Positions 1-64,000 of a DNA stretch of 64,000 nucleotides are shown in pieces (position 1 is the first letter of the stretch; each line of letters starts with the position of its first letter). The DNA lies in the NCBI RefSeq assembly GCF_019649055.1, contig NW_026570283.1, positions 496,001-560,000 on the forward strand, given 5' to 3'. The DNA comes from Paramacrobiotus metropolitanus (Eukaryota > Tardigrada > Eutardigrada > Parachela > Macrobiotidae). The notes beneath the pieces are model-generated. The model did no database searches. It saw only the letters and a list, made by a program, of their open reading frames with translations, and was not told the origin of the DNA. A program made the translations under genes and the position numbers.

Positions 1-1394
1 TTAACGTTGGACCAGTCACAGTCGTGGATTGGTTTGTAATCTAATAATGGTTTGTAATCTAGAGCTAGCTTGGTGTTTTTTGTCGTTGTAGTAAATTTGA
101 CCATGTGAGTTAATTTGCTAAATTCCCACAGTCCCTACAAATTTTCTTTGCTATTGAATTAAGTACGTGGCATTGCGATTTGCGATCAAAATAAATCATT
201 ATGGACGATTCGGTGCCTGATTTGGAAGTTGTGGATGGCATGGACCAGTTAACGCTGGACCATTCTTCGCATCGGCCTTTCCAGCCGAACAGCGCCGAAA
301 ACCTCTCCAACAACAGCGATGATGACGGTAAGGGTTTTATTTTTCCTGGCGTGTTTTAATTATTAAGTAGCATGCTAAAGCTTGTAGATCATAATTCATA
401 AAAATTGTTAAAAAAATTCATAAAAACAGGTTTTTAAAGTTTTCAGTGGCTTTTTTTTAGTCCAGCATGCGCATGCAAAAAGTTCTGCCCAAGAAATTGT
501 TTCGATAAGATAGAATGAAATAAACTTGTCTTGAGTGCCTGTTTGACGATTGGTAGACGACATGGAAGAGGATTACGAAGAGCCGGAGATGGTCCAGTCG
601 GAGCCGGTCTCCTGCTTCTTCTGCCTTTTATCCGACACGCCGGAAACGATTCTCGCTCACTGTTTGGAGAAACACAATTGTGATTTCCGGGGGTTCGCTA
701 GAAAAAATCGTTTGCCCACAGAAGAGATCATCCGAATGGTTAACTTTTTCCGAAAGACAGTAAGAATTAAACTTTTAACTTTAAAGGAAGGGTGCACCGG
801 GTGCTGACTCATGAGTGCGGTGCTTTTGAAACTAAAGTTACACCGTTAGCTCTGATGCAACTATGTTTACTGCATGGTTAGAAAATATAACCTAAATTCT
901 CACCTTTTGCAAAATATGATTAGTACGAGTATATCCTTCGTGACATATTGACTGTTGACTTCTAGAAATGGGAACCATTTATTTTGCAAATGAAATTGTA
1001 AAGTACTGAATTCGAAGAAACCCGATATAGCTCTAATTACTGTAGTAGCCTTTTCTATGGTAGTAGAATATGTTGCGTTTACTGTTTTGCCTTTTCCCTA
1101 CTGAAGCGACCCAGTCCAGAAGGCTTAGCCGTGAACATCTCTACCGGATCGTGGACCGACAGTGATTTGCGGGCCTTTCGTAACAGCTGGGTCGATGATA
1201 TTTGGATGACGCCGGTGGATTCTGCCGACCACGGAATTGTTTCTTGTAGGTAATCAAGATATTACATTTCTCCTTGCATTACCGTTTCAAAATTAGTTTT
1301 GAAATCGTTAGGATTAGCACGTTTATTTGTTCTGGTAAAGTGAAACTATTTTTTTGCAAATAGTTGCGAGATAGTTGTAGAGTAAGATAATGTA
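1..1394. repeat. Segmental duplication, copy 1 (partner 2418-3810)
   Basis: The block carries the PRMT3 promoter-proximal region, exons 1-3 and introns. It aligns nearly base for base with 2418-3810, ending at a shared 'agataatgta'. Differences are mostly single-base homopolymer lengths plus a small tandem duplication (tggtttgtaatcta twice near 30-60) found only here. The left edge may extend beyond the window. Confidence 0.9.
201..1249 (+). pseudogene. PRMT3: PRMT3 5' fragment (copy 1; zinc-finger exons only)
   Basis: Three exons (201-327, 557-759, 1107-1249) joined by GT-AG introns encode the N-terminus of protein arginine methyltransferase 3. They cover an acidic start, then a C2H2-type substrate-recognition finger (CFFC...HCLEKH) and the following linker. 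The frame is open across all three exons. No methyltransferase core follows: homology with the second copy ends at 1394, and the sequence then runs into the CCDC124 region on the other strand. The block 1-1394 matches 2418-3810 closely, so this is a truncated duplicate, or a misassembled second haplotype. It might still be transcribed as a stand-alone zinc-finger peptide, but nothing here shows that. Confidence 0.8.
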
Positions 1395-1526
1395 TCTTTT
1401 GGTAAAGTGTTTCCGCAGTCATTATAAAGTAAATACGCTTCGTACAGTATTTAAATACTTCATACAGTATTAAATAATTCATGCAATATTTAAATTTGAA
1501 GTCTGTAAGTGCCCAGCTGTATATAC

Positions 1527-1969
1527 CTATCTTAGCTTCGAGATCCTGTCGAGCTTGGACATGTGAATCGATCTGAGCGCGCGTCACTTTGACAGGAGCG
1601 GGTTTCGCTCCCTTCAACGCACTTGTCTCCTCTTCCAGCAGCTTCTCTCGCTCCAACTTCTTCTGCAGAGCCTCCTGCTGCTTACGTTCTTTCTCATCCT
1701 GCAACAGAGTTTCAATTACATATTGTAATCATTTGATTAACATCAAGAGCGAACTCATTTCAAATTTCTGTATAATCCTGCCTTTCAATCATCAACCAGG
1801 GTATAGTCACCTTGCGTTCCAGTTTGCGCTGAACGTGCTTATCGTTATCTTCCCATAATTTATCTTCCTCTTCCTTTTCCTTGCGCGCTTTAGCCTCCTG
1901 TTTTACGGCATCCTGTCGAGCGCGGGCTTCGGCTGCTTTGGAATTCTCACCGTGAAATTTCTTGGGCAT
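1527..1969 (-). CDS. CCDC124: CCDC124 homologue, 5' half only
   Basis: Exon 1 (1811-1969) starts MPKKFHGENSKAAEARARQ, the hallmark N-terminus of CCDC124/Lso2-type ribosome-associated coiled-coil proteins. Exon 2 (1527-1698) continues with a Lys/Glu-rich helix and the conserved VTRAQI segment. Splice sites are consensus (AAG|gtgac, cag|GATGAG, ATAG|gtatat). The conserved C-terminal half is absent from the rest of the minus strand down to position 1. That stretch is occupied by the PRMT3 fragment, so the remaining exons either lie left of the window or were lost. The family binds ribosomes during dormancy and recovery (established knowledge). The gene is divergent from PRMT3 copy 2. Confidence 0.85.
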
Positions 1970-2589
1970 TCCTCAGACTGGCCAGAGAATACAATACACG
2001 ACGTCAGGTGAGTAAGGTATATAATTATATAGTTCCAAATTCCAAATAAGCAGACCAGGAGTTACTAGTAGATGAGTATGGCAGATCAACCAAGAAGAAC
2101 TGCGAGAGTTTTTAGCGAATATTATGAAGAAAGGACACTGCTAGTAGAATTTAAAATCAAAGAAATTGGGAAAAGTAAGGAAAACCTTCAACCTCAAGTC
2201 ACTCCAAAACGAAAACACTTCTTTCCGTTTCATTTTTCCGACTGTCAACACAAATTTTCGACACAATTATGTTATGAGCATTGCGCGCACTCACGAAGTG
2301 CGCAGTTATGCACGATGCGCCGCGATTGCGTCAGAGACTCAGAATGCTGTCGAAGGAAAACCGTATTTATTTAAAATCGAAATTTTAATTTCTTAAATTT
2401 GGACCATCAAATTCTTATTAACGTTGGACCAGTTACAGTCGTTGTAGAGCTAGCTTGGTGTTTTTTGTCGTTGTGGTAAATTTGACCATGTGATTTAATT
2501 TGCTAAATTCCCACAGTCCCTACAAATTTTCTTTGCTATTGAATTAAGTAGGTGGCATTGCGATTTGCGATCAAAATATGTAAATCATT
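1970..2589. other. Intergenic interval between divergent CCDC124 and PRMT3
   Basis: This 620 bp interval probably holds both 5' UTRs and promoters. Its right part (from 2418) belongs to the duplicated block. A 100-codon open frame at 2072-2374 resembles no family I know and looks accidental. I see no TATA box. Confidence 0.5.
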
Positions 2590-3810
2590 ATGAACGATTC
2601 GGTGCCTGATTTGGAAGTTGTGGATGGCATGGACCAGTTAACGCTGGACCATTCTTCGCATCGGCCTTTCCAGCCGAACAGCGCCGAAAACCTCTCCAAC
2701 AACAGCGATGATGACGGTAAGGGTTTTATTTTTCCTGTAGTGTTAATTCGTGTTTTAATTATTAAGTAGCATGCTAAAGCTTGTAGATCATAATTCATAA
2801 AATTGTTAAAAAATTCATAAAACAGGTTTTAAAGTTTTCAGTGGCTTTTTTTTAGTCCAGCATGCGCATGCAAAAAGTTCTGCCCAAGAAATTGTTTCGA
2901 TAAGATAGAATGACATAAACTTGTCTTGAGTGCCTGTTTGACGATTGGTAGACGACATGGAAGAGGATTACGAAGAGCCGGAGATGGTCCAGTCAGACCG
3001 GTCTCCTGCTTCTTCTGCCTTTATCCGACACGCCGGAAACGATTCTCGCTCACTGTTTGGAGAAACACAATTGTGATTTCCGGGGGTTCGCTAGAAAAAA
3101 TCGTTTGCCCACAGAAGAAATCATTCGAATGGTCAACTTTTTCCGAAAGACAGTAAGAATTAAACTTCAATTTTAAAGGAAGCGTGCACCGTGTGCTGAC
3201 TTGTGAGTGCGGTGCTTTTGAAAAACTAAAGCGACACTGTTAGCTCTGACGCGTTACGCAACTATGTTTACTGCATGGTTAAAAAATAAACCCTAAATTC
3301 TCACCTTTTGCAAAATATGATTAGTACGAGTATATCCTTCGTGACATACTGACTGTGGAATTATCGATGTACTCTTCGAAATGGGAGCCATTATTTTGCA
3401 AATGAAATTGTACAGTACAGTACTTAATTCGAAGAAACCCGATATAGCTGTAATTATTGTAGTAGCCTTTTCTATGGTAGTAGAATATGTTGCGTTTACT
3501 GTTTTGCCTTTTCCTAACTGAAGCGACCCAGTCCAGAAGGCTTGGCCGTGAACATCTCTACCGGATCGTGGACCGACAGCGATTTGCGGGCCTTTCGTAA
3601 CAGTTGGGTCGATGATATTTGGATGACGCCGGTGGATTCTGCCGACCACGGAATTGTTTCTTGTAGGTAGTCAAGATATTACATTCCTCCTTGCATTACC
3701 GTTTCAAAATTAGTTTTGAAATCGTTAGGATTAGCACGTTTATTTGTTCTGGTAAAGTGAAACTATTTTTTGCAAATAGTTGCGAGATAGTTGTAGAGTA
3801 AGATAATGTA
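2418..3810. repeat. Segmental duplication, copy 2 (partner 1-1394)
   Basis: Second copy of the PRMT3 5' block. Most homopolymer runs are one base shorter than in copy 1, including two inside exon 2. To the right, sequence continues into the PRMT3 catalytic exons. Confidence 0.9.
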
Positions 3811-6106
3811 GTACTGTACGATATACAAGTGAATTAAGGGCTTTACGAGTTAGCTTTATTGTTTGTTGATAAAAGTATATGATCGTTGATCGTGTCATCG
3901 TAATACGATAAGTATGGTAGAAGCACCTGATCTATTTTCATTTCAAAATTTTTAATGTGGTAAATGGAGCATTTGCTTGGATAATCTGATTATGTACATC
4001 CATAACACTGTTGGCCTTAGTCCTTAGGTAAACGCTGGTAGGCAGTGTCAAATTGAAAATAAATCTATTTTCGTCGATACGAAATTAATGTTGTTGGATG
4101 TTAATGAATGGGTTTATTACCATTGTGTTTAGTGCCGTCGGTCTCTAAACTAAGTTTCTGCTCTATGGCTGTGTTTTCTGTTGTGTAACTTACGTTTTCA
4201 TTAAAAATTTAGACGGCCGTATGCTGGAAGGCTGATATCATCGATTACGCACAGGCAATTGCTCTGTAAGCAGTTTTGGGAGGAAATGCCACTTTTATTA
4301 TGGTTAATTTTAGCCAAAGAATTCATGGAATTATGGGGTTTTAGTGAAAATGGCCTAGCCGATCGAATCCGTTTTATTCATGCTGACCTGGACAAAACCC
4401 GGCTTCCAATTGAGAAGGTTGGTAAAGTGGGTTGAGAGGGTGACTTCTCGTGGGGTTTTTTTGCCCGGTCATAGGAAGAAGCTAGCAAGTATTCGGGAAA
4501 ACAATTCGGTGAAAATATAATTATATCTTGTATGTCGATAATAACGTTATCGATCCCTTCAAGATTTACGATTGACATTTGTTTCCTGATCTTAGGTCGA
4601 CGTGATTGTATCTGAATGGATGGGCTATTTCCTGCTTTTTGAAGGAATGCTTGGTATTCATATTTTCAGTGGCTTATTAAAGCTCGCCTATGCTGATTTG
4701 TAACGATTTGCTGTTGCGCTGTTGTTTCCTTAGATTCCGTTCTGTTGGCTCGTGACAAGTATTTGGCACCGAATGGAACAAGTAATAAAAACTAATATGC
4801 ATATCTGTACAAGCGTAATTCATTTTACTTTTAACACTGAACATTTACATTTAATACCATTTGTATATGGTACATATGCACCATATGCTAGAGTAGGTAG
4901 TGCATTTAATTTCAAAAGTGCCTTTATTTTTTGTCGAATTCGAAAGTTTGTCCTCATTGAAACCCTTGTTGCCGATTTGTAGGTTTGTATAATTAGTAGG
5001 TCTGCTGGTAACACTCAACGTTTTTTAATCTGTTTGGTAGATGCAGTTAACGCTTTTCGGTTTGATTTTTCAGTGATTCCAAGTCGTGCCAGTCTGTTCT
5101 TAACGGCCATATCCGACATGGAGTCCTGGGAAACCCGTGTGGGATTGTGGGATAATGCGTACGGACTGCGCTTCCGCTGTTTAAAGGACCATTCGTTGAA
5201 ATTCCCCGGTGTGGATGAAGTGAGAGACGAACATGTTGTCACGAGCCGCAGCACTCTGCGAGAGTGGGATCTGATGACCTGTACGACGCGTGATTTGGAG
5301 TTTGAAACGCGGGTTATGGTCAGGGTGCTAAAAACAAGCAGTCTGACGGCGCTCGTGGGATTTTTCGATGTAGGATATAATAACCCGACGGCGGGATTAC
5401 AGGTAGAGAAAAACAATCTGTATGACTAAATTTGATTTTTGTATGATTTATCTCGATTTTTACAATGACTGACCGGACTTGCTCCTCTAATGTGGGAAGC
5501 TGCGCCTACCACACTAACAATAAGTGTCCGTTTCATATTCGAGTTCGAGCATTAATCTAAGATGATAGATAGTATTCTCACTTCTCAGTGCCTCATTAAA
5601 TATGTGTGTTGATTTGTATTTTGTTATTTTTAATGCATTTTACAATTAATCAGTCTGTAGCCTTATAACGGTTTCACACTTTTATTGTCGTTGTTCGTCT
5701 TGATTCTGCGTCCTTTATCCTTTGCTGCATCTTGTAATTTGCAAGTAACTACGTGACGCGTAATCCATGTCATCTACTTGGCAACGTTTTAGACAATGCT
5801 CTGCACCGGTCCGAGCTTTCCCGTGACGCATTGGGCGCAGTCGGTGTTTTATCTGGAGAAGCCATTTCCTGTTACGGAAGGTAAGGATCGCTGCAACAAA
5901 TCGCCGACTTCGTTTGTATTCTGAGTCTGAGCGCATGGTTTTACCGTTTGGTGATTACAGGTCAGGAACTGAATATTGCCACTCGGATTATGAAGTGCCG
6001 TGATGATCATCGTGGGTTGGAAGTGACCTTTCGTATTTTTAACGGAGAGGGTGTGGGGAATAATTTGGAGGAGACATGCCTTTGGCAACAAACATACCAG
6101 CTTTGA
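2590..6106 (+). CDS. PRMT3: Protein arginine N-methyltransferase 3 (copy 2, catalytic; broken)
   Basis: Exons by eye: 2590-2716, 2952-3152, 3524-3666, 4213-4265, 4345-4417, 4596-4653, 4734-4781, 5074-5402, 5793-5880, 5961-6106. The product would transfer methyl groups from S-adenosylmethionine to arginines, classically on ribosomal protein uS5. Visible features are the double-E loop SEWMGYFLLFEGML (exon 6) and a complete C-terminal beta-barrel (exons 8-10), all in phase. Two things are wrong. Exon 2 has two single-base deletions relative to copy 1, which shift the zinc-finger frame. I also find no exon for the glycine-rich SAM motif I or the preceding dimer/SAM helix between 3667 and 4212. 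Exon 4 begins with the segment after motif I, with Trp where the ribose-binding acidic residue is expected. It is either a misassembled gene or a decayed one. Confidence 0.8.
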
Positions 6107-7136
6107 TCTTTTAAGGATATATTTGTGTTCTCTAGTGAATTTTAGTTTCGGTGGTGGTTGTTATTTATAGTGAGTATTAATTGTTATTGCATACGTTTAT
6201 GGTTGTTGTTGTTAACGGTATCATTGCTATTTGCTAATAATCCAAGTCTTAACAAAAAAAGTGTTTTTGCAGTACGTAATTCAGTTCAGGACTATTGTTA
6301 TTCGGCAGTGTGCATTTAAATACGAAATACAGATATGCGTACTTACGTATAAGTACTTATCTGTAAAGTAGAGTATGCGTAGTTCGCTTCATTAGTTTAT
6401 TAACGTTGTTCGTCTGGTGCAATACTTATGTTATTTTACATACGGATGTGCCGTCACATGCTAATAGTACGAAGTATGGATTTATTTAGGCATATCATAA
6501 TATTATAGAAGTGAGTAGGCCTCCTATCATGATCTCATCCATTGTATTAAAAAATGCCGGTCAGGATGTGCGTGGCAGCCGCTGAATTCCCCGTATACCA
6601 CGACCGCAGCATGTTTTGCGTATATCCGGCAGTTTCCCATAATATCTCCGCTTCCTCGTGATGGATTGATTTACAAAGCCATCATCATGGTCGCAACAAC
6701 AAACACCACCGCGTTCCATTGTCCCGCTGCATCGCTGGACCACTTTAGGCGTAGATCCCATTTGGGAGGGGGCCATCGATCGAACACCCATTTAGATGGC
6801 GGCGCACTGATATGAAATGATATTATAAAAATACTCCATTATGGACTCGGTACGGTCATGCCATACTCGATCAGTCTTCGGAGGCACTCACAGTTCCGGT
6901 CGTAGTCGGCGAAGGGATGCCGGGTGCGCCGATGCTCTTAATTAAGCGTCCCTGGACTAATTAAGAGCAGTGCACGGCGTACGTAAAAGCTGACCAAGCG
7001 GACACTCTGTTTCGTATTGATCCTGTAGTTGGCACACCGCTTATTTTATGCTGATGCGGGCATGAGTGGCGCACGTTGGGTTCAATTGGTTTAGCGGTAA
7101 TGTTGGCTCATCTGCATGGTATCTGTTAACTGTGCG
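6107..7136. other. Intergenic, PRMT3 to secreted-peptide gene
   Basis: About 1 kb with no supported gene. It contains an inverted repeat at 6933-6969 (see separate entry). Short open frames such as 6561-6791 (minus) lack homology and splice context. Confidence 0.5.
6933..6969. repeat. 12-bp inverted repeat with TAATTA core
   Basis: TGCTCTTAATTA (6933-6944) is mirrored by TAATTAAGAGCA (6958-6969) with a 13-base spacer, about 170 bp upstream of the TATA box of the peptide gene. It could be a paired homeodomain-type site or a cruciform. This is inference only. Confidence 0.5.
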
Positions 7137-7143
7137 TATAAAA
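7137..7143 (+). promoter_or_regulatory. TATA box of the secreted-peptide gene
   Basis: TATAAAA followed by agggcg lies 180 bp upstream of the start codon at 7323. A start about 30 bp downstream would give a 5' leader of roughly 150 bases. Core-promoter TATA boxes are typical of tightly regulated secreted-peptide genes, which fits the product. Confidence 0.6.
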
Positions 7144-7322
7144 AGGGCGTTGATCGCATGACACATACCAGGTACGTTTTCTTGTATAGACCGATTATTC
7201 ACCGTTTTTACCGGCGCCGGTGTTCGACTACTTAAATTCCCGTGACGACGGAAGTGTACAGTATATCGGTAGTTCTCGTTCGCAGTTTGTAGCAGCTTGC
7301 TTGTTTTTATTTACCGGGTAGA

Positions 7323-9524
7323 ATGCGTTTGATCAGTTTTACTTGCTTTCTCATTGGACTGGTGTTTGTGTCGTGCAAGAGCGTCTCCGTGGAGGCTGAT
7401 AAGACTGGTAAGTTAATCTATTTCTGCCTTACTCCGGTGTTGCTTGTAACGGCACATTGGCGACAGTATCAGTACGTAGATCCAACTCGTTATATTAGTT
7501 AGGTTCAGACTCCAGATAATATTATATTTTTCTATTCCATCGCCGCACGCGAAAGTGAGCCTAATTTACGTATTTACGTAAATAATCTAACCCGGCAGTT
7601 TTTCTGCCAGATGCCACTCTCATGAATCCCTTCCTTTTCTGGCTGCGGTTTATGGCTATATGCGCAACAATATCCGTTCATATTGGAGCTGATGGTCTTA
7701 AGCTTTGTGAATTTTACAAGGATCCTTTCAGAACTCTAACATGTAATAACTAATTAACTAAATATAAGCTGTAAAGCTTTAGAACATACGAATTCCAGAA
7801 GAGCTTAAGCTCTACGCGAACATGTCCGGCACTTGAGGTTTTGAATTATGAATTAGTACTCATTAACTTCGTTTTCTTCCCGATTATAATGTGGTTGTTA
7901 CTGAGAGAGTAAGTACCGTAAAAGCGTTTTTCTTGCGTCAGGCAGTAACTTATTCAAAATACAGTTATGGAGCGCACTTTTATCGACTAGAGTAGGCTAT
8001 ATATGCGGTGCTTTCTTGATTGTGACCTTTAGACAATCTTGAATAAGTGGAGGTGCAGCAGCATTTACCATATAGCCCAGATTAATGGGGTTGTGATTTA
8101 TAACTAAAGATGAAATCGGCGAAGATTGCTGTGTACAACATACAATTACTTATGTAGGAACACGTTAGGGTACAATACACGTGGTTTTATACGTACAGTA
8201 TCTGCCAGTTATCGCCACTGTCATTGTTTCTCCGAAAACCCATCACAGTATTCGTATCTGGCGCGCCTCATGTCTGCAGTTTTGTCCTACCACTAATAAT
8301 GCAAACGAAAATAATAATCTTACCTTAGAGTGAATAGTGCACTAGGTTGTCAGAAGACGATTATTAGTGTCGCAGACCGCAAGAAGTTCTCAAACATGAC
8401 CTTTCGCGAATCTCAAGAATTGCAATACAGTATTATTCGTTATACGAATCAGGTGCGCGGTGCTTCGATACGGCGATGCTATTAGGAAGTCTGGCTGGTA
8501 CAACTGCTCAGATTCTTTCGTATATCTCTATTCTGTTTAATGGTCTCGCAAAGCCGATATTTCTATGCAAAGCAGAAAAAACACTTCGGCTAAAAACCAG
8601 TTGATTGCGACGCTCCCAAGCTGGAGGCTGTTTTTGTGACGTGAGCATACTCCCGAAGGGTTGCTCAGAATTCAGAACCCAAGTGTATAAAGGCCAATCG
8701 CTATACAGTTTCTCAAATCCAGCAACCTTTCGAGAACGAAACACATTAATCATAAATTTTGAATTTGTCTAATCGATTTCTTGTTTTCTGAAATTGTTGC
8801 GATTTTGTAGAATAAAAGTACCGGAATGGTCCGGTATGCGGTGTAAGCTGAAAACACTTACTTATTATAATTATAGTCAATGACAGTGATTATATTATTT
8901 TGAAAAATTGTGAAATTGTTATGAAAACTTCAAATTAATTAACCTGTTGCACGGCAATCCTGTTGTACGTCAGACCCGAAAATCATAGTACAGTAACATG
9001 GGTGCATTTAGCTTTAATTTGCACATCGCAAAAGTAAAGATTTTCGAAACTACAGTAGTAAAATGCTGTGCCGATCTGTACTTCACTTATGGAGATTAAT
9101 TCCCGTCTAGCTTTTCTTCGCAGTAGTGATAACCTGATTGCATGGCCTATCCTTTGTTATGCCTAACGCTCACAGAATACTGTAATTAATCAGGCATTTT
9201 GGACTCACAGGTCACGGACGACGCCCATTGGACACCTGGGCACTGTCGCGCATGCGTCGCGACATCGCCGGCCTGATGTCATCAGCCGGGGCAGCACCGT
9301 ACATGGACGCCAGCACCGGCATGTTCGTCTATGCCGCCAACACAGACTCCGATGAAACCGGCATTCCGGCAGTGAAAGCCTTACATCAGTCCGCCGATCC
9401 TGGACTAGAGAACATAATTCGTGCCTACACCATGACGAAACGACGGGCCAGCAAGATGAGTTGTCTGAAGAGCTGTGTCGGCAATCATATTCTACATCCA
9501 ATGCAGTGTCATTCCCTATGCTAA
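7323..9524 (+). CDS. Secreted cysteine-peptide precursor (neuropeptide or defence-like)
   Basis: Two exons, 7323-7407 and 9211-9524, join in phase at a glycine codon (TG|gtaagt ... cacag|GT). The product is about 132 residues. It opens with a signal peptide (MRLISFTCFLIGLVFVSC), then a spacer of about 75 residues with RR pairs, a KRR cleavage site, and a 25-residue C-terminal peptide ending in Cys and stop. The peptide has the spacing C-x3-C-x10-C-x3-C. That pattern is known for cysteine-stabilised helical hairpins (kappa-hefutoxin-type and plant hairpinin peptides). The precursor layout is that of a processed hormone or antimicrobial peptide. I do not recognise a named family. The single intron is 1.8 kb and shows nothing else. 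Confidence 0.75.
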
Positions 9525-10364
9525 CGATGGTCCCCCAAGATATCGACTTTAAGATCTTTGGCTCATCGAATTCGCTTGTATGAAACATGTATTTTGTTAT
9601 AACGCACTCAAAGATTTTCATTTACGTCAGCGCGCATGTTCATTCCACAGTTTTTAATTTAAGTGTCCAGTTCTGAGTTCATATAACATTAGATAAAAAC
9701 GGTTAATGAGTTTAATTTGGGTGTAATTACAAATCTACTGACAATTGAAATGAAATAGTAAATGCTCGTACTGCAGGCAACCGTAGCACAGCAGCTATGC
9801 AGTACAGTGAGTACAGTAAATAAGTAATTTTGGGACAGTTTGGGTTCAGCCTCGAAGACTTGTCATCAGAGATCGAATTCGAAGTCAGCTGATCTGTGTT
9901 TGTAAGTGTACAACATATTTACGCTTTTTATTTGCATTCTGGAGCTGCAACCTGCAAGCGCTTTTCGGCATTGTCTGGAATTAATTAAAGACGCTTATCG
10001 GTTCCGTACTCCCGTACTTCGCGATAGTACAATTTCTTATCTCGAATTAACATGAATATATAACAAAAATAACGTAAATCCTTTTTAGAATCGAGATTAA
10101 CATAAAACAAGTCGAGTGCGGTGTTTACTTAAATGGCGATCGCGCATTCGTGGTACATTCTGCCGGTGGTTACAGACAAAAAAATCCGCAGCATACGAGT
10201 ATTAAATTATATAAGCTGATAAAAACAACAGCGAACAAATAAAATACACGACATAGTCGGCATTCATAGCATATTTCAGAAACAAATGGAAACTCTTCAT
10301 CACCATAAAAAAGCTATAATCAGCATCCAGCTGCAGGCAACTAATTTCAACGAGGATCACCAGG
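9525..10364. other. Intergenic between two convergent genes
   Basis: The interval separates the 3' end of the peptide gene (plus) from the 3' end of glucosylceramidase (minus). It is AT-rich, with several GTACAGTA-type motifs (for example near 9800-9820). No coding signal. Confidence 0.5.
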
Positions 10365-13300
10365 TTACCACCACACAAACGTCTGTAGGGATCTTTTGGG
10401 AATATTTTCCACTATCCGGCCGCGACCGAGTCGCTGATCACGGATCTCCAGCTGTACGTCGGCATCACCGCGATTCAGCACAACGGCCGCCACGCCGCCG
10501 TCGGGCCGTTGCGCCGCCACCGCCATGACCTTTTGGCCCAGATTCCATCCGGACAAGTCAGTGGTGAGAATCTGCGCGTCCGGCGAGAGGAATTTGCTGA
10601 AGTGTCCCAGTGCGTAGAACATGGGTTGTTTGTACAGCTCGTCGGCAGTGTTGTTGACAATGATGGGGGCGTCGACAAAGTTGTTGGCCCAGTTGGGACC
10701 ACCTTGTGGGTTGAGCGCCAGATTCCAGTCAGTCCATCCGCTCACCCAGTTTTGCAAGTTCTTCAAGAAGAAAAAGCAAGGTGCTGAATGAGTTATGAGT
10801 CTTACCCTCCGAAGAGTAAGCTTTGCAACAACTTAGCTTACGGATACAAAAGCTTTGCAACAACATACGTAAGAATAAGGCTGATAAGTACTCGTACAAC
10901 CCATGGCATGTCGGCAAGCGACCATGCACTGCACTCAGTGCAGTGCACTGATATCTTGCAATAATTACAGCTCGCCTTACTAATTAATTATACACAGTCT
11001 TCTTACAAGTCTTCTCTACAAACTCTACTGTACAATTATACAAAATTAAGAAATTAAACATTAATAAGACAACATCGTAGCTCTTGAAAACGAATAAAAT
11101 GTGTGCGATAGAATTTGAAGCAAGTCTGCATAATTAATTGTCAAGTAATCAGTGCTTTAAGACTTTAAGATAAATTATTGTACGGTTTGTGTGTAAATAC
11201 GCTCTCCTCCGGCGAAGAAGAATCAACAATTAAACAAATATTAAACGTGAATTAATCGAATACGTGTACATTTTAGTTTTACAAATTATATTTATTTGTC
11301 CAATTTTTCAGTGACTACATAAAATTTCATTGTGATCGTTGCGCCTAGAGGCACAGCTAGTCATCGAGAGCCAAGAGTACAGTGTTACTCGTATAAAGTG
11401 ATATAATTAAAGTGTGTGTCCAGAACCGTGGAAAATCTGCAGTCATAGTATTTAAACACACCTCAATGATGTCCACCGCATACGATTCCGCCCGTCCCCA
11501 ATCACCCAGGATGACCTTTTTTTGCCAAGGATAACTTCCCTCACAGGCCTCGGTGCTGAGGATGAACTTGTCCGGATGGTGATCGTGTGTCTTACTCAGC
11601 ACAGACGCCGGCGTGATGGGATCGGCGTACCAGTGCACAGCGATGCCGTCCACAAAGTCCGCGGCATCCGACTTGCTCTCCCAATTCATTCGAGATTTGG
11701 ACAGCACCGTGTCCGCCCATCCGGGGAGGAGCACGCGCTGGTCATCCATAATCATCAGTTTGACGCGGCGCAGCCCGGCGGCGGTCAATGCCGGTCCGAG
11801 GTCACTGGCGATGAAGTCGCGTTGGGTGGCGGCAGTGAAGCCGAGGGCGTTGAAGGGAAAATGGGGAATCATGCCGTCACTGGGCTCATTCTGGGCGGTG
11901 ATGCCCCAGATGGTGATCTGCCAACAACCGTGATTGTGCAAAAAACAAGAGGATTAACATGGAAAATTCACTCAACATTTTGAGCTTCGTAGGCTTGGAT
12001 GAATTTGACGAAATACTGCGCCCATGCTTTGGAGTAATCGCTACCGGCTTGACCTTTTAAGGTGCCAGATGTGGAAGCGTTACCGGAGGTCTTCATCCAA
12101 CCTGGAGCGGACCTGTTGGGAAAATAACCGTGGCCACCGCTACAATTTTACAAACAACTCCCGGAAGCGGAATCAGTGGTCAATAAGTCATTGCAAGGGT
12201 ATATTTAAGCCTGAAAACTAATTAATGCAGGGGCGTACTTATGTACTCGTATCTATATATTGTTTCATTTGAGGCAATCGTCCTAACGAGTACGACGTCG
12301 GAAAATATAACTTCTTAATTCCGACGTGTATCCGAAGAAGACCAATTACTGTCGCTCGAGATTCAATACGCGTAGTCGCGTACTAAGGCTTTACCGGCAG
12401 TAACTAACATTGTAAGTACGCACATCTCAAATTATTTCCCCCGAATTTAAGTCAGAAAGTGCTAGAGCTCGATTTTCGAGAATGAGTATACCATGGACTA
12501 GCAAAGACGCGGATAGCCGTCTTGGTCAAAGCCTGCGCTCGTTGTATCAGTGGGATCTTCATCTTGTTGTCCTCCGGGGTGAGTGCAAAGTGGTCCAATT
12601 TAAGGTCACCCGGGGTGTCATCGTAGGTGTAGACGTGGGTGGAAAAATCGCAGCCCGCCATGTTAACGCGGCCAATAGAGTACTCGATTCCGTTGGGCCC
12701 GTAGTAACTAGACAAAAGGTTATCCTGTGCGGGAGGCGACAGCTGCAAAATGTTCACCCCGGCGGCGTCGGTGAAGGCGCCACCAAAGCCCAGAATATTC
12801 TGCCGGGTGGTGTTGGCTATAGTAAGTGTCAGCGAAGCGGCGCTGGGATGGTGACTCTTGCTGAAGCTGCCCTGGGTTTTGTTAAATCTGTAAATGTCAA
12901 AATATTTGGTAGCGGCAGCAGGGGACGGTTAATTGTTGGGGTAAAAATTAAATAACACATAATTTATATAAGTAGTTGTTATTATGGTACGAAATGCAAA
13001 CAGACACGAATAACAAAAAGTACAACAACAAATTTTAAGAGTTTTACCAGTACTCTATAAATTCCCCGCTGTAGTACAGTGGCACAAAAAGTTTACTAAA
13101 CACCAACTATTGGTATCATTAGAGTTATTTTTAGTTTTACTATTTGTTACTATACAGCGCTTATTTAGGCTGCACTCGTACGAATTAGGATGTACAATAC
13201 AGTTTAATACACTGTTCGAGCATATTAAACCGGCTCGTTGGTCTACGCCACAGTACTGTACAGAAGTTTCCTCTGCATTAAGAAAATACCGCCGCAAACA

Positions 13301-14382
13301 CTGCAGAGTTTCAATGATTTCGATATTTTGAAGTTAGCATTATTGTTGCGGGTGCTCCCTGCTGACTGACTATCTATCTATATTTTCATTTTGATATGTA
13401 TTTGGTTATCTATCTTTTATTTTGATGGCCGTAATGTAGATCTATGCGTACCTCAGCAGCCGCGCATTCAGGTTTGGCTGCCTGCGTAAGGCATATTATT
13501 CAATATCGAGGAAAGCACTACACTGACTACACTCTCTGCAGTAATAAATGTTTGAGCCTGTGAGTTGGACGGTTGTTCGGCAAGTCCGTTAAGTGAAGCT
13601 CCTCTAGAGTATTTAGGCAAAATCCCATTCATGAAAATTGTTCGTGTTCCATCCTGACGAGGAATACGAAGGGTAAGTACGGGCGCTCTTTGAGTAAGTT
13701 TAGTACGAGTCTCAATTTTAACTTTTAACCACTTCTTTTCGTAGTAGAATCTGGATGAGCGTTTTTTGTTTTTTGTTTGGCGTATATCGGTTTACGCAAA
13801 TATTTTACAATTGGCTGCATGTAAGTAATACCTTTGGCCATCTAGCGTTGAACGGTAGAGGGAGTAGGAGCCGTTGTTGGTTGCGCGCGTAGGACTCACT
13901 GGTGGCAGGGAATCGCAGTAGGTTGCATTGCAGACGCACACAACGGAGTCCCCGTCCAGCTTGCGGGGAACGCACGGTTGAGCAGCCTTCTTATGGCGAG
14001 CTGCAAAAGTTCCCCGTATTATTGTATAGCACTGGTTAAAAGGATTTGCTTTGGTCTGTCACTTCTCGTTGTTTTTGATTTTTATAGTTTTTATTGCGTT
14101 TCGGCTGCACGTAAATAATTCTGTGCAGTAAAAGTATCTGTATTTTGCCGTTTTTAACGGTTTTTATTTTTTTGGTGGCATTACAAATTTTATAATTCGA
14201 GTGCAGAAAACAGAATAATTTCGGCAAAATTAAATATTTTTGGTATCAGCACTCAGCACTTACAATGTAATGTATTCCGGTACTCGTATTTACCTACCTG
14301 TTGCTAAACCGGCCAATGCTAACACGCAGACGAATAAGAGGAATACAGTGGGCAGGAAGCTACGCAATAATAGCCCGGCCAT
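10365..14382 (-). CDS. GBA1: Lysosomal glucosylceramidase (GBA1-type, GH30)
   Basis: Six exons on the minus strand: 14298-14382, 13832-14000, 12492-12887, 11977-12112, 11462-11917, 10365-10760. They sum to 1638 bases, an uninterrupted 545-residue frame close to the 536 of human GBA1. The enzyme cleaves glucosylceramide to ceramide and glucose in the lysosome. Visible features are a signal peptide (exon 1), the Cys-rich N-terminal strand SVVCVCNATYCDS (exon 2), FGGAFTDAAG at the start of the barrel (exon 3), the acid/base Glu in TAQNEPS, the nucleophile Glu in STEACEG (both exon 5), and GWTDWNLALNPQGGPNW in exon 6. No frame damage, unlike several neighbours. It is divergent from GFM2 across about 650 bp. 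Confidence 0.96.
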
Positions 14383-15030
14383 TTTCGATGCTACTCCCGA
14401 GAACTTGGGGTAACTGATATTCCCACCCGGTGACGCTTTGGAACAGCAATAATTATTAGAAAATGATAACAAGTGGGAACTGAGCGGCGGAGGCGACTTG
14501 TGGTTATAGCTGCGAGCCTGCGACGATTGACTGGGGAGTGCAAAGTACACCGACGAAAAGAAAAGCAGTTTTCTTTCGAGCCAATCAGTTGATTATAGAT
14601 TTTATAATGCTTTATCAAATAAACATGCTCGTGCACATTAGTTTCTTACTTCGGGAAGACAATGAATGAAATGCACGTGCCGTAACTGATTAACTATCTG
14701 ATAAAAATTAATCCTTTCATAAAGTTTAATTCAGTTTTAAGGTTGGAAGGCATACGGTTTGGGTTTTATTCCGTTTCCGATCACTCCAAACTCCACTAAT
14801 TAATTATTAGGATTAGGACGGTGTTATTCAGAATTAATTAATTAGGTCGATATTATTAAGAGTCATTTAATTAGGGCGATATTATTCAGCTTGATACGAT
14901 TTCTGATTTGGAAAATAAAGAAAATAAAAATTTTGTAACGTATGAGAAAAATGCGGACGGACAATGCAAATACACACACAGATTGCTTGCATAAGAATAA
15001 ATTTTGGAAACTCTACTTTTTTAGGTGGAC
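14383..15030. promoter_or_regulatory. Shared upstream region of GBA1 and GFM2
   Basis: This 648 bp head-to-head interval must carry both promoters. It contains about three tandem copies of a 30-35 bp unit (ttagg-cgatattatt-ag theme) at 14810-14895. No TATA box is obvious. Confidence 0.5.
14810..14895. repeat. Short tandem repeat, about 3 units
   Basis: Units ttaggacggtgttattcag, ttaggtcgatattattaag and ttagggcgatattattcag are separated by attaattaatt-type linkers within the divergent promoter interval. Confidence 0.6.
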
Positions 15031-18000
15031 ATGGAGCACATTCCTTTTCGTTTCCTGCGCATCCAGAACCGTCTGTGTAAGTTAGCCAAAATGCTTAGTG
15101 GAGAGACTTCGTATAATTAATGAGGATAGCTGGAGATCAACGGTGTTCATTTTTGAATTTTTACGAAATAGCGGGGAGATAGAGAAGCTGTTGTTGGTCG
15201 GGCCTGTTGTTGTTCGTTCGGCGTTCTGCACACCACTAGTAGCCTAAAGGTCGTAAAAGAGCGTAGTTCACTAGCGAACCTGAAATAGCGTGGTATGTGC
15301 TCCCTTAGACGAGAGCTGTGGTCCGGATGAGGGGAGTCCGCCCTGCATAACATTTCATGTGGTAATTTCGTAAATTGGTGAATGTTTCGTTTTACGGTAT
15401 GCAGGTTTAATTAGTTGGCTGTGCAAATCCCGCTATGTATGCACCAGCACACCCCGGTCCGCAGCCTTCGTCAAATCCAAAATTAAACAGCTCGTCGCTA
15501 CCGACAGCATCAAGGAAGAGAAGACGCGGAATATCGGTATCCTTGCGCACATTGACGCTGGGAAGACAACCACGACGGAGCGGATGCTCTTCGCGTCGGG
15601 ATTGACCCGTCACTGTGGCAGTGTGGATTCCGGGGATACAGTGATGGATTTCCTCCCGCAGGAGCGTGAGCGGGGCATTACTATAAATTCGGCGACGATC
15701 ACCTTTCCATGGAATGGATACAGAATAAATCTTATTGACACGCCGGGACATGTGGATTTCACGGTGAGTGCTGCGACAGAATTACCTTGTTGTTTCTTTT
15801 TGTGAGTTACATAACGGTAATACCGGTATCATGAAAACGTTGAGAGGAAGGTTTTTCAAAGAAGGTGTTGGTTTGGAGGAATATCATTCAAAAGTGTTAG
15901 ATTACGGTACAGTATTGCTCCATGAAAAAATTTCAAAGAAGTTCCAAGTTCTAAGTTGCCTTTTGGAGAACACAATTTAATATAATATAATTATTCAAAA
16001 GCCCAAAGAGCGATATTTGCACTTCCGTATCTTAGAAAATTTGTAGCACGTATATGGCCCTAATTTTATCTAACCAGTTCCACTACTGTACCATATTTTG
16101 CCTGCGTATTTTACTGAATTAGAAGACTTCGCAGAGAGAAGTATTGCGCATTTACACCGTAAACCTAACTGTAAATAAAATCTTACAGGTGGAAGTTGAA
16201 CGGACGCTGCTAGCGCTGGACGGCGTTGTCATCATCCTGGATGCTTCAAAAGGCGTTCAGGCGCAGACGCTGACAGTTTGGCGACAGGCTGTTCGCTTCG
16301 GACTACCCTGTATTATTTATCTGAACAAAATGGACAAACCCGGCGCCAGTGTTCCGCGATGTATTATGCAGCTGGAGAAGAAGCTGACTTTGAAACCACT
16401 ACCTCTGCAAGTGCCTTTCGGGGATGGAAAACAGTTCGCCGGGGCGTTGGATGTCTTAGATACGGCTGAGAATCAGCGGCTGGAGAATCTGTAGGCAAAT
16501 GCAGCGTTTTTTACAGAGATTGTGTGGCGACTGGGGCCTTTTTCTAAATGTCTGTTTTCACTGTTTCGAAATATTTTCTATATATCGGTATTTTTATTGA
16601 TTTTCACTTGTAGTAAGTTAGAAACATTCCCATTTTTCGATTATCTAAGGAACACTTTTAGTGGTTTCCTGGCTCTTTTGGTTGTTCAAGACCTTGAGTT
16701 AATTTTAATAACTAGTATGTAGTCTCCTTTCTTTAATGTTTTTCAAAACTACGTAAAACTAATATGTCGGAACTGGAAATTTAGAGAACGTTGTGAGTCC
16801 ATACAGTGTATGATACGTAATAAACTTTTTATCGGTATGTATGCGCTGAGATTTGTCTTTTTTTATCCGGAAAGCAGACTTGAACAAATTAACTGTTATT
16901 GAGTGATACGTTTGCAGGACGGAGTTGAAGAAAGCCCGCCAGTCAGTATTAGAACGTCTTGCCGATGTGGATGATGATTTTGCCGATTTGTACCTGAATA
17001 GCAAGGAGAGCCTGGACCGCGCGACTATCGACTCCGAAATCCGCGAGGCCTGCCTGAAACGACAACTAGCGCCATTACTAATCGGCTCGTCTCTGAAGAA
17101 CGTGGGGGTTCCAGCGTTGTTGGATGCTGTGGTAAAGTATCTACCAAATCCGTTGGAGCTGGAGAAACCGATGGTCAGTGAGCGCTTGAAGAACTCCTCG
17201 GGATTTTACGGATTGGCTTTTAAAAATGTCCATGACAAGTACAAAGGTACGGCGCTCCAATGTTGTAACTTTACAAGTGTGGATTTGTTGAATTCGTATT
17301 AACTCCCGGTCTTAAGAGTTATGTAAATTGATAAATCTTTTTTGTAGCTGCGCAAAAGGCACTAAAATATTTGACGTTAGTTGTTCTTATGAAGCAAATT
17401 TTTTCTGAAAATGCTGTTAATTTCTTATTCATTGTCGGAATAGTCCGACTGCATATTGATGCAGACTTCGGTGTGCATGTCGATGCGTACTTCGTCTCGA
17501 TCGACCAACCAGGCCCAGCGTTCTGGTTCGGCTGCCACGGCGGAGGTTGATGCCTTGATCTCCGTGGTGGTGGTGCCCGGCTCGCATGGTGAACCGAGTT
17601 GCTCGTTGGATTCGGTCATTGTGCCCGTATTATCACAATCTGCAGCGAGACGATAGGTCACTACCTAATAGTTTTGCGCAATCAAAGCTTGTTGGCTGAG
17701 CCTTTTCTTTTTATTATTCCAACATTTTGCTTCGTTGCGTATTCTTTTTCCACAATTATGAGATTAACGAAAACTATTTTCCAAATTCTGTGGTTAGTGA
17801 AAGTAGTTAGGTTAGGTACCGGTGTTTACGAGTATATTTAATTCGCTTTTGAATGGTTTGCTGATGTTGAGGCTTGACGGTGAAATACCCTGCAGATCAT
17901 ATTCCTTTGTATTACGTACTTTTTTTTACCTTGATGAGTTTGTGTAGACGTCGAAGTGGGGGAGCGCTGTACGGCGCTATCGAGTAGATACTGGAAGATG

Positions 18001-21000
18001 TTGCCGATTTTGTGGCATATTTTCCGTATCCCACGGCTTCGCAGGAGAACTGAATGAAGCCAAACTCTAGAACCGTCTTCTGTCTGTTTGGTCCGAGTGG
18101 TAGAACGAAGGTACGATTGCTGTCCACTGGTAATTGGCCCTGGGCGAGGAATTCCTCAGTGGTGCAGGCTGAGACACGCTTAGCGTACTCCACGCCATCG
18201 CCACCAGCATGTATCACTACAGAACGAATCCATAATTTGTTTTTACAAAAAATTGATTTGAAAAGACAATTCGTGGATATCTTGCTTTTTAAAAAGGTTG
18301 GATATTTTATCTCATCGTCTTTAGTTCGCAAAGAATGAAAGCAGCGTTTTCGAAAATAGCGCTACATTAGAAGTTAAGAGACAAATAAATTTTATAAAAA
18401 AAAATCCATGCACATTTCGGACTTTAAAAATTACGTACAGAGTACAGCTACTGAAAACCGATTTATCGCAAATTTCTAAACTTTTTATAAGTTGACGATG
18501 GGAGAATAAAACCGATCTCTTTTAAAGCTTAAAACCTTGAAAAATTCGTAGAAGGCGTAGGAAAGCCGTGGATCCTGCATCCACACCGATCCACAATTCA
18601 TATTTTGGGAACTTTCTGTCCGGATGTTCATGACAAAAAATTCTGCTCTAGAATGATATTCTGCGATATTCAAATTGTGGATCGAGTGTGGGATTTTCAC
18701 AACAGAAATTATTTATATTAATTCTTGCGGTAAATTACCTGAACCGTGTGAAAGATCTGAATGCAGACCATTTTCTCTCTTCGATATCCCAAAATGCATA
18801 GATACGGATTAATATATCCTAATGCTTTGCGGGCTTGATCTGGAGCTGCTGCAATCACCATTTCCTGTGTGAAAATTAAAGTTAGCACCACCATTTAAAT
18901 TTTTATTTCCGATCAACAAATGCGTTTTCGTTAGCGATCTAGCTGAGATTTAATGCGTGACGGATTTGATTTTGCAGTGAAATATGTGTTCATTTAAAAT
19001 GAATGTGACTTATGTAAGGTACCTCAAAAAGGCTATCCGGTTGAATGTAGTCCGTTCCGTTGGCTCGGCACACCAGAGGATTGTACAGTAATTTGCTGTT
19101 GACCCTGGCGATCGTGTCGCTGAGTGTCATCCATTCGGGACAATGTGGATACAGCATGTGTTGGCGATTTTTCATGTGCTTAGCGATGTGCTGCATGAAT
19201 AGCGACGTGCCGTCATCGGTTTCTTCATCACACATCTGCAGTGTAATACGCTCCACACTACTGGCGGAAATGGTGGAGAATTCGATTTGGAAACTGTTTT
19301 TCATTGGACTGAGGGCGCAGGGTGTCAGTGGCTGGGCAATTTTCGAGATGTTGTACTGTTTTTCCGCGCGCTTAGCGCCTTCGTCGCGGAGAGCTAAATT
19401 AAAAGTGCAGTTTTGTAATTGGTTTGAAATTAATTACAGTAATATCATGACACTTTCTACCTTGGTTCTACAGTTGGGTCGGCATTGCGTACCAATCAGT
19501 TTCGTCACCCGTTAATTTTCATCAAATCTTAATTACTCTGTAGTTGCGGCTTATCAGAATTACGAGTATGGTATGTAGTTTGAGTCTAATTGTAAACTTT
19601 TTGTGGTGGCAAACTGCACACTATATAATCATGAAATGTAGTAATAATAGTAAATGTACGTTCAGGGCGTACTTTGGCAGATGTCCAGTGTGAGTATAAG
19701 TTGCGCCTTCTGGACACTGTCCGAAAAGTACCAGGTGGTCAACGGATTGCTGGCATCGCGTGGCTCTAAATCGCGGGAACCGATCAGGCCTAGCGATAAC
19801 ATTGCGGCCGGCTATTCTCGAAAAAGATCGAATTTTTCGTGCAACGGTATCATTTTGTACATTTTTCCTTTGCTGGATTAATGATAAACTGTGAATTAAG
19901 TGCTCTAATGACCATACAGTGTGTATTGCTTAATCGGTGATTTGATTAAGGAAAAATTACCGATCGACATTCGTAGCGTTGGATCCGTAAGAGGGAATGA
20001 TCCTTGTTAGCCGTGATCAGAATGTGAAAAGGACGGAAATAGAGATTATTAGGATAGATTGTCATTTTTCCCGGTCCCTGAGGTATTTAGCAGGTAATAG
20101 TGACAGCTGTTCTGAATTTTTTGAAAGTAAATCCTGCGTACTTTATACAATACAGTTTTCCAATCCAGCACATCGGTCCCGGGAATTTGTAAACGATTTA
20201 ATCCGGGAGAGACGCAGTCCATAGAGTTCCCATGCAGGCAATGTAGGGAATGACCTGTCGCAGTCGCGGTTGTTAAGAATATTAACCAGCAATCCAGCAT
20301 GTGTTACGAGACTGTGACCAATGGAACAATACCGGATTGTCCAGTTGGGACACGGTCGTGGCTTAATTGAATCGATGCGAGGAAGTTACTCGAGGATGAT
20401 GCAGATTCCTTTAGCATTGCTTTTAGTGAAAAATGCGTAGATGAACCACGGAAGCTTGGCGCGCTTTTCAGTGAATTTCTACGCTATTATGCAAACCTCT
20501 GTCGATCGTTATCTCCTTCCGTAATATCGGGTGAGACTTGTTTTGAAAATTATGAACCTCTACTTATTTATCCTCAGAATTCACTTATTCGATGTTGCTA
20601 CGGTGATAACTCCTATAAAATTACTAGCATGTTCTTCTTTTAGGAACTAAAAGCAGTTTTTTAGTTAGTTAGTTGGCTTAGTTAGATTTTTTACTTTTAC
20701 TGGTAGTACTTAATGTAATTTAAAAAAATTAAATAACAAAGTTGAGCGATAGCAAATTTATTTAAAGTTAACATCTGTGGTGTCGAATACTTGCTCTACT
20801 TTTTTCGTATAAAAGCTTGCGGAATTTTTGATTGTTATTATGGTAAAGCGTCTGGAATGGAAAAAATGACAATGTAGTAAACACACAAAACACTATGGGA
20901 AAAAATGTATTTGAGTAGCAAGTGATATTTCATCAGCATTCGAATAAAGGAAATCATAAAATTGAAGCAAAGTACTGTAATTCAGCTTTAAGTAGTAGAA

Positions 21001-22593
21001 TAAAATCCAGATTCCGTATTAAGCCTTATTAAGCCGTTTAAGTATTATACGTATATCTTGCGGAGTTATTGAAAACTTGCAGGTCTCCTGACGTTTCTTC
21101 GTATTTACCGCGGCAGCCTTAAAATCCGGTGCGTCTATCTTCAACGTTAACAAGCAGCTGCGGGAGAAAGTGGTGAAAATCCACGAGGCATATGCCGATG
21201 AGCTGCGGGAGATCGCCGAGGCCACCGAGGGCAACATCGCCGTGCTAAGTGGGCTGAAGGAGACCGTGACGGGAGATACGCTGGTTGCCAGTGGGGCGCA
21301 TCTCGACGACGCCCCGACAGATCAGGTGGCCGTGCTGCGTATCCCCGATCCCGTGTACTTCTGCTCGGTGGAGACTGATTCGCCGTCTAAACAGCAGGCG
21401 CTTGAGGATGCCCTGGCCATTGTGCAGAAAGAAGATCCCTCAGTCAAGGTTGGTGCAAAAATTACTGCTGTTAATATTGGGTGCAACCGTACAAATGAGA
21501 TTGCTTTGGCGTTATTGCGAAATGCGAACTGTAAAAGCAACGATCTTCTGGTCTGTTTTACTTCGCTTACAGTACTTATTTGAATTTATCTGTTCAGTCG
21601 TTCCAGTTGGCGTTTATTGTTTTGTTTGGTTTGCACCATAGGTTCGCAATGATCCGGAAACCGGCCAGCTTGTGCTCTCCGGCATGGGCGAACTGCATCT
21701 GGAAATTCTGAAAGACCGTATTAAAGGCGAGTACGGATTGGACCTCTACCTGGGACCAATGCAGGTAGCTTACAAAGAGACCATCACCGGTACCGAAGAG
21801 CACACTCTACAGATGGTACGGGAAGTGGCCGGTGTCCACAATCGTGTGGATATCCATCTGCGGATACGCTCGGTTGCGGAGAGTGGATTGTTCCGCAAGT
21901 GCAAACTGCAGTCGTCGCCGGACATCGACTGGACCAAAGTGCATCCGGACACCATAAAGCGGTGAATAATGGAGTGGCGGCGGCTTTGACGGCCGGCCCG
22001 GTGCTGGGCTACCAGGTTATCGACGTCAAAGTGAACTTGGTAAGTGCCGCGACCTGTATTCAAACACTAATTATTTTGGACATTTAGTGAAAGTGAATAA
22101 GTGCTTGCAGTTTACGTTTGTACGTGGCACAGAATGGACTTCCATGTTAGTGCATCGTACCGAAAAGTTGCGATTTGTGATTTGACACAGCATCATCTTT
22201 TTCAACCAGGTGAAAGTGAGCACAGCCCGCGGCACCCTTTCTCCAGTGATCGCCGCGGCGGCCAGTCAGTGTGTCCGTGAAATCCTGGCGAAATCCAGCG
22301 CACAACTGCTGCAACCGCTGATGAATGTAGCAGTGACCGTGCCTAGCCAGTGTGTCCACGATGTGTTAGGGGATTTGGCACGGCGGCACGCGCAAATCAA
22401 GGAGATCGACGTGCTGGATGAGGAAGCGCGGACGGTCAACGCGGAGTGTCCGCTGGCGGAGATGATGCACTTTAGCCGGGATATTCGCACGGTGACGCAT
22501 GGTCTGGCGCATTTCAGTATCGAGCTGGGACGGTATGAGCCGCTGGATGCTGACCGGTTGGCTAAGTTGAAACATGATAAAATGCTCTTCTGA
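15031..22593 (+). CDS. GFM2: Mitochondrial elongation factor G2 (ribosome recycling GTPase)
   Basis: Exons 15031-15076, 15405-15763, 16189-16490, 16918-17246, 21083-21448, 21642-22039, 22210-22593. The factor splits mitochondrial ribosomes after termination together with the recycling factor. The basic N-terminus fits a transit peptide. GTPase motifs are intact: [10 protein letters not shown] (P-loop), RGITI, DTPGH and NKMDKPGAS. Domain II (FLRIYRGSL), domain III (GMGELHLEI) and domains IV-V follow in order. It is GFM2 rather than GFM1 by its close match across the G domain ([18 protein letters not shown]). Two single-base frame changes lie in A runs: an extra base near 21121-21124 and a missing base near 21956-21960. 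Codon-level conservation on both sides argues for consensus errors. The 3.8 kb intron 17247-21082 hosts a gene on the other strand. Confidence 0.93.
17425..19802 (-). CDS. Unrecognised gene nested in a GFM2 intron
   Basis: Six exons by eye: 19673-19802, 19023-19393, 18739-18864, 18536-18647, 17930-18216, 17425-17664. They sum to 1266 bases, a clean 421-codon frame from [16 protein letters not shown] to SDYSDNE-stop, with every junction a GT-AG pair in phase. An in-frame stop just upstream supports this start. An alternative signal-peptide-like exon at 20115-20300 could splice in instead. I do not recognise the family. The middle is Cys- and His-rich ([20 protein letters not shown]). The fourth and fifth exons read [20 protein letters not shown] and [20 protein letters not shown]. 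The last 80 residues are acidic and look disordered. No transmembrane helix is apparent in this model. Confidence 0.7.
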
Positions 22594-23722
22594 ACAGTGG
22601 TGATTTTTGTCGGTGTTTTGTATAGTTTTGTAGGTTTGTTTTTATCGGGTTTTATTTGTTGTTTTCCTTGTGGTAGGATGTGAAACTTTGTAAAAAAGTA
22701 AAACCAGTAAACAGTCTCGTTTTCCGACTATGTGGTTTCTTGATCCATACGAATACGACTGTCGTGTTGTAGTGCCGCAGCCGCATTAGACATTACGATT
22801 GCGGTTAAGAAACCAGTAAGAAGAGAATGTATTAACCTTTTGGGCTTTAGGTTTTCAGTAAATGCTGAATGACTACATTGCACTAGTATTTTGCCACGAA
22901 GTTTGTTTCACATGTGCGGTTTACCTAAGCATTCTCGGAGATTGACTTACGTGTGGGTAAGGAGACAGCGAATTCATGTCGAGTTTCCACGACTGATTTC
23001 GATGGGGTTCCCAAGTTGCCGAGCTTACGACGGGAAGATGTTGCTAGGCACTGCGCAGCAAGCGGGAAAAGCAAAAGCTGCACAGTACTTACCCAGCTGC
23101 CTGCACAGTGCTTGCTCGCTTGGTGAACGGCGTGTACTTAGCTTTACAAGGCTTGCGGAACTCTTAACCAAGTTAAAATCGTACTCGAAATTAAAAGACT
23201 GGTTATTACACTGAAATTTTGAACCAAATTTTCTGCCACATAAAGACGTGCCACGTAAAGCCTTAACGTTGACCTGGCAGGTACTAAACTAATGCTTAAA
23301 TTAAATAATTACCTATCACAATAAAATTACTTATGCAGCCGCAAGGACTGTACGCTGGTCTTCCGTTTTGCCGTGATATGTTACTTATTGTCAGCACTTT
23401 CGGTCTTCGTCAAGCACATCAGCTCTTGAGTTAGCGTTTAGTCTGCATAAGTTTCGTCCTGGTTTTGTCTGTATTTGGGATTTTTTGGACTGCCAGCTGA
23501 ACGCATAATGGACGCATAATGCTAAACGCATAATGATCTTAACAATGTGTTCAGTATCGTGTTGGTATCGTCGCGGCGGTAGAAAATCCGAAAGATCTAC
23601 CCTACTGTAGCTTAACTGGCTACTAGATCTAGCTTCAGCTTAATTGGATTACGCGACATTCGAGCGATCTGTCGTCCACATGTCGCTATTGCTAACTGTT
23701 GTTGACATCACTCTCCAACCAA
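22594..23722. other. Intergenic, GFM2 to XPR1
   Basis: About 1.1 kb holding the GFM2 3' UTR and XPR1 5' region. A 107-codon frame at 22891-23214 has no homology I recognise and no supporting signals. Nothing else seen. Confidence 0.5.
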
Positions 23723-26700
23723 ATGAAGTTTGGAGCCCAACTCGCTTCCCAGCTGACACCGGAATGGCGGACACAGTATCTCAATTACGATGTGCGATAA
23801 TCAACCATGACCTTTTGTGTTTGTATCTTGCTGATACTATTCTGTCTAGCTATCATGATTCATGAGCATTTTCCGTAGGATATGAAAGAAATGCTGGCGC
23901 AAGTCATCGAACATGCCCCGCGATCATGTAAGACAGTCTATTATATTTACTGATAATTTACATAGCCAATTATTGATCAAGTCAACCACAGTTCAAAATC
24001 AATAGTTACAGGCCAATATTATGCTAACAATATCAATGCTAACGTTCCTATAAAGGATTCTAGCGTCCGTTTAACTCTGTAAGTTTTAACCATTCTGATT
24101 TATTTATATTCTCAGTTTAATTCATTTATTTGATTTATTTTGTATAAGATACTGTAGAGTGTCGAAGTCGAGTAAAAAAACTTGCAAAAAAAGACGTTAG
24201 CTAAACGTTAGGAAACGGCTAAAATTGAAACACATCCGTTCACCTAGCGGTGGTTACACGTTAAACTAACGTTTTTCCTGCAAGCTGTTTTACTCGGGCG
24301 AAGGCTATTTCGCCGCCCTTGCCATTAGTGTACTTGTACAGATAGTATTTTGCCGTACGCCAAAATACGTACCGCTTCGTTAAAGGTTTTCTAGCCGTTG
24401 TTCAACTTGTATTTTCTCTAAACTTCTTTACATTATAATCACATAAGTTCAATCGCTTCATTAGGGCCAATTTAGGGGCACTGATAAATTACGTAATTCA
24501 GTAAATTAAATAACTAAATTAAGTTGTAGTCGGGCACTTTCGATTTTCTGGTTTGTGCTGAAGCACAAGCAAATGTTCGTTTTTCAGTTAGCCCTACAAA
24601 TATGATGGAACAGCCCCACATGGACCGCGCCAGCCGACTGCTGGTTTACTTCGCCGAGTTTGAAGACAAGTTTTTCGTATACTGTGATAAGGAACTTACT
24701 AAGATCAACACGTTTTTTAACGGTATGCAATACGTACAAAAATTTTAAAGCTTATTGGAAAACCCACTTCGACAGAGTTGCATTAACGATGTCGATTTCA
24801 TGATTTTCTTCTCCAGAGAAATTAGCCGAAGCGCAGCGTAAACTGGCCGCATTAAAAATGGAGCTGCGCGCTCATTTCAACCTGTCGCAGTTGGGCGTGG
24901 CAGAAGACAAAGGGGCCCGTTTGTCGCACAAGATGACATGGTTCGCGGAGCTTATGGACAAGGACGCCCGCAACGCCAAGCGCATGTACCGAAAAGTGCA
25001 TGATTTGAAGCTGGCCTTCTCCGAGTACTACCTCAGTTTGATCCTCCTGCAGAACTTCCAGAACCTCAACACCACCGGCTTTCGGAAGATTCTCAAGAAG
25101 CACGACAAGGTGCGCAAGTAAGCACACATTGCACTGCTTATGGGTGGCGCATCGAGTGCAACCAGTATGATTACAGGTTCTGGATACCGATAAGGGCATG
25201 ACATGGAGGATCCAACACGTGGAAGTGTCGTCTATTTATCAGAGCAAAGAGGTCGACCGTTTGATTATGGAAACGGAGGTACTTTCGTCAAATACCGAAT
25301 TTTCCTTGGAACTGTGGAAATGTTTAGTAATTCGACTCCCGTAAGCCATAATTTGAATGGTTGCAGACAGTGGTAACAAAAGATCTGGAAGCCGGTAACC
25401 GAAGTAAAGCAATGCAGCGGCTGCGAGTACCGCCACTGAACGAACAAGTAAGTGCAACACTAAACTACGGTATTAAAATAAATTGTTAAAAAATACAAGA
25501 GCTATCAATCTATCAACGACACAGTGTTAATATGCCGGTACGTACGTCGTCATTGTGATTCGTCGCATTTGGCTGCACAAGACAGTGCATGCACGCAGAC
25601 ACTGATCGGGACACTTTAATCACCTTTTATTTTACTTGAATAGGCGGCGCCTTCGGTGTTCTTCCTTATGGGTCTTCTCCTGGGCAGCTTCAGCATCCTG
25701 CTGATCGATCTTGTCGCAGTAGGTAGGATTACTCACTGTTCTCTACCGTATTTCGCGATGATTGGAAGGTTGACGTTCACAGCTGCTGTGTCGGGGCTTC
25801 CCTTCGACATCTACACCACCTTTAACGCAACGACCAATCAGACAACGATCAATCATGACCGGGTTGACTGGCGCATTGTCGTACGTTTGTACCGGGGTCC
25901 TTTTCTCTTCATTGTGCAGCTCTTCCTCTTCGCCGGCAATGTGCATGGCTGGAGATCAGCCGGTGTCAATCATGTCCTGATTTTTGAACTGGATCCGCGC
26001 AACCATTTAACGCAGCATCACATTGTACAGGTACTAGTAATCTGATGCGGTAATCAAGTATAGTACTTGTGCTTTAAGCACAGTCTCGGGTGAATCTGTA
26101 CTTAGGATGCACGGTACATAAGTACTGTATTTTCTAATCTGCCCCGATGCAGTTTTTTAAATAGTTCATACTTGTTTGTTCCAGCTGGCAGCGCTATTTG
26201 CCGTATTATGGATCAGTACCGTGCTTGCCTTCTTCCACAGCGACGCTGTGGGTGTACCGCATTACGTCGTTCCCATTATTCTGCCTTCCATCATGCTGAT
26301 TCTTCTCTTAAATCCTTTTCAAATGCTGTTCTCCAGTGCTCGACGGTGGTTTCTCCGCACTTTGGTAAGGTACGTGTGCCTGTGCCAAATCGACTGCTTT
26401 TCCAATTGATATCGTAGTTTCTTTCGCTTTCACCGGGCATTCAGCTAGAATATAACTTTTGCTGCTACATTTGCAGTGGAAGATAATAACTGCTCCCTAC
26501 CACACCGTGGCCTTCTCCGACTTTTGGGTGGCTGATCAGATCACGTCTACGGTTCAGGCGTTGCAGGACGTCCAGTATCTGTTGTGTTTCTACGCATTCG
26601 AAGTACCTTGGGTGAATAACGGCGTTCCCAGTAAGCAGCCAATCACCGTTTCTGTATTTGCCCACAATCGCCCACTTATTAATTTTGTGGTTGCAGGTAA

Positions 26701-28150
26701 GACTAGCATCTGTACGTCGACAAGCCATGGTATCCGGCCGGTTCTAGCGGCCATCCCGGCATGGTTCCGTTTTGCTCAGTGCATTCGACGCTATCGGGAT
26801 TCCAATCTGGCATTCCCGCATCTGGTCAACATGACCAAATACAGCCTGACCTTTTTTATTGTCCTCTTTGCTACGTTGAATGCCTTGCATGGAGGTGATT
26901 ATAGTGGCGCAGTTCATCGCTCTCTTTAGTTCTTAACAACGGCATGTGTTTTGCAGAGAAGTTTCCAAGCGACCCCATAATGCATCGGCCAGTATTCTAC
27001 TGTTGGATGGTTCTGACCGTCCTCGGGTCATGCTATTCGTTTGTCTGGGATATGCGAATGGATTGGGGTTTCTTGGATTCCTCGTCCAAGGAACATCCAT
27101 ATCTACGCGATTCGCTGGTGTATGCCTCGATTCCGGTGTACCACGGCTGCCTGGTCCTGAATTTCTTTTTGCGATTTGCACGGACGTTTTCCATATCCAC
27201 GGACGTATTTCCTTTTGCATTACAGGAAGTCCTGACAACCGTTCTAGCAATTTTGGAGTTGAACCGGTATACTAATGTTTGTTCTGAAGACTATTTGACG
27301 CGAAGATTAGAAATTTCTCATCGAAACTTTCTGTAGGCGCTGTATATGGAATTTCTTCCGTTTGGAGAATGAACATCTGAACAACTGCGGAGCATTTCGA
27401 GCAGTCAGGGATTTAGGAGCCGTTGCAGTACCACGTCCACGACCAGCTGCGCCTGCGTCCGACACTGAACGCATACGGTAAACAGATGTACAGGATATAG
27501 GAAAACCCATCTGTACCGACTCGGTCTTCATCGAACTTTGCGTGAACTTTGTTCAGATTGTTATAATAACTGTGGTATAATGGGTAGAACTTCAGGCATA
27601 TTCTACAGCAGAAATTGTTGAACTGAAGATTTAAGAGCTCATTAACATATTACAATATTATGTGCATAGACCGGAGCAGCCAGCGGCTGGCGAACAACCC
27701 GGACGGGAGCCTAAACCGGCTGATTCCAAAGCGGAACTCTTCCCCATTAACTTTGATTCGCCGGCATTTGCCGGACGCGATTCCGAGGACCGAGAAAGCG
27801 GTGATTCTTCCGCCCGCAGTCGCCGCAAATCCTTCAAAGCCGAACTATTTCCATTGCGCGGGGTCACCGTCTACGAGATCGACGAACCGGCGACGACATC
27901 CGCACCGAAAAGGCGGTCGCTAACCGCGGCCGAGCTGTTCCCGGTCAACTGGAAACCCAGCAAAGCCATTCCAGAATCGGTCAGTGGGGAGTTGGGTTTG
28001 AAGAGTCACACCAGTCAATTAATTTCCGACACGATGCTGGCCATGCCGGAGACAATTGAGGAGTCACCCGATGAGGAGTACGCGTACGCCGCTGCTCTGA
28101 ACACCAGGACAACGGCCACCAATATTGATCACATTAAGACGTTCTTGTAA
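23723..28150 (+). CDS. XPR1: XPR1-type phosphate exporter (SPX-EXS)
   Basis: Thirteen exons: 23723-23791, 23879-23927, 24588-24722, 24817-25109, 25177-25278, 25367-25447, 25644-26030, 26185-26364, 26477-26630, 26697-26894, 26957-27266, 27337-27477, 27670-28150. The plasma-membrane protein exports inorganic phosphate and senses inositol pyrophosphates through its SPX domain. The SPX start [15 protein letters not shown] and the lysine cluster [11 protein letters not shown] are present. Transmembrane helices and the EXS domain follow ([52 protein letters not shown]). All exons keep frame. The last exon codes a 160-residue cytosolic tail with three AELFP motifs. An AATAAA at 28602-28607 may be its polyadenylation signal. 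Confidence 0.96.
24168..24298. repeat. Imperfect inverted repeat in an XPR1 intron (MITE-like)
   Basis: The left arm gagtaaaa-x-cttgca-x-acgttag (from about 24170) is mirrored by ctaacgt-x-tgcaag-x-ttttactc (ending near 24296). Arms are about 30 bp, with a central part of about 65 bp. This is the size and form of a small non-autonomous DNA element. No clear target duplication. Confidence 0.5.
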
Positions 28151-29031
28151 TCAGTACATTGAACATTGATGCATTTAGATACGAGGGTTTTCATACTGTT
28201 CTTGAAAGACTGTTGTATGTGCTTATACCACTTCTTTAATCTGGGATAGTAGGGTATGGCTACTATGGCTGCTGTTTGCTGTGTGAGGTTGATTAATTTT
28301 CCGCTATCTGAAGTAAATTTTGTTATTAGCTGCGAACTGGTGCGAATACTTCTCCTGCATACGCTTTTTTTATTTCTGCTGGAATGTGCACTTTTTCGAT
28401 ATTATGGCGGGATATTATTCGGTGTTTAGAAGCAAACGGCCCATGACTGCAATCACAACTCAACAGTGCAGCATTTACTGTAGCTTGTAAGTAATTAGAC
28501 AACTCCTGTTGCGTTTTTTGAATTGCACAACTAGGAGAGAATGCTCTCATAGTCGGAATGTTATCGGATATGAAATATGCAGAAGCAAGCTACCTAAATG
28601 AAATAAAGAATTATTGAATATTTTGGGTTTTGACGCCGGAGGCTAATGGTAAGCGAATAGTAAACAACACGTATACTGTAACTGATTATGATTTGCGTGA
28701 CCTGGTACATACAGTATCTTGTTTTCGCGCAATCTTAGAGAAACCGTTTCACAACTTAAGCACTCGGACGTAAATTCACGTAATGCAATTTGGTCAAAAA
28801 CATCACTCAATAACTGATACATAGTTTTTAACATTGACTCACCGAACGCTGGAAAAAGCTTTGAATAATGCAAGCGTATTAATGGCGAATCTCCATTCAG
28901 TTTTTATTTTGTCATAAAATTGTGTGGCTAACCAAGAAACGCAGAAGCGAACAAAATACACGGCCATCTTGGAAAGTGCGCGTTTGAATCGGCAGTACTT
29001 CCATGTACATAGGTACACAAAAAAACGCGCC
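28151..29031. other. Intergenic between convergent XPR1 and membrane-protein gene
   Basis: 880 bp of AT-rich sequence holding the XPR1 3' UTR (AATAAA at 28602) and the opposing 3' end. No gene signal. Confidence 0.5.
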
Positions 29032-30084
29032 TCAATAGCGAAGGCTATTGGTATCTTGCGGCAAGTCAACCATCCGCGGCGGTCTTGCCGGCGCCGCCGC
29101 AGATGTACTGGGCATCTCTGTGGACTCCATCACCGAACTGCTCTCTACCATTTCCTTTTCCATTTCCTCCACTTTCCGCGCGATTCCCTCCGACATCTCA
29201 TGCAAGCGGTTCTGATGCACCGACAAATCCACCACAACCCCCGGCCCCGGCGGCAGCTGCACCAACCCTGGATCCCGGGGCGGTGGGATGGGTGTCGCCG
29301 TGTCCGAGTGCGGGGACGTCGGCGTGGGGCCCCAGGGATACATTGCCGGTCCCAGGAATCCCGGAGGAGGGACGTAACCTGGTTGGATGGTGAAGGGTTG
29401 TCCGGATGGCGGCGGGTAAGGCGGATAGTACCCTCCCAATCCCGGGGTGAAGGCGATGGGAGCCGGACTGGGTGCCTCGGTCGCCGGGCGTTTCCGGTCG
29501 CGGGTTGTGCATTCCAAGCAGAAGAACCGACAGTTGCCGTTGCCGCCGTACCCACAGCATGCCGCGTCTGACTCGTAACGGCAACAAATAGGCGGTTTCC
29601 GGGGTCCGCACAACTGTTTCCGGCGCGCGAGAAAACGGTCCCAGACACCGGATTTCTCGGCGTTCATGCAGAATTTCGGGCAGGTAACGTTAATTTTGGC
29701 GCCCTTACAGAGAATGATGTCCTCGCAGTCCAGGATGTTCCTTTTCGGGCAGCAGCGGTCCAGGAGGGAGTCGCAGGCGGAAGACGAGCGGGTGCACCAT
29801 GTGCAGCGGGCTTCCAGGCTTTCCGAACATGCATTGAGGCAACCGCATTCGAGGCATGTCGTTAACGGTGCACAAGTAAAATTGTTACATGGGGATGATT
29901 TTTTGGATCCACGGGAGCGCAGGCACCGGTAGAGCAGGCAGAGTATTATACAGAATACAGCGTATGCTGCAACGGCTACGACAACAATTAACGTGTTGGT
30001 CCAGACAAACGGCTGTTTGGGTAGCGGCGGAAGCGTCGTAGGCACTGTAGTGAAATCTGTAAAGGTCACGTTCCATGTGGCCAT
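29032..30084 (-). CDS. Cysteine-rich single-pass membrane protein, unknown
   Basis: Intact single-exon frame of 350 residues. The order is a short Thr/Pro-rich N-terminus with an NVT glycosylation sequon, one hydrophobic helix at about residues 29-52, and a cytosol-facing (by positive-inside rule) cysteine-rich block at about 55-195 with dozens of Cys in pairs and CxxC/CxC spacings. A Pro/Tyr/Gly-rich stretch at 205-290 (YYPPYPPPSG) and a short acidic coiled coil (IARKVEEMEKEMVES) follow near the C-terminus. The overall form resembles small adaptor membrane proteins with a Cys-rich palmitoylated or metal-binding segment and a PPxY-like tail, but I cannot name a family. GC content is higher than in the flanks. 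Confidence 0.8.
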   Translation of the reverse strand: MATWNVTFTDFTTVPTTLPPLPKQPFVWTNTLIVVVAVAAYAVFCIILCLLYRCLRSRGSKKSSPCNNFTCAPLTTCLECGCLNACSESLEARCTWCTRSSSACDSLLDRCCPKRNILDCEDIILCKGAKINVTCPKFCMNAEKSGVWDRFLARRKQLCGPRKPPICCRYESDAACCGYGGNGNCRFFCLECTTRDRKRPATEAPSPAPIAFTPGLGGYYPPYPPPSGQPFTIQPGYVPPPGFLGPAMYPWGPTPTSPHSDTATPIPPPRDPGLVQLPPGPGVVVDLSVHQNRLHEMSEGIARKVEEMEKEMVESSSVMESTEMPSTSAAAPARPPRMVDLPQDTNSLRY

Positions 30085-30341
30085 CTTTGTATTTTATATA
30101 TAAGCAACAAAACAAATCATTTCACGCCGATTAAAAACACTACCCCAAATTTCAGGGTTTGGAATAAAGTAAAAGATTAAAGAACAGGAATCTCTCACTC
30201 ATATTATAACAGCCCCAACCCGATCGATGCAACACACGCTACACCTGCGCACGCAAGCCCCTTATCAGCACACCTCGCATGTACATACATGGATCGGCGA
30301 TCGATAATCACACATGCATTAACAATCGAGATACACACATA

Positions 30342-31222
30342 TCACCGGTGATTCTGCAGCATACCCCGCCGCGGGGTCAAATAGAATCCCTGCCCAAATT
30401 GTATATCCCCGCGTTTATCCACATCCCGCAGCTGATACTGGAAGCTCTTGCGAATTAGCTCTTGAATGTCCGGTGCCGACCAAATGACTTCATCATTGGA
30501 AGCATCTTCCAGACACACTTTGGACAACAGTGGCCACCGTACATACCGGAGTAGATGCTGGTATCCGCGCCGATGAGTCTCCGGATCTGCACGGTACCAG
30601 CTGCGCACCGCCGCCAGAACAATATCCTCCGAACGGACATTCAGGTCATCAATGGCCAGAATACTCATCACCTCCGGGGCATTGGCCAACCGGAAACTAT
30701 CCGTCGTGCATACACAAGTGAAGTTTTTGGATATGAAAAAGGTCACATATTTTAGCACCACACCCAGAATGTTGGCATCGCTGGGTGTCAGGCAAGTGTC
30801 GTCATTGATGAACTGCCAGATGATGCGCTGGTATCGCATACAGGAGCTGAGTTTGGTGTTCTTCTCGATGTAACGGCAGGCTTCCTCCAGCACCCCGCGG
30901 CAGCCCAGATTAATCCCGGCGCGAAGGATGTTCTCCAGGTTGAGCTCAGTGATGCGCAGGGTTGGTAGCTAAAAGTGAAGGAGCACTCGACGATCATCTC
31001 CACGGCGTCGGGATCGACGTTGCGGAAGGCATACACAGGCCGCTCGGGATGGGCGGCAAAGATCTCGCGGAGAGTGGCGCTGATGACGGACAAGAGAAGA
31101 CGGTTGGCTCGGATATCGCGGTCGGAGATGCGGAGAGTGATGTCGTAGATGTCTTCGGTGTGGCGCATCTGCTGCAAGACGGTGACGAATTCGAGGATGA
31201 GGTCACGACTTAGGAGGGCCAT
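30342..31222 (-). CDS. BTB-BACK protein, frameshifted
   Basis: The BTB domain begins at residue 1 region (ILEFVTVLQQMRHTEDIYDI, then TLREIFAAHPERPVYAF). After one frame change it continues through RITELNLENILRAGINLGCR into a BACK domain (VMSILAIDDLNVRSEDIVLA, AAVRSWYRADPE, LLRYVRWPLLS). Such proteins are usually substrate adaptors of CUL3 ubiquitin ligases. No Kelch, MATH or PHR repeats follow, and the stop lies at 30342. The frame changes by one base at a CCC run near 30957-30961 (minus-strand frame). No intron fits there, so it is probably a consensus error. Total length would be about 290 residues. Confidence 0.85.
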
Positions 31223-31926
31223 CAGCGCGGCGGATGCGTGAGTGTAGCTGGTGATGCATAGCGGGGATTATGGGAAGGCAAAGTCATTTGCAATGCGGAG
31301 GTACACTCGCCGAAACTTCCCACATGCTCGTGAAAGTGATGGAACCGTCCAAATGGCAGAAAAATAAAAAACGAGTGATAATTTTCTTATCCGAAACAAC
31401 ATATACATAAAGTATCGTATGTTTATGCACGTAATGTTTGATAATTATGGTGGCATTATTTGCTGTACTTTATGTTGATTTTCAGACTGCGGGGGCAGTA
31501 AGTACTGTATTTAATTAGCCTGGGTTGCTAAGCGTATTGTACAGCACTAACGCTAGTTTTGTTTTATTACTTGCTTACTGTACAGTGCAGCGTAGAGCAC
31601 TAACGTTATTTCTGTTTTTCTTTATTACCGTACTGTCAGTACTTACTGTTATGTTTTTATGTAAGACAGATTTACGGCACTGCATTTTTCACGTAACATG
31701 TGCAATTTTATGTAATGAAAATACTTTAGGATTATGGTTTTTGAAATGGATTTTATAATAACTACTGCCATGGCTAAATTACGCACGACCGGGAGCGCAC
31801 TTGGAGCGCCCATCATGCACTTGGAGCGACAGACTGTTTTATATGCAGGCAAAAAAATAATTGGTCTCGTTTTTATCGTGATTAATCGGTTTTATCGTGT
31901 CGATCAAATGTCTATAGGCATTTGAT
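31223..31926. other. AT-rich flank left of the LTR element
   Basis: No gene seen. It includes an imperfect direct repeat of about 55 bp (units starting near 31540 and 31593, sharing agcactaacg and ttttattac) and two 'cacttggagcg' copies near 31800. GTACAGTA/TACTGTAC motifs are frequent. Confidence 0.5.
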
Positions 31927-32319
31927 TGTCAGAGACCGCTCACTCGAGGCGGTAGACACCTCTCGTGGCTTTGCTCTGTCGCCCGCCCGCACATGGCTAC
32001 TCCATTCGTGCCGCGCTATTACGCTGCTTACTCAGCGTATACTTTGTCTACGCTGACCAATCAGCGCATTTCTCCGCACTCTTGGGGGTGGAGCCCTGCG
32101 CCTACGGGCGATTCCATGCTTTGCCGCATCAGCTGTTGCATACCCGCAGCACGCGGAATCATTAATCATGATTCCTCACCAGCGCACTGCAGGCACTTTT
32201 TTCCAGCTTTTCCCGCATTGGGTTTTCTGTTGGTTTTTGTGTGTTGTTGATGCTTTATTGTTATCACAATAAAGGCTATATTTGCCCCATTTCTTCCTGC
32301 TTCTGTGCCTGATCTGACA
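31927..32319 (+). repeat. 5' LTR
   Basis: 393 bp, with terminal inverted repeats TGTCAG/CTGACA. It contains a CCAAT box (gaccaatcagcg near 32056), a CGCC-TACG-GGCG hairpin, and AATAAA near 32268, about 50 bases before the end. Confidence 0.95.
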
Positions 32320-32337
32320 TGGTAGCAGCATCGTTCG
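32320..32337 (+). other. Primer binding site
   Basis: TGGTAGCAGCATCGTTCG begins directly after the LTR's CTGACA, as expected for a site pairing with a tRNA 3' CCA end. I cannot assign the tRNA from memory. Confidence 0.7.
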
Positions 32338-33272
32338 GTTTTCCTTCCCGGAATCCTCTGATCTCCCAGTGAAGGCATAATCGGTCGAACTACGCTGATC
32401 GCCTATAAGTAGGCCAGCAAACCCGCGACCATATCTCCTGCATCATACAGGTTTCACTGGAAACCTGCAGCGCGACGGATTACATACGGGTCGGCGCCTA
32501 TAAGTAGGTCCCCCGCAGCTTTGGCTCCCGGCGCAAAAACTGCGTTCGGTACGTCGCTGTTGACCAATTAAGCGCCCTACCGGGTTGCATGATACGGGTC
32601 AGCGCCTAAAAGTAGGCCTCCCGCAGCTTTGGCTCCCGGCGCAAAAACTGCGCTCGGTACGGTCCTGTTACACCATTACGCCCTATCGGGTGCGCTGCGG
32701 CCCTTACGGTAGAAAAGGGTGAAGGGGAACGACGGAGCAGCAGTTTGGAGCGATCAAACCGCCGGTAAGACCTGCTGTGACGCGTAGGACTTTCGTAAAA
32801 CTTTCGTAAAAATTCGAGGTTTTCGGAAGAACTCGGTATAAAACCCTTCATAACTTTTCAACCGTTTATCCGATTTGCTCCAAAATAGCTTTTTCGGATT
32901 TCTTGAGAAATTCTGTACTAAAAAAGTAAAACAGAACTCTCGAGAGCGAAAAAGTCGCGTGACGTCAGCGTGGTGATTTTCCATAAAAATTTGACCAATC
33001 AGAACACGTGGGAAACTTCCCCGTGTTATAACTCTCGTAGTGACTCATATTGTTTTTTAAATTTTGCTCACGGCACGCTACTCGTGACGTAGAGCTTTTT
33101 GCAAGACCATTTCGTACGTGACGTCACACTGGTCAGTAACGTAACATAGGGCCATAGGAAGCTAACGCTAAACCTGAGCTCTAGCGTACCTGACCAGCAC
33201 CAACCAGCGACAGCCAAACCAACCGTTCCGGTCCGGACCAAGACCAAAGAAATTTTTCTAAGTCCCAATACC
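32338..33272 (+). other. 5' leader with two 108-bp tandem repeats
   Basis: No long frame. Units at 32485-32592 and 32593-32700 share gcgcctaWaagtaggYc, a ccgcagctttggctcccggc block and a cggtac block. Each ends in a CCC-TAYC-GGG hairpin. A partial third unit lies at about 32390-32410. The GCCTA-WAAG-TAGGC stem-loop recurs three times. These are possible packaging or dimerisation structures (inference). Confidence 0.65.
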
Positions 33273-36037
33273 ATGGGCCAAATCGAAAGCGCTTTGGCCA
33301 AGGTGATGCCATACACCAGCCATGAGCAACTCCAGCGACAGAGCGGTTCTGAACCAGACGAGCCAAACTCGGCCGGCTCAACGAGTTCGGTCGAGGCCAA
33401 AGCCAGGCGGGACAAACAAATCCTGCCGGCTGACCTGGAAACCAGTGATGAAAGTCTGGACGCCACCCGGGACGACACATTCCAGGAGGCATCCGACGAA
33501 CTGTCCGAGGCCAACCAGCCTCTGACAGCCAACCTGGCGCCGATAGGACGGCCCAGGCCAACAGTGTCCTCGGGACTTGGCGCACCAACCGGCCATACCT
33601 GGTCCGGGCCAGTCCAACCTGCGGCGCCAACGGCAGCCACAGGTGAGACAAGACACGCACTGATGGACCAGAGCCAAACAACTTGGCCCGATCCAACCTT
33701 GATGTCCAGGATCTGACAGCACGTCCAGCCCTATCGGGCTCGGACCAGATCCAACCTGAGGCGCCAACGGCGGCCAAAGGTGGACGCAAGGCCAAGGGCC
33801 AAGCCAAAAAGGCTGGTCCAAAGGCACATGACCAGGGCCAACAGCCCGTGAGTCAGTCGCCCATCATGTTTGAAGTTGATGGCTCAACCCCTGCAACGCC
33901 ATCGCCAACCAATGACGTCATCGGCGCGTCTGGCCCGTCCAAACCGGACGAAGAGCCAATTGTGGACCTGGCACAACTTAGCAGGGCCACAGCCAGGATG
34001 GACCTAAACCGGCCTTCCTGGGACACAACCCGCGCCAGCGTCACCCCGCCAAAGCTGAACCAGGCAACCCGGCCTGAGGAGCTCGACGAAATCGACCAAC
34101 TCAGGACCACAGTACGGGACCTGACCAAACAGCTGGCGGATATTGCAGAAGCAACCCTGCTATCCGAACGTTGGATGCAGGACGAGATCTGCAGGCACAA
34201 AAACTTTGCGGTCCAATCGGACGCAGAGGCCAAACGCGTCTCGGCCATACTGGCCCAGACCCAACTTGAGCTAACCCAGCTCAAGTTGTCACCATGTCCC
34301 AATGCTGAGCGAGACCAGCTCAACAGGACAATCCACAGCCTGGAAACGGCTGTGGCGGGCCTTGAAGCCCTGCTCACCTCTACGAGGACTGAGCTGGCCA
34401 AAGCCAAGGATGACTTGGCTGCGGCCCGGACCACCATTGACGACACCGACTCTGAGGCGGACCGCCTACAGAGAGAAAACGAGCGTCTTACCGACGACTT
34501 GGCCAACCTGCAGGACGAAATCAATCGCCTGCGCAACGGCTATAACCTCCTTTATGAGAGCCACCAGAATCTCATGAAGACTATCCAACAAGGAGGACTG
34601 ATGAGCCAAACGGTTCAGCAGAAGGAGACACAGAACGTGCAACTCCAGCAACAGATCGTTGCCCTCCAGAGCCAGCTCAACACCGAAGCAACCATTCGGG
34701 CACAACTTGAGCAGAACAGCACCATTGGACATCAAAACTTTGTCCAATTGGAGCAGGCCTTCGCTCAAGCCAAACAGGTGATCCAGGGCCAACATGACCG
34801 GATCATCACATTGGAGGCCAATAACGCCGGCCTGGTCAAAGATTACCAGGCGGCCACCCAACGCATAACCGAAATGAACGAGGAACTGGAAAGGCTAAGC
34901 ACGGAAAACGCCTGCTTAGATGCGGAGAAATCACACCTCGTAGACATCAACTCCGAGTTGTCCGCTGAACCACCGTCCTACCATACCTTTCCGGACTCGG
35001 ACACACAACGTCGACAAGAAAAAGTCGACGAGGCTCTGCGGCAGGGCCAACGCTTCTACCGAGAGCCAGTGTATCAACAGCAGCATTACCATGTGAACAT
35101 GGCTGTGGAAGGACCACTGGTTGGAGATCCCCCAAAGGGGCCAACCATACCTACGCCTCCCAGCCCGGTGGACCGCGGAACATCAACGGCGACAGTAACA
35201 CTGCCGCCACCACCAGTCCCGGTCACCACAACTGCCACTATTGGTCCAACGACAATAGTGACGCCCGCAACGCAGACTCATCCGTCTACGTCAAGCGGGC
35301 TAGGCTTTGACCCGAGCCAGGCAACACCCAGCCACAGTTATTTCGGATCAAAGCCATCGTACCCGTCCTTGTACCCGTCAATATTCCCGAACATGGACTT
35401 CAGTTTTAGCCCACAACCGGCCACAAGCCAGGCTCACACCAGCGGCATGGATCCAAACCGGACCAGCCAGTCGAGCCTTATGTTCGGGCCATCGGCCACA
35501 CAAGGACAGATGGGAGGCCAAAGTGGTACACCAACGGTGCAACCACCACTAGTAGGCCAACTAAGCCTATCTGGCCCTCCTATCTCGGCGGCAGCCCCAA
35601 CGGGCCAAGCTCAGCCACAGATGGGCCAAACCACGCCCACGGGCCAAAACGTGCCCCAACCATCAGGCATACCGCCAACAGCGGCCATGCCACCAGGACC
35701 AGCATGCCCAACCAGGCCAGGGCCAAAATGCGCCCATGTTGGTCCAGCTCCCGAATGGAGCATACGGATGGATGGCGTCCAACGGAGCCATCCAGATCGT
35801 ACCGGGCCAACCAATGTGGGCCCAACCTCAACAGGTGCCGCTGATACCACAGCAGCTAACACCTGCCCCATCACCACCGGTCAGTCCAGCTCTCTCAACC
35901 AGAGAGCAAATCAAAGAAATGGCCCAAGAGATGGGAAAAGCCAACGCGAGAGCTCAAGTCCGCACCGAGTTGCCAAAATTCGACGGCAACAAAACAATGG
36001 TGAAAGGATGGCTTGCACAGGTCCGACGGATCTGTAA
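33273..36037 (+). CDS. gag: Gag, N-terminal part: myristoyl-like start, giant coiled coil, Pro/Gln-rich region
   Basis: The start MGQIESALAK has glycine at position 2, like N-myristoylated retroviral Gag proteins. The frame changes once near 33670-33716 and continues to 36037. Next comes a coiled coil of about 300 residues (34080-34980 region; repeated QLE/RLQ heptads such as LQRENERLTDDLANLQDEIN). A long Pro/Thr/Gln/Gly-rich segment rich in GQ and QP follows. A coiled coil this long is not usual in Ty3/gypsy Gag. It continues, after another frame change near 35720, into the capsid region. Confidence 0.85.
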
Positions 36038-37328
36038 GCAGTCGTCCGATCTGAACAAACCAGATCCGGACTTTATGAGCCGCATTTACATGGCCCTATC
36101 GGACCCTGTAAAGGAATGGTACACTGGCCAAGCCAATCGCGAGGACGAGGACGGCTGGCCAGTAGAAGAGTGGCTCCAAAAGTTTGCCACTCGATATGGC
36201 GACGATAATCAGCAGGCCACTGCCATGGGAGAAATCACACATCGGTACTACCAGCACCTGACCGAAACCCCTGAGCAGTACTATGACGCCATGCTGACTC
36301 TCCAGACGCGCGCTGGCTTGGACGACACAATGACCCTCCACTTCCTGAGGGAGAACGTCAAAGAGCCAGAACTGCGCCGCGCTCTGGACATCCGGATACC
36401 GAAGTCACCGGCAGAATTCCGGGACTACGTCCGGCAATACACAATGGGAAAGCCGGAGTACGAAGGGAAGGCGGGCCGCGGATACCCAACCATCCGAACG
36501 GCCATACAAACGCCACAAGCCCAAGTCGTACCGCAACAACCGGCACTTTATCCCCCGCAGGCTACACAAGCCCAAATAGAGGCAACATACGCCGCCATCG
36601 CGGCCTTGAACTTAGCCTCCCCACAACGTGGGTCTACACCGCCCAACGGCGGTAGTGGCGGCTATGGCCAGGCCCGGAACCAGGGCAACTATAGCTACGG
36701 CCAGGGCAATAGCGGCGGAGGACCAAAGGGCAAGTTCTCCAAGGGCCAAAACGCCAGCTTTAGTGGAAACCAAAGCGGCAACAGCCCTGGAGGACAAAAC
36801 CGAAGCCCAGGAGGCCAGAGCGGCCAACGCCAGACTCTGAGCCCCGAAGAGGCCCGCAGACAAGAGGACATGTATATCGACAGAGTCGAGCGCATGTTCG
36901 AACGATGGGCCAAAGATGGTATTATCACCTGCAACCACTGCCTATGGGGAAACCACCCAACCGAGGGCTGTGGCTACGCAAACAGGCCATATGGCGAAAA
37001 TCCAAACCGGAAATGGTATTTGGATTGGCGAAATCGCTATCAGAAAGGCTACCCTACCGGGTCAGCCAATCCTAACCGCCTCGGCTTAGTGCCACCCAAA
37101 CAACCCAGACCACCACGTGGTAGTGGGGGGACCGGCAGCCGAAGGCAATCCACCGGCTCAGGAAGTGGGTCAGGTGGCGGCAACCGGCAGAACGGTCCAA
37201 AACAGGGATACCAGACGCCAGCCAACGAAAGGGCAGCGCTACCACCCATACCGGACCAGCTGGTGAAGCCAAATGGCAACGGCGGCGGCGGCTCTAGCCG
37301 GGTCAGCCCAACCGCGGGAAACGCCTAA
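35736..37328 (+). CDS. gag: Gag capsid and nucleocapsid
   Basis: The retrotransposon Gag capsid fold is recognisable by LPKFDGNKTMVKGWLAQVRR, then DPVKEWYTG and EEWLQKFATRYG. The C-terminal part is Gly/Ser/Gln/Asn-rich (RGG-like, RNA binding) and holds one CCHC zinc knuckle, CNHCLWGNHPTEGC (C-x2-C-x4-H-x4-C). It ends with TAA at 37326-37328, which abuts a perfect 8-bp stem. It overlaps the upstream gag frame by 300 bases in another frame. The joint is a single frame change, not a separate gene. Confidence 0.9.
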   Translation: MLVQLPNGAYGWMASNGAIQIVPGQPMWAQPQQVPLIPQQLTPAPSPPVSPALSTREQIKEMAQEMGKANARAQVRTELPKFDGNKTMVKGWLAQVRRICKQSSDLNKPDPDFMSRIYMALSDPVKEWYTGQANREDEDGWPVEEWLQKFATRYGDDNQQATAMGEITHRYYQHLTETPEQYYDAMLTLQTRAGLDDTMTLHFLRENVKEPELRRALDIRIPKSPAEFRDYVRQYTMGKPEYEGKAGRGYPTIRTAIQTPQAQVVPQQPALYPPQATQAQIEATYAAIAALNLASPQRGSTPPNGGSGGYGQARNQGNYSYGQGNSGGGPKGKFSKGQNASFSGNQSGNSPGGQNRSPGGQSGQRQTLSPEEARRQEDMYIDRVERMFERWAKDGIITCNHCLWGNHPTEGCGYANRPYGENPNRKWYLDWRNRYQKGYPTGSANPNRLGLVPPKQPRPPRGSGGTGSRRQSTGSGSGSGGGNRQNGPKQGYQTPANERAALPPIPDQLVKPNGNGGGGSSRVSPTAGNA

Positions 37329-37359
37329 GGTCGGGGAGTATCGGCAACTCACCCGACCT
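37328..37359 (+). promoter_or_regulatory. Hairpin at the gag stop codon
   Basis: AGGTCGGG (37328-37335) pairs perfectly with CCCGACCT (37352-37359) over a 16-base loop, starting on the last base of the gag stop codon. The pol frame begins 93 bases after gag ends, so pol is not reached by simple frameshifting. The structure may serve re-initiation or splicing (inference). Confidence 0.5.
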
Positions 37360-37420
37360 AAGACCGGAACCGAAACCGCCGGACATAACCATTACTAATC
37401 CGTACTTAACTAATCCCTAC

Positions 37421-38449
37421 ATGGATCCCAAATTAACCCCTATGGCTCAACAGCCCACCAGTGGATCCAGGCTCAGCGCCAAACCAGCGCTTGAGCCACC
37501 TGGCTCTAGAAATGATGCCAGGCCGACAGTCGTATTGCAAGCGACCAAGTCGATCTTCGGAGCCTCAACTAACCCTAAGGCCAACCGATCCTCAAAACTC
37601 GGAGCCTCAACCTCTAAGGCCAACCGAACACGTGGCAAAGCGAGACGTCGCACCACGAACATGACGTACCCACAATCGGCGTCAGATACATCCTCCGACA
37701 GTGCACCGGACGGATGCTCCGTACAAGATACGGACAGCGAGGTCGGATCCCTAAAAGATTGGATAGCCGAACCTCTTGAGGCGTCAAGTCCCCGTACCTG
37801 CTGGCCCCAGATCGGTGGACAACCCCTCGGCACCACACCAACGGTGCGAACCATAAACAGCTCACGGACCTTCCTTAACACCAAAAGTATGTTTTCCACC
37901 CTACGGGTTGCGGAAACATCACCACAGGAAGAGTCTGTCCAACAGGAGCCTTTATCACCCCAGTACGCTCCTGACGATCCAGGACCAGTGTCGCTAATCC
38001 CCATTGTACCGGTGATGCGGGAAGTGACAGTTGGCCTTGACGAAAACCGCAAACCGAAGACTGTCAGAGCATGGACGCACAAAGTCCAAATTGGACCAGT
38101 CCACACGCTCGCTATGCTGGACACTGGAGCGGAGACATCCCTCATCAGCCAGCAATTCTGCACCGCCAATGGCATCAAAACAGAGCCATTAGGACGGAAC
38201 ACCAAAATCCTTGGTGTTGGCGGACAAACCGCCTTTGTGGTCTCCCACTGCTGCACCGTACCGGTGACACTGCAGGGATACAAGAGCCACCACACGTTCT
38301 TCGTCCAACCGACGTTAACGGACGTGCACGTACTACTTGGATGTGACTATCTCCACTCCAAGTTCACCTTCATTCTTAAGCCAAACGAAGAAATCGTTTG
38401 GGACGCGGTAGAAGTCTATCCCGATACCAGAGGCACCGGGACCCGATGA
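37421..38449 (+). CDS. pol: Pol start: aspartic protease
   Basis: ATG at 37421. A Ser/Thr-rich leader of about 220 residues is followed by a retropepsin-like domain with catalytic LDTGAETSLIS and the C-terminal VLLGCDYL motif. The frame is lost near 38413, just before a 24-base block (tatcccgataccagaggcac...) that recurs at about 38625. The protein goes on in another frame at 38454. Confidence 0.88.
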   Translation: MDPKLTPMAQQPTSGSRLSAKPALEPPGSRNDARPTVVLQATKSIFGASTNPKANRSSKLGASTSKANRTRGKARRRTTNMTYPQSASDTSSDSAPDGCSVQDTDSEVGSLKDWIAEPLEASSPRTCWPQIGGQPLGTTPTVRTINSSRTFLNTKSMFSTLRVAETSPQEESVQQEPLSPQYAPDDPGPVSLIPIVPVMREVTVGLDENRKPKTVRAWTHKVQIGPVHTLAMLDTGAETSLISQQFCTANGIKTEPLGRNTKILGVGGQTAFVVSHCCTVPVTLQGYKSHHTFFVQPTLTDVHVLLGCDYLHSKFTFILKPNEEIVWDAVEVYPDTRGTGTR

Positions 38450-38453
38450 TGAA

Positions 38454-39876
38454 GTGAGAGTTAATCGGCTTGATCACCCGAAAGGTTCTCCTTCTACCTG
38501 CTGGGAATGCCTGGACACCATTGAAAGCCTCATATGGGAGCTGCGCGTCCATAACGCAATCGAGCGTTATATGACCCAATTCCGTGCAGGCATACTCAAG
38601 CCAAATCACGGGATAGTAAAGACTATCCCGATACCAGAGGCACCGGGCCAACGGCCGGTGCCTGACAGAGAAATTAAGGAGAACCTGGTCCAGCGCTATA
38701 AAACTTGGTTTACAGGAGTAAGAAATTTCCTGGAATACCGCGTTAACCAACTCCTTGCTCTAGAAGAGAGCTGGCTTGAAGAAAAAGGCGAACCACTAAC
38801 GTGGCCGCAAATTGCCGAACAATACGGACCATTCGCCCAAGAATTGGACGATTTGGTTCAAGAAGGAGCATTATGGGAGGACGAACGTCTAGCCCTAGTG
38901 TGGGAATACAGAGAGTACCACATGGAAATGCCGAAAGCCCTTCAAAAGATGTGCACGGATCTCTTCGATGACATCATAAAACTTCGAAGACAAGTGGCCC
39001 AACACCCTGGCTTAACCGTCAGCATATGGCCAAAGTATGACCTAAGCCTGACTAACGTCAGGATTATACCGGAACCATTGCCGGAAGCTGCACCGCATAT
39101 AGCGACAAAAGTGCGCTTCAATGATGGCCCACACCCAGAACAGGGAGGCCATCGAAGGGACACCAGCCAGAACGAGCAGGACCCTTCATCAGAGGAAGTC
39201 CAATTGACTTGTCCTCTATGTGGAGACGGCGTTGAAGCAGTAATACGGGCCATACAAACCCGTTCGACTCAACGTTGGGCAAAAGGCCGACCAGCCTCGC
39301 CACTCCCTAACGGGAGCCGTCCAACCACTTTGGCGGAACCGGACGCACCTGAAAAAACAGGAAATCGCAACCGGAGCGCCAGAGATCCAGGAAGTGGATC
39401 TCGTGACCAAACCGGCACCAACAGTGGCCGGCGGCGTGCCAACCTCTAACGAGGATAAAGGCGAGCCAAAACAAGTACAGGACGATAAACCCGAGTCTAC
39501 CGACTCGGACGTCCAAAGCTCAAGCGACTCACCGGACACGGACTCCGATAACCAATCATCGGAGGAGTCGAGTGATGACGAAGAGGACACAGAAATTCTT
39601 CAACTCCGAGCCGAAGCACCGGTAATCCGCAAATTGCGGACCGAACGTCCAACCGACGTTTTAAAGGAGGAGAAAGAAGTCGTTTTCGTTCATCAGCGGT
39701 ACACCTTACCAGCTTACTCAACCTGCTGGATTAAGGTCCGGTCCTATCGGACTATGGACCCGGGACGGCCAATCCACTTTAAATCGCTGAGACGACCACA
39801 CCGCTTGGTCATACCGATCGAAGCAGGAGGTCCAAACTCGAAACAGCGAACACGCGTGGATTCAGGTCCAAAATAA
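38454..39876 (+). CDS. pol: Pol linker between protease and RT, unknown domain
   Basis: Two frames (38454-39449, then 39394-39876) encode about 480 residues. They hold a helical region (TIESLIWELRVHNAIERYM, NFLEYRVNQLLALEESWLEE), a CPLC zinc-ribbon-like half site, a Ser/Asp/Glu-rich acidic stretch (SSEESSDDEEDTE), and a beta-rich segment (YTLPAYSTCWIKVRSY) of the kind that precedes RT in Ty3/gypsy pol. Such a long insertion here is unusual. The acidic stretch carries a perfect 7-bp hairpin at 39491-39508. Confidence 0.7.
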
Positions 39877-39922
39877 GTCCCGACGCGACCAAATCCTCCG
39901 CAAAGGTGCAAAAGTTGGCCAT

Positions 39923-41220
39923 ATGTACTATAGCGACATATATGAGCCAGACATCAAGGAGGACGGCGTAGATTGGTCAATTCCCAACGCCGACGCCTTA
40001 CCATGGCCAAAAGCGGCGGGGAACAATCCAAATCGGTACCGCACCATTAACGACCATGCTATGGTCCGGGCAACTGTAAAGTGGAACTCCCACCGGAGTC
40101 CATTACCCCGGTCCAAGTCAGCATTGATTATCCTGTCGATCCGAGACAGAAACTTATGTACCTCGGAAGCCAAGACACCAAACGGAGTCTGGCCATGCTC
40201 GACGGACCAGTCCAGCATAATGGCAACAGTTTCACCATATTGGTGTCAAACTACTCCAAAGAGCCCCATATACTCCGGAAAGGAGTTAACATGGGCCAAG
40301 TGGAGCCATACGAGGAAATCTCGGATGAAGATTATGCCAAGATCAATTCCCTCCAAACCGGAGAGGAAGATCCTGAAGTGGAACGCGAAATCCGCGCTCA
40401 CATCGCTAATGCACACTTCGGCGATCACCTGACCGAAGAGCAGACCGCTCTACTCCGTCAGGACTTATGGGAACTCCGGGCCATATTCCCGACGTCCAAA
40501 AAGCCTTACGGCGACGTTAAAGGAGTGACCCACGTCATAGAAGTTGGCGACGCTGCACCAATTAAAATGAACCCAACCCGAACGAGTTGGAAGGGACGAG
40601 AGTTCATCAATAAGCACGTCCAAGAAATGTTGGACCAAGGCGTGATTGAACCGTCCATGGCAGCGTGGAGTTTCCCAGTGGTCCTCGCCTCGAAGAAAAA
40701 CGGCGACGGGACCATGGGCACCCGGTTCTGCATAAATTACATAAAGCTGAACTCGGTGACCAAGAAGAATAATTATCCATTGCCCAATCCAGACGAACTT
40801 CTGGATCAATGCGCAGGCAACGCCTATTACGGCAAGGTAGATTGTCAGTCCGGATTCTGGCAAATCCCTATGGACCCAGCGTCCATGGACTACACTACCT
40901 TCGTGACCCCAGAAGGGATGTTCCGGTTCAAACGAATGCCGTTTGGCGTCTGCAACGGGCCAGCCACATTCCAAATGACAATGGACAAGATTATGGCGCC
41001 GGCACGCAAACAAGGCGGCGTCTTCGCATATATCGACGATGTGATATTCTTCGGCAAGACATTCGAGGAATTCAGGAAGGCGTTCAGAAACACGCTCCTC
41101 TGCCTCAGAGACGCCGGATTCACAATAAAACCGTCGAAATGCGAATTTGGAATGGAAAACTCCAATTCCTTGGACACATCCTCAGCAAGGACGGTGTCCA
41201 TACCGATCCCGAGAAGGTAG
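39923..41220 (+). CDS. pol: Pol: reverse transcriptase
   Basis: After a short pre-RT part in one frame (39923-about 40080), the RT runs to 41220. It shows HVQEMLDQGVIEPS, PVVLASKKNGDGT, YPLPNPDELLDQCAGN, KVDCQSGFWQIPMD (first catalytic Asp), MPFGVCNGPATFQ and the catalytic box AYIDDVIFF. This is the Ty3/gypsy signature. FCINYIKLN replaces the usual VDYRKLN, with Asn for Asp. The frame changes again at an A run near 41155-41160. Confidence 0.93.
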
Positions 41221-41966
41221 CGGCCATCGCCGAGAAACTACCGCCCAAGACCGAGCGTCAACTTCGCTCGTTCCTTGGACTCGCTAACTACTACCGGAAG
41301 TTCATTCTGGGCTACGCCCAGAAGACTTCCAAGATGTATGAACTCCTGCGGAAGGAAAGTTCAGTGAAGAACGACTGGACCGACGCCCACACCGCTGAGT
41401 TCAACGAAATTAAAAAGGCCCTAACGGAAGCCCCAATATTGGCCAAATTCGATGCGACCAAACAGACCACCATCGAATGTGATGCAAGTGGCGCTGGCAT
41501 CGGAGCCATACTCAGCCAGGACTCGAGGCCAATTGCCTACGCAAGCCGCGTCCTACATGGAGCTGAGAAGAACTACGGCGTAACCGAATGGGAATGCTTA
41601 GCCGTAGTGTGGGCCGTCCAAAAATTCAAACACTACATCGACCACGGACCATTTACCGTAAGGACGGACCACAGAGCCCTAACCAATCTGCTCAGATGCG
41701 AGTCTAACCGGCCCGGCATCAATCCTCGTCTTACTCGATGGGCCCTCGCCTTACAGGGAAGGGACATCACCATTGAGTACAAGCCAGGCACATTCTGTGA
41801 CAATGCTGACGCATTGTCCAGATGGCCACTCGAACGGGACGACGACAAAGGCCCACACGAAGAGTTGGACCAAGTCCCAAACTTCGAGGATTACAAGGAC
41901 GAGATCCCAGCACGCATCATAAAGGTGCGCAGGCTGCAAGTCACGGACGAGGACCCCGCAAACTGA
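40809..41966 (+). CDS. pol: Pol: RT thumb/connection and RNase H
   Basis: The coding part of this frame starts near 41160 (FLGHILSKDGVHTDPEKVAA) and continues the RT after the frame change. RNase H shows ECDASGAGIGAIL, AYASRVLHGAEKNYGVTEWE and VRTDHRAL, i.e. the catalytic Asp/Glu/Asp pattern, then the tail EYKPGTFCDNADALSR. The region upstream of 41160 in this frame is only the shadow of RT. Confidence 0.92.
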   Translation: MRRQRLLRQGRLSVRILANPYGPSVHGLHYLRDPRRDVPVQTNAVWRLQRASHIPNDNGQDYGAGTQTRRRLRIYRRCDILRQDIRGIQEGVQKHAPLPQRRRIHNKTVEMRIWNGKLQFLGHILSKDGVHTDPEKVAAIAEKLPPKTERQLRSFLGLANYYRKFILGYAQKTSKMYELLRKESSVKNDWTDAHTAEFNEIKKALTEAPILAKFDATKQTTIECDASGAGIGAILSQDSRPIAYASRVLHGAEKNYGVTEWECLAVVWAVQKFKHYIDHGPFTVRTDHRALTNLLRCESNRPGINPRLTRWALALQGRDITIEYKPGTFCDNADALSRWPLERDDDKGPHEELDQVPNFEDYKDEIPARIIKVRRLQVTDEDPAN

Positions 41967-44088
41967 ATGGGATAAGCTCTCTCCTTCCCGATTGCAACGC
42001 AATTACAGATTGGGATCAATTCAGCACGGCGGACATACGGGTCATCAATGTACCGGCGCCCGCACCGGGAGAGCCAGAGCCCGAAGTCCCACCGTGTCCA
42101 GAAAAGTCACGGACCGCACCGCGCAAGAACTGCGACGGATGCAACACCGTGATCCAACTCTGGCCAAGAAAATCCATGAGTTGGAACATCAAAGCGAAAT
42201 GGACAAGAGGTCCAAACTACCTGAACATTACCAGATGGACAAAGGTGTGCTCTACCGACTCACCGACATCAATGCGAAACTCGAAAGGAGGTTCGTTGTC
42301 CCTCTGTTCATGCGGAAAACATTATCCAGTCCCTCCATGACGGAAAACAGGGAACCATTTTGGATACCGCAAGACCATTGAAGCAGCCAAACTCCGGTAC
42401 TACTGGGACCGCATGAGCTGCGACATACACGACTACATCGACCGATGTCAGACGTGCATTTTCGGCAAAGTACCGCGGCGAGCTACCTACGGTATGCTGC
42501 AGCCGACTGAAGCTGTTGCGCCATGGTATCGCGTCTTCGCCGACTTCAAAGGACCTCTACCGGTAACACAAACAAAGAAATACCGGTACATTGCTGTGGT
42601 GGTCGATCAAATGACGAAGTTCACCATAGCTCGGCCGACCAAGACAAACTCGGCCAAGGAATTTGAGAAGTTCTTTGTCGAAGAAGTCGTACTAAAGTAC
42701 GGCATGCCACACACAATGCACTCCGACCGGGGCACGCATTTCACGGCAAAATCTTTCGCCAAAGTGGCGAAAATCTTCGGCATCGAGCAGACCTTCGGAT
42801 CCGCTTATCATCCAGAGGGCCAAGGCCAAGTCGAACGCCAGATGCAGACCATCTGGGACGGAATTCGAAACTTTGGCGGCGCCGGCGATGAACATCGTTG
42901 GCACCGGGCCCTACCGTACGTGATCTCCGGCATGAACCGTGCCGTTCACGCAACCACTGGATTCTCGCCATACCACATGCTGTTTGGACGAGAAATGACG
43001 ATACCGCAAGACGTCCTCGCTGGGACCAACGTCCCAGAAACTTTTACGACTAACGAACGTTACGTCAAGAGGATGCAGCAGCGCCTGAACCGGGCGCATG
43101 AAATTGCCAAAACGCGGATCGAAGAAGGGTTCCTAAGGGATGCGGCCATCTACAACAAAAAGAAGTCGCAGGCCGAGTTCAAGAAACGGGACTTGGTCAC
43201 CCTAAAGAACATGGTGGACGACCCGACCAATCCAAACAAGTTCGAAGGCGTCTACATTATCATCGGCATACCCAAGCCGAATACTTACTGGATCCGAGAG
43301 CGGGACACCGGTGTAGAACACACTGTATGTGTCGATCGCCTTAAGCCGTACCTTAACCCGGACGGCCCGAGTCGCAGAATAACACGCTCATCCAAGAAGA
43401 AGAGCGGCGACGCAGAACCTGAACCCACAGAGTCGGAAAGGTGCAATAACAAGGCAGAGCCAGGACAAGATGCAGAGCTCCCACATGCCCAGAGCAAACT
43501 TGAGACGCTGCTGAAAAGCAGAAGCCCGGAAAGGGCCCGTCCAAGAAACTTGTGGCGGAGCAACAAAAGACTTTGCGAATCCCTGGCTATGGCCCACCTG
43601 ACTCAAAGACATCAGACCCAGAGCCACCAGTAAAGCGTGGCCCAGGCCGACCTCGAAAGGCCAAACCGGATTTCGAGACACCGGCGCTTCAAAAACTTCA
43701 AAACCAGCCATTGGCCGCTATTGACCCGACTTTGGCCCCGGCGGAACCAGAAAAAGGAACATCCGCTACGGACAAGCCAGCGGCGACCGAAGGGCCAAAG
43801 GTGGCTCCGACGCCCAAGGAAAAGCCCAAGAAACCAAAGACGCCCAAGAAGCCTAAGGCAACCCTTACGGCCCAGCAAGTCCTGGAAGAGGACGTAGTTG
43901 CTGAAGATGAGGCGGATAAAGACTTGCTCACCCGCATAACCACAGGACGGGAAAAATCAGAGAAAGTCTCAAAGGGCAAAAAGCAGAAGTCCAATACGGT
44001 CCTACCGGACGTATCGGACAAGTCCAGTACAGTCCCACCGGATGTACTGGACAAGGCGGCTCATCAGGCTGGACAGAATGACGCATAA
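41967..44088 (+). CDS. pol: Pol: integrase with AT-hook tail
   Basis: The N-terminal HHCC zinc region spans about 42330-42460 in two frames (histidine pair near SLHDG...THFGY, cysteines in CQTC). The DDE core is VFADFKGPL, HSDRGTHF and GQVERQMQ. A GPY/F-like part follows (VYIIIGIPKPNTYWIRERDT). A second frame (43552-44088) gives a Lys/Pro-rich tail with KRGPGRPRKAK, a textbook AT-hook. No chromodomain is seen, so the AT-hook may take its chromatin-targeting place (inference). Frame changes occur near 41957, 42097, 42320 and 43550. Confidence 0.9.
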
Positions 44089-44504
44089 TTAATTCAGACT
44101 TAGAATTAGTCTAACTAACCTAAAGTCCCACGATCATCTTCGTGAGCTGCTACCGAAATTAACTAACCTAAAATTAACTAACCTAAATCTAAAAGACCAG
44201 TAGCCTAAAAGTAGCCTAAGTTGGTCTGACATGGTAGCTTAAGAATTAGCTAGCCGTACTTTGAACTAACACAGTAGGTAGGAGTCTAACACCGCGTGAT
44301 TCGTCTCGTGACAGCGCCCCATTCAACGATGGACGGACGCCGACGCACTGATCGCTCTGATGACTCCGACCGCAGTAACCGCACACATCCATACTCACGA
44401 CCGGAATCCCGGTCGGCGGATCTTCCACTCGGTCGTCTAACCGGCCTCCGAGTGTACAGGTACCTAATATTAGGGCCAACCTAACCGCCGAGCAGCTGGC
44501 AACT
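44089..44504 (+). promoter_or_regulatory. Non-coding spacer between pol and ORF3
   Basis: It contains three copies of a ttaactaacctaaa-type unit (44110-44190, rich in CTAAC branch-point-like words), a 14-base exact copy of the LTR-end/PBS junction at 44225-44238, and a possible acceptor ctaaccgccgagcag (44481-44495) nine bases before the ORF3 ATG. Expression of ORF3 from a spliced mRNA would be env-like (inference). Confidence 0.55.
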
Positions 44505-47500
44505 ATGTCAGTCGGCCCCAGTTCACGGGCCGACACACCGCTACCGCGGTCACAGCCTCTGCCACCTCGAGCCATACCGCCACAACTTTGGCCGCCAGGG
44601 ACATTCTCTGACGTGACTGGACTCCTGGTGAATGCAGCAATAGCCGGCAGCCAGCCAAGCTCTACGTCGGGCCAAACGGTCCGACGCTATCCTCACGGCC
44701 GTACCGGCTCACATCAGCCAATTCGGTATGGTGGCCTACCGACCACTTCGGCGAGTCAGCCAGTTTTCACCACTGCGGCAGTCGGGCCAACGGTCACGAC
44801 TACACCGGTCCATACTGGACCGCGGCCACAGTACACTCCGCCTCCATACCATAACCCTTACTATGGATATCCACCATACCCTGCGCCTGGACCTTCAAAC
44901 CAGCCGCAGCCGGATCCGAATCAGTGGCGATACCCACCACCGTGGATGTATCCGCCTACACCTTATGGATATCCACCGCCTTATGGCGGATATGGAGCAT
45001 ACGGCCAACCGCCGTATAGCCCACCTTCAGCGGCACAACCTGACCCAACGGGCCAGGCGCCGTCTGACTCATCCATTGAGCCTCCACGAGCGGGACCGGA
45101 AGCCTACCAAACTCCAGCGCCGCCGGAAACCCAGCCAAGCACATCACAGCTCAACGAGCCAAGTGATTACCCATTACGGGTATTTGTGAATGGACGGCTC
45201 ACCATATATAACCGGCCAGAAGAGGTTCCACCGGAATTAGCGGCCCAACTTGGCCTAACCGAACCGGCACCGGCAGCACAACCACCACTGAACCCAGTGT
45301 GTGTAAGAAGGCGTGACCAGACTGTCCCACCGACAGAATCGGTGTCTTCGCCAGAGCCGGAAGCCGAAGGGGACGTCCAATGGGACCCAACTACCCCACC
45401 ATTGCGGATTGAATCCCCCACTGAACCTCTGGCCGACGGCCGGACTCCACTCTACCAACTTCAGGACAATCTGAAGGAAGTAGAGAACGCCATCCAAGAA
45501 TTGGAGGCCATGATTCGAGAATTGGACAGCCGCAGCTCTGACTACCGTGAGAAGGCTCAGCGCATCATTCTCGATCAAGACGAGTTCCGGCGTCTCGCTC
45601 ATGAACTTAGCGAGGAAATAGCGACCCGCCAAGCTCAAAACGAGATATTTCCTTTGCATGACCAAACTGGTCAGGCACTGTTGGCGGCATCTCGCAGGCT
45701 GAGAGACCAGCTGGAACAGTATCGGACGGAAAGACAGCTGAGGACCGAAGGATCCGCAGCACCAACACGTCCGCCACCAGCACCATCAGCACCACCCCCA
45801 CCATTGAACCCAACAGTCGTAGTTACCGCTACGACAGGGGAATCTTTCGCGCCACCAGTGGCCCAGCCTACGTCTACCGACGAGGCAATGCTGACGGCCA
45901 CTGGATTGGAACCGCGAGAACCAGCATCTTCTCCGTATGACCTAAGGGCTTACCCAGACATACCTCCCTTGGAGCGTGAACTCCACGCCGCGGAACGCCT
46001 CGAAGAGGAAATCCGTAAGGTTATCAGTAGCCTGAAGGGAGTGGATATTGCCACTTTACGGAGAAAAGTCGCGTTGGACTTGGAATTCCAACGCGTCCTG
46101 GAATACATAACCAGGATTCGACGGGCCATGCTTCGGTTTATGGATAAGCCGTTAATACGGCCAACGACGCACCATCATTGCGCGATTTCCGTAACCGGCA
46201 ATATCAGCTTGGCCTGATCGACGAAGCACTTAGGCGCGTGTTACCCAAACCCCGACCGGGGCAGCCAACACGCGTCGGACAAACCGGACTTCTCATACCG
46301 ACACGGTCCTCAACACGCCAACCGGCGGAAGAATTGAGGATGCGGTTCTTGAGAATTATGCGGATCTCGGCTGAACGATTTGCAGCCGGACCAGCACTAA
46401 GTCGACCAGCCAGCGCGTCGGACACAGAAACCGACAGCGACATTGAGTGGTTCGACATGCCAGACCCAATCCCTGTACCAGGACTTACAGCTCCGCCTGA
46501 TCACCTGGTCGCGCCAGAACGACAGGTCCACCCGAGGCCAACTTCACTGGCGCCACCACCAGCCATAGCGGAACGCCTGGAACTAATCATGCGGGGCAAC
46601 GTTACGCGAGGCAGAACGGCCTACGCGGACGACTTCCCGCTACTAAACCAGCCGGATGACGACAATCGACCGGCCCCTCGGACTTTACGTCAGCAATGGG
46701 ATGATGAACAGGCAGCAGCGAACCAACGGTTACGCGAAGCTGACACTGGGCCCATGCAAATGACGGTTGTCCAAGCACTGAGCATTCGGCACCTTATCAG
46801 CGATGCTGGAGATGTCGAACGCCGCATAACCAACCGGATCCAAGAACTCAGCCCGTTTGACCCAGAAGCGGTCAGGCTGACGGAACAGCAACAGAGCTTG
46901 GCCCAACGGGTGGCTCTGCTTAAAGGTCTTACTTCTAACCATACGATGCCTACCGGTCCATCGTTAACGGTTATGGACCACACCACAAAATGGATCCGAG
47001 AATTTATCGAAGATTACTGGAAAGTCCCACGTCCGCCAACGGCGGCACGCTCGAGTGACTTCGATCCAGTAAACGAATGGCGACCATCACCGGTGTCTGC
47101 GCCAACACCTTTGGCCCTGACATATGTACCGGCCGCCTCAACATCAGTTGGACAACCAACTCCAGCTGAGTTGGCCCAGGCCCTAACGGTGCCTGGTCCA
47201 ACACCTGACCAACCCATGGACACTGCTAGCACCGCTATAGCGGGTAACAGTACAGAAGTCCAACAGCAGGACGTCGAAATGGACGTAGCCCTGCAAGACA
47301 AAACTCTGGAACTCTCGCCAGAGAAGTCGGCCGAAACGGAGCCAACACCAGTCCAACCGGCCGGTGAACCTACAAGTCCAATGGCTGTTGATGCGCCAAC
47401 GGCGTCATCACAGCCTACACCGAAGCCAATTGAAGGCGACACATCAAGTGGCACCCTCGTTGTCCGGCCAACGCCTAGGAAATCGACAGGAGGACGGCCA

Positions 47501-50500
47501 GAACCGGCCACTCCTGCCACAACAAGTGGCCCACAGTCGCCTAGATTTAAGAAGAAGAAGAGGACTCCCCCGGAAGCGGAAGAGCCTCCTTCACAGCGGT
47601 CACTCCCACCTTGGCGAGGGCCAAGGGAGAAAACTTGGAGTCGAACCGCCCAACAAGGCCCACTCTACCAGAGCGGAGTGGCCCGCCAACGGACACAGAT
47701 GTTCCTGGCCCTACCAGGCCAGGCAGGTCCATACTTAAACCAAAGAAGGCGGAACCACCGACTTTAGTACTTCGCGGTCTACCGACCAAGAAGAAGTCGC
47801 CGCCAAAGAACTTTCCTGGCAAGGGACACGTGCTCTCCCCACCGGAAGCACCAAAGATTCCGTCAGGAACGACACAGCCATTGCGGGACGAACCTCCAAC
47901 GAGGCATCGCATCCGATTGACTCAAACGGAGTCATGGGATGACCCGCATAACCGGCTTGTAAGCGAGATCATAGAACTTGATCTACGCTTAAATCTGACT
48001 GAGGAAGATATGCGCCAGCGACTACGCGCCGGCGATCCTACACTAACGGACCGAGAGATTGACCGCATCAACCGAGGTTGTCAACAGATGGTCCAAGGAC
48101 GTACAATCCTCATCAGAAAACTGATGGCCATGCGAAGTAAAAGCCAGGCCCTTCGCCAACGCAAGTTGCCTAGCGAAATCATCGAGCATGCCATCTACAT
48201 CCGTGGCCCTCACATTAACCCAAGGGCATGGACAGTTGAACCCCGCCCACGACCAGGCCAGCCAGTGGAAGACGAACTTCCACCGGAAGAAGCAGAAAGT
48301 GAGGACGAACGTCCTCAACTGCCAGCGGCCTTCTGGGGCGTCTCCTCCAGCGAGGAGTCGGAGAACGAATCGGACTTGGACGAAAATGTCCAAAGGGCGC
48401 TATATGAGACCAGTCAGGTCCGGCCACCTTCAACGAAGGAATCGCCACGCCGAAGCCGATCTCCATCAAAACGGACTTCTCCTGGACGCGCCACATCAAC
48501 TCCGGCGCGAATGCCCAGCATGCCGGCCATCGAACCGGCGCCTGCCAGGTTCACACCGAGCCGGCCAGGCAAGTCCCCGACCAAAGAGAGGATGGACACC
48601 ACACCTCCTCCAGAGCCAACCATGACCATTACTGTGGAACGAATCGCAGCACCTACGGTGTCTGCAGATTCAACACTTGAACCAGTAACGGTCACGGTTA
48701 GAAACTCCTGCACCAGTGGTCGCAGAATCGGCCAGAATGACGGTGCGGATAACTCCGGCTGTCTCGGCCCAACAAGTGGAAGCCGACGCGGCCTTGATGC
48801 CCATGAGTGCTCTCACTCCTATCGAGCAGAGACACTTACTGATCCATGCTGACCATAATGAGCGACGGCAATATCCGTTCCTGCTCACAAAGAGACAGGA
48901 GGCCAAGGAGCAGAATCGTATGGAAGAATACGACATGATAACCGAAATGCTCCGATCCTTGGTCCTACGGATGATAGATGATTACCGGCGCCGTCGCAAC
49001 CAGAAAGCCTTTCCCCCACCGGAGGAAGACTTTAGAATGGCTGAAACCCTGTCGTCAAATGCGCCACCAACTGTGGTACCGCCAAAGACGCAGGCACAAC
49101 CACCAGCGGCTTCAGAGCCAATGGACACTTCTCCGTCTGGACCTGTGGCCACAGCACCACAGCCAGAACCAGCCCAACCGGAGGAGCCACCGAAGGCCAC
49201 TTCGTCGGCACAAGAATCGGCAGGCCAAAGTCAGTCCGGAACAGGGCCAACGGCCGCTGCTCCGATAAACTTGACGAACATGCCCGCCAGCATCGACGAT
49301 ATACCTTTTGGCCGCCCAGTCACTGTCCCTGCAACAGGGACAATGGAGAATTTTGCACTCGGCCTGGGTGTAATTCACTCAGCTAACTCCCAACGGAGTA
49401 AGCAGCCGAGGAAAGCCAAAAATCCAGAGAGGGCCAAACCGGCCTCTCGTCCAACTTCTCCACAACCGAGGGCCAAACCGGCCACTCGTCCAAACTCTCC
49501 TCAACCGAGTGGAAGTAAGGCGACCGCATCACGGCCAACATCTAATCCAGAGGCCGAACGGAACCGCCAGAAGAAACAAGCGGCCAAAGACAAGAAAAGT
49601 CAAGAGGCCAAGATCGCCCAGCTCGAAAAACGGCTGTCAGGCGATGAAGACGTCCAAGTCCTATCGGACAGTATGGACGAGTCACAAGAGCCACCACAAT
49701 ATCGTCCATGGCAAGAAGAGGAATTCGAGCCAGTTCCCGAAGGTGAACCGCCTTCGGAGGAAACAATGCTCCCGCGCCGGCGGACGACGAAGCTGAGCTC
49801 CCGGACCCTGGACCGGAGGCCACGCACATTGAGATCCCAACGGGTCCATATGTGCGCCAATGGGTGGCAGCGGCCAGGATCATGAGACGTACAACAGGAA
49901 GAGACATGTACCAATGTCTCGTCCGAGTTCTCCGAGCCAGAATGGCACATGGAGAAGAATTCAGAGGGCTACCGCCAGCGGACCGTGTACTAACGGCACC
50001 CTTCATGCGGCGTGTAGTAACTCTCATCCTGGACATGGGACTTCTGGTCCGCACGCACCGTGACTGGACCAGCATGATGGAGCTTCACGTGCCTCATCGG
50101 CCAGCAGGGCTTTCCTGCAGCCGGGATTACGCCTTTCACCAGATATGCAGGACCATCGCTTACCTGCACAACCCAAGAGGCTCCAACTTGGTCGACATAG
50201 TCAGGACCATTAACGCTCTCTACTACAAAGGAGAGGCGGACCAGGAGAAACTGGAAAAGATCATACTTGACGAGTTGTTAGCGTTGGTCAAGGATGGAAC
50301 TTTGAAACGACTAACGCCTACCGGGCAGAGCCGATCCGCTTCACTATTCCTGGTTCATCCCGCAGAAGACCCAACGGTCTCTGTATGTGTCACACGACGT
50401 GGGCACAAAATGGGATCCGGACAGAAAGAAAGCGGCTGGACCGCCGAAAGACAAGTTGACCGGCAGAGCCAAGGAGGCATACTTGATCTCCCAAGTGGCC

Positions 50501-51928
50501 AAACTGCCAGGCCCAAAGAAACTGCCGGTAGAAAAGCCTCCTCGACCATCCGTCACAAGACGAGAGCTGGCTGCACGCCAAGAAGCGGAAGACGAGATGC
50601 GCGCAGCCGGAATTCGGCCTGTGCCCAGGGACACTGTGTCACTGCCTAACGCAGCTGGCCGGTCCAGACCTCCTTCGCCAGCCTTATCGGTCACATCCAC
50701 AAAGAGCCGAAAGGCCACGGCCACAAAGAAAAGAGGGAAAAAAGATCCCTCACCGCAGCCAAGCGACTCGGACTCTGAGGACTCACAACCAGAGGACTCA
50801 GAGGATGACGAACAAGAAGAGCCGGACCAGGACCAAACCATGGAGTCCCAAAAGTCCGACTCTGACGACGATGATGACCAAAGCCCTGGTAAACTTACCA
50901 TGGACCTCCCACCGGACCATGACATGGAAATACCACCCGGTGATGAGAACCAGCCACCTAGCGGTGATCAGGATATGGAGGACCAGGGTGGCGCAGAAAG
51001 CGCCAACCAGGAACAAGGCAGCGCAGAGAGCGCTAGCCAAGAAAGTCCAGCCAGCGTGGACAACGCTGAGCCAAGTGGAAGCGCTGCATCGCCCGAACGG
51101 GAAAGGATGCGCGACTCGACCTCACCAGAATCAGATGATGGCGAGATTCCATGGACTTTACCTGACCCGTGCCCGGCCATACCGCGGATCGATTACGTCT
51201 CGCCACCAACACCAAAGGTGGCCAGGAAATGGCCTGGCGGAGACCCTTCTAAAAAGCCAAGGATCTCCAATTCTGACAAGCGATGGGCATACATTAAGGC
51301 GGCCCTAAAGGCGTTGTCCCAAACGGGTACAACCCTTGCTACAGGGGGCTTGGCCTTCCAACTCATTAAGAAATGGAATGGCCCACCGCTGTCCAAGTCC
51401 AAAGTGATGAAGTACATACAGATGGCCTACCATGAAGGAGCTATACTACGGACTCATCTGCCTAACACGCAGATTTTCTACACATTCCCACCGGAAAAAG
51501 TGGATAAGGCTCCTCAAGGCTACTGGGAATGGCGTAACGCCGTCCTCACAGTGCTGACCACCACTCAGCACCCATTAGGCCTCACACGAGGCGAAATAGC
51601 CAACCAGCTCCTGGGCCGATACGATCTGAACGTCATCTCGCACCATCCACAACTCATCGATGGGATAGCATATGTGCCGAACCAGGGCCGCCCTAGCGGG
51701 TTGTACCCTATCTGCGAGGACGTCAGATACGTCGTAAGGAAGATGTTAAACGAAGGATGGCTCGAGCAAACTGTTGACGAGCCTGAGGCCCAGCAGCGGT
51801 ACAGACAACATAACGTCCCACCGGATCGTTACGGCCCTCGTCCCACTGAATCCGACTCCTTGGCCTCAACCAAGTCCAAGAAGAAGCGGCGTACTACCAT
51901 CAGTGACCTAGGCGTAGAATTCGCATAG
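44505..51928 (+). CDS. ORF3: giant extra protein with winged-helix-like C-terminus, unknown
   Basis: Six overlapping frames (44505-46217, 46178-47767, 47611-48852, 48716-49885, 49852-50649, 50387-51928) read on into each other with one single-base change at each joint. They therefore look like one coding region of about 2,470 residues. Order: Pro/Tyr-rich head with PPPY motifs (TPPPYHNPYYGYPPY) and a coiled coil near 45450-45740; long disordered Pro/Thr/Ser/Glu regions with short helical blocks; a winged-helix-like block about 50080-50360 (LVDIVRTINALYYKGEAD, LALVKDGTLKRL); an acidic stretch (SDSEDSQPEDSEDDEQEE); two further winged-helix-like blocks about 51270-51490 (YIKAALKALSQTG) and 51520-51780 (RNAVLTVLTTTQHPLGLTRG); and a basic KSKKKRR end. 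It occupies the env position but has no signal peptide or membrane anchor. I know no homologue. Confidence 0.75.
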
Positions 51929-52097
51929 GGTCTAGGGGTGATCCCGAAATAATTCACCGGGCAAGAAAAGCCTAGTTAACAAATCACATGTAAAAATCAT
52001 AGGGACGTAAAACCATAGGGCGTAATTATCATAGGGACCCGTCATAGAAAGCGGACTTAACCTCATTCTGCAAGTTTCATTTCTGTTACCACAGAGA
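51929..52097 (+). promoter_or_regulatory. Spacer with strong splice-acceptor-like site before ORF4
   Basis: A tttcatttctgttaccacag tract ends at 52094, three bases before the ATG at 52098. CTTAAC branch-like words lie upstream. Four CATAG(GG) words occur at 52001-52046. The layout suggests a spliced ORF4 mRNA. Confidence 0.6.
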
Positions 52098-54058
52098 ATG
52101 GGACTTACACCGCAGCAGAAATACGAACCGCGATGCTCGGACTGCAGACGCAACAGCGGCGATAGCATGACACATCCTCACCGCCGGGACAATTCCTCAC
52201 GGGAGTTGTTCCCCTGCGCATACCACCTGCGGCCGGGCTTCCGCGATGAGAGCGAACGAGCCTACTACTTCTACCTGGAAGTGGTGAGAGGCAACTTCGA
52301 CGCTTATATTCACATGACCAGCCGCGACGGAAGCCACCTGATTCCCCTACTGAGGGATCATGAACAGATAGAGATCTACGATCTCTACATGCAACGTAGT
52401 GGCGCCCGACAACCTGGCTGGTGCAGTACCGGAACTCCGATTCCTCCACTCAGCCAATCGGCTCGAGAACGGAAGGACGAGCGGGACCGGGAACGTCGAT
52501 CCCGCAACTCTGGATCTGACCAGTCCTCAGGGCGTGGCCCAACGGCCGACCCGAGAAATTACGACCATCAGCGGCCATCATCAGGCTCTCGATCCTACGG
52601 ACACGAGTTGCCCATGCCCATGGAATACAACCAGGGGTTCGAGAAAACGATCCTGGAAAATATCAACAAAGCTATGGTTGACCAGGTGGCCCGACAGCTG
52701 ATGGAAGGTGGATTGCTGGACGCCTTGAAAGGCCAATACCAGCCAGCGCGCACTGAACAGCGCACACCATTGGCACCGCTACCGCGGAACCCAGATGACT
52801 TACGTCATCAGATCCAGAGCCGCAACCAGGACCAAAGTGGCCGCCAAAGCCGTAGCCAGCCCGAGCGCCAACCGCGCACATCACCCGGGAAGCGTAACGA
52901 GACCGAGTCCAGCCTGGTTGTCGCGCAGTCCACCAAGCGACCAGAACGAAGTGTCAGCTCAGTGGCCCACAACATCAGTATCCAAATACCAATGGAGACT
53001 GAGGCCGCACCGCCGTCGTCGGACCTACCGGCCCGACAACATCTGGCAGCACTTCGGACTTTGATCCTTACAAGTACGCTGAGGACCAGGGCATTAACAT
53101 CCGACCACTTCCCCACCGGGTTGTGACGGATTACATCATGGGCGCCATCCCATACCCCAGGGACAAATGGGCCCAAGTTGACGCCATGGTCCAGAATCTG
53201 CAAACCTTCGTCACCCGGTCCGGCCTTGAAATGGAAATGCAGAGGAAAGAGGGCCCCGTGACTTTAACATGAAGGACACATTGAGAACCGCGAGGGTTAC
53301 CCAATGGTCCGTGACAATGCTCTATCGAGCATCACGGACGTGAACTTACTTGGACAGCCCATCACCAGACCGGACTGGAATGACTTGTGCCAACTGCACA
53401 TTAAGGACGACCAACTTGATGTCGTCAAATATCTGGCCCAGTTTGTCCTACCGGACGCGAACGCCAGTTTTATCATTGCAGCTTGCAGAGCGGCCATAGA
53501 AATCCCATGCAAGCCAGCGGATCACAAGGATGACCCAGAGAAACAAACTTATTCTATAACGGCACGATGATACGCATCTTTGCCGCCCAGACTTGGTCAT
53601 CTACACTGCCATTGGGAACTGGAAGTTGCCTACCGGCAAGGGAAAATCGTCCCTCGGCTGTTGACCCAAGTGGCTCTCCTGGGAAACCAGATCCACGAGA
53701 TTGAAGCGGGAGTCAAAATTCAAAGCGCCCTGAACATTTACAGGAGCCGCGCTCTAAAGATTACCGCTATAAACAGCCAACGGACTTCGACGATGGTGCG
53801 GAAGTGTTCGTTAATCGAACAGCAACCAGGAAACTTCCAACGAAGTTTCGAACCCAACGATCCTCAACAGGATCGTCCGCACACGTCCCAACTCAGGCCA
53901 CACAACCTGGCCAAGAAGTCCAGCCGGCCAGCACCTCCAGCCAAAATCAACAAAACCTGACAGAACAGGAATTGGCGGCCATGGAGGAAAGCGTCGTCGA
54001 CCCACTCAACCCTGGGCTGGGCGACGGCGACCAAGCCGGACAAGGAGGGCAGGGATAG
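52098..54058 (+). CDS. ORF4: second extra protein, unknown
   Basis: Starts MGLTPQQKYEPRCSDCRR; a possible zinc site is formed by CSDC and a later CAYH. A globular part follows (ERAYYFYLEVVRGNFDAYIH), then an Arg/Ser/Gln-rich stretch and a helix (FEKTILENINKAMVDQVARQ). After frame changes near 53020, 53250, 53560 and 53650 there are further ordered-looking segments (VVTDYIMGAIPYPRDKWAQV; DVVKYLAQFVLPDANASFII; PDLVIYTAIGNWKLPTG). The last frame (53804-54058) is Gln/Pro-rich. About 650 residues in all. No recognised family and no membrane anchor. Confidence 0.6.
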
Positions 54059-55851
54059 GCCAATGGCCATTCCTGCATGTTGGCCCTAAACAGGGACCAA
54101 CATCAGCTGGACCGGACTTGAACACCATGATGGGTGCAATCCAACGGTTGTTACCCTCGCCCAACAAACGTGGCTTACGGCCATGTACCGTCTACCTCAC
54201 CGGACCTAAATCCCTGGATCTTAACCGGATTCCCCGGATAGGCTCTGGCTTAGCGGCTGGGACCATGAATTTGGCTCGGCCATCCCAGACCATCCGACGG
54301 AGTCCACCGGACCGAACTTGGCACAACGCCTAAGTTCACCGGCATGGAAAGGATCCAGCGCCCAGAAGGCGGCGACGGCCCGCATGGAAGTTGCGACAAG
54401 CCGTGGATCAGCCTGGCCCGCATACAAGTTGCGACAAGCCAAGGCCAAGTCCTGGCCCATAGAAGTTGGACCAGGCCCACTATGCGTCTAACCGACCATA
54501 GATGGCTCACGAGTCTAGTTGCCATACCAAGCAACTGGGACAAGTGAGTTCGGGAGCCACATAGAAGTTGTGGTATACCCATTTTGCATGCCATGTCCAA
54601 CATCCTCACCATGGACCGCCCAGAGGCCCATCTAAAAGATGCACCGCCCCGAGGCCAAACGAGGATGCTTCTAGTCAGCAGACCGACTCCTTTGTGGAAA
54701 ACGCCTACCGGCGCCCACAACTTAATTTTTTTGGAGTTTGGCCCGGCCAACCTGATGTTTTCGTCAGACGCCACTTAATTTTGTTATGGCCACGGTCTCA
54801 GGGAAACCTACCTGACTCATCGGACATGGTAGCCAACTCATGGCCCACGGCCAGTGAGACGGACCAACTTTGGCCCGCCATCACACCCTTGGACCGTCGA
54901 AAAACGACTAAGTCCTTTTGGCCCGCCATACACCTTGGACCGTCGAAAAACGACTAAGTCTTTTGGCCCGCCATCAACTTGGACCGTCGGAAAATCGACT
55001 AAGTCTTTTGGCCCGTCCAATGACGTGGCTCATCAAAAAACGACTAAGTCCACATCGGAGAGCCAAACCTGGTTAACAGTCCCACAACAGCCGGAGCCAG
55101 CCAAATCACAATGGAACCTGTATCCGGCCCAGAGCATGTCAGAGACCGAGTTTGGACCGCCCCAACGGGTTTGGTCCATCACACCACCTGGTCCTGGGAC
55201 TTAGAAAATTTTCCATTGTGGCCCTCCTGGACTTAGAAGATTTTTGGCCTGAGGCGCATGACCAAACCGGCATGCAAGGGCCAAACCCAATAAATGGACC
55301 GCCCTAACGGGACTGGTCCAAAGCACCCATTTTGGCCATTGGGAAGGAATCCGACAGGACTCCCACTCCCGCCATATTAGGACAACCCTAACGGGTCAGG
55401 TCCAACAGAGGCATGTCAGACCAAAGCATGGCCATCCTAACGGAATGGGTCCAAGCATTAATTTGGTTACAGGAGCACCTCTCCTGTCCAGAGGCATCAC
55501 TCTGGCCCATCATGGACCGCCCAACCGGGCTTGGTCCACCATACTTTAACAAGGAAGGGGACAACTTGTCCTTGCGCATGCAACCGTGCCTTCCATACAC
55601 CGCACCGCTGGATTTACTCCACTGGACCCCTGTGGACATCTCTGGGAACCGTCGCCCCGGATTCACAGGACCAGACCAATCCTATCGGATAAAGCGGACC
55701 GTTGACTAGGACCCGTGTGGACAAAAGATTGGCCCTGTGGTAAACCTAGTCGGAATAAGCCATTTCGTCTAGTTTTTTAACCACACCTGGTTTTTCTAGA
55801 CTTTATTAACCAAAGAAATTGATGTTTTTATTTAGCCATTAACCAAAGGAA
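54059..55851 (+). other. Hairpin- and repeat-rich 3' non-coding region
   Basis: No sustained frame. It holds repeated gaagttg-gac words (54385-54500), the GTCG-A5-CGAC tandem repeats (54880-55050), and at least five ggaccgcc-aacggg-tggtcc hairpin units (55156-55540). Near 55841 there is a doubled ttaaccaaagRaattg. A third GACATGGTAGC copy is at 54823-54833. Confidence 0.6.
54880..55050 (+). repeat. Tandem repeat, about 4 units of 40-54 bp, each with a hairpin
   Basis: Units run ttggcccgcca...cttggaccGTCGAAAAACGACtaagtc. The first two are identical in the hairpin, the third has GTCG-GAAAAT-CGAC, and the fourth is degenerate (tcatcaaaaaacga). Confidence 0.8.
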
Positions 55852-55872
55852 TTGGCTTTGGGATCTCTAACT

Positions 55873-56082
55873 ATGATCTTACTTTCTTTAATTCTCACCG
55901 GAATTGTGATCTTTTTATTTCGATGTTTAACCTACGAGCCTTATAAACTTTATTTTTTACTTGTTCGACCAACCAAGCCTTCAAACCCCACTGGAAACCC
56001 CCAGCAACCAGAGTGCACTCCAGATTTCGGCCGTTCGGTGCACTGCACCGCGGGTCTGAGGAAGCGACCCTACCGGGTTTAG
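55873..56082 (+). CDS. Small membrane-peptide frame near the 3' LTR
   Basis: From ATG 55873, about 69 codons read MILLSLILTGIVIFLFRCLT, one strongly hydrophobic helix, then a short Tyr/Pro-rich tail. It could be a free micropeptide, or the anchor and tail left from an envelope-like protein. No upstream ectodomain frame joins it. Doubtful without expression data. Confidence 0.35.
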   Translation: MILLSLILTGIVIFLFRCLTYEPYKLYFLLVRPTKPSNPTGNPQQPECTPDFGRSVHCTAGLRKRPYRV

Positions 56083-56191
56083 AGACAAAGTGGCATCCGG
56101 CCCTACTGGTATCGGATCCTGGCACCCTACCGGGTTGGCCAGGGCAGAGTCGGAAGGTGCTCGCAGGAGCTCCCACTCCCGCCCAGAGGCA

Positions 56192-56586
56192 TGTCAGAGA
56201 CCGCTCACTCGAGGCGGTAGACACCTCTTGTGGTTTTTGCTTCTGTCGCCCGCCCGCACATGGTTACTCCATTCGTGCCGCGCTATTACGCTGCTTACTC
56301 AGCGCACACTTTGTCTACGCTGACCAATCAGCGCATTTCTCTGCACTCTTGGGGGTGGAGCCCTGCGCCTACGGGCGATTCCATGCTTTGCAGCATCAGC
56401 TGTTGCATACCCGCAGCACGCGGAATCATTAATCACGATTCCTTGATAGCGCACTGCAGGCACTTTTTCCACAGCTTTTCCCGCATTGGGTTTTCTGTTG
56501 GTTTTTGTGTTGTTGTTGTTGCTTTATTGTACCAATAAAGGTGATATTTGCCCCATTTTCCATCTGCCTCTGTGTCATATCTGACA
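56192..56586 (+). repeat. 3' LTR
   Basis: 395 bp, same ends and signals as the 5' LTR (AATAAA at 56534-56539). It is preceded by cccagaggca, a weak purine tract for plus-strand priming. Confidence 0.95.
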
Positions 56587-58727
56587 AATCAATAATACAC
56601 ATGCATCAAATGTATACGAATATAAAATTAAAAGCACAGAAATTCGTTAATGATTTCAATTTTTAATCAAACTTAACCAAGTACCACACAAATTCAAAAA
56701 CGCAGAGGAAGTTTAGACTCCGCAATTATTATCAAGAAACCAGTTGCAAATAAAAACGAGGAGATACAACCACAAATGCGAAACAAAAAAAGAAAAACCA
56801 ATAATTTATTTTTTTAAAACTTATGACAGAACTGTGTAATTATTAGAAACGCTTTCAATCGATTATTCCGGTGTAAATAATAGTTTCGTGAATTAGTTAA
56901 ACATAAGTAAAAATTATTAATTCATTCTAAATATCCGCGTTTATCTTCATCAAGTATGCTTCTTTATGATATTATAGTCGCTGTAATAAATGCAGTGCAA
57001 TATCAATTTCTTTCGCGGCTTTGGGCAATAGTAAAATAATTTGGAAAAGTAACTGAATAATATTAATAAACTTAACAAAAATTGTTGAAAATTACTGAAA
57101 AATTACAAAATTACTATAAAATTTCGAAAATTATTTAAAAAAACTATTACGCAACAACAACATTAAATATCATTTTACTGATTAAATTTTTACACAGAAA
57201 CTTACGCAAATTGGACGGTGCTTTAAATTGTGCCGAACACAGAGAAAAATAGGACAAAAGAACCAAGCAGACGAAAATAAAATCCATCTTGAAAATTTTC
57301 TTGAAAAGACAAGATATCTTCTATGATGAGCGGAAACTGGAAGATATTTTATAAAAGAAGAAACCCGAAAAACAGAGGGCCATTTTCACCGCAGCCCGAA
57401 AAAACGAAGCCAAATGCAAATTAAAAAAATTAATTTTTATTTGCGTGTCGCGCTTTATACTGATGTTATTCCAGCCAAAGAATGTTGCGTTTTTTTATAA
57501 GAAGCAATTTTAGAATATTAAGCATCCCCGACAAATAAAATACGGCGACGTCCGGGAGGCAATTAATTCCATATGAAAAAGGACTGCACACCGTCAGGGC
57601 TAATCAGTCGCGGCGGCACATAAATAAAACCCTGACTGTCATTTCAGAATTTCCTAACAATATCGTCTTCGGCTAATTTTCTCCGTAGTTTTTTATTTCG
57701 CCATCAACTGGAAATGCCACTCCATATTTTATGCGAAAACAGCCATACACGCATGTCTGGCAAAACACTTTTGTCGCGTGATAGAAAGCCCAAAACCGGG
57801 TCTGCTGGAAAACTTGCCGTTGTCACCGTTAATGTTTGTAATGAATAAATTATAATGATCTCACACGCTGTCCACGAGTCGGAAAAAAAGCGTGCACTCA
57901 CGCACCATCAATCAAAACAATTCCGTACAAAATCACAACCACAAAAAAGTTGGCACTCGCGAAGATTCACATTAAAAACAGTAAAAAAATTTATCGGAAA
58001 AAAGGAAAGATAAAATAATGTGGAAAAAATGGTAGTGTTATGAATATTACTATGAGAACATTATCACGAACGATATTATAAAAAATGTGATGCCTAACGG
58101 CTTCCTCTAAACAAAAGCAGCATCTGCTAAATAATTAAGATGCAAATTCGTCTGCCGGTTGAATTATACATTTTTAGAAAAACAAGGTACTGAAAATCGT
58201 AAGACAGCAATCCGCACAAATCCATTAATAAATAAACATTTAAAATTCATAAAAATCTAATAGAATCACCTAAAACTGATGAAAAAAATTACAGATTTTC
58301 AGAGAATTATTTAAAGTTGTAAATCTCGAATATCCTCCCAAAAACATGCGGCGCACAATCAGTGACTTTTACACAAAACTGCGGTCAAATAGCAGATTAT
58401 CTGTCAAATAGCAAATAGGTCTTATTAGCTTATACCATAAACCGGATAATTCGCTTACACACAGTAAAGAAAAAATAAAAACGTGCACGTGAAAAAAATT
58501 TAAATAAAAACCAAAAAAAAACATCAAAATGAAAAAAGTTTGCGCGTAAAAGAAATAAACAGAAAAAGTTACAAAAGCACGAAATAAAACTTAATAAAAA
58601 ATGACAAAATATAAACGAAAAATTGGCATAACAAATAAACAGAAAGCTGCGAAAAATTACAGAAAAAAACCCATAAAAATTTCTGGAAAAAAATTACACA
58701 AAATAGTACTATAGTACTGACCTTTAG
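56587..58727. other. AT-rich flank right of the LTR element
   Basis: 2.1 kb of A/T-rich, low-complexity sequence with many aaaaat and attaaaa words and no supported gene on either strand. Confidence 0.6.
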
Positions 58728-59288
58728 TTAATAATGATAAATGGCGTATTCGTGAGTGAACCGCCTCGCCACGTGGTCAAACAGCTCCCGGTCCTTCTTC
58801 CACAGCTCCCACGCCTGCGGATTGACCACCCGCCCACAGGCGACACTCCCGGGGCGCAGCTGCCCCTCCTCCAGCACCGTCACATCCAACGCCAAATACC
58901 GCCCGACCAATTCCACCACAAACTCCGGTCCGCGCACACACGACCAATGATTCCCGTCGTACAACTGAATGTCCTTCCGCTTCGTGTAGGGGAAGTAGAA
59001 GTCGCCGTGGGGCGCGAAGAAGGGACTGTAGATCTTGGTTAATAACTGGGCGTGGTAGGCGTCCACGGGGTAGGTCTTGGGGAAGTGCAGGAGGAGTCGG
59101 AAGCGGCCGCCCAGGTAGGGGGTGCCGTGCTGACCGAGAAAGGTGATGACGGCGTGGCTGATGGGTTGCTGGTCGGCCGGGAGGGCCGGGTCGGCGTTGC
59201 ACAGCTGGATGTTGAGGATGTCGGGCCGGCGGAGGGCGCCGCGTGCCGAGTGGCTCTGTCTGCGTTGAACAACAGTTAAATGCCGCAA
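58728..59288 (-). CDS. E2-like (UBC fold) protein lacking the canonical active-site cysteine
   Basis: The frame reads GTPYLGGRFRLLLHFPKTYP, the core UBC beta-meander signature, then LLTKIYSPFF where active E2s have IYHPN, and ends NPQAWELWKKDRELFDHVAR like the E2 C-terminal helices. At the site of the G-x-I-C-L catalytic cysteine it has HGDFYF. The nearest Cys is in HWSCVRG, about 20 residues later. It would be a UEV-type regulatory variant or a very diverged E2 (inference). The first UBC helix is missing, and a cag acceptor at 59260-59262 suggests an upstream exon that I cannot place. GC-rich compared with the flanks. Confidence 0.6.
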   Translation of the reverse strand: MRHLTVVQRRQSHSARGALRRPDILNIQLCNADPALPADQQPISHAVITFLGQHGTPYLGGRFRLLLHFPKTYPVDAYHAQLLTKIYSPFFAPHGDFYFPYTKRKDIQLYDGNHWSCVRGPEFVVELVGRYLALDVTVLEEGQLRPGSVACGRVVNPQAWELWKKDRELFDHVARRFTHEYAIYHY

Positions 59289-60352
59289 AATATTGAAATT
59301 AATAAAATAAGGAAACTTCTAAATTTTCACAATTTTCGTATATTTATATTTCTTTTTGTTTCTTATTTTTTCTATTTATTTTACGTAAGTATGCAGATAC
59401 ATGAAACTGTAAGTATGCAGGTACAAGGTATCTAAAAAGAATACAAAAAATAATTTAATTAATAAGATAAAAAAAAACAACATACTGCGAAATTCAGCCA
59501 AAATATAGTATTGCATAGGTATCTGCGATAGTTCATGTGTGAACAACACAATGTGGGTGACAGTCTAGTCATCCATCTACAGTTTTCATCTTCACTGTGT
59601 ATGGACTTATAGTTCGCGAACATGTCTTGCCGCGCGGACAGTAACACTGACCGCAACTAAAAAATTCCTGAAAAAATTTAAATACCGCGAAAGTCCTACA
59701 GATTAAAAATATCACATCGTTAAATAAAACGAAATCAAATTTCTGCAACTAACTGTCACAAAATACCAGAAAACGAACAGGACGAAAGAAACAAAAAGCC
59801 CTAAGGACTTAAAACTTCCCGCAAAAATTCTGCAGCTTTTATCATCGGAAAATATGGCTCGGAAAATGGATAAACAAAAAATTGGAAAAACAGAAAAAAC
59901 GTTTGAATATCATTCTTAATTTTTACTGGTTACAGCTGTAAAGTGCCGCAATAAAGACATATAGAGGACCCTGAAGTGCAGCCATCGCTCTACGAAACCC
60001 ATCTTCATCAACGAGCAGTCAATATATGAAGTAGTAGTTTTTCGCCACGAAAATCTGACGAAAACTATGGAACCGTTTTCCAGACCAGATAATCGACTTA
60101 TTTTATTACAATTTCAATAAGGTTACCTGACGAAATAATAATTTATTTTAGAAATACATTCTCAGCATCTTCCACAACCTAAAGATACTTAAAATCACTA
60201 ATTTTTTTCATAAAATAAAAGTAAGATATTCATAAACAAAATAAACAAATATCTTAATAAACAAATATATAAAATATAAGATCAATAAATAAAACATTAA
60301 ATAAACAAATAATAAATAAATCATAAAATACGTGAATAAAATAATGTTAGTT
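59273..60352. other. AT-rich gap between E2-like and F-box genes
   Basis: Low-complexity A/T-rich sequence with ataaaca-type runs at 60230-60330. An upstream exon of the E2-like gene may hide here, but none is convincing. Confidence 0.4.
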
Positions 60353-60357
60353 TTATT
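60352..60357 (-). terminator. Polyadenylation signal overlapping the F-box stop codon
   Basis: The minus strand reads TCTCAATAAAACT, so AATAAA shares bases with the TAA stop. Confidence 0.55.
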
Positions 60358-61281
60358 GAGATTTTTTTCTCCACACCCACCGGATGAGATGCGCAGCGGG
60401 GCCCAACGGCCGCCCGATCCGCTCCATCTCCCGGATGATCCGCTGCGGCACCATAGGGCGGACGCCGGGATACTCGGGTGAGGGGGCCAGGCGCAGGAAG
60501 CAGTGGAAGCACGCCAGACTGTCCACCGTGTGTTTGTAGATGGCCCGCCACGCCTCCACGTTCCCCCCGGCGGCGCGACTCGCTCCGACAGCAGACCGCG
60601 GCGGGCCAGCGCCGTCACGTAGAATTTGTAATCGGCCAGGGCGGCGGCCAGGCGACGGGGCAGGAGGGGGGTGAAGGCGGGGGAGGCCTCCAGGAGGGCG
60701 AAGAGGTACGCGTCGTTGGAGGCCAGGTAGGAGATGATCAGCTGCCAGAGCTCCAGGGGCAGGACGGCGCCGGGGGAGAAGGTGGTGAGCGGGGGAAGGT
60801 CGAGGGGGGCCAGTCTGTGGGGTTCAAGAAGCGAATTAAATTAAATTATTAATCCCGAATTTTATCAAATAGTGCCCCTCCCCTTAATTAGGTCCCCGTG
60901 TCCAACAGCCACCCCTGGACAAATTTTCAGACGGACTTGTTTGTGAAATTCATTTATCCCCAAGTACACCTCCGTTGGTTCATCCACGAAATACGGTGCT
61001 GTCCCGGGATCGTTATGATCAAATACTACCCCGGGGACATTAATACTTCTATTGGTAAAACACCGTATTGAAGTGTGGTTGCGCTGTTTTACCTACCGCG
61101 CTGGTTTCCCTGGTTTTCTGACTTGAGGGAGTTGGGGTGCCTACCTGCGAAAACAGTTTGTGGGAGGCCGCCGCGGGCAATCGGAGAAATGGTAGCTGCA
61201 ACGCTGCCATAGATCGCCAGAGCTGACGAACGGCTCGCGACCCGCACAGCCGCAGTCGTCGGGCGCTGCGGATTCCGACAT
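60353..61281 (-). CDS. F-box protein, two exons, one frame change
   Basis: Exon 1 (61145-61281) starts MSESAAPDDCGCAGREPF and is Cys-rich. Exon 2 (60353-60814) carries an F-box (VLPLELWQLIISYLASNDAY, then LLEASPAFTPLLP), the SKP1-binding module of SCF ubiquitin ligases. A helical tail ends WVWRKKSQ-stop. The frame slips by one base at a run of six G/C near 60567-60575 (GC-rich, likely consensus error). An AATAAA on the minus strand at 60352-60357 overlaps the stop codon, giving a very short 3' UTR. No LRR, WD or other substrate domain. It neighbours the E2-like gene on the same strand. Confidence 0.65.
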
Positions 61282-62746
61282 TTTCTGCAGCGCGACGGCG
61301 ATGCAGCGCTGAAGTACGCAGCGATACCGGAGCCCGAGACGGGGGGAATAGGGTCGATCCAGGCGCAAAGAAAGACAAGCTACTCAAAAGGAATTATAAC
61401 AGTAATCGATAATGATCTCTTACTCTTGCAGAATAAAAAATGGACAAAAGTAAAATCTAAAAACACTTTAAAACAGCAAGGAACTCGGGAATTCGGAATG
61501 CACTGCAGTTTCGAACGCAAATCAACCAGACTGCCGCCTAGCTGGGAGTCTGCCAACGACGACACTCCGCGGTAAATCTGGAGTGCGCCTTCTCAGGCGG
61601 TATCCACTTGCGCAGATGATGGCGGGCTAGTTTTGTACAGTACGTGCAGCTGGCAAGTACTACAAGTACAATACATAGTATTGTACATACAACCATGCTG
61701 TATGACAGTAATATCAACTAATCTGCAATATCGCTCATCTTCCATGTGAATTATTACTAGTATTTCAAAATCTGATTTATTCAGTAACTTCAAAATTTAT
61801 TACAGCAAGGTCTACTTTTTCGCTGATTATGTGATAAATTTGAATTCCTTCAAGTACTTATCTACTAGCGTGGCAATGCACCGAGAATGCCGCATACATC
61901 ATAATCAAAACAAAACAAATAATCAACAAATAAAAAAAACAAAATAAAAAACAAATAATCAAATAATCACTTAGCAGTTATTGATACCAAATTTTTGGAA
62001 TTTACATGATGACATTGTATTAAGTTATTTACTTACTATTTGCTAATGCGGTAATGTTAAAATATTGGTAAAATAATAAATTTTAATACAAGTATGCTCG
62101 CTATATACACGAATAGTCAGAGATAAATTATTATTTTCACAAAACCGATGAAATCCATCAAGCAAACTAGTGCTGCAATAAGACCAACGGCGATAGTGTT
62201 ATAAGAGGAAGATTGCGCTCGAAAAATTAACGTTTCGCTGCCGTGTTATATATCACCTTGCTCGCCTAGATTATTCCGTACCCACTCAACGCGATCATCA
62301 ACGCCGAGAACGCGATCTGTACAAAAGAGCCATGAATAACACATTGCTTACGCTGGCGAAATCGAAAAGCTCAGGTTTATTAGTCCATAAACTTTATATA
62401 CCAAGTAGAAAGAACTAAGTTAACTTCTTAAACGATGTTGAAAAGAGGACGCGTGTATAATTTTTAAGGTATTGTAGAATATTTGGAAAACTGTATACTG
62501 TACAGTTACCCTGCATGCAGAACATTCATTGGGTGATACGATGTACGATTGTACATTTGTACTGACGTATACTGTATAGTATTTATGTATACGCCGTAAA
62601 ACGTGGCGCGACCATATTTGTTTTACTACAATCGCCATTTTTTATGTTGGAGCACTTTCCGGCGCTTAATTTTTTGATTTTCGCGTAACATGGCGTTATT
62701 AATAATCGTGGCTTAAGTTAGGCCAAATACATATGGAGCAAACAGT
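61282..62746. other. Intergenic, F-box gene to glycosyltransferase
   Basis: 1.46 kb, AT-rich, with several TACTGTA/GTACAGT motifs (near 61635, 62490 and 62570). No gene supported. Confidence 0.5.
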
Positions 62747-63841
62747 ATGTGGCGCTACATGGATGGCGCCGTGGGCGCAAGTCGACGATATCCCCTGCAA
62801 TTTATTCTTCGCGTGACAATATTTGTCAGCCTTGTGGTTTTCTTCATTAATTCCCTGCTGAACAAACTGGACCATGCTTGCACAGCCGCTGAGGTTGGTC
62901 TTCAGAATGACGCGTCACGACTACCGTCATCAGTTTTCGCCGGGAACGACACCATGACCGCACCGACTGTGTTCTTCGTGCATTACGTAAAATTCACTCC
63001 GCGACGGATTCCATTACGGTTTCTGGATTACGTCAGCATCCGCTCGGCGTTGAACAACGTCAAACCGGATAAGGTCCTCGTCCACGGCGACACCGAACCC
63101 ACCGGACCCTACTGGGAGCTGCTTCGCAAAACTGGGATGGTCGCACACCGATTTCGGCAACCGACAAAAACAGCCGGGAAAACAAAAGTTAAATTCCGCG
63201 AACACTGGGCGGATATGGCTAAACTGGACGTGGTACTGGAATACGGGGGCGTGGCCGCAGATTTTGACGTGTATTTCATCCGCGGGGAGCGGATCAAGGA
63301 GATCCTGCAGACGAAGCAGTCCATCACGTGCTACGGCGATGAAGACGGCTATAACATCGGCTTCGTCGCCGGGCGCAAGGCGGCGCCGTTACTGACCGCC
63401 TGGCGACGCAGCTACGAGGATATCTACCTGCACGACTGGAATTTCAATCAAGCGCGCGTGGCACGGTATTTAAGTATACTGTATCGCGAGACGAACTACG
63501 TCGCCGGATTCGTGTGTAATAATCCGCATCCGAATAATCTGTACCCGTTTTATAAGCAGTTGGGCGTGGTTAAGTGGGAAAGTTCCCTGGCGGTGCATAC
63601 GTACTACCGGCAAGTTGGGAGCTATGCCGAGAAACCGGATGATTTGTATAAGCACAGCGATCGGAATACGTCGCATGTGGAGATGCTGATATCGTTGCTG
63701 GAAGGCCGGTTGCCGGCGATGGAGGACGGTTTTCGGGATGAGATCGATCCTTTGACTGGACGGTTGATCGGGGATGCTGCTCCAGTAACCGAATTAAGAA
63801 AAACAACGGCGAATATCCGTATAACTGATATTGATATATGA
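62747..63841 (+). CDS. Type II membrane glycosyltransferase with DXD motif
   Basis: Intact intronless frame of 364 residues. A signal-anchor helix at 19-37 (FILRVTIFVSLVVFFINSLL) gives the Golgi type II topology. The luminal part matches the DXD sugar-binding glycosyltransferase family (Gly_transf_sug, related to alpha-1,4-galactosyltransferases and OCH1): KLDVVLEYGGVAADFDVYFI contains the GG-x4-DxD core, with DFD at 172-174 for nucleotide-sugar/metal binding. Two NxT/S sequons occur (NDT, NTS). Donor and acceptor cannot be told from sequence. The lack of introns, unlike most genes here, suggests a retrocopy or transfer ancestry, or simply a family trait. Confidence 0.88.
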   Translation: MWRYMDGAVGASRRYPLQFILRVTIFVSLVVFFINSLLNKLDHACTAAEVGLQNDASRLPSSVFAGNDTMTAPTVFFVHYVKFTPRRIPLRFLDYVSIRSALNNVKPDKVLVHGDTEPTGPYWELLRKTGMVAHRFRQPTKTAGKTKVKFREHWADMAKLDVVLEYGGVAADFDVYFIRGERIKEILQTKQSITCYGDEDGYNIGFVAGRKAAPLLTAWRRSYEDIYLHDWNFNQARVARYLSILYRETNYVAGFVCNNPHPNNLYPFYKQLGVVKWESSLAVHTYYRQVGSYAEKPDDLYKHSDRNTSHVEMLISLLEGRLPAMEDGFRDEIDPLTGRLIGDAAPVTELRKTTANIRITDIDI

Positions 63842-64000
63842 CGCCGTTTTTACTGTGATATTCTTAGCGCATTTTCGGTGAGAGCGACTAGTTTCTGCCG
63901 TTTAACATGTTCTATCGTTTTCTCTCAAATTTTGGGACCGAAAAATTTTTTCACTAAAACGGTATAACTGTGTATTTCTGAAATTACGTTTTTTCGTGCA

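What the first reader, a model, noticed from the sequence alone, without database searches (positions are those of the whole stretch)
31927..56586. Animal Ty3/gypsy element of 24.7 kb with two large extra coding regions
The LTR pair, PBS and gag-PR-RT-RH-IN order are standard, but 11.7 kb lies between the end of pol (44088) and the 3' LTR start (56192). It carries about 7.4 kb (ORF3) and 2 kb (ORF4) of coding sequence with no family I recognise. Size and cargo place it beside the few giant LTR lineages such as Ogre and Burro, but with very short LTRs.
Basis: partly seen in the sequence, partly recalled or inferred. Interest (0 to 1): 0.88.

Follow-up and report, generated by a model that had tools for sequence, protein, structure and literature searches.

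The report
Giant tardigrade retrotransposon with two genes
The window holds one decayed copy of a 24.7-kilobase jumping gene of a water bear, whose relatives in the same genome keep two large, unfamiliar genes intact by natural selection, so these genes probably do something for the element.

Summary
The finding is real. Window 31927-56586 is a Ty3/gypsy LTR retrotransposon (LTRs 393/395 bp, PBS, gag, PR-RT-RH-IN) with 12.1 kb between pol and the 3' LTR. The layout recurs: of 50 RT copies compared, 38 have ORF3 downstream and 30 have both ORFs. This copy is decayed, but five other copies read have an open ORF3 of 2,540-2,559 aa, and three an ORF4 of about 655 aa. Between copies dN/dS is 0.18-0.28 (ORF3) and 0.08-0.22 (ORF4): selected protein genes. 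Relatives in two further branches of the same RT clade carry homologous ORF3 (about 1,600 and 3,300 codons) and ORF4, so the cargo is old. ORF4 and the ORF3 C-terminus had no informative relative among 5.8 billion proteins (best candidates scored); ORF3 N-terminal parts were not searched there. No Pfam family and no membrane segment was found. Both ORFs start near conserved splice-acceptor-like sequences. I propose accessory proteins from spliced mRNAs, ORF3 a nuclear nucleic-acid-binding scaffold; the anatomy is firm, that function a guess (about 0.4). It is a giant animal LTR lineage comparable to Burro in size, not in domains; my literature searches found no description.

The parts
31927..32319 (+). 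5' LTR, 393 bp, TGTCAGA...TCTGACA
   Evidence: 40 LTR matches scored in the genome
32320..32328 (+). primer binding site TGGTAGCAG (first 9 nt; resembles an initiator-Met PBS, recalled, not tested against host tRNAs)
33273..37330 (+). gag (frame broken here); starts MGQ(T/I)(Q/E)SALAKV, myristoylation-like, in 3 of 3 copies looked at; coiled coil; CCHC knuckle at 36930-36971
37316..37322 (+). GGGAAAC heptamer in the gag-pol overlap, likely -1 frameshift site, in 3 of 3 copies looked at
37298..44088 (+). pol (frame broken here): protease, RT, RNase H, integrase; open frames of about 2,200 aa in other copies
44304..44314 (+). splice-acceptor-like site upstream of ORF3 ATG; like sites in both subfamilies and in four sister copies printed
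44329..51925 (+). ORF3 (broken by frameshifts here; 2,540-2,559 aa open in five other copies read)
49825..50346 (+). ORF3 conserved domains D1 and D2 (sub-threshold winged-helix-like matches)
51239..51775 (+). ORF3 conserved domains D3 and D4
52075..52094 (+). splice-acceptor-like site TTTCATTTCTGTTACCACAG before ORF4 ATG, nearly the same in the six copies printed
52098..54055 (+). ORF4 (broken here; 654-655 aa from ATG in three other copies): N-terminal CxxC...CxxH/C motif (by eye) and conserved C-terminal domain
54869..55050 (+). four tandem copies of about 46 bp in the 3' untranslated region
56163..56191 (+). pre-LTR sequence GCAGGAGCTCCCACTCCCGCCCAGAGGCA where a polypurine tract is expected; nearly the same in the C69 family
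56192..56586 (+). 3' LTR, 395 bp

Best explanation
This is one dead copy of a clade of giant Ty3/gypsy LTR retrotransposons in the tardigrade Paramacrobiotus metropolitanus. SHOWN: LTR-flanked gag and pol with GGGAAAC at their overlap, followed by two extra sense-strand genes, ORF3 (about 1.6 to 3.3 thousand codons by family) and ORF4 (about 650-730 where read in one frame), under purifying selection in this family and found in the three branches of the clade that I looked at. INFERRED: the full-length RNA serves Gag and, by -1 frameshifting, Gag-Pol, while ORF3 and ORF4 come from spliced mRNAs that join a leader donor to acceptors just upstream of their ATGs. INFERRED, weaker: ORF3 is a long, mostly disordered scaffold with basic nuclear-localisation-like motifs, an acidic stretch and a C-terminal set of small domains that may be winged helices; it acts in the nucleus on the element's DNA or RNA (transcription, export of unspliced RNA, or integration), with ORF4 as a probable zinc-binding partner, much as CERV serves Cer1 of C. 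elegans.
For: Layout: ORF3 in 38 and both ORFs in 30 of 50 RT copies. Open ORF3 of 2,540-2,559 aa in five copies read. dN/dS 0.18-0.28 in all 21 ORF3 pairs and 0.08-0.22 in all 10 ORF4 pairs; 0.15 for pol in one pair. C69 family: ORF3 of 3,302 codons stop to stop; D1-D2 match at E 4e-27 and D3-D4 at 5e-31, 96 and 107 bits against at most 26 bits for 200 shuffles each; ORF4 30% identical. Outermost family (C162, RT-RNase H 70%): D1-D2 region E 7e-10, ORF4 E 5e-16. Two ORF3-deletion junctions of sister copies were found in no other of 40 scored matches each. Acceptor-like and donor-like sites. No hydrophobic segment: highest 19-residue mean 1.31 (ORF3), 1.39 (ORF4), 1.09-1.27 in the three C69 pieces. 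Sub-threshold matches to folds I recall as winged helices: linker histone for D2 (0.019 in the window piece; 3 of 5 members, best 0.1), MarR for D1 (0.31), RPA_C for D4 (0.02; 2 of 7 members).
Against: No winged-helix match is significant; with a wider alignment the MarR match vanished, and D1-D4 show no similarity to each other (the D3-D4 score comes from shared overlap residues). No transcript data: splicing is read from sequence without a chance control, and the leader and gag start hold nine conserved donor-like sites, so none stands out by this alone. ORF3 and ORF4 could act in the particle rather than the nucleus. 12 of 50 RT copies show no ORF3 at the expected place, three of them with ORF4 only 4.2-5.0 kb from RT. 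dN/dS was computed on copies chosen for long frames.
Confidence: 0.6

Rival explanations
1. ORF3 and ORF4 are particle or transmission proteins (a tegument-like layer or a cell-to-cell transfer device), working with a membrane-targeted Gag.
For: Gag begins MGQ(T/I)(Q/E)SA, which fits the myristoylation pattern as I recall it; env-less LTR elements that pass between cells are reported (PMC11952523, start of abstract in the listings); ORF3 of L010 has a proline-rich N-terminus with two PPPY motifs.
Against: No transmembrane-like stretch in the ORFs measured; no PPxY motif in the four sister ORF3 pieces checked; basic motifs in ORF3 point to the nucleus.
Confidence: 0.2
2. ORF3/ORF4 are anti-silencing or chromatin proteins that keep the element expressed against host small-RNA or chromatin silencing.
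For: Acidic and basic tracts and possible chromatin-type domains in ORF3; copies number in the dozens.
Against: No matched family of any kind; not distinguishable from the main reading by sequence.
Confidence: 0.15
3. Captured host genes carried as passengers without a role for the element.
For: LTR elements do capture ORFs downstream of pol (PMC6431247, passages).
Against: Purifying selection across copies and presence in three branches of the clade; no cellular relative in the protein searches made.
Confidence: 0.04
4. Chance composite, nested insertion or assembly artefact.
For: The window copy lacks a target-site duplication, as do five of the seven other copies checked.
Against: Six further LTR pairs of like span; 30 of 50 copies with like spacing; intact ORFs; 4-bp duplications at two copies (CAAG, GCCC).
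Confidence: 0.01

Closest known systems
Burro giant Ty3/gypsy elements of planarians
   Same: Animal Ty3/gypsy elements over 20 kb with much coding sequence beyond gag-pol (PMC6431247, passages)
   Different: Burro has a 4,873-5,140 aa ORF1 with BIR, BCL2, MATH and ankyrin motifs and an env-like stretch between gag and pol; here the extras are separate ORFs after pol without a Pfam match; over 30 kb with LTRs against 24.7 kb
Ogre (plants)
   Same: Giant Ty3/gypsy size with one or two extra ORFs of unknown function
   Different: Ogre owes its size mostly to LTRs of 1.9-6.5 kb; here LTRs are 0.4 kb; plant host
Retand (plants)
   Same: Long pol-to-3'LTR region with conserved ORFs and tandem repeats, one domain suggested to bind DNA (PMC11963269, abstract)
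   Different: Retand ORFs are antisense and the region is 2.9-6.6 kb; here 12.1 kb and sense strand
Cer1 and its CERV protein (C. elegans)
   Same: Extra nuclear protein made from spliced mRNA, needed for export of unspliced RNA, without similarity to known retroviral proteins (PMC10309623, passages)
   Different: No sequence comparison with CERV was made; part of CERV shares peptide sequence with Gag, ORF3/ORF4 are separate ORFs
Bdelloid rotifer LTR elements with ORF3
   Same: Non-env ORF3 besides gag and pol in a microscopic invertebrate (PMC5408684, abstract)
   Different: Those ORF3s include esterases, exonucleases and env-like proteins; no such Pfam match here

Membership tests
Ty3/gypsy (Metaviridae) LTR retrotransposon | PR-RT-RNaseH-integrase order | tested here: met
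   window pieces; one uninterrupted sister pol ORF, L018
Ty3/gypsy (Metaviridae) LTR retrotransposon | LTRs with TG...CA ends and PBS next to the 5' LTR | tested here: met
Ty3/gypsy (Metaviridae) LTR retrotransposon | Polypurine tract before the 3' LTR | tested here: not met
   by eye: pyrimidine-rich sequence ending CAGAGGCA, shared with the C69 family
Ty3/gypsy (Metaviridae) LTR retrotransposon | Short target-site duplication | tested here: inconclusive
   4 bp in 2 of 8 copies checked, not in the window copy
Ty3/gypsy (Metaviridae) LTR retrotransposon | RT nearest to Ty3/gypsy RTs | tested here: inconclusive
   2,902 homologues, best 120 listed, with gypsy-type Pfam sets; 13-row tardigrade clade with support 100 in a quick tree; no named reference clades
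Burro | Giant ORF1 with BIR/BCL2/MATH/ankyrin domains | tested here: not met
   separate ORFs; no such Pfam match
Ogre | Very long LTRs | tested here: not met
   393/395 bp
Errantivirus / env-bearing endogenous retrovirus | Env with transmembrane segment after pol | tested here: not met
   no 19-residue mean above 1.4 in the ORF3 and ORF4 sequences measured; no Pfam env
CERV-type RNA export protein | Encoded by spliced mRNA, acts on unspliced RNA in the nucleus | not testable with these tools
   only acceptor- and donor-like sequences seen

The most novel reading that the evidence does not exclude
ORF3 and ORF4 form a new, clade-wide replication module: a retrotransposon-encoded nuclear DNA/RNA-binding scaffold with a set of small nucleic-acid-binding domains and a zinc-binding partner, needed for spread, whose scaffold differs about twofold in length within the clade and let the elements reach about 25 kb with some 6,800 codons of protein genes (gag about 1,380, pol about 2,260, ORF3 about 2,540, ORF4 about 655).
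Probability: 0.4. Interest if true: 0.75.

Novelty: new variant of a known kind. Interest (0 to 1): 0.63.

Why it matters
Limits on retroelement length have traditionally been put near 10 kb, by transcription, RT processivity and packaging (PMC6431247, passages). A clade that keeps 25-kb genomes with two extra genes under selection adds an animal lineage for asking how the limit is passed, and two orphan protein families whose function is testable in a compact tardigrade genome.

Tried and rejected
Rejected: Env in ORF3/ORF4 (no membrane segment); ORF3 domains as internal repeats (hhalign shows none beyond shared overlap residues). Relatives elsewhere: ORF3 residues 1840-2520 only (7,994 candidates scored, none at E 0.1; the first 1,839 residues were not searched in that database); ORF4 (8,000 candidates scored, one hit, a 270-aa P. 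metropolitanus protein covering 6% of the query); viral contigs (pattern matches, no relative); PDB with ORF4 and D1-D4 profiles (best E 0.14) and with whole ORF3 (best E 0.0043, a chain named VP1/VP0 against the stretch 707-801, which I take for low-complexity chance). PPPY as a late domain: absent from four sister ORF3 pieces, so not pressed.

Considered: that the LTR-end/PBS sequence TCTGACATGGTAGC, which recurs at 44225, nearly at 54820, and after pol in other copies, marks accretion scars or a regulatory signal. In four sister copies only AGGTAGCTTA is kept at the pol-ORF3 gap, so the match may be partly coincidence; left unexplained.

Led nowhere: search of the L025 3' region for LTRs found repeated 3' sequence; only placed the sister's 3' end. 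Rfam: no match. The RT tree has no named reference clades and a flagged long-branch neighbour (P0095), so the gypsy lineage is not named.
Full report
WHAT IS THERE. The window has an LTR pair at 31927-32319 and 56192-56586, each TGTCAGA...TCTGACA, 34 differences in 391 sites, K2P 0.093, so this is not a recent copy. Its gag, pol, ORF3 and ORF4 are split into overlapping frames. Pfam on ten window pieces gives aspartyl protease (7.5e-8), RT (1.3e-25), RNase H (1.1e-33) and integrase core (5.2e-15) in that order. Ten pieces from the region after pol gave no Pfam family above its cut-off.

HOST. The two best RT relatives are P. metropolitanus proteins on contigs of 949,340 and 4,484,719 bases; contigs C57 and C1 of the window's assembly have exactly these lengths. 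The assembly has 169.8 Mb in 533 contigs.

COPIES. The LTR search scored 40 of 237 candidates, all at 93-100% identity. LTR pairs on C231, C9, C41, C57, C51 and C7 span 23.1-24.8 kb, the window 24.7 kb; C27 has a 17.7-kb pair. From I took 50 RT copies (the rows of at least 79% identity of 107 rows; one second row of a split copy on C29 and the sister families at 65-70% were left out), 62 ORF3 places (from 81 rows) and 58 ORF4 places (the first 58 of 117 rows) (count checked) and compared spacing: 38 of 50 have ORF3 at 3.9-5.7 kb, 33 of 50 have ORF4 within 14.5 kb, 30 have both. Three (C24, one on C27, C287) have ORF4 at 4.2-5.0 kb, too close for ORF3 to fit. Nine have neither, for reasons not examined one by one. 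Target-site duplications of 4 bp are at C51 (CAAG) and C57 (GCCC); the window, C23, C7 (3 of 4 bases agree), C9, C41 and C231 have none.

GAG AND POL. In copy L026, gag starts MGQTQSALAKV and runs to 5644 with two in-frame stops, about 1,380 codons; L027 has MGQTES, and the aligned window start reads MGQIES (read by eye). A CX2CX4HX4C knuckle is present. I read a retrotransposon-type capsid stretch by eye; Pfam did not confirm it. Gag and pol overlap at GGGAAAC in the three copies looked at, a heptamer I recall as a known -1 slippery site. Open frames around RT reach 2,199 aa in C51 and 2,262 in C23.

ORF3. Five copies read have one open frame of 2,540-2,559 aa (L009-L013); a sixth, C257, is given as 2,532 aa, but its N-terminal part matched poorly and I did not read it. 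Across seven copies the 21 pairwise dN/dS values are 0.18-0.28, with dS up to 0.97; two of the seven are shortened frames (L014, L015), and all were chosen for long frames. The protein is largely proline/serine/threonine-rich, with helical-looking stretches, basic motifs, an acidic run and C-terminal conserved blocks D1-D4. A second subfamily is 62-68% identical by tblastn piece.

ORF4. From ATG, 654-655 aa in L042-L044; ten pairwise dN/dS values 0.08-0.22, two of the five sequences partial. An N-terminal CxxC...CxxH/C motif (by eye) recurs in C69 and C162; the C-terminal region keeps many invariant columns.

OTHER BRANCHES. RT-RNase H identity to eight sister copies is 80-82%. In copy C69, ORF3 is open over L024:4969-9990 and L045:1-4974 in one frame, 3,302 codons, and ORF4 is 730 codons stop to stop. 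Plain tblastn of whole ORF3 reported, of the C69 C-terminal part, only residues 1221-1572 with significance (E 2e-28); D1-D4 were first matched by eye (36, 39, 39, 32% identity) and then tested: D1-D2 96 bits, D3-D4 107 bits, against 26 and 25 bits at most for 200 shuffles each. The ORF3 start matches five of eight sister copies at E 6e-8 to 1e-4 in a proline-rich stretch. The outermost family (P0002, RT-RNase H 70%; 28 of 2,648 candidates scored) was read in one copy, C162: ORF3 lies in two overlapping frames of 985 and 673 codons, matches D1-D2 at E 7e-10, and ORF4, also in two frames, at E 5e-16; no D3-D4 match was reported. The quick RT tree (124 rows) puts all 13 P. metropolitanus rows in one clade with support 100 on a long stem. 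So ORF3 and ORF4 were probably there before these families split.

DELETIONS. L021 and L025 have lost most of ORF3. Their junctions were spanned by 1 of 40 scored matches each, the copy itself (192 and 220 candidates). In one search the two flanks lie 9.3-9.6 kb apart in six copies (C5 twice, C6, C23, C126, C176), but 4.2, 4.3, 6.8 and 13.9 kb apart in C256, C142, another on C5 and C280, so shortened and enlarged copies exist.

EXPRESSION SIGNALS. Acceptor-like sequences with a branch-like TCTAAC precede the ORF3 ATG in both subfamilies and in four sister copies printed; a TTTCATTTCTGTTACC(A/G)CAG-like sequence precedes the ORF4 ATG in the six copies printed (L017 with one change). Donor-like GGTAAG and AAGGTGATG are kept in 3 of 3 copies, among nine conserved donor-like sites. 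These are sequence readings without a chance control.

ODDITIES. No polypurine tract: GCAGGAGCTC....TCCCGCCCAGAGGCA precedes the 3' LTR here and in the C69 family. Parts of both element ends recur inside the element.

FUNCTION. CERV of Cer1 is a nuclear protein from a spliced mRNA needed to export unspliced RNA (PMC10309623, passages). An element with such acceptors would face the same problem, which makes ORF3/ORF4 candidates for that role; weak matches to linker histone, MarR and RPA_C, which I recall as winged-helix folds, favour nucleic-acid binding. None is significant, and one vanished with a wider alignment.

LITERATURE. Searches and passages of PMC11071193 (Gypsy is only named there, Paramacrobiotus does not occur) gave no description of this lineage among the listed titles and abstract starts; many subscription papers are not held, and Repbase was not available.

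CHECK.

Noticed in passing
window 32313-32326, 44225-44238, 54820-54833; L009-L014 after pol: The 14-nt LTR-end plus PBS sequence TCTGACATGGTAGC recurs exactly or nearly at gene borders inside the element; sister copies keep only part of it.
   Followed up: partly
window 55128-55147, 55406-55422, 56163-56198: The junction before the 3' LTR (CAGAGGCATGTCAGA) recurs in two internal versions in the 3' untranslated region, as if copies of the element's end.
   Followed up: no
window 56163-56191; L046:1887: A shared pyrimidine-rich sequence stands where a polypurine tract is expected; how plus-strand synthesis starts is unclear.
   Followed up: partly
C24, C27:930682-948346, C287; L021, L025: Copies that lack most or all of ORF3; the two sister junctions were unique among 40 scored matches each.
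   Followed up: partly
L018-L025, L045, L046, L047: Related families with ORF3 from about 1,600 to 3,300 codons; several sister RT rows have identical scores, which suggests recent spread.
   Followed up: partly
L026:5617-9990: Pol has a stretch of several hundred aa between protease and RT with Cys pairs and dUTPase-like segments (by eye, not confirmed).
   Followed up: no
window 10365-12955 (-) and 15374-17302 (+): Host gene exons that look like a glucosylceramidase and a mitochondrial elongation factor G (by eye).
   Followed up: no
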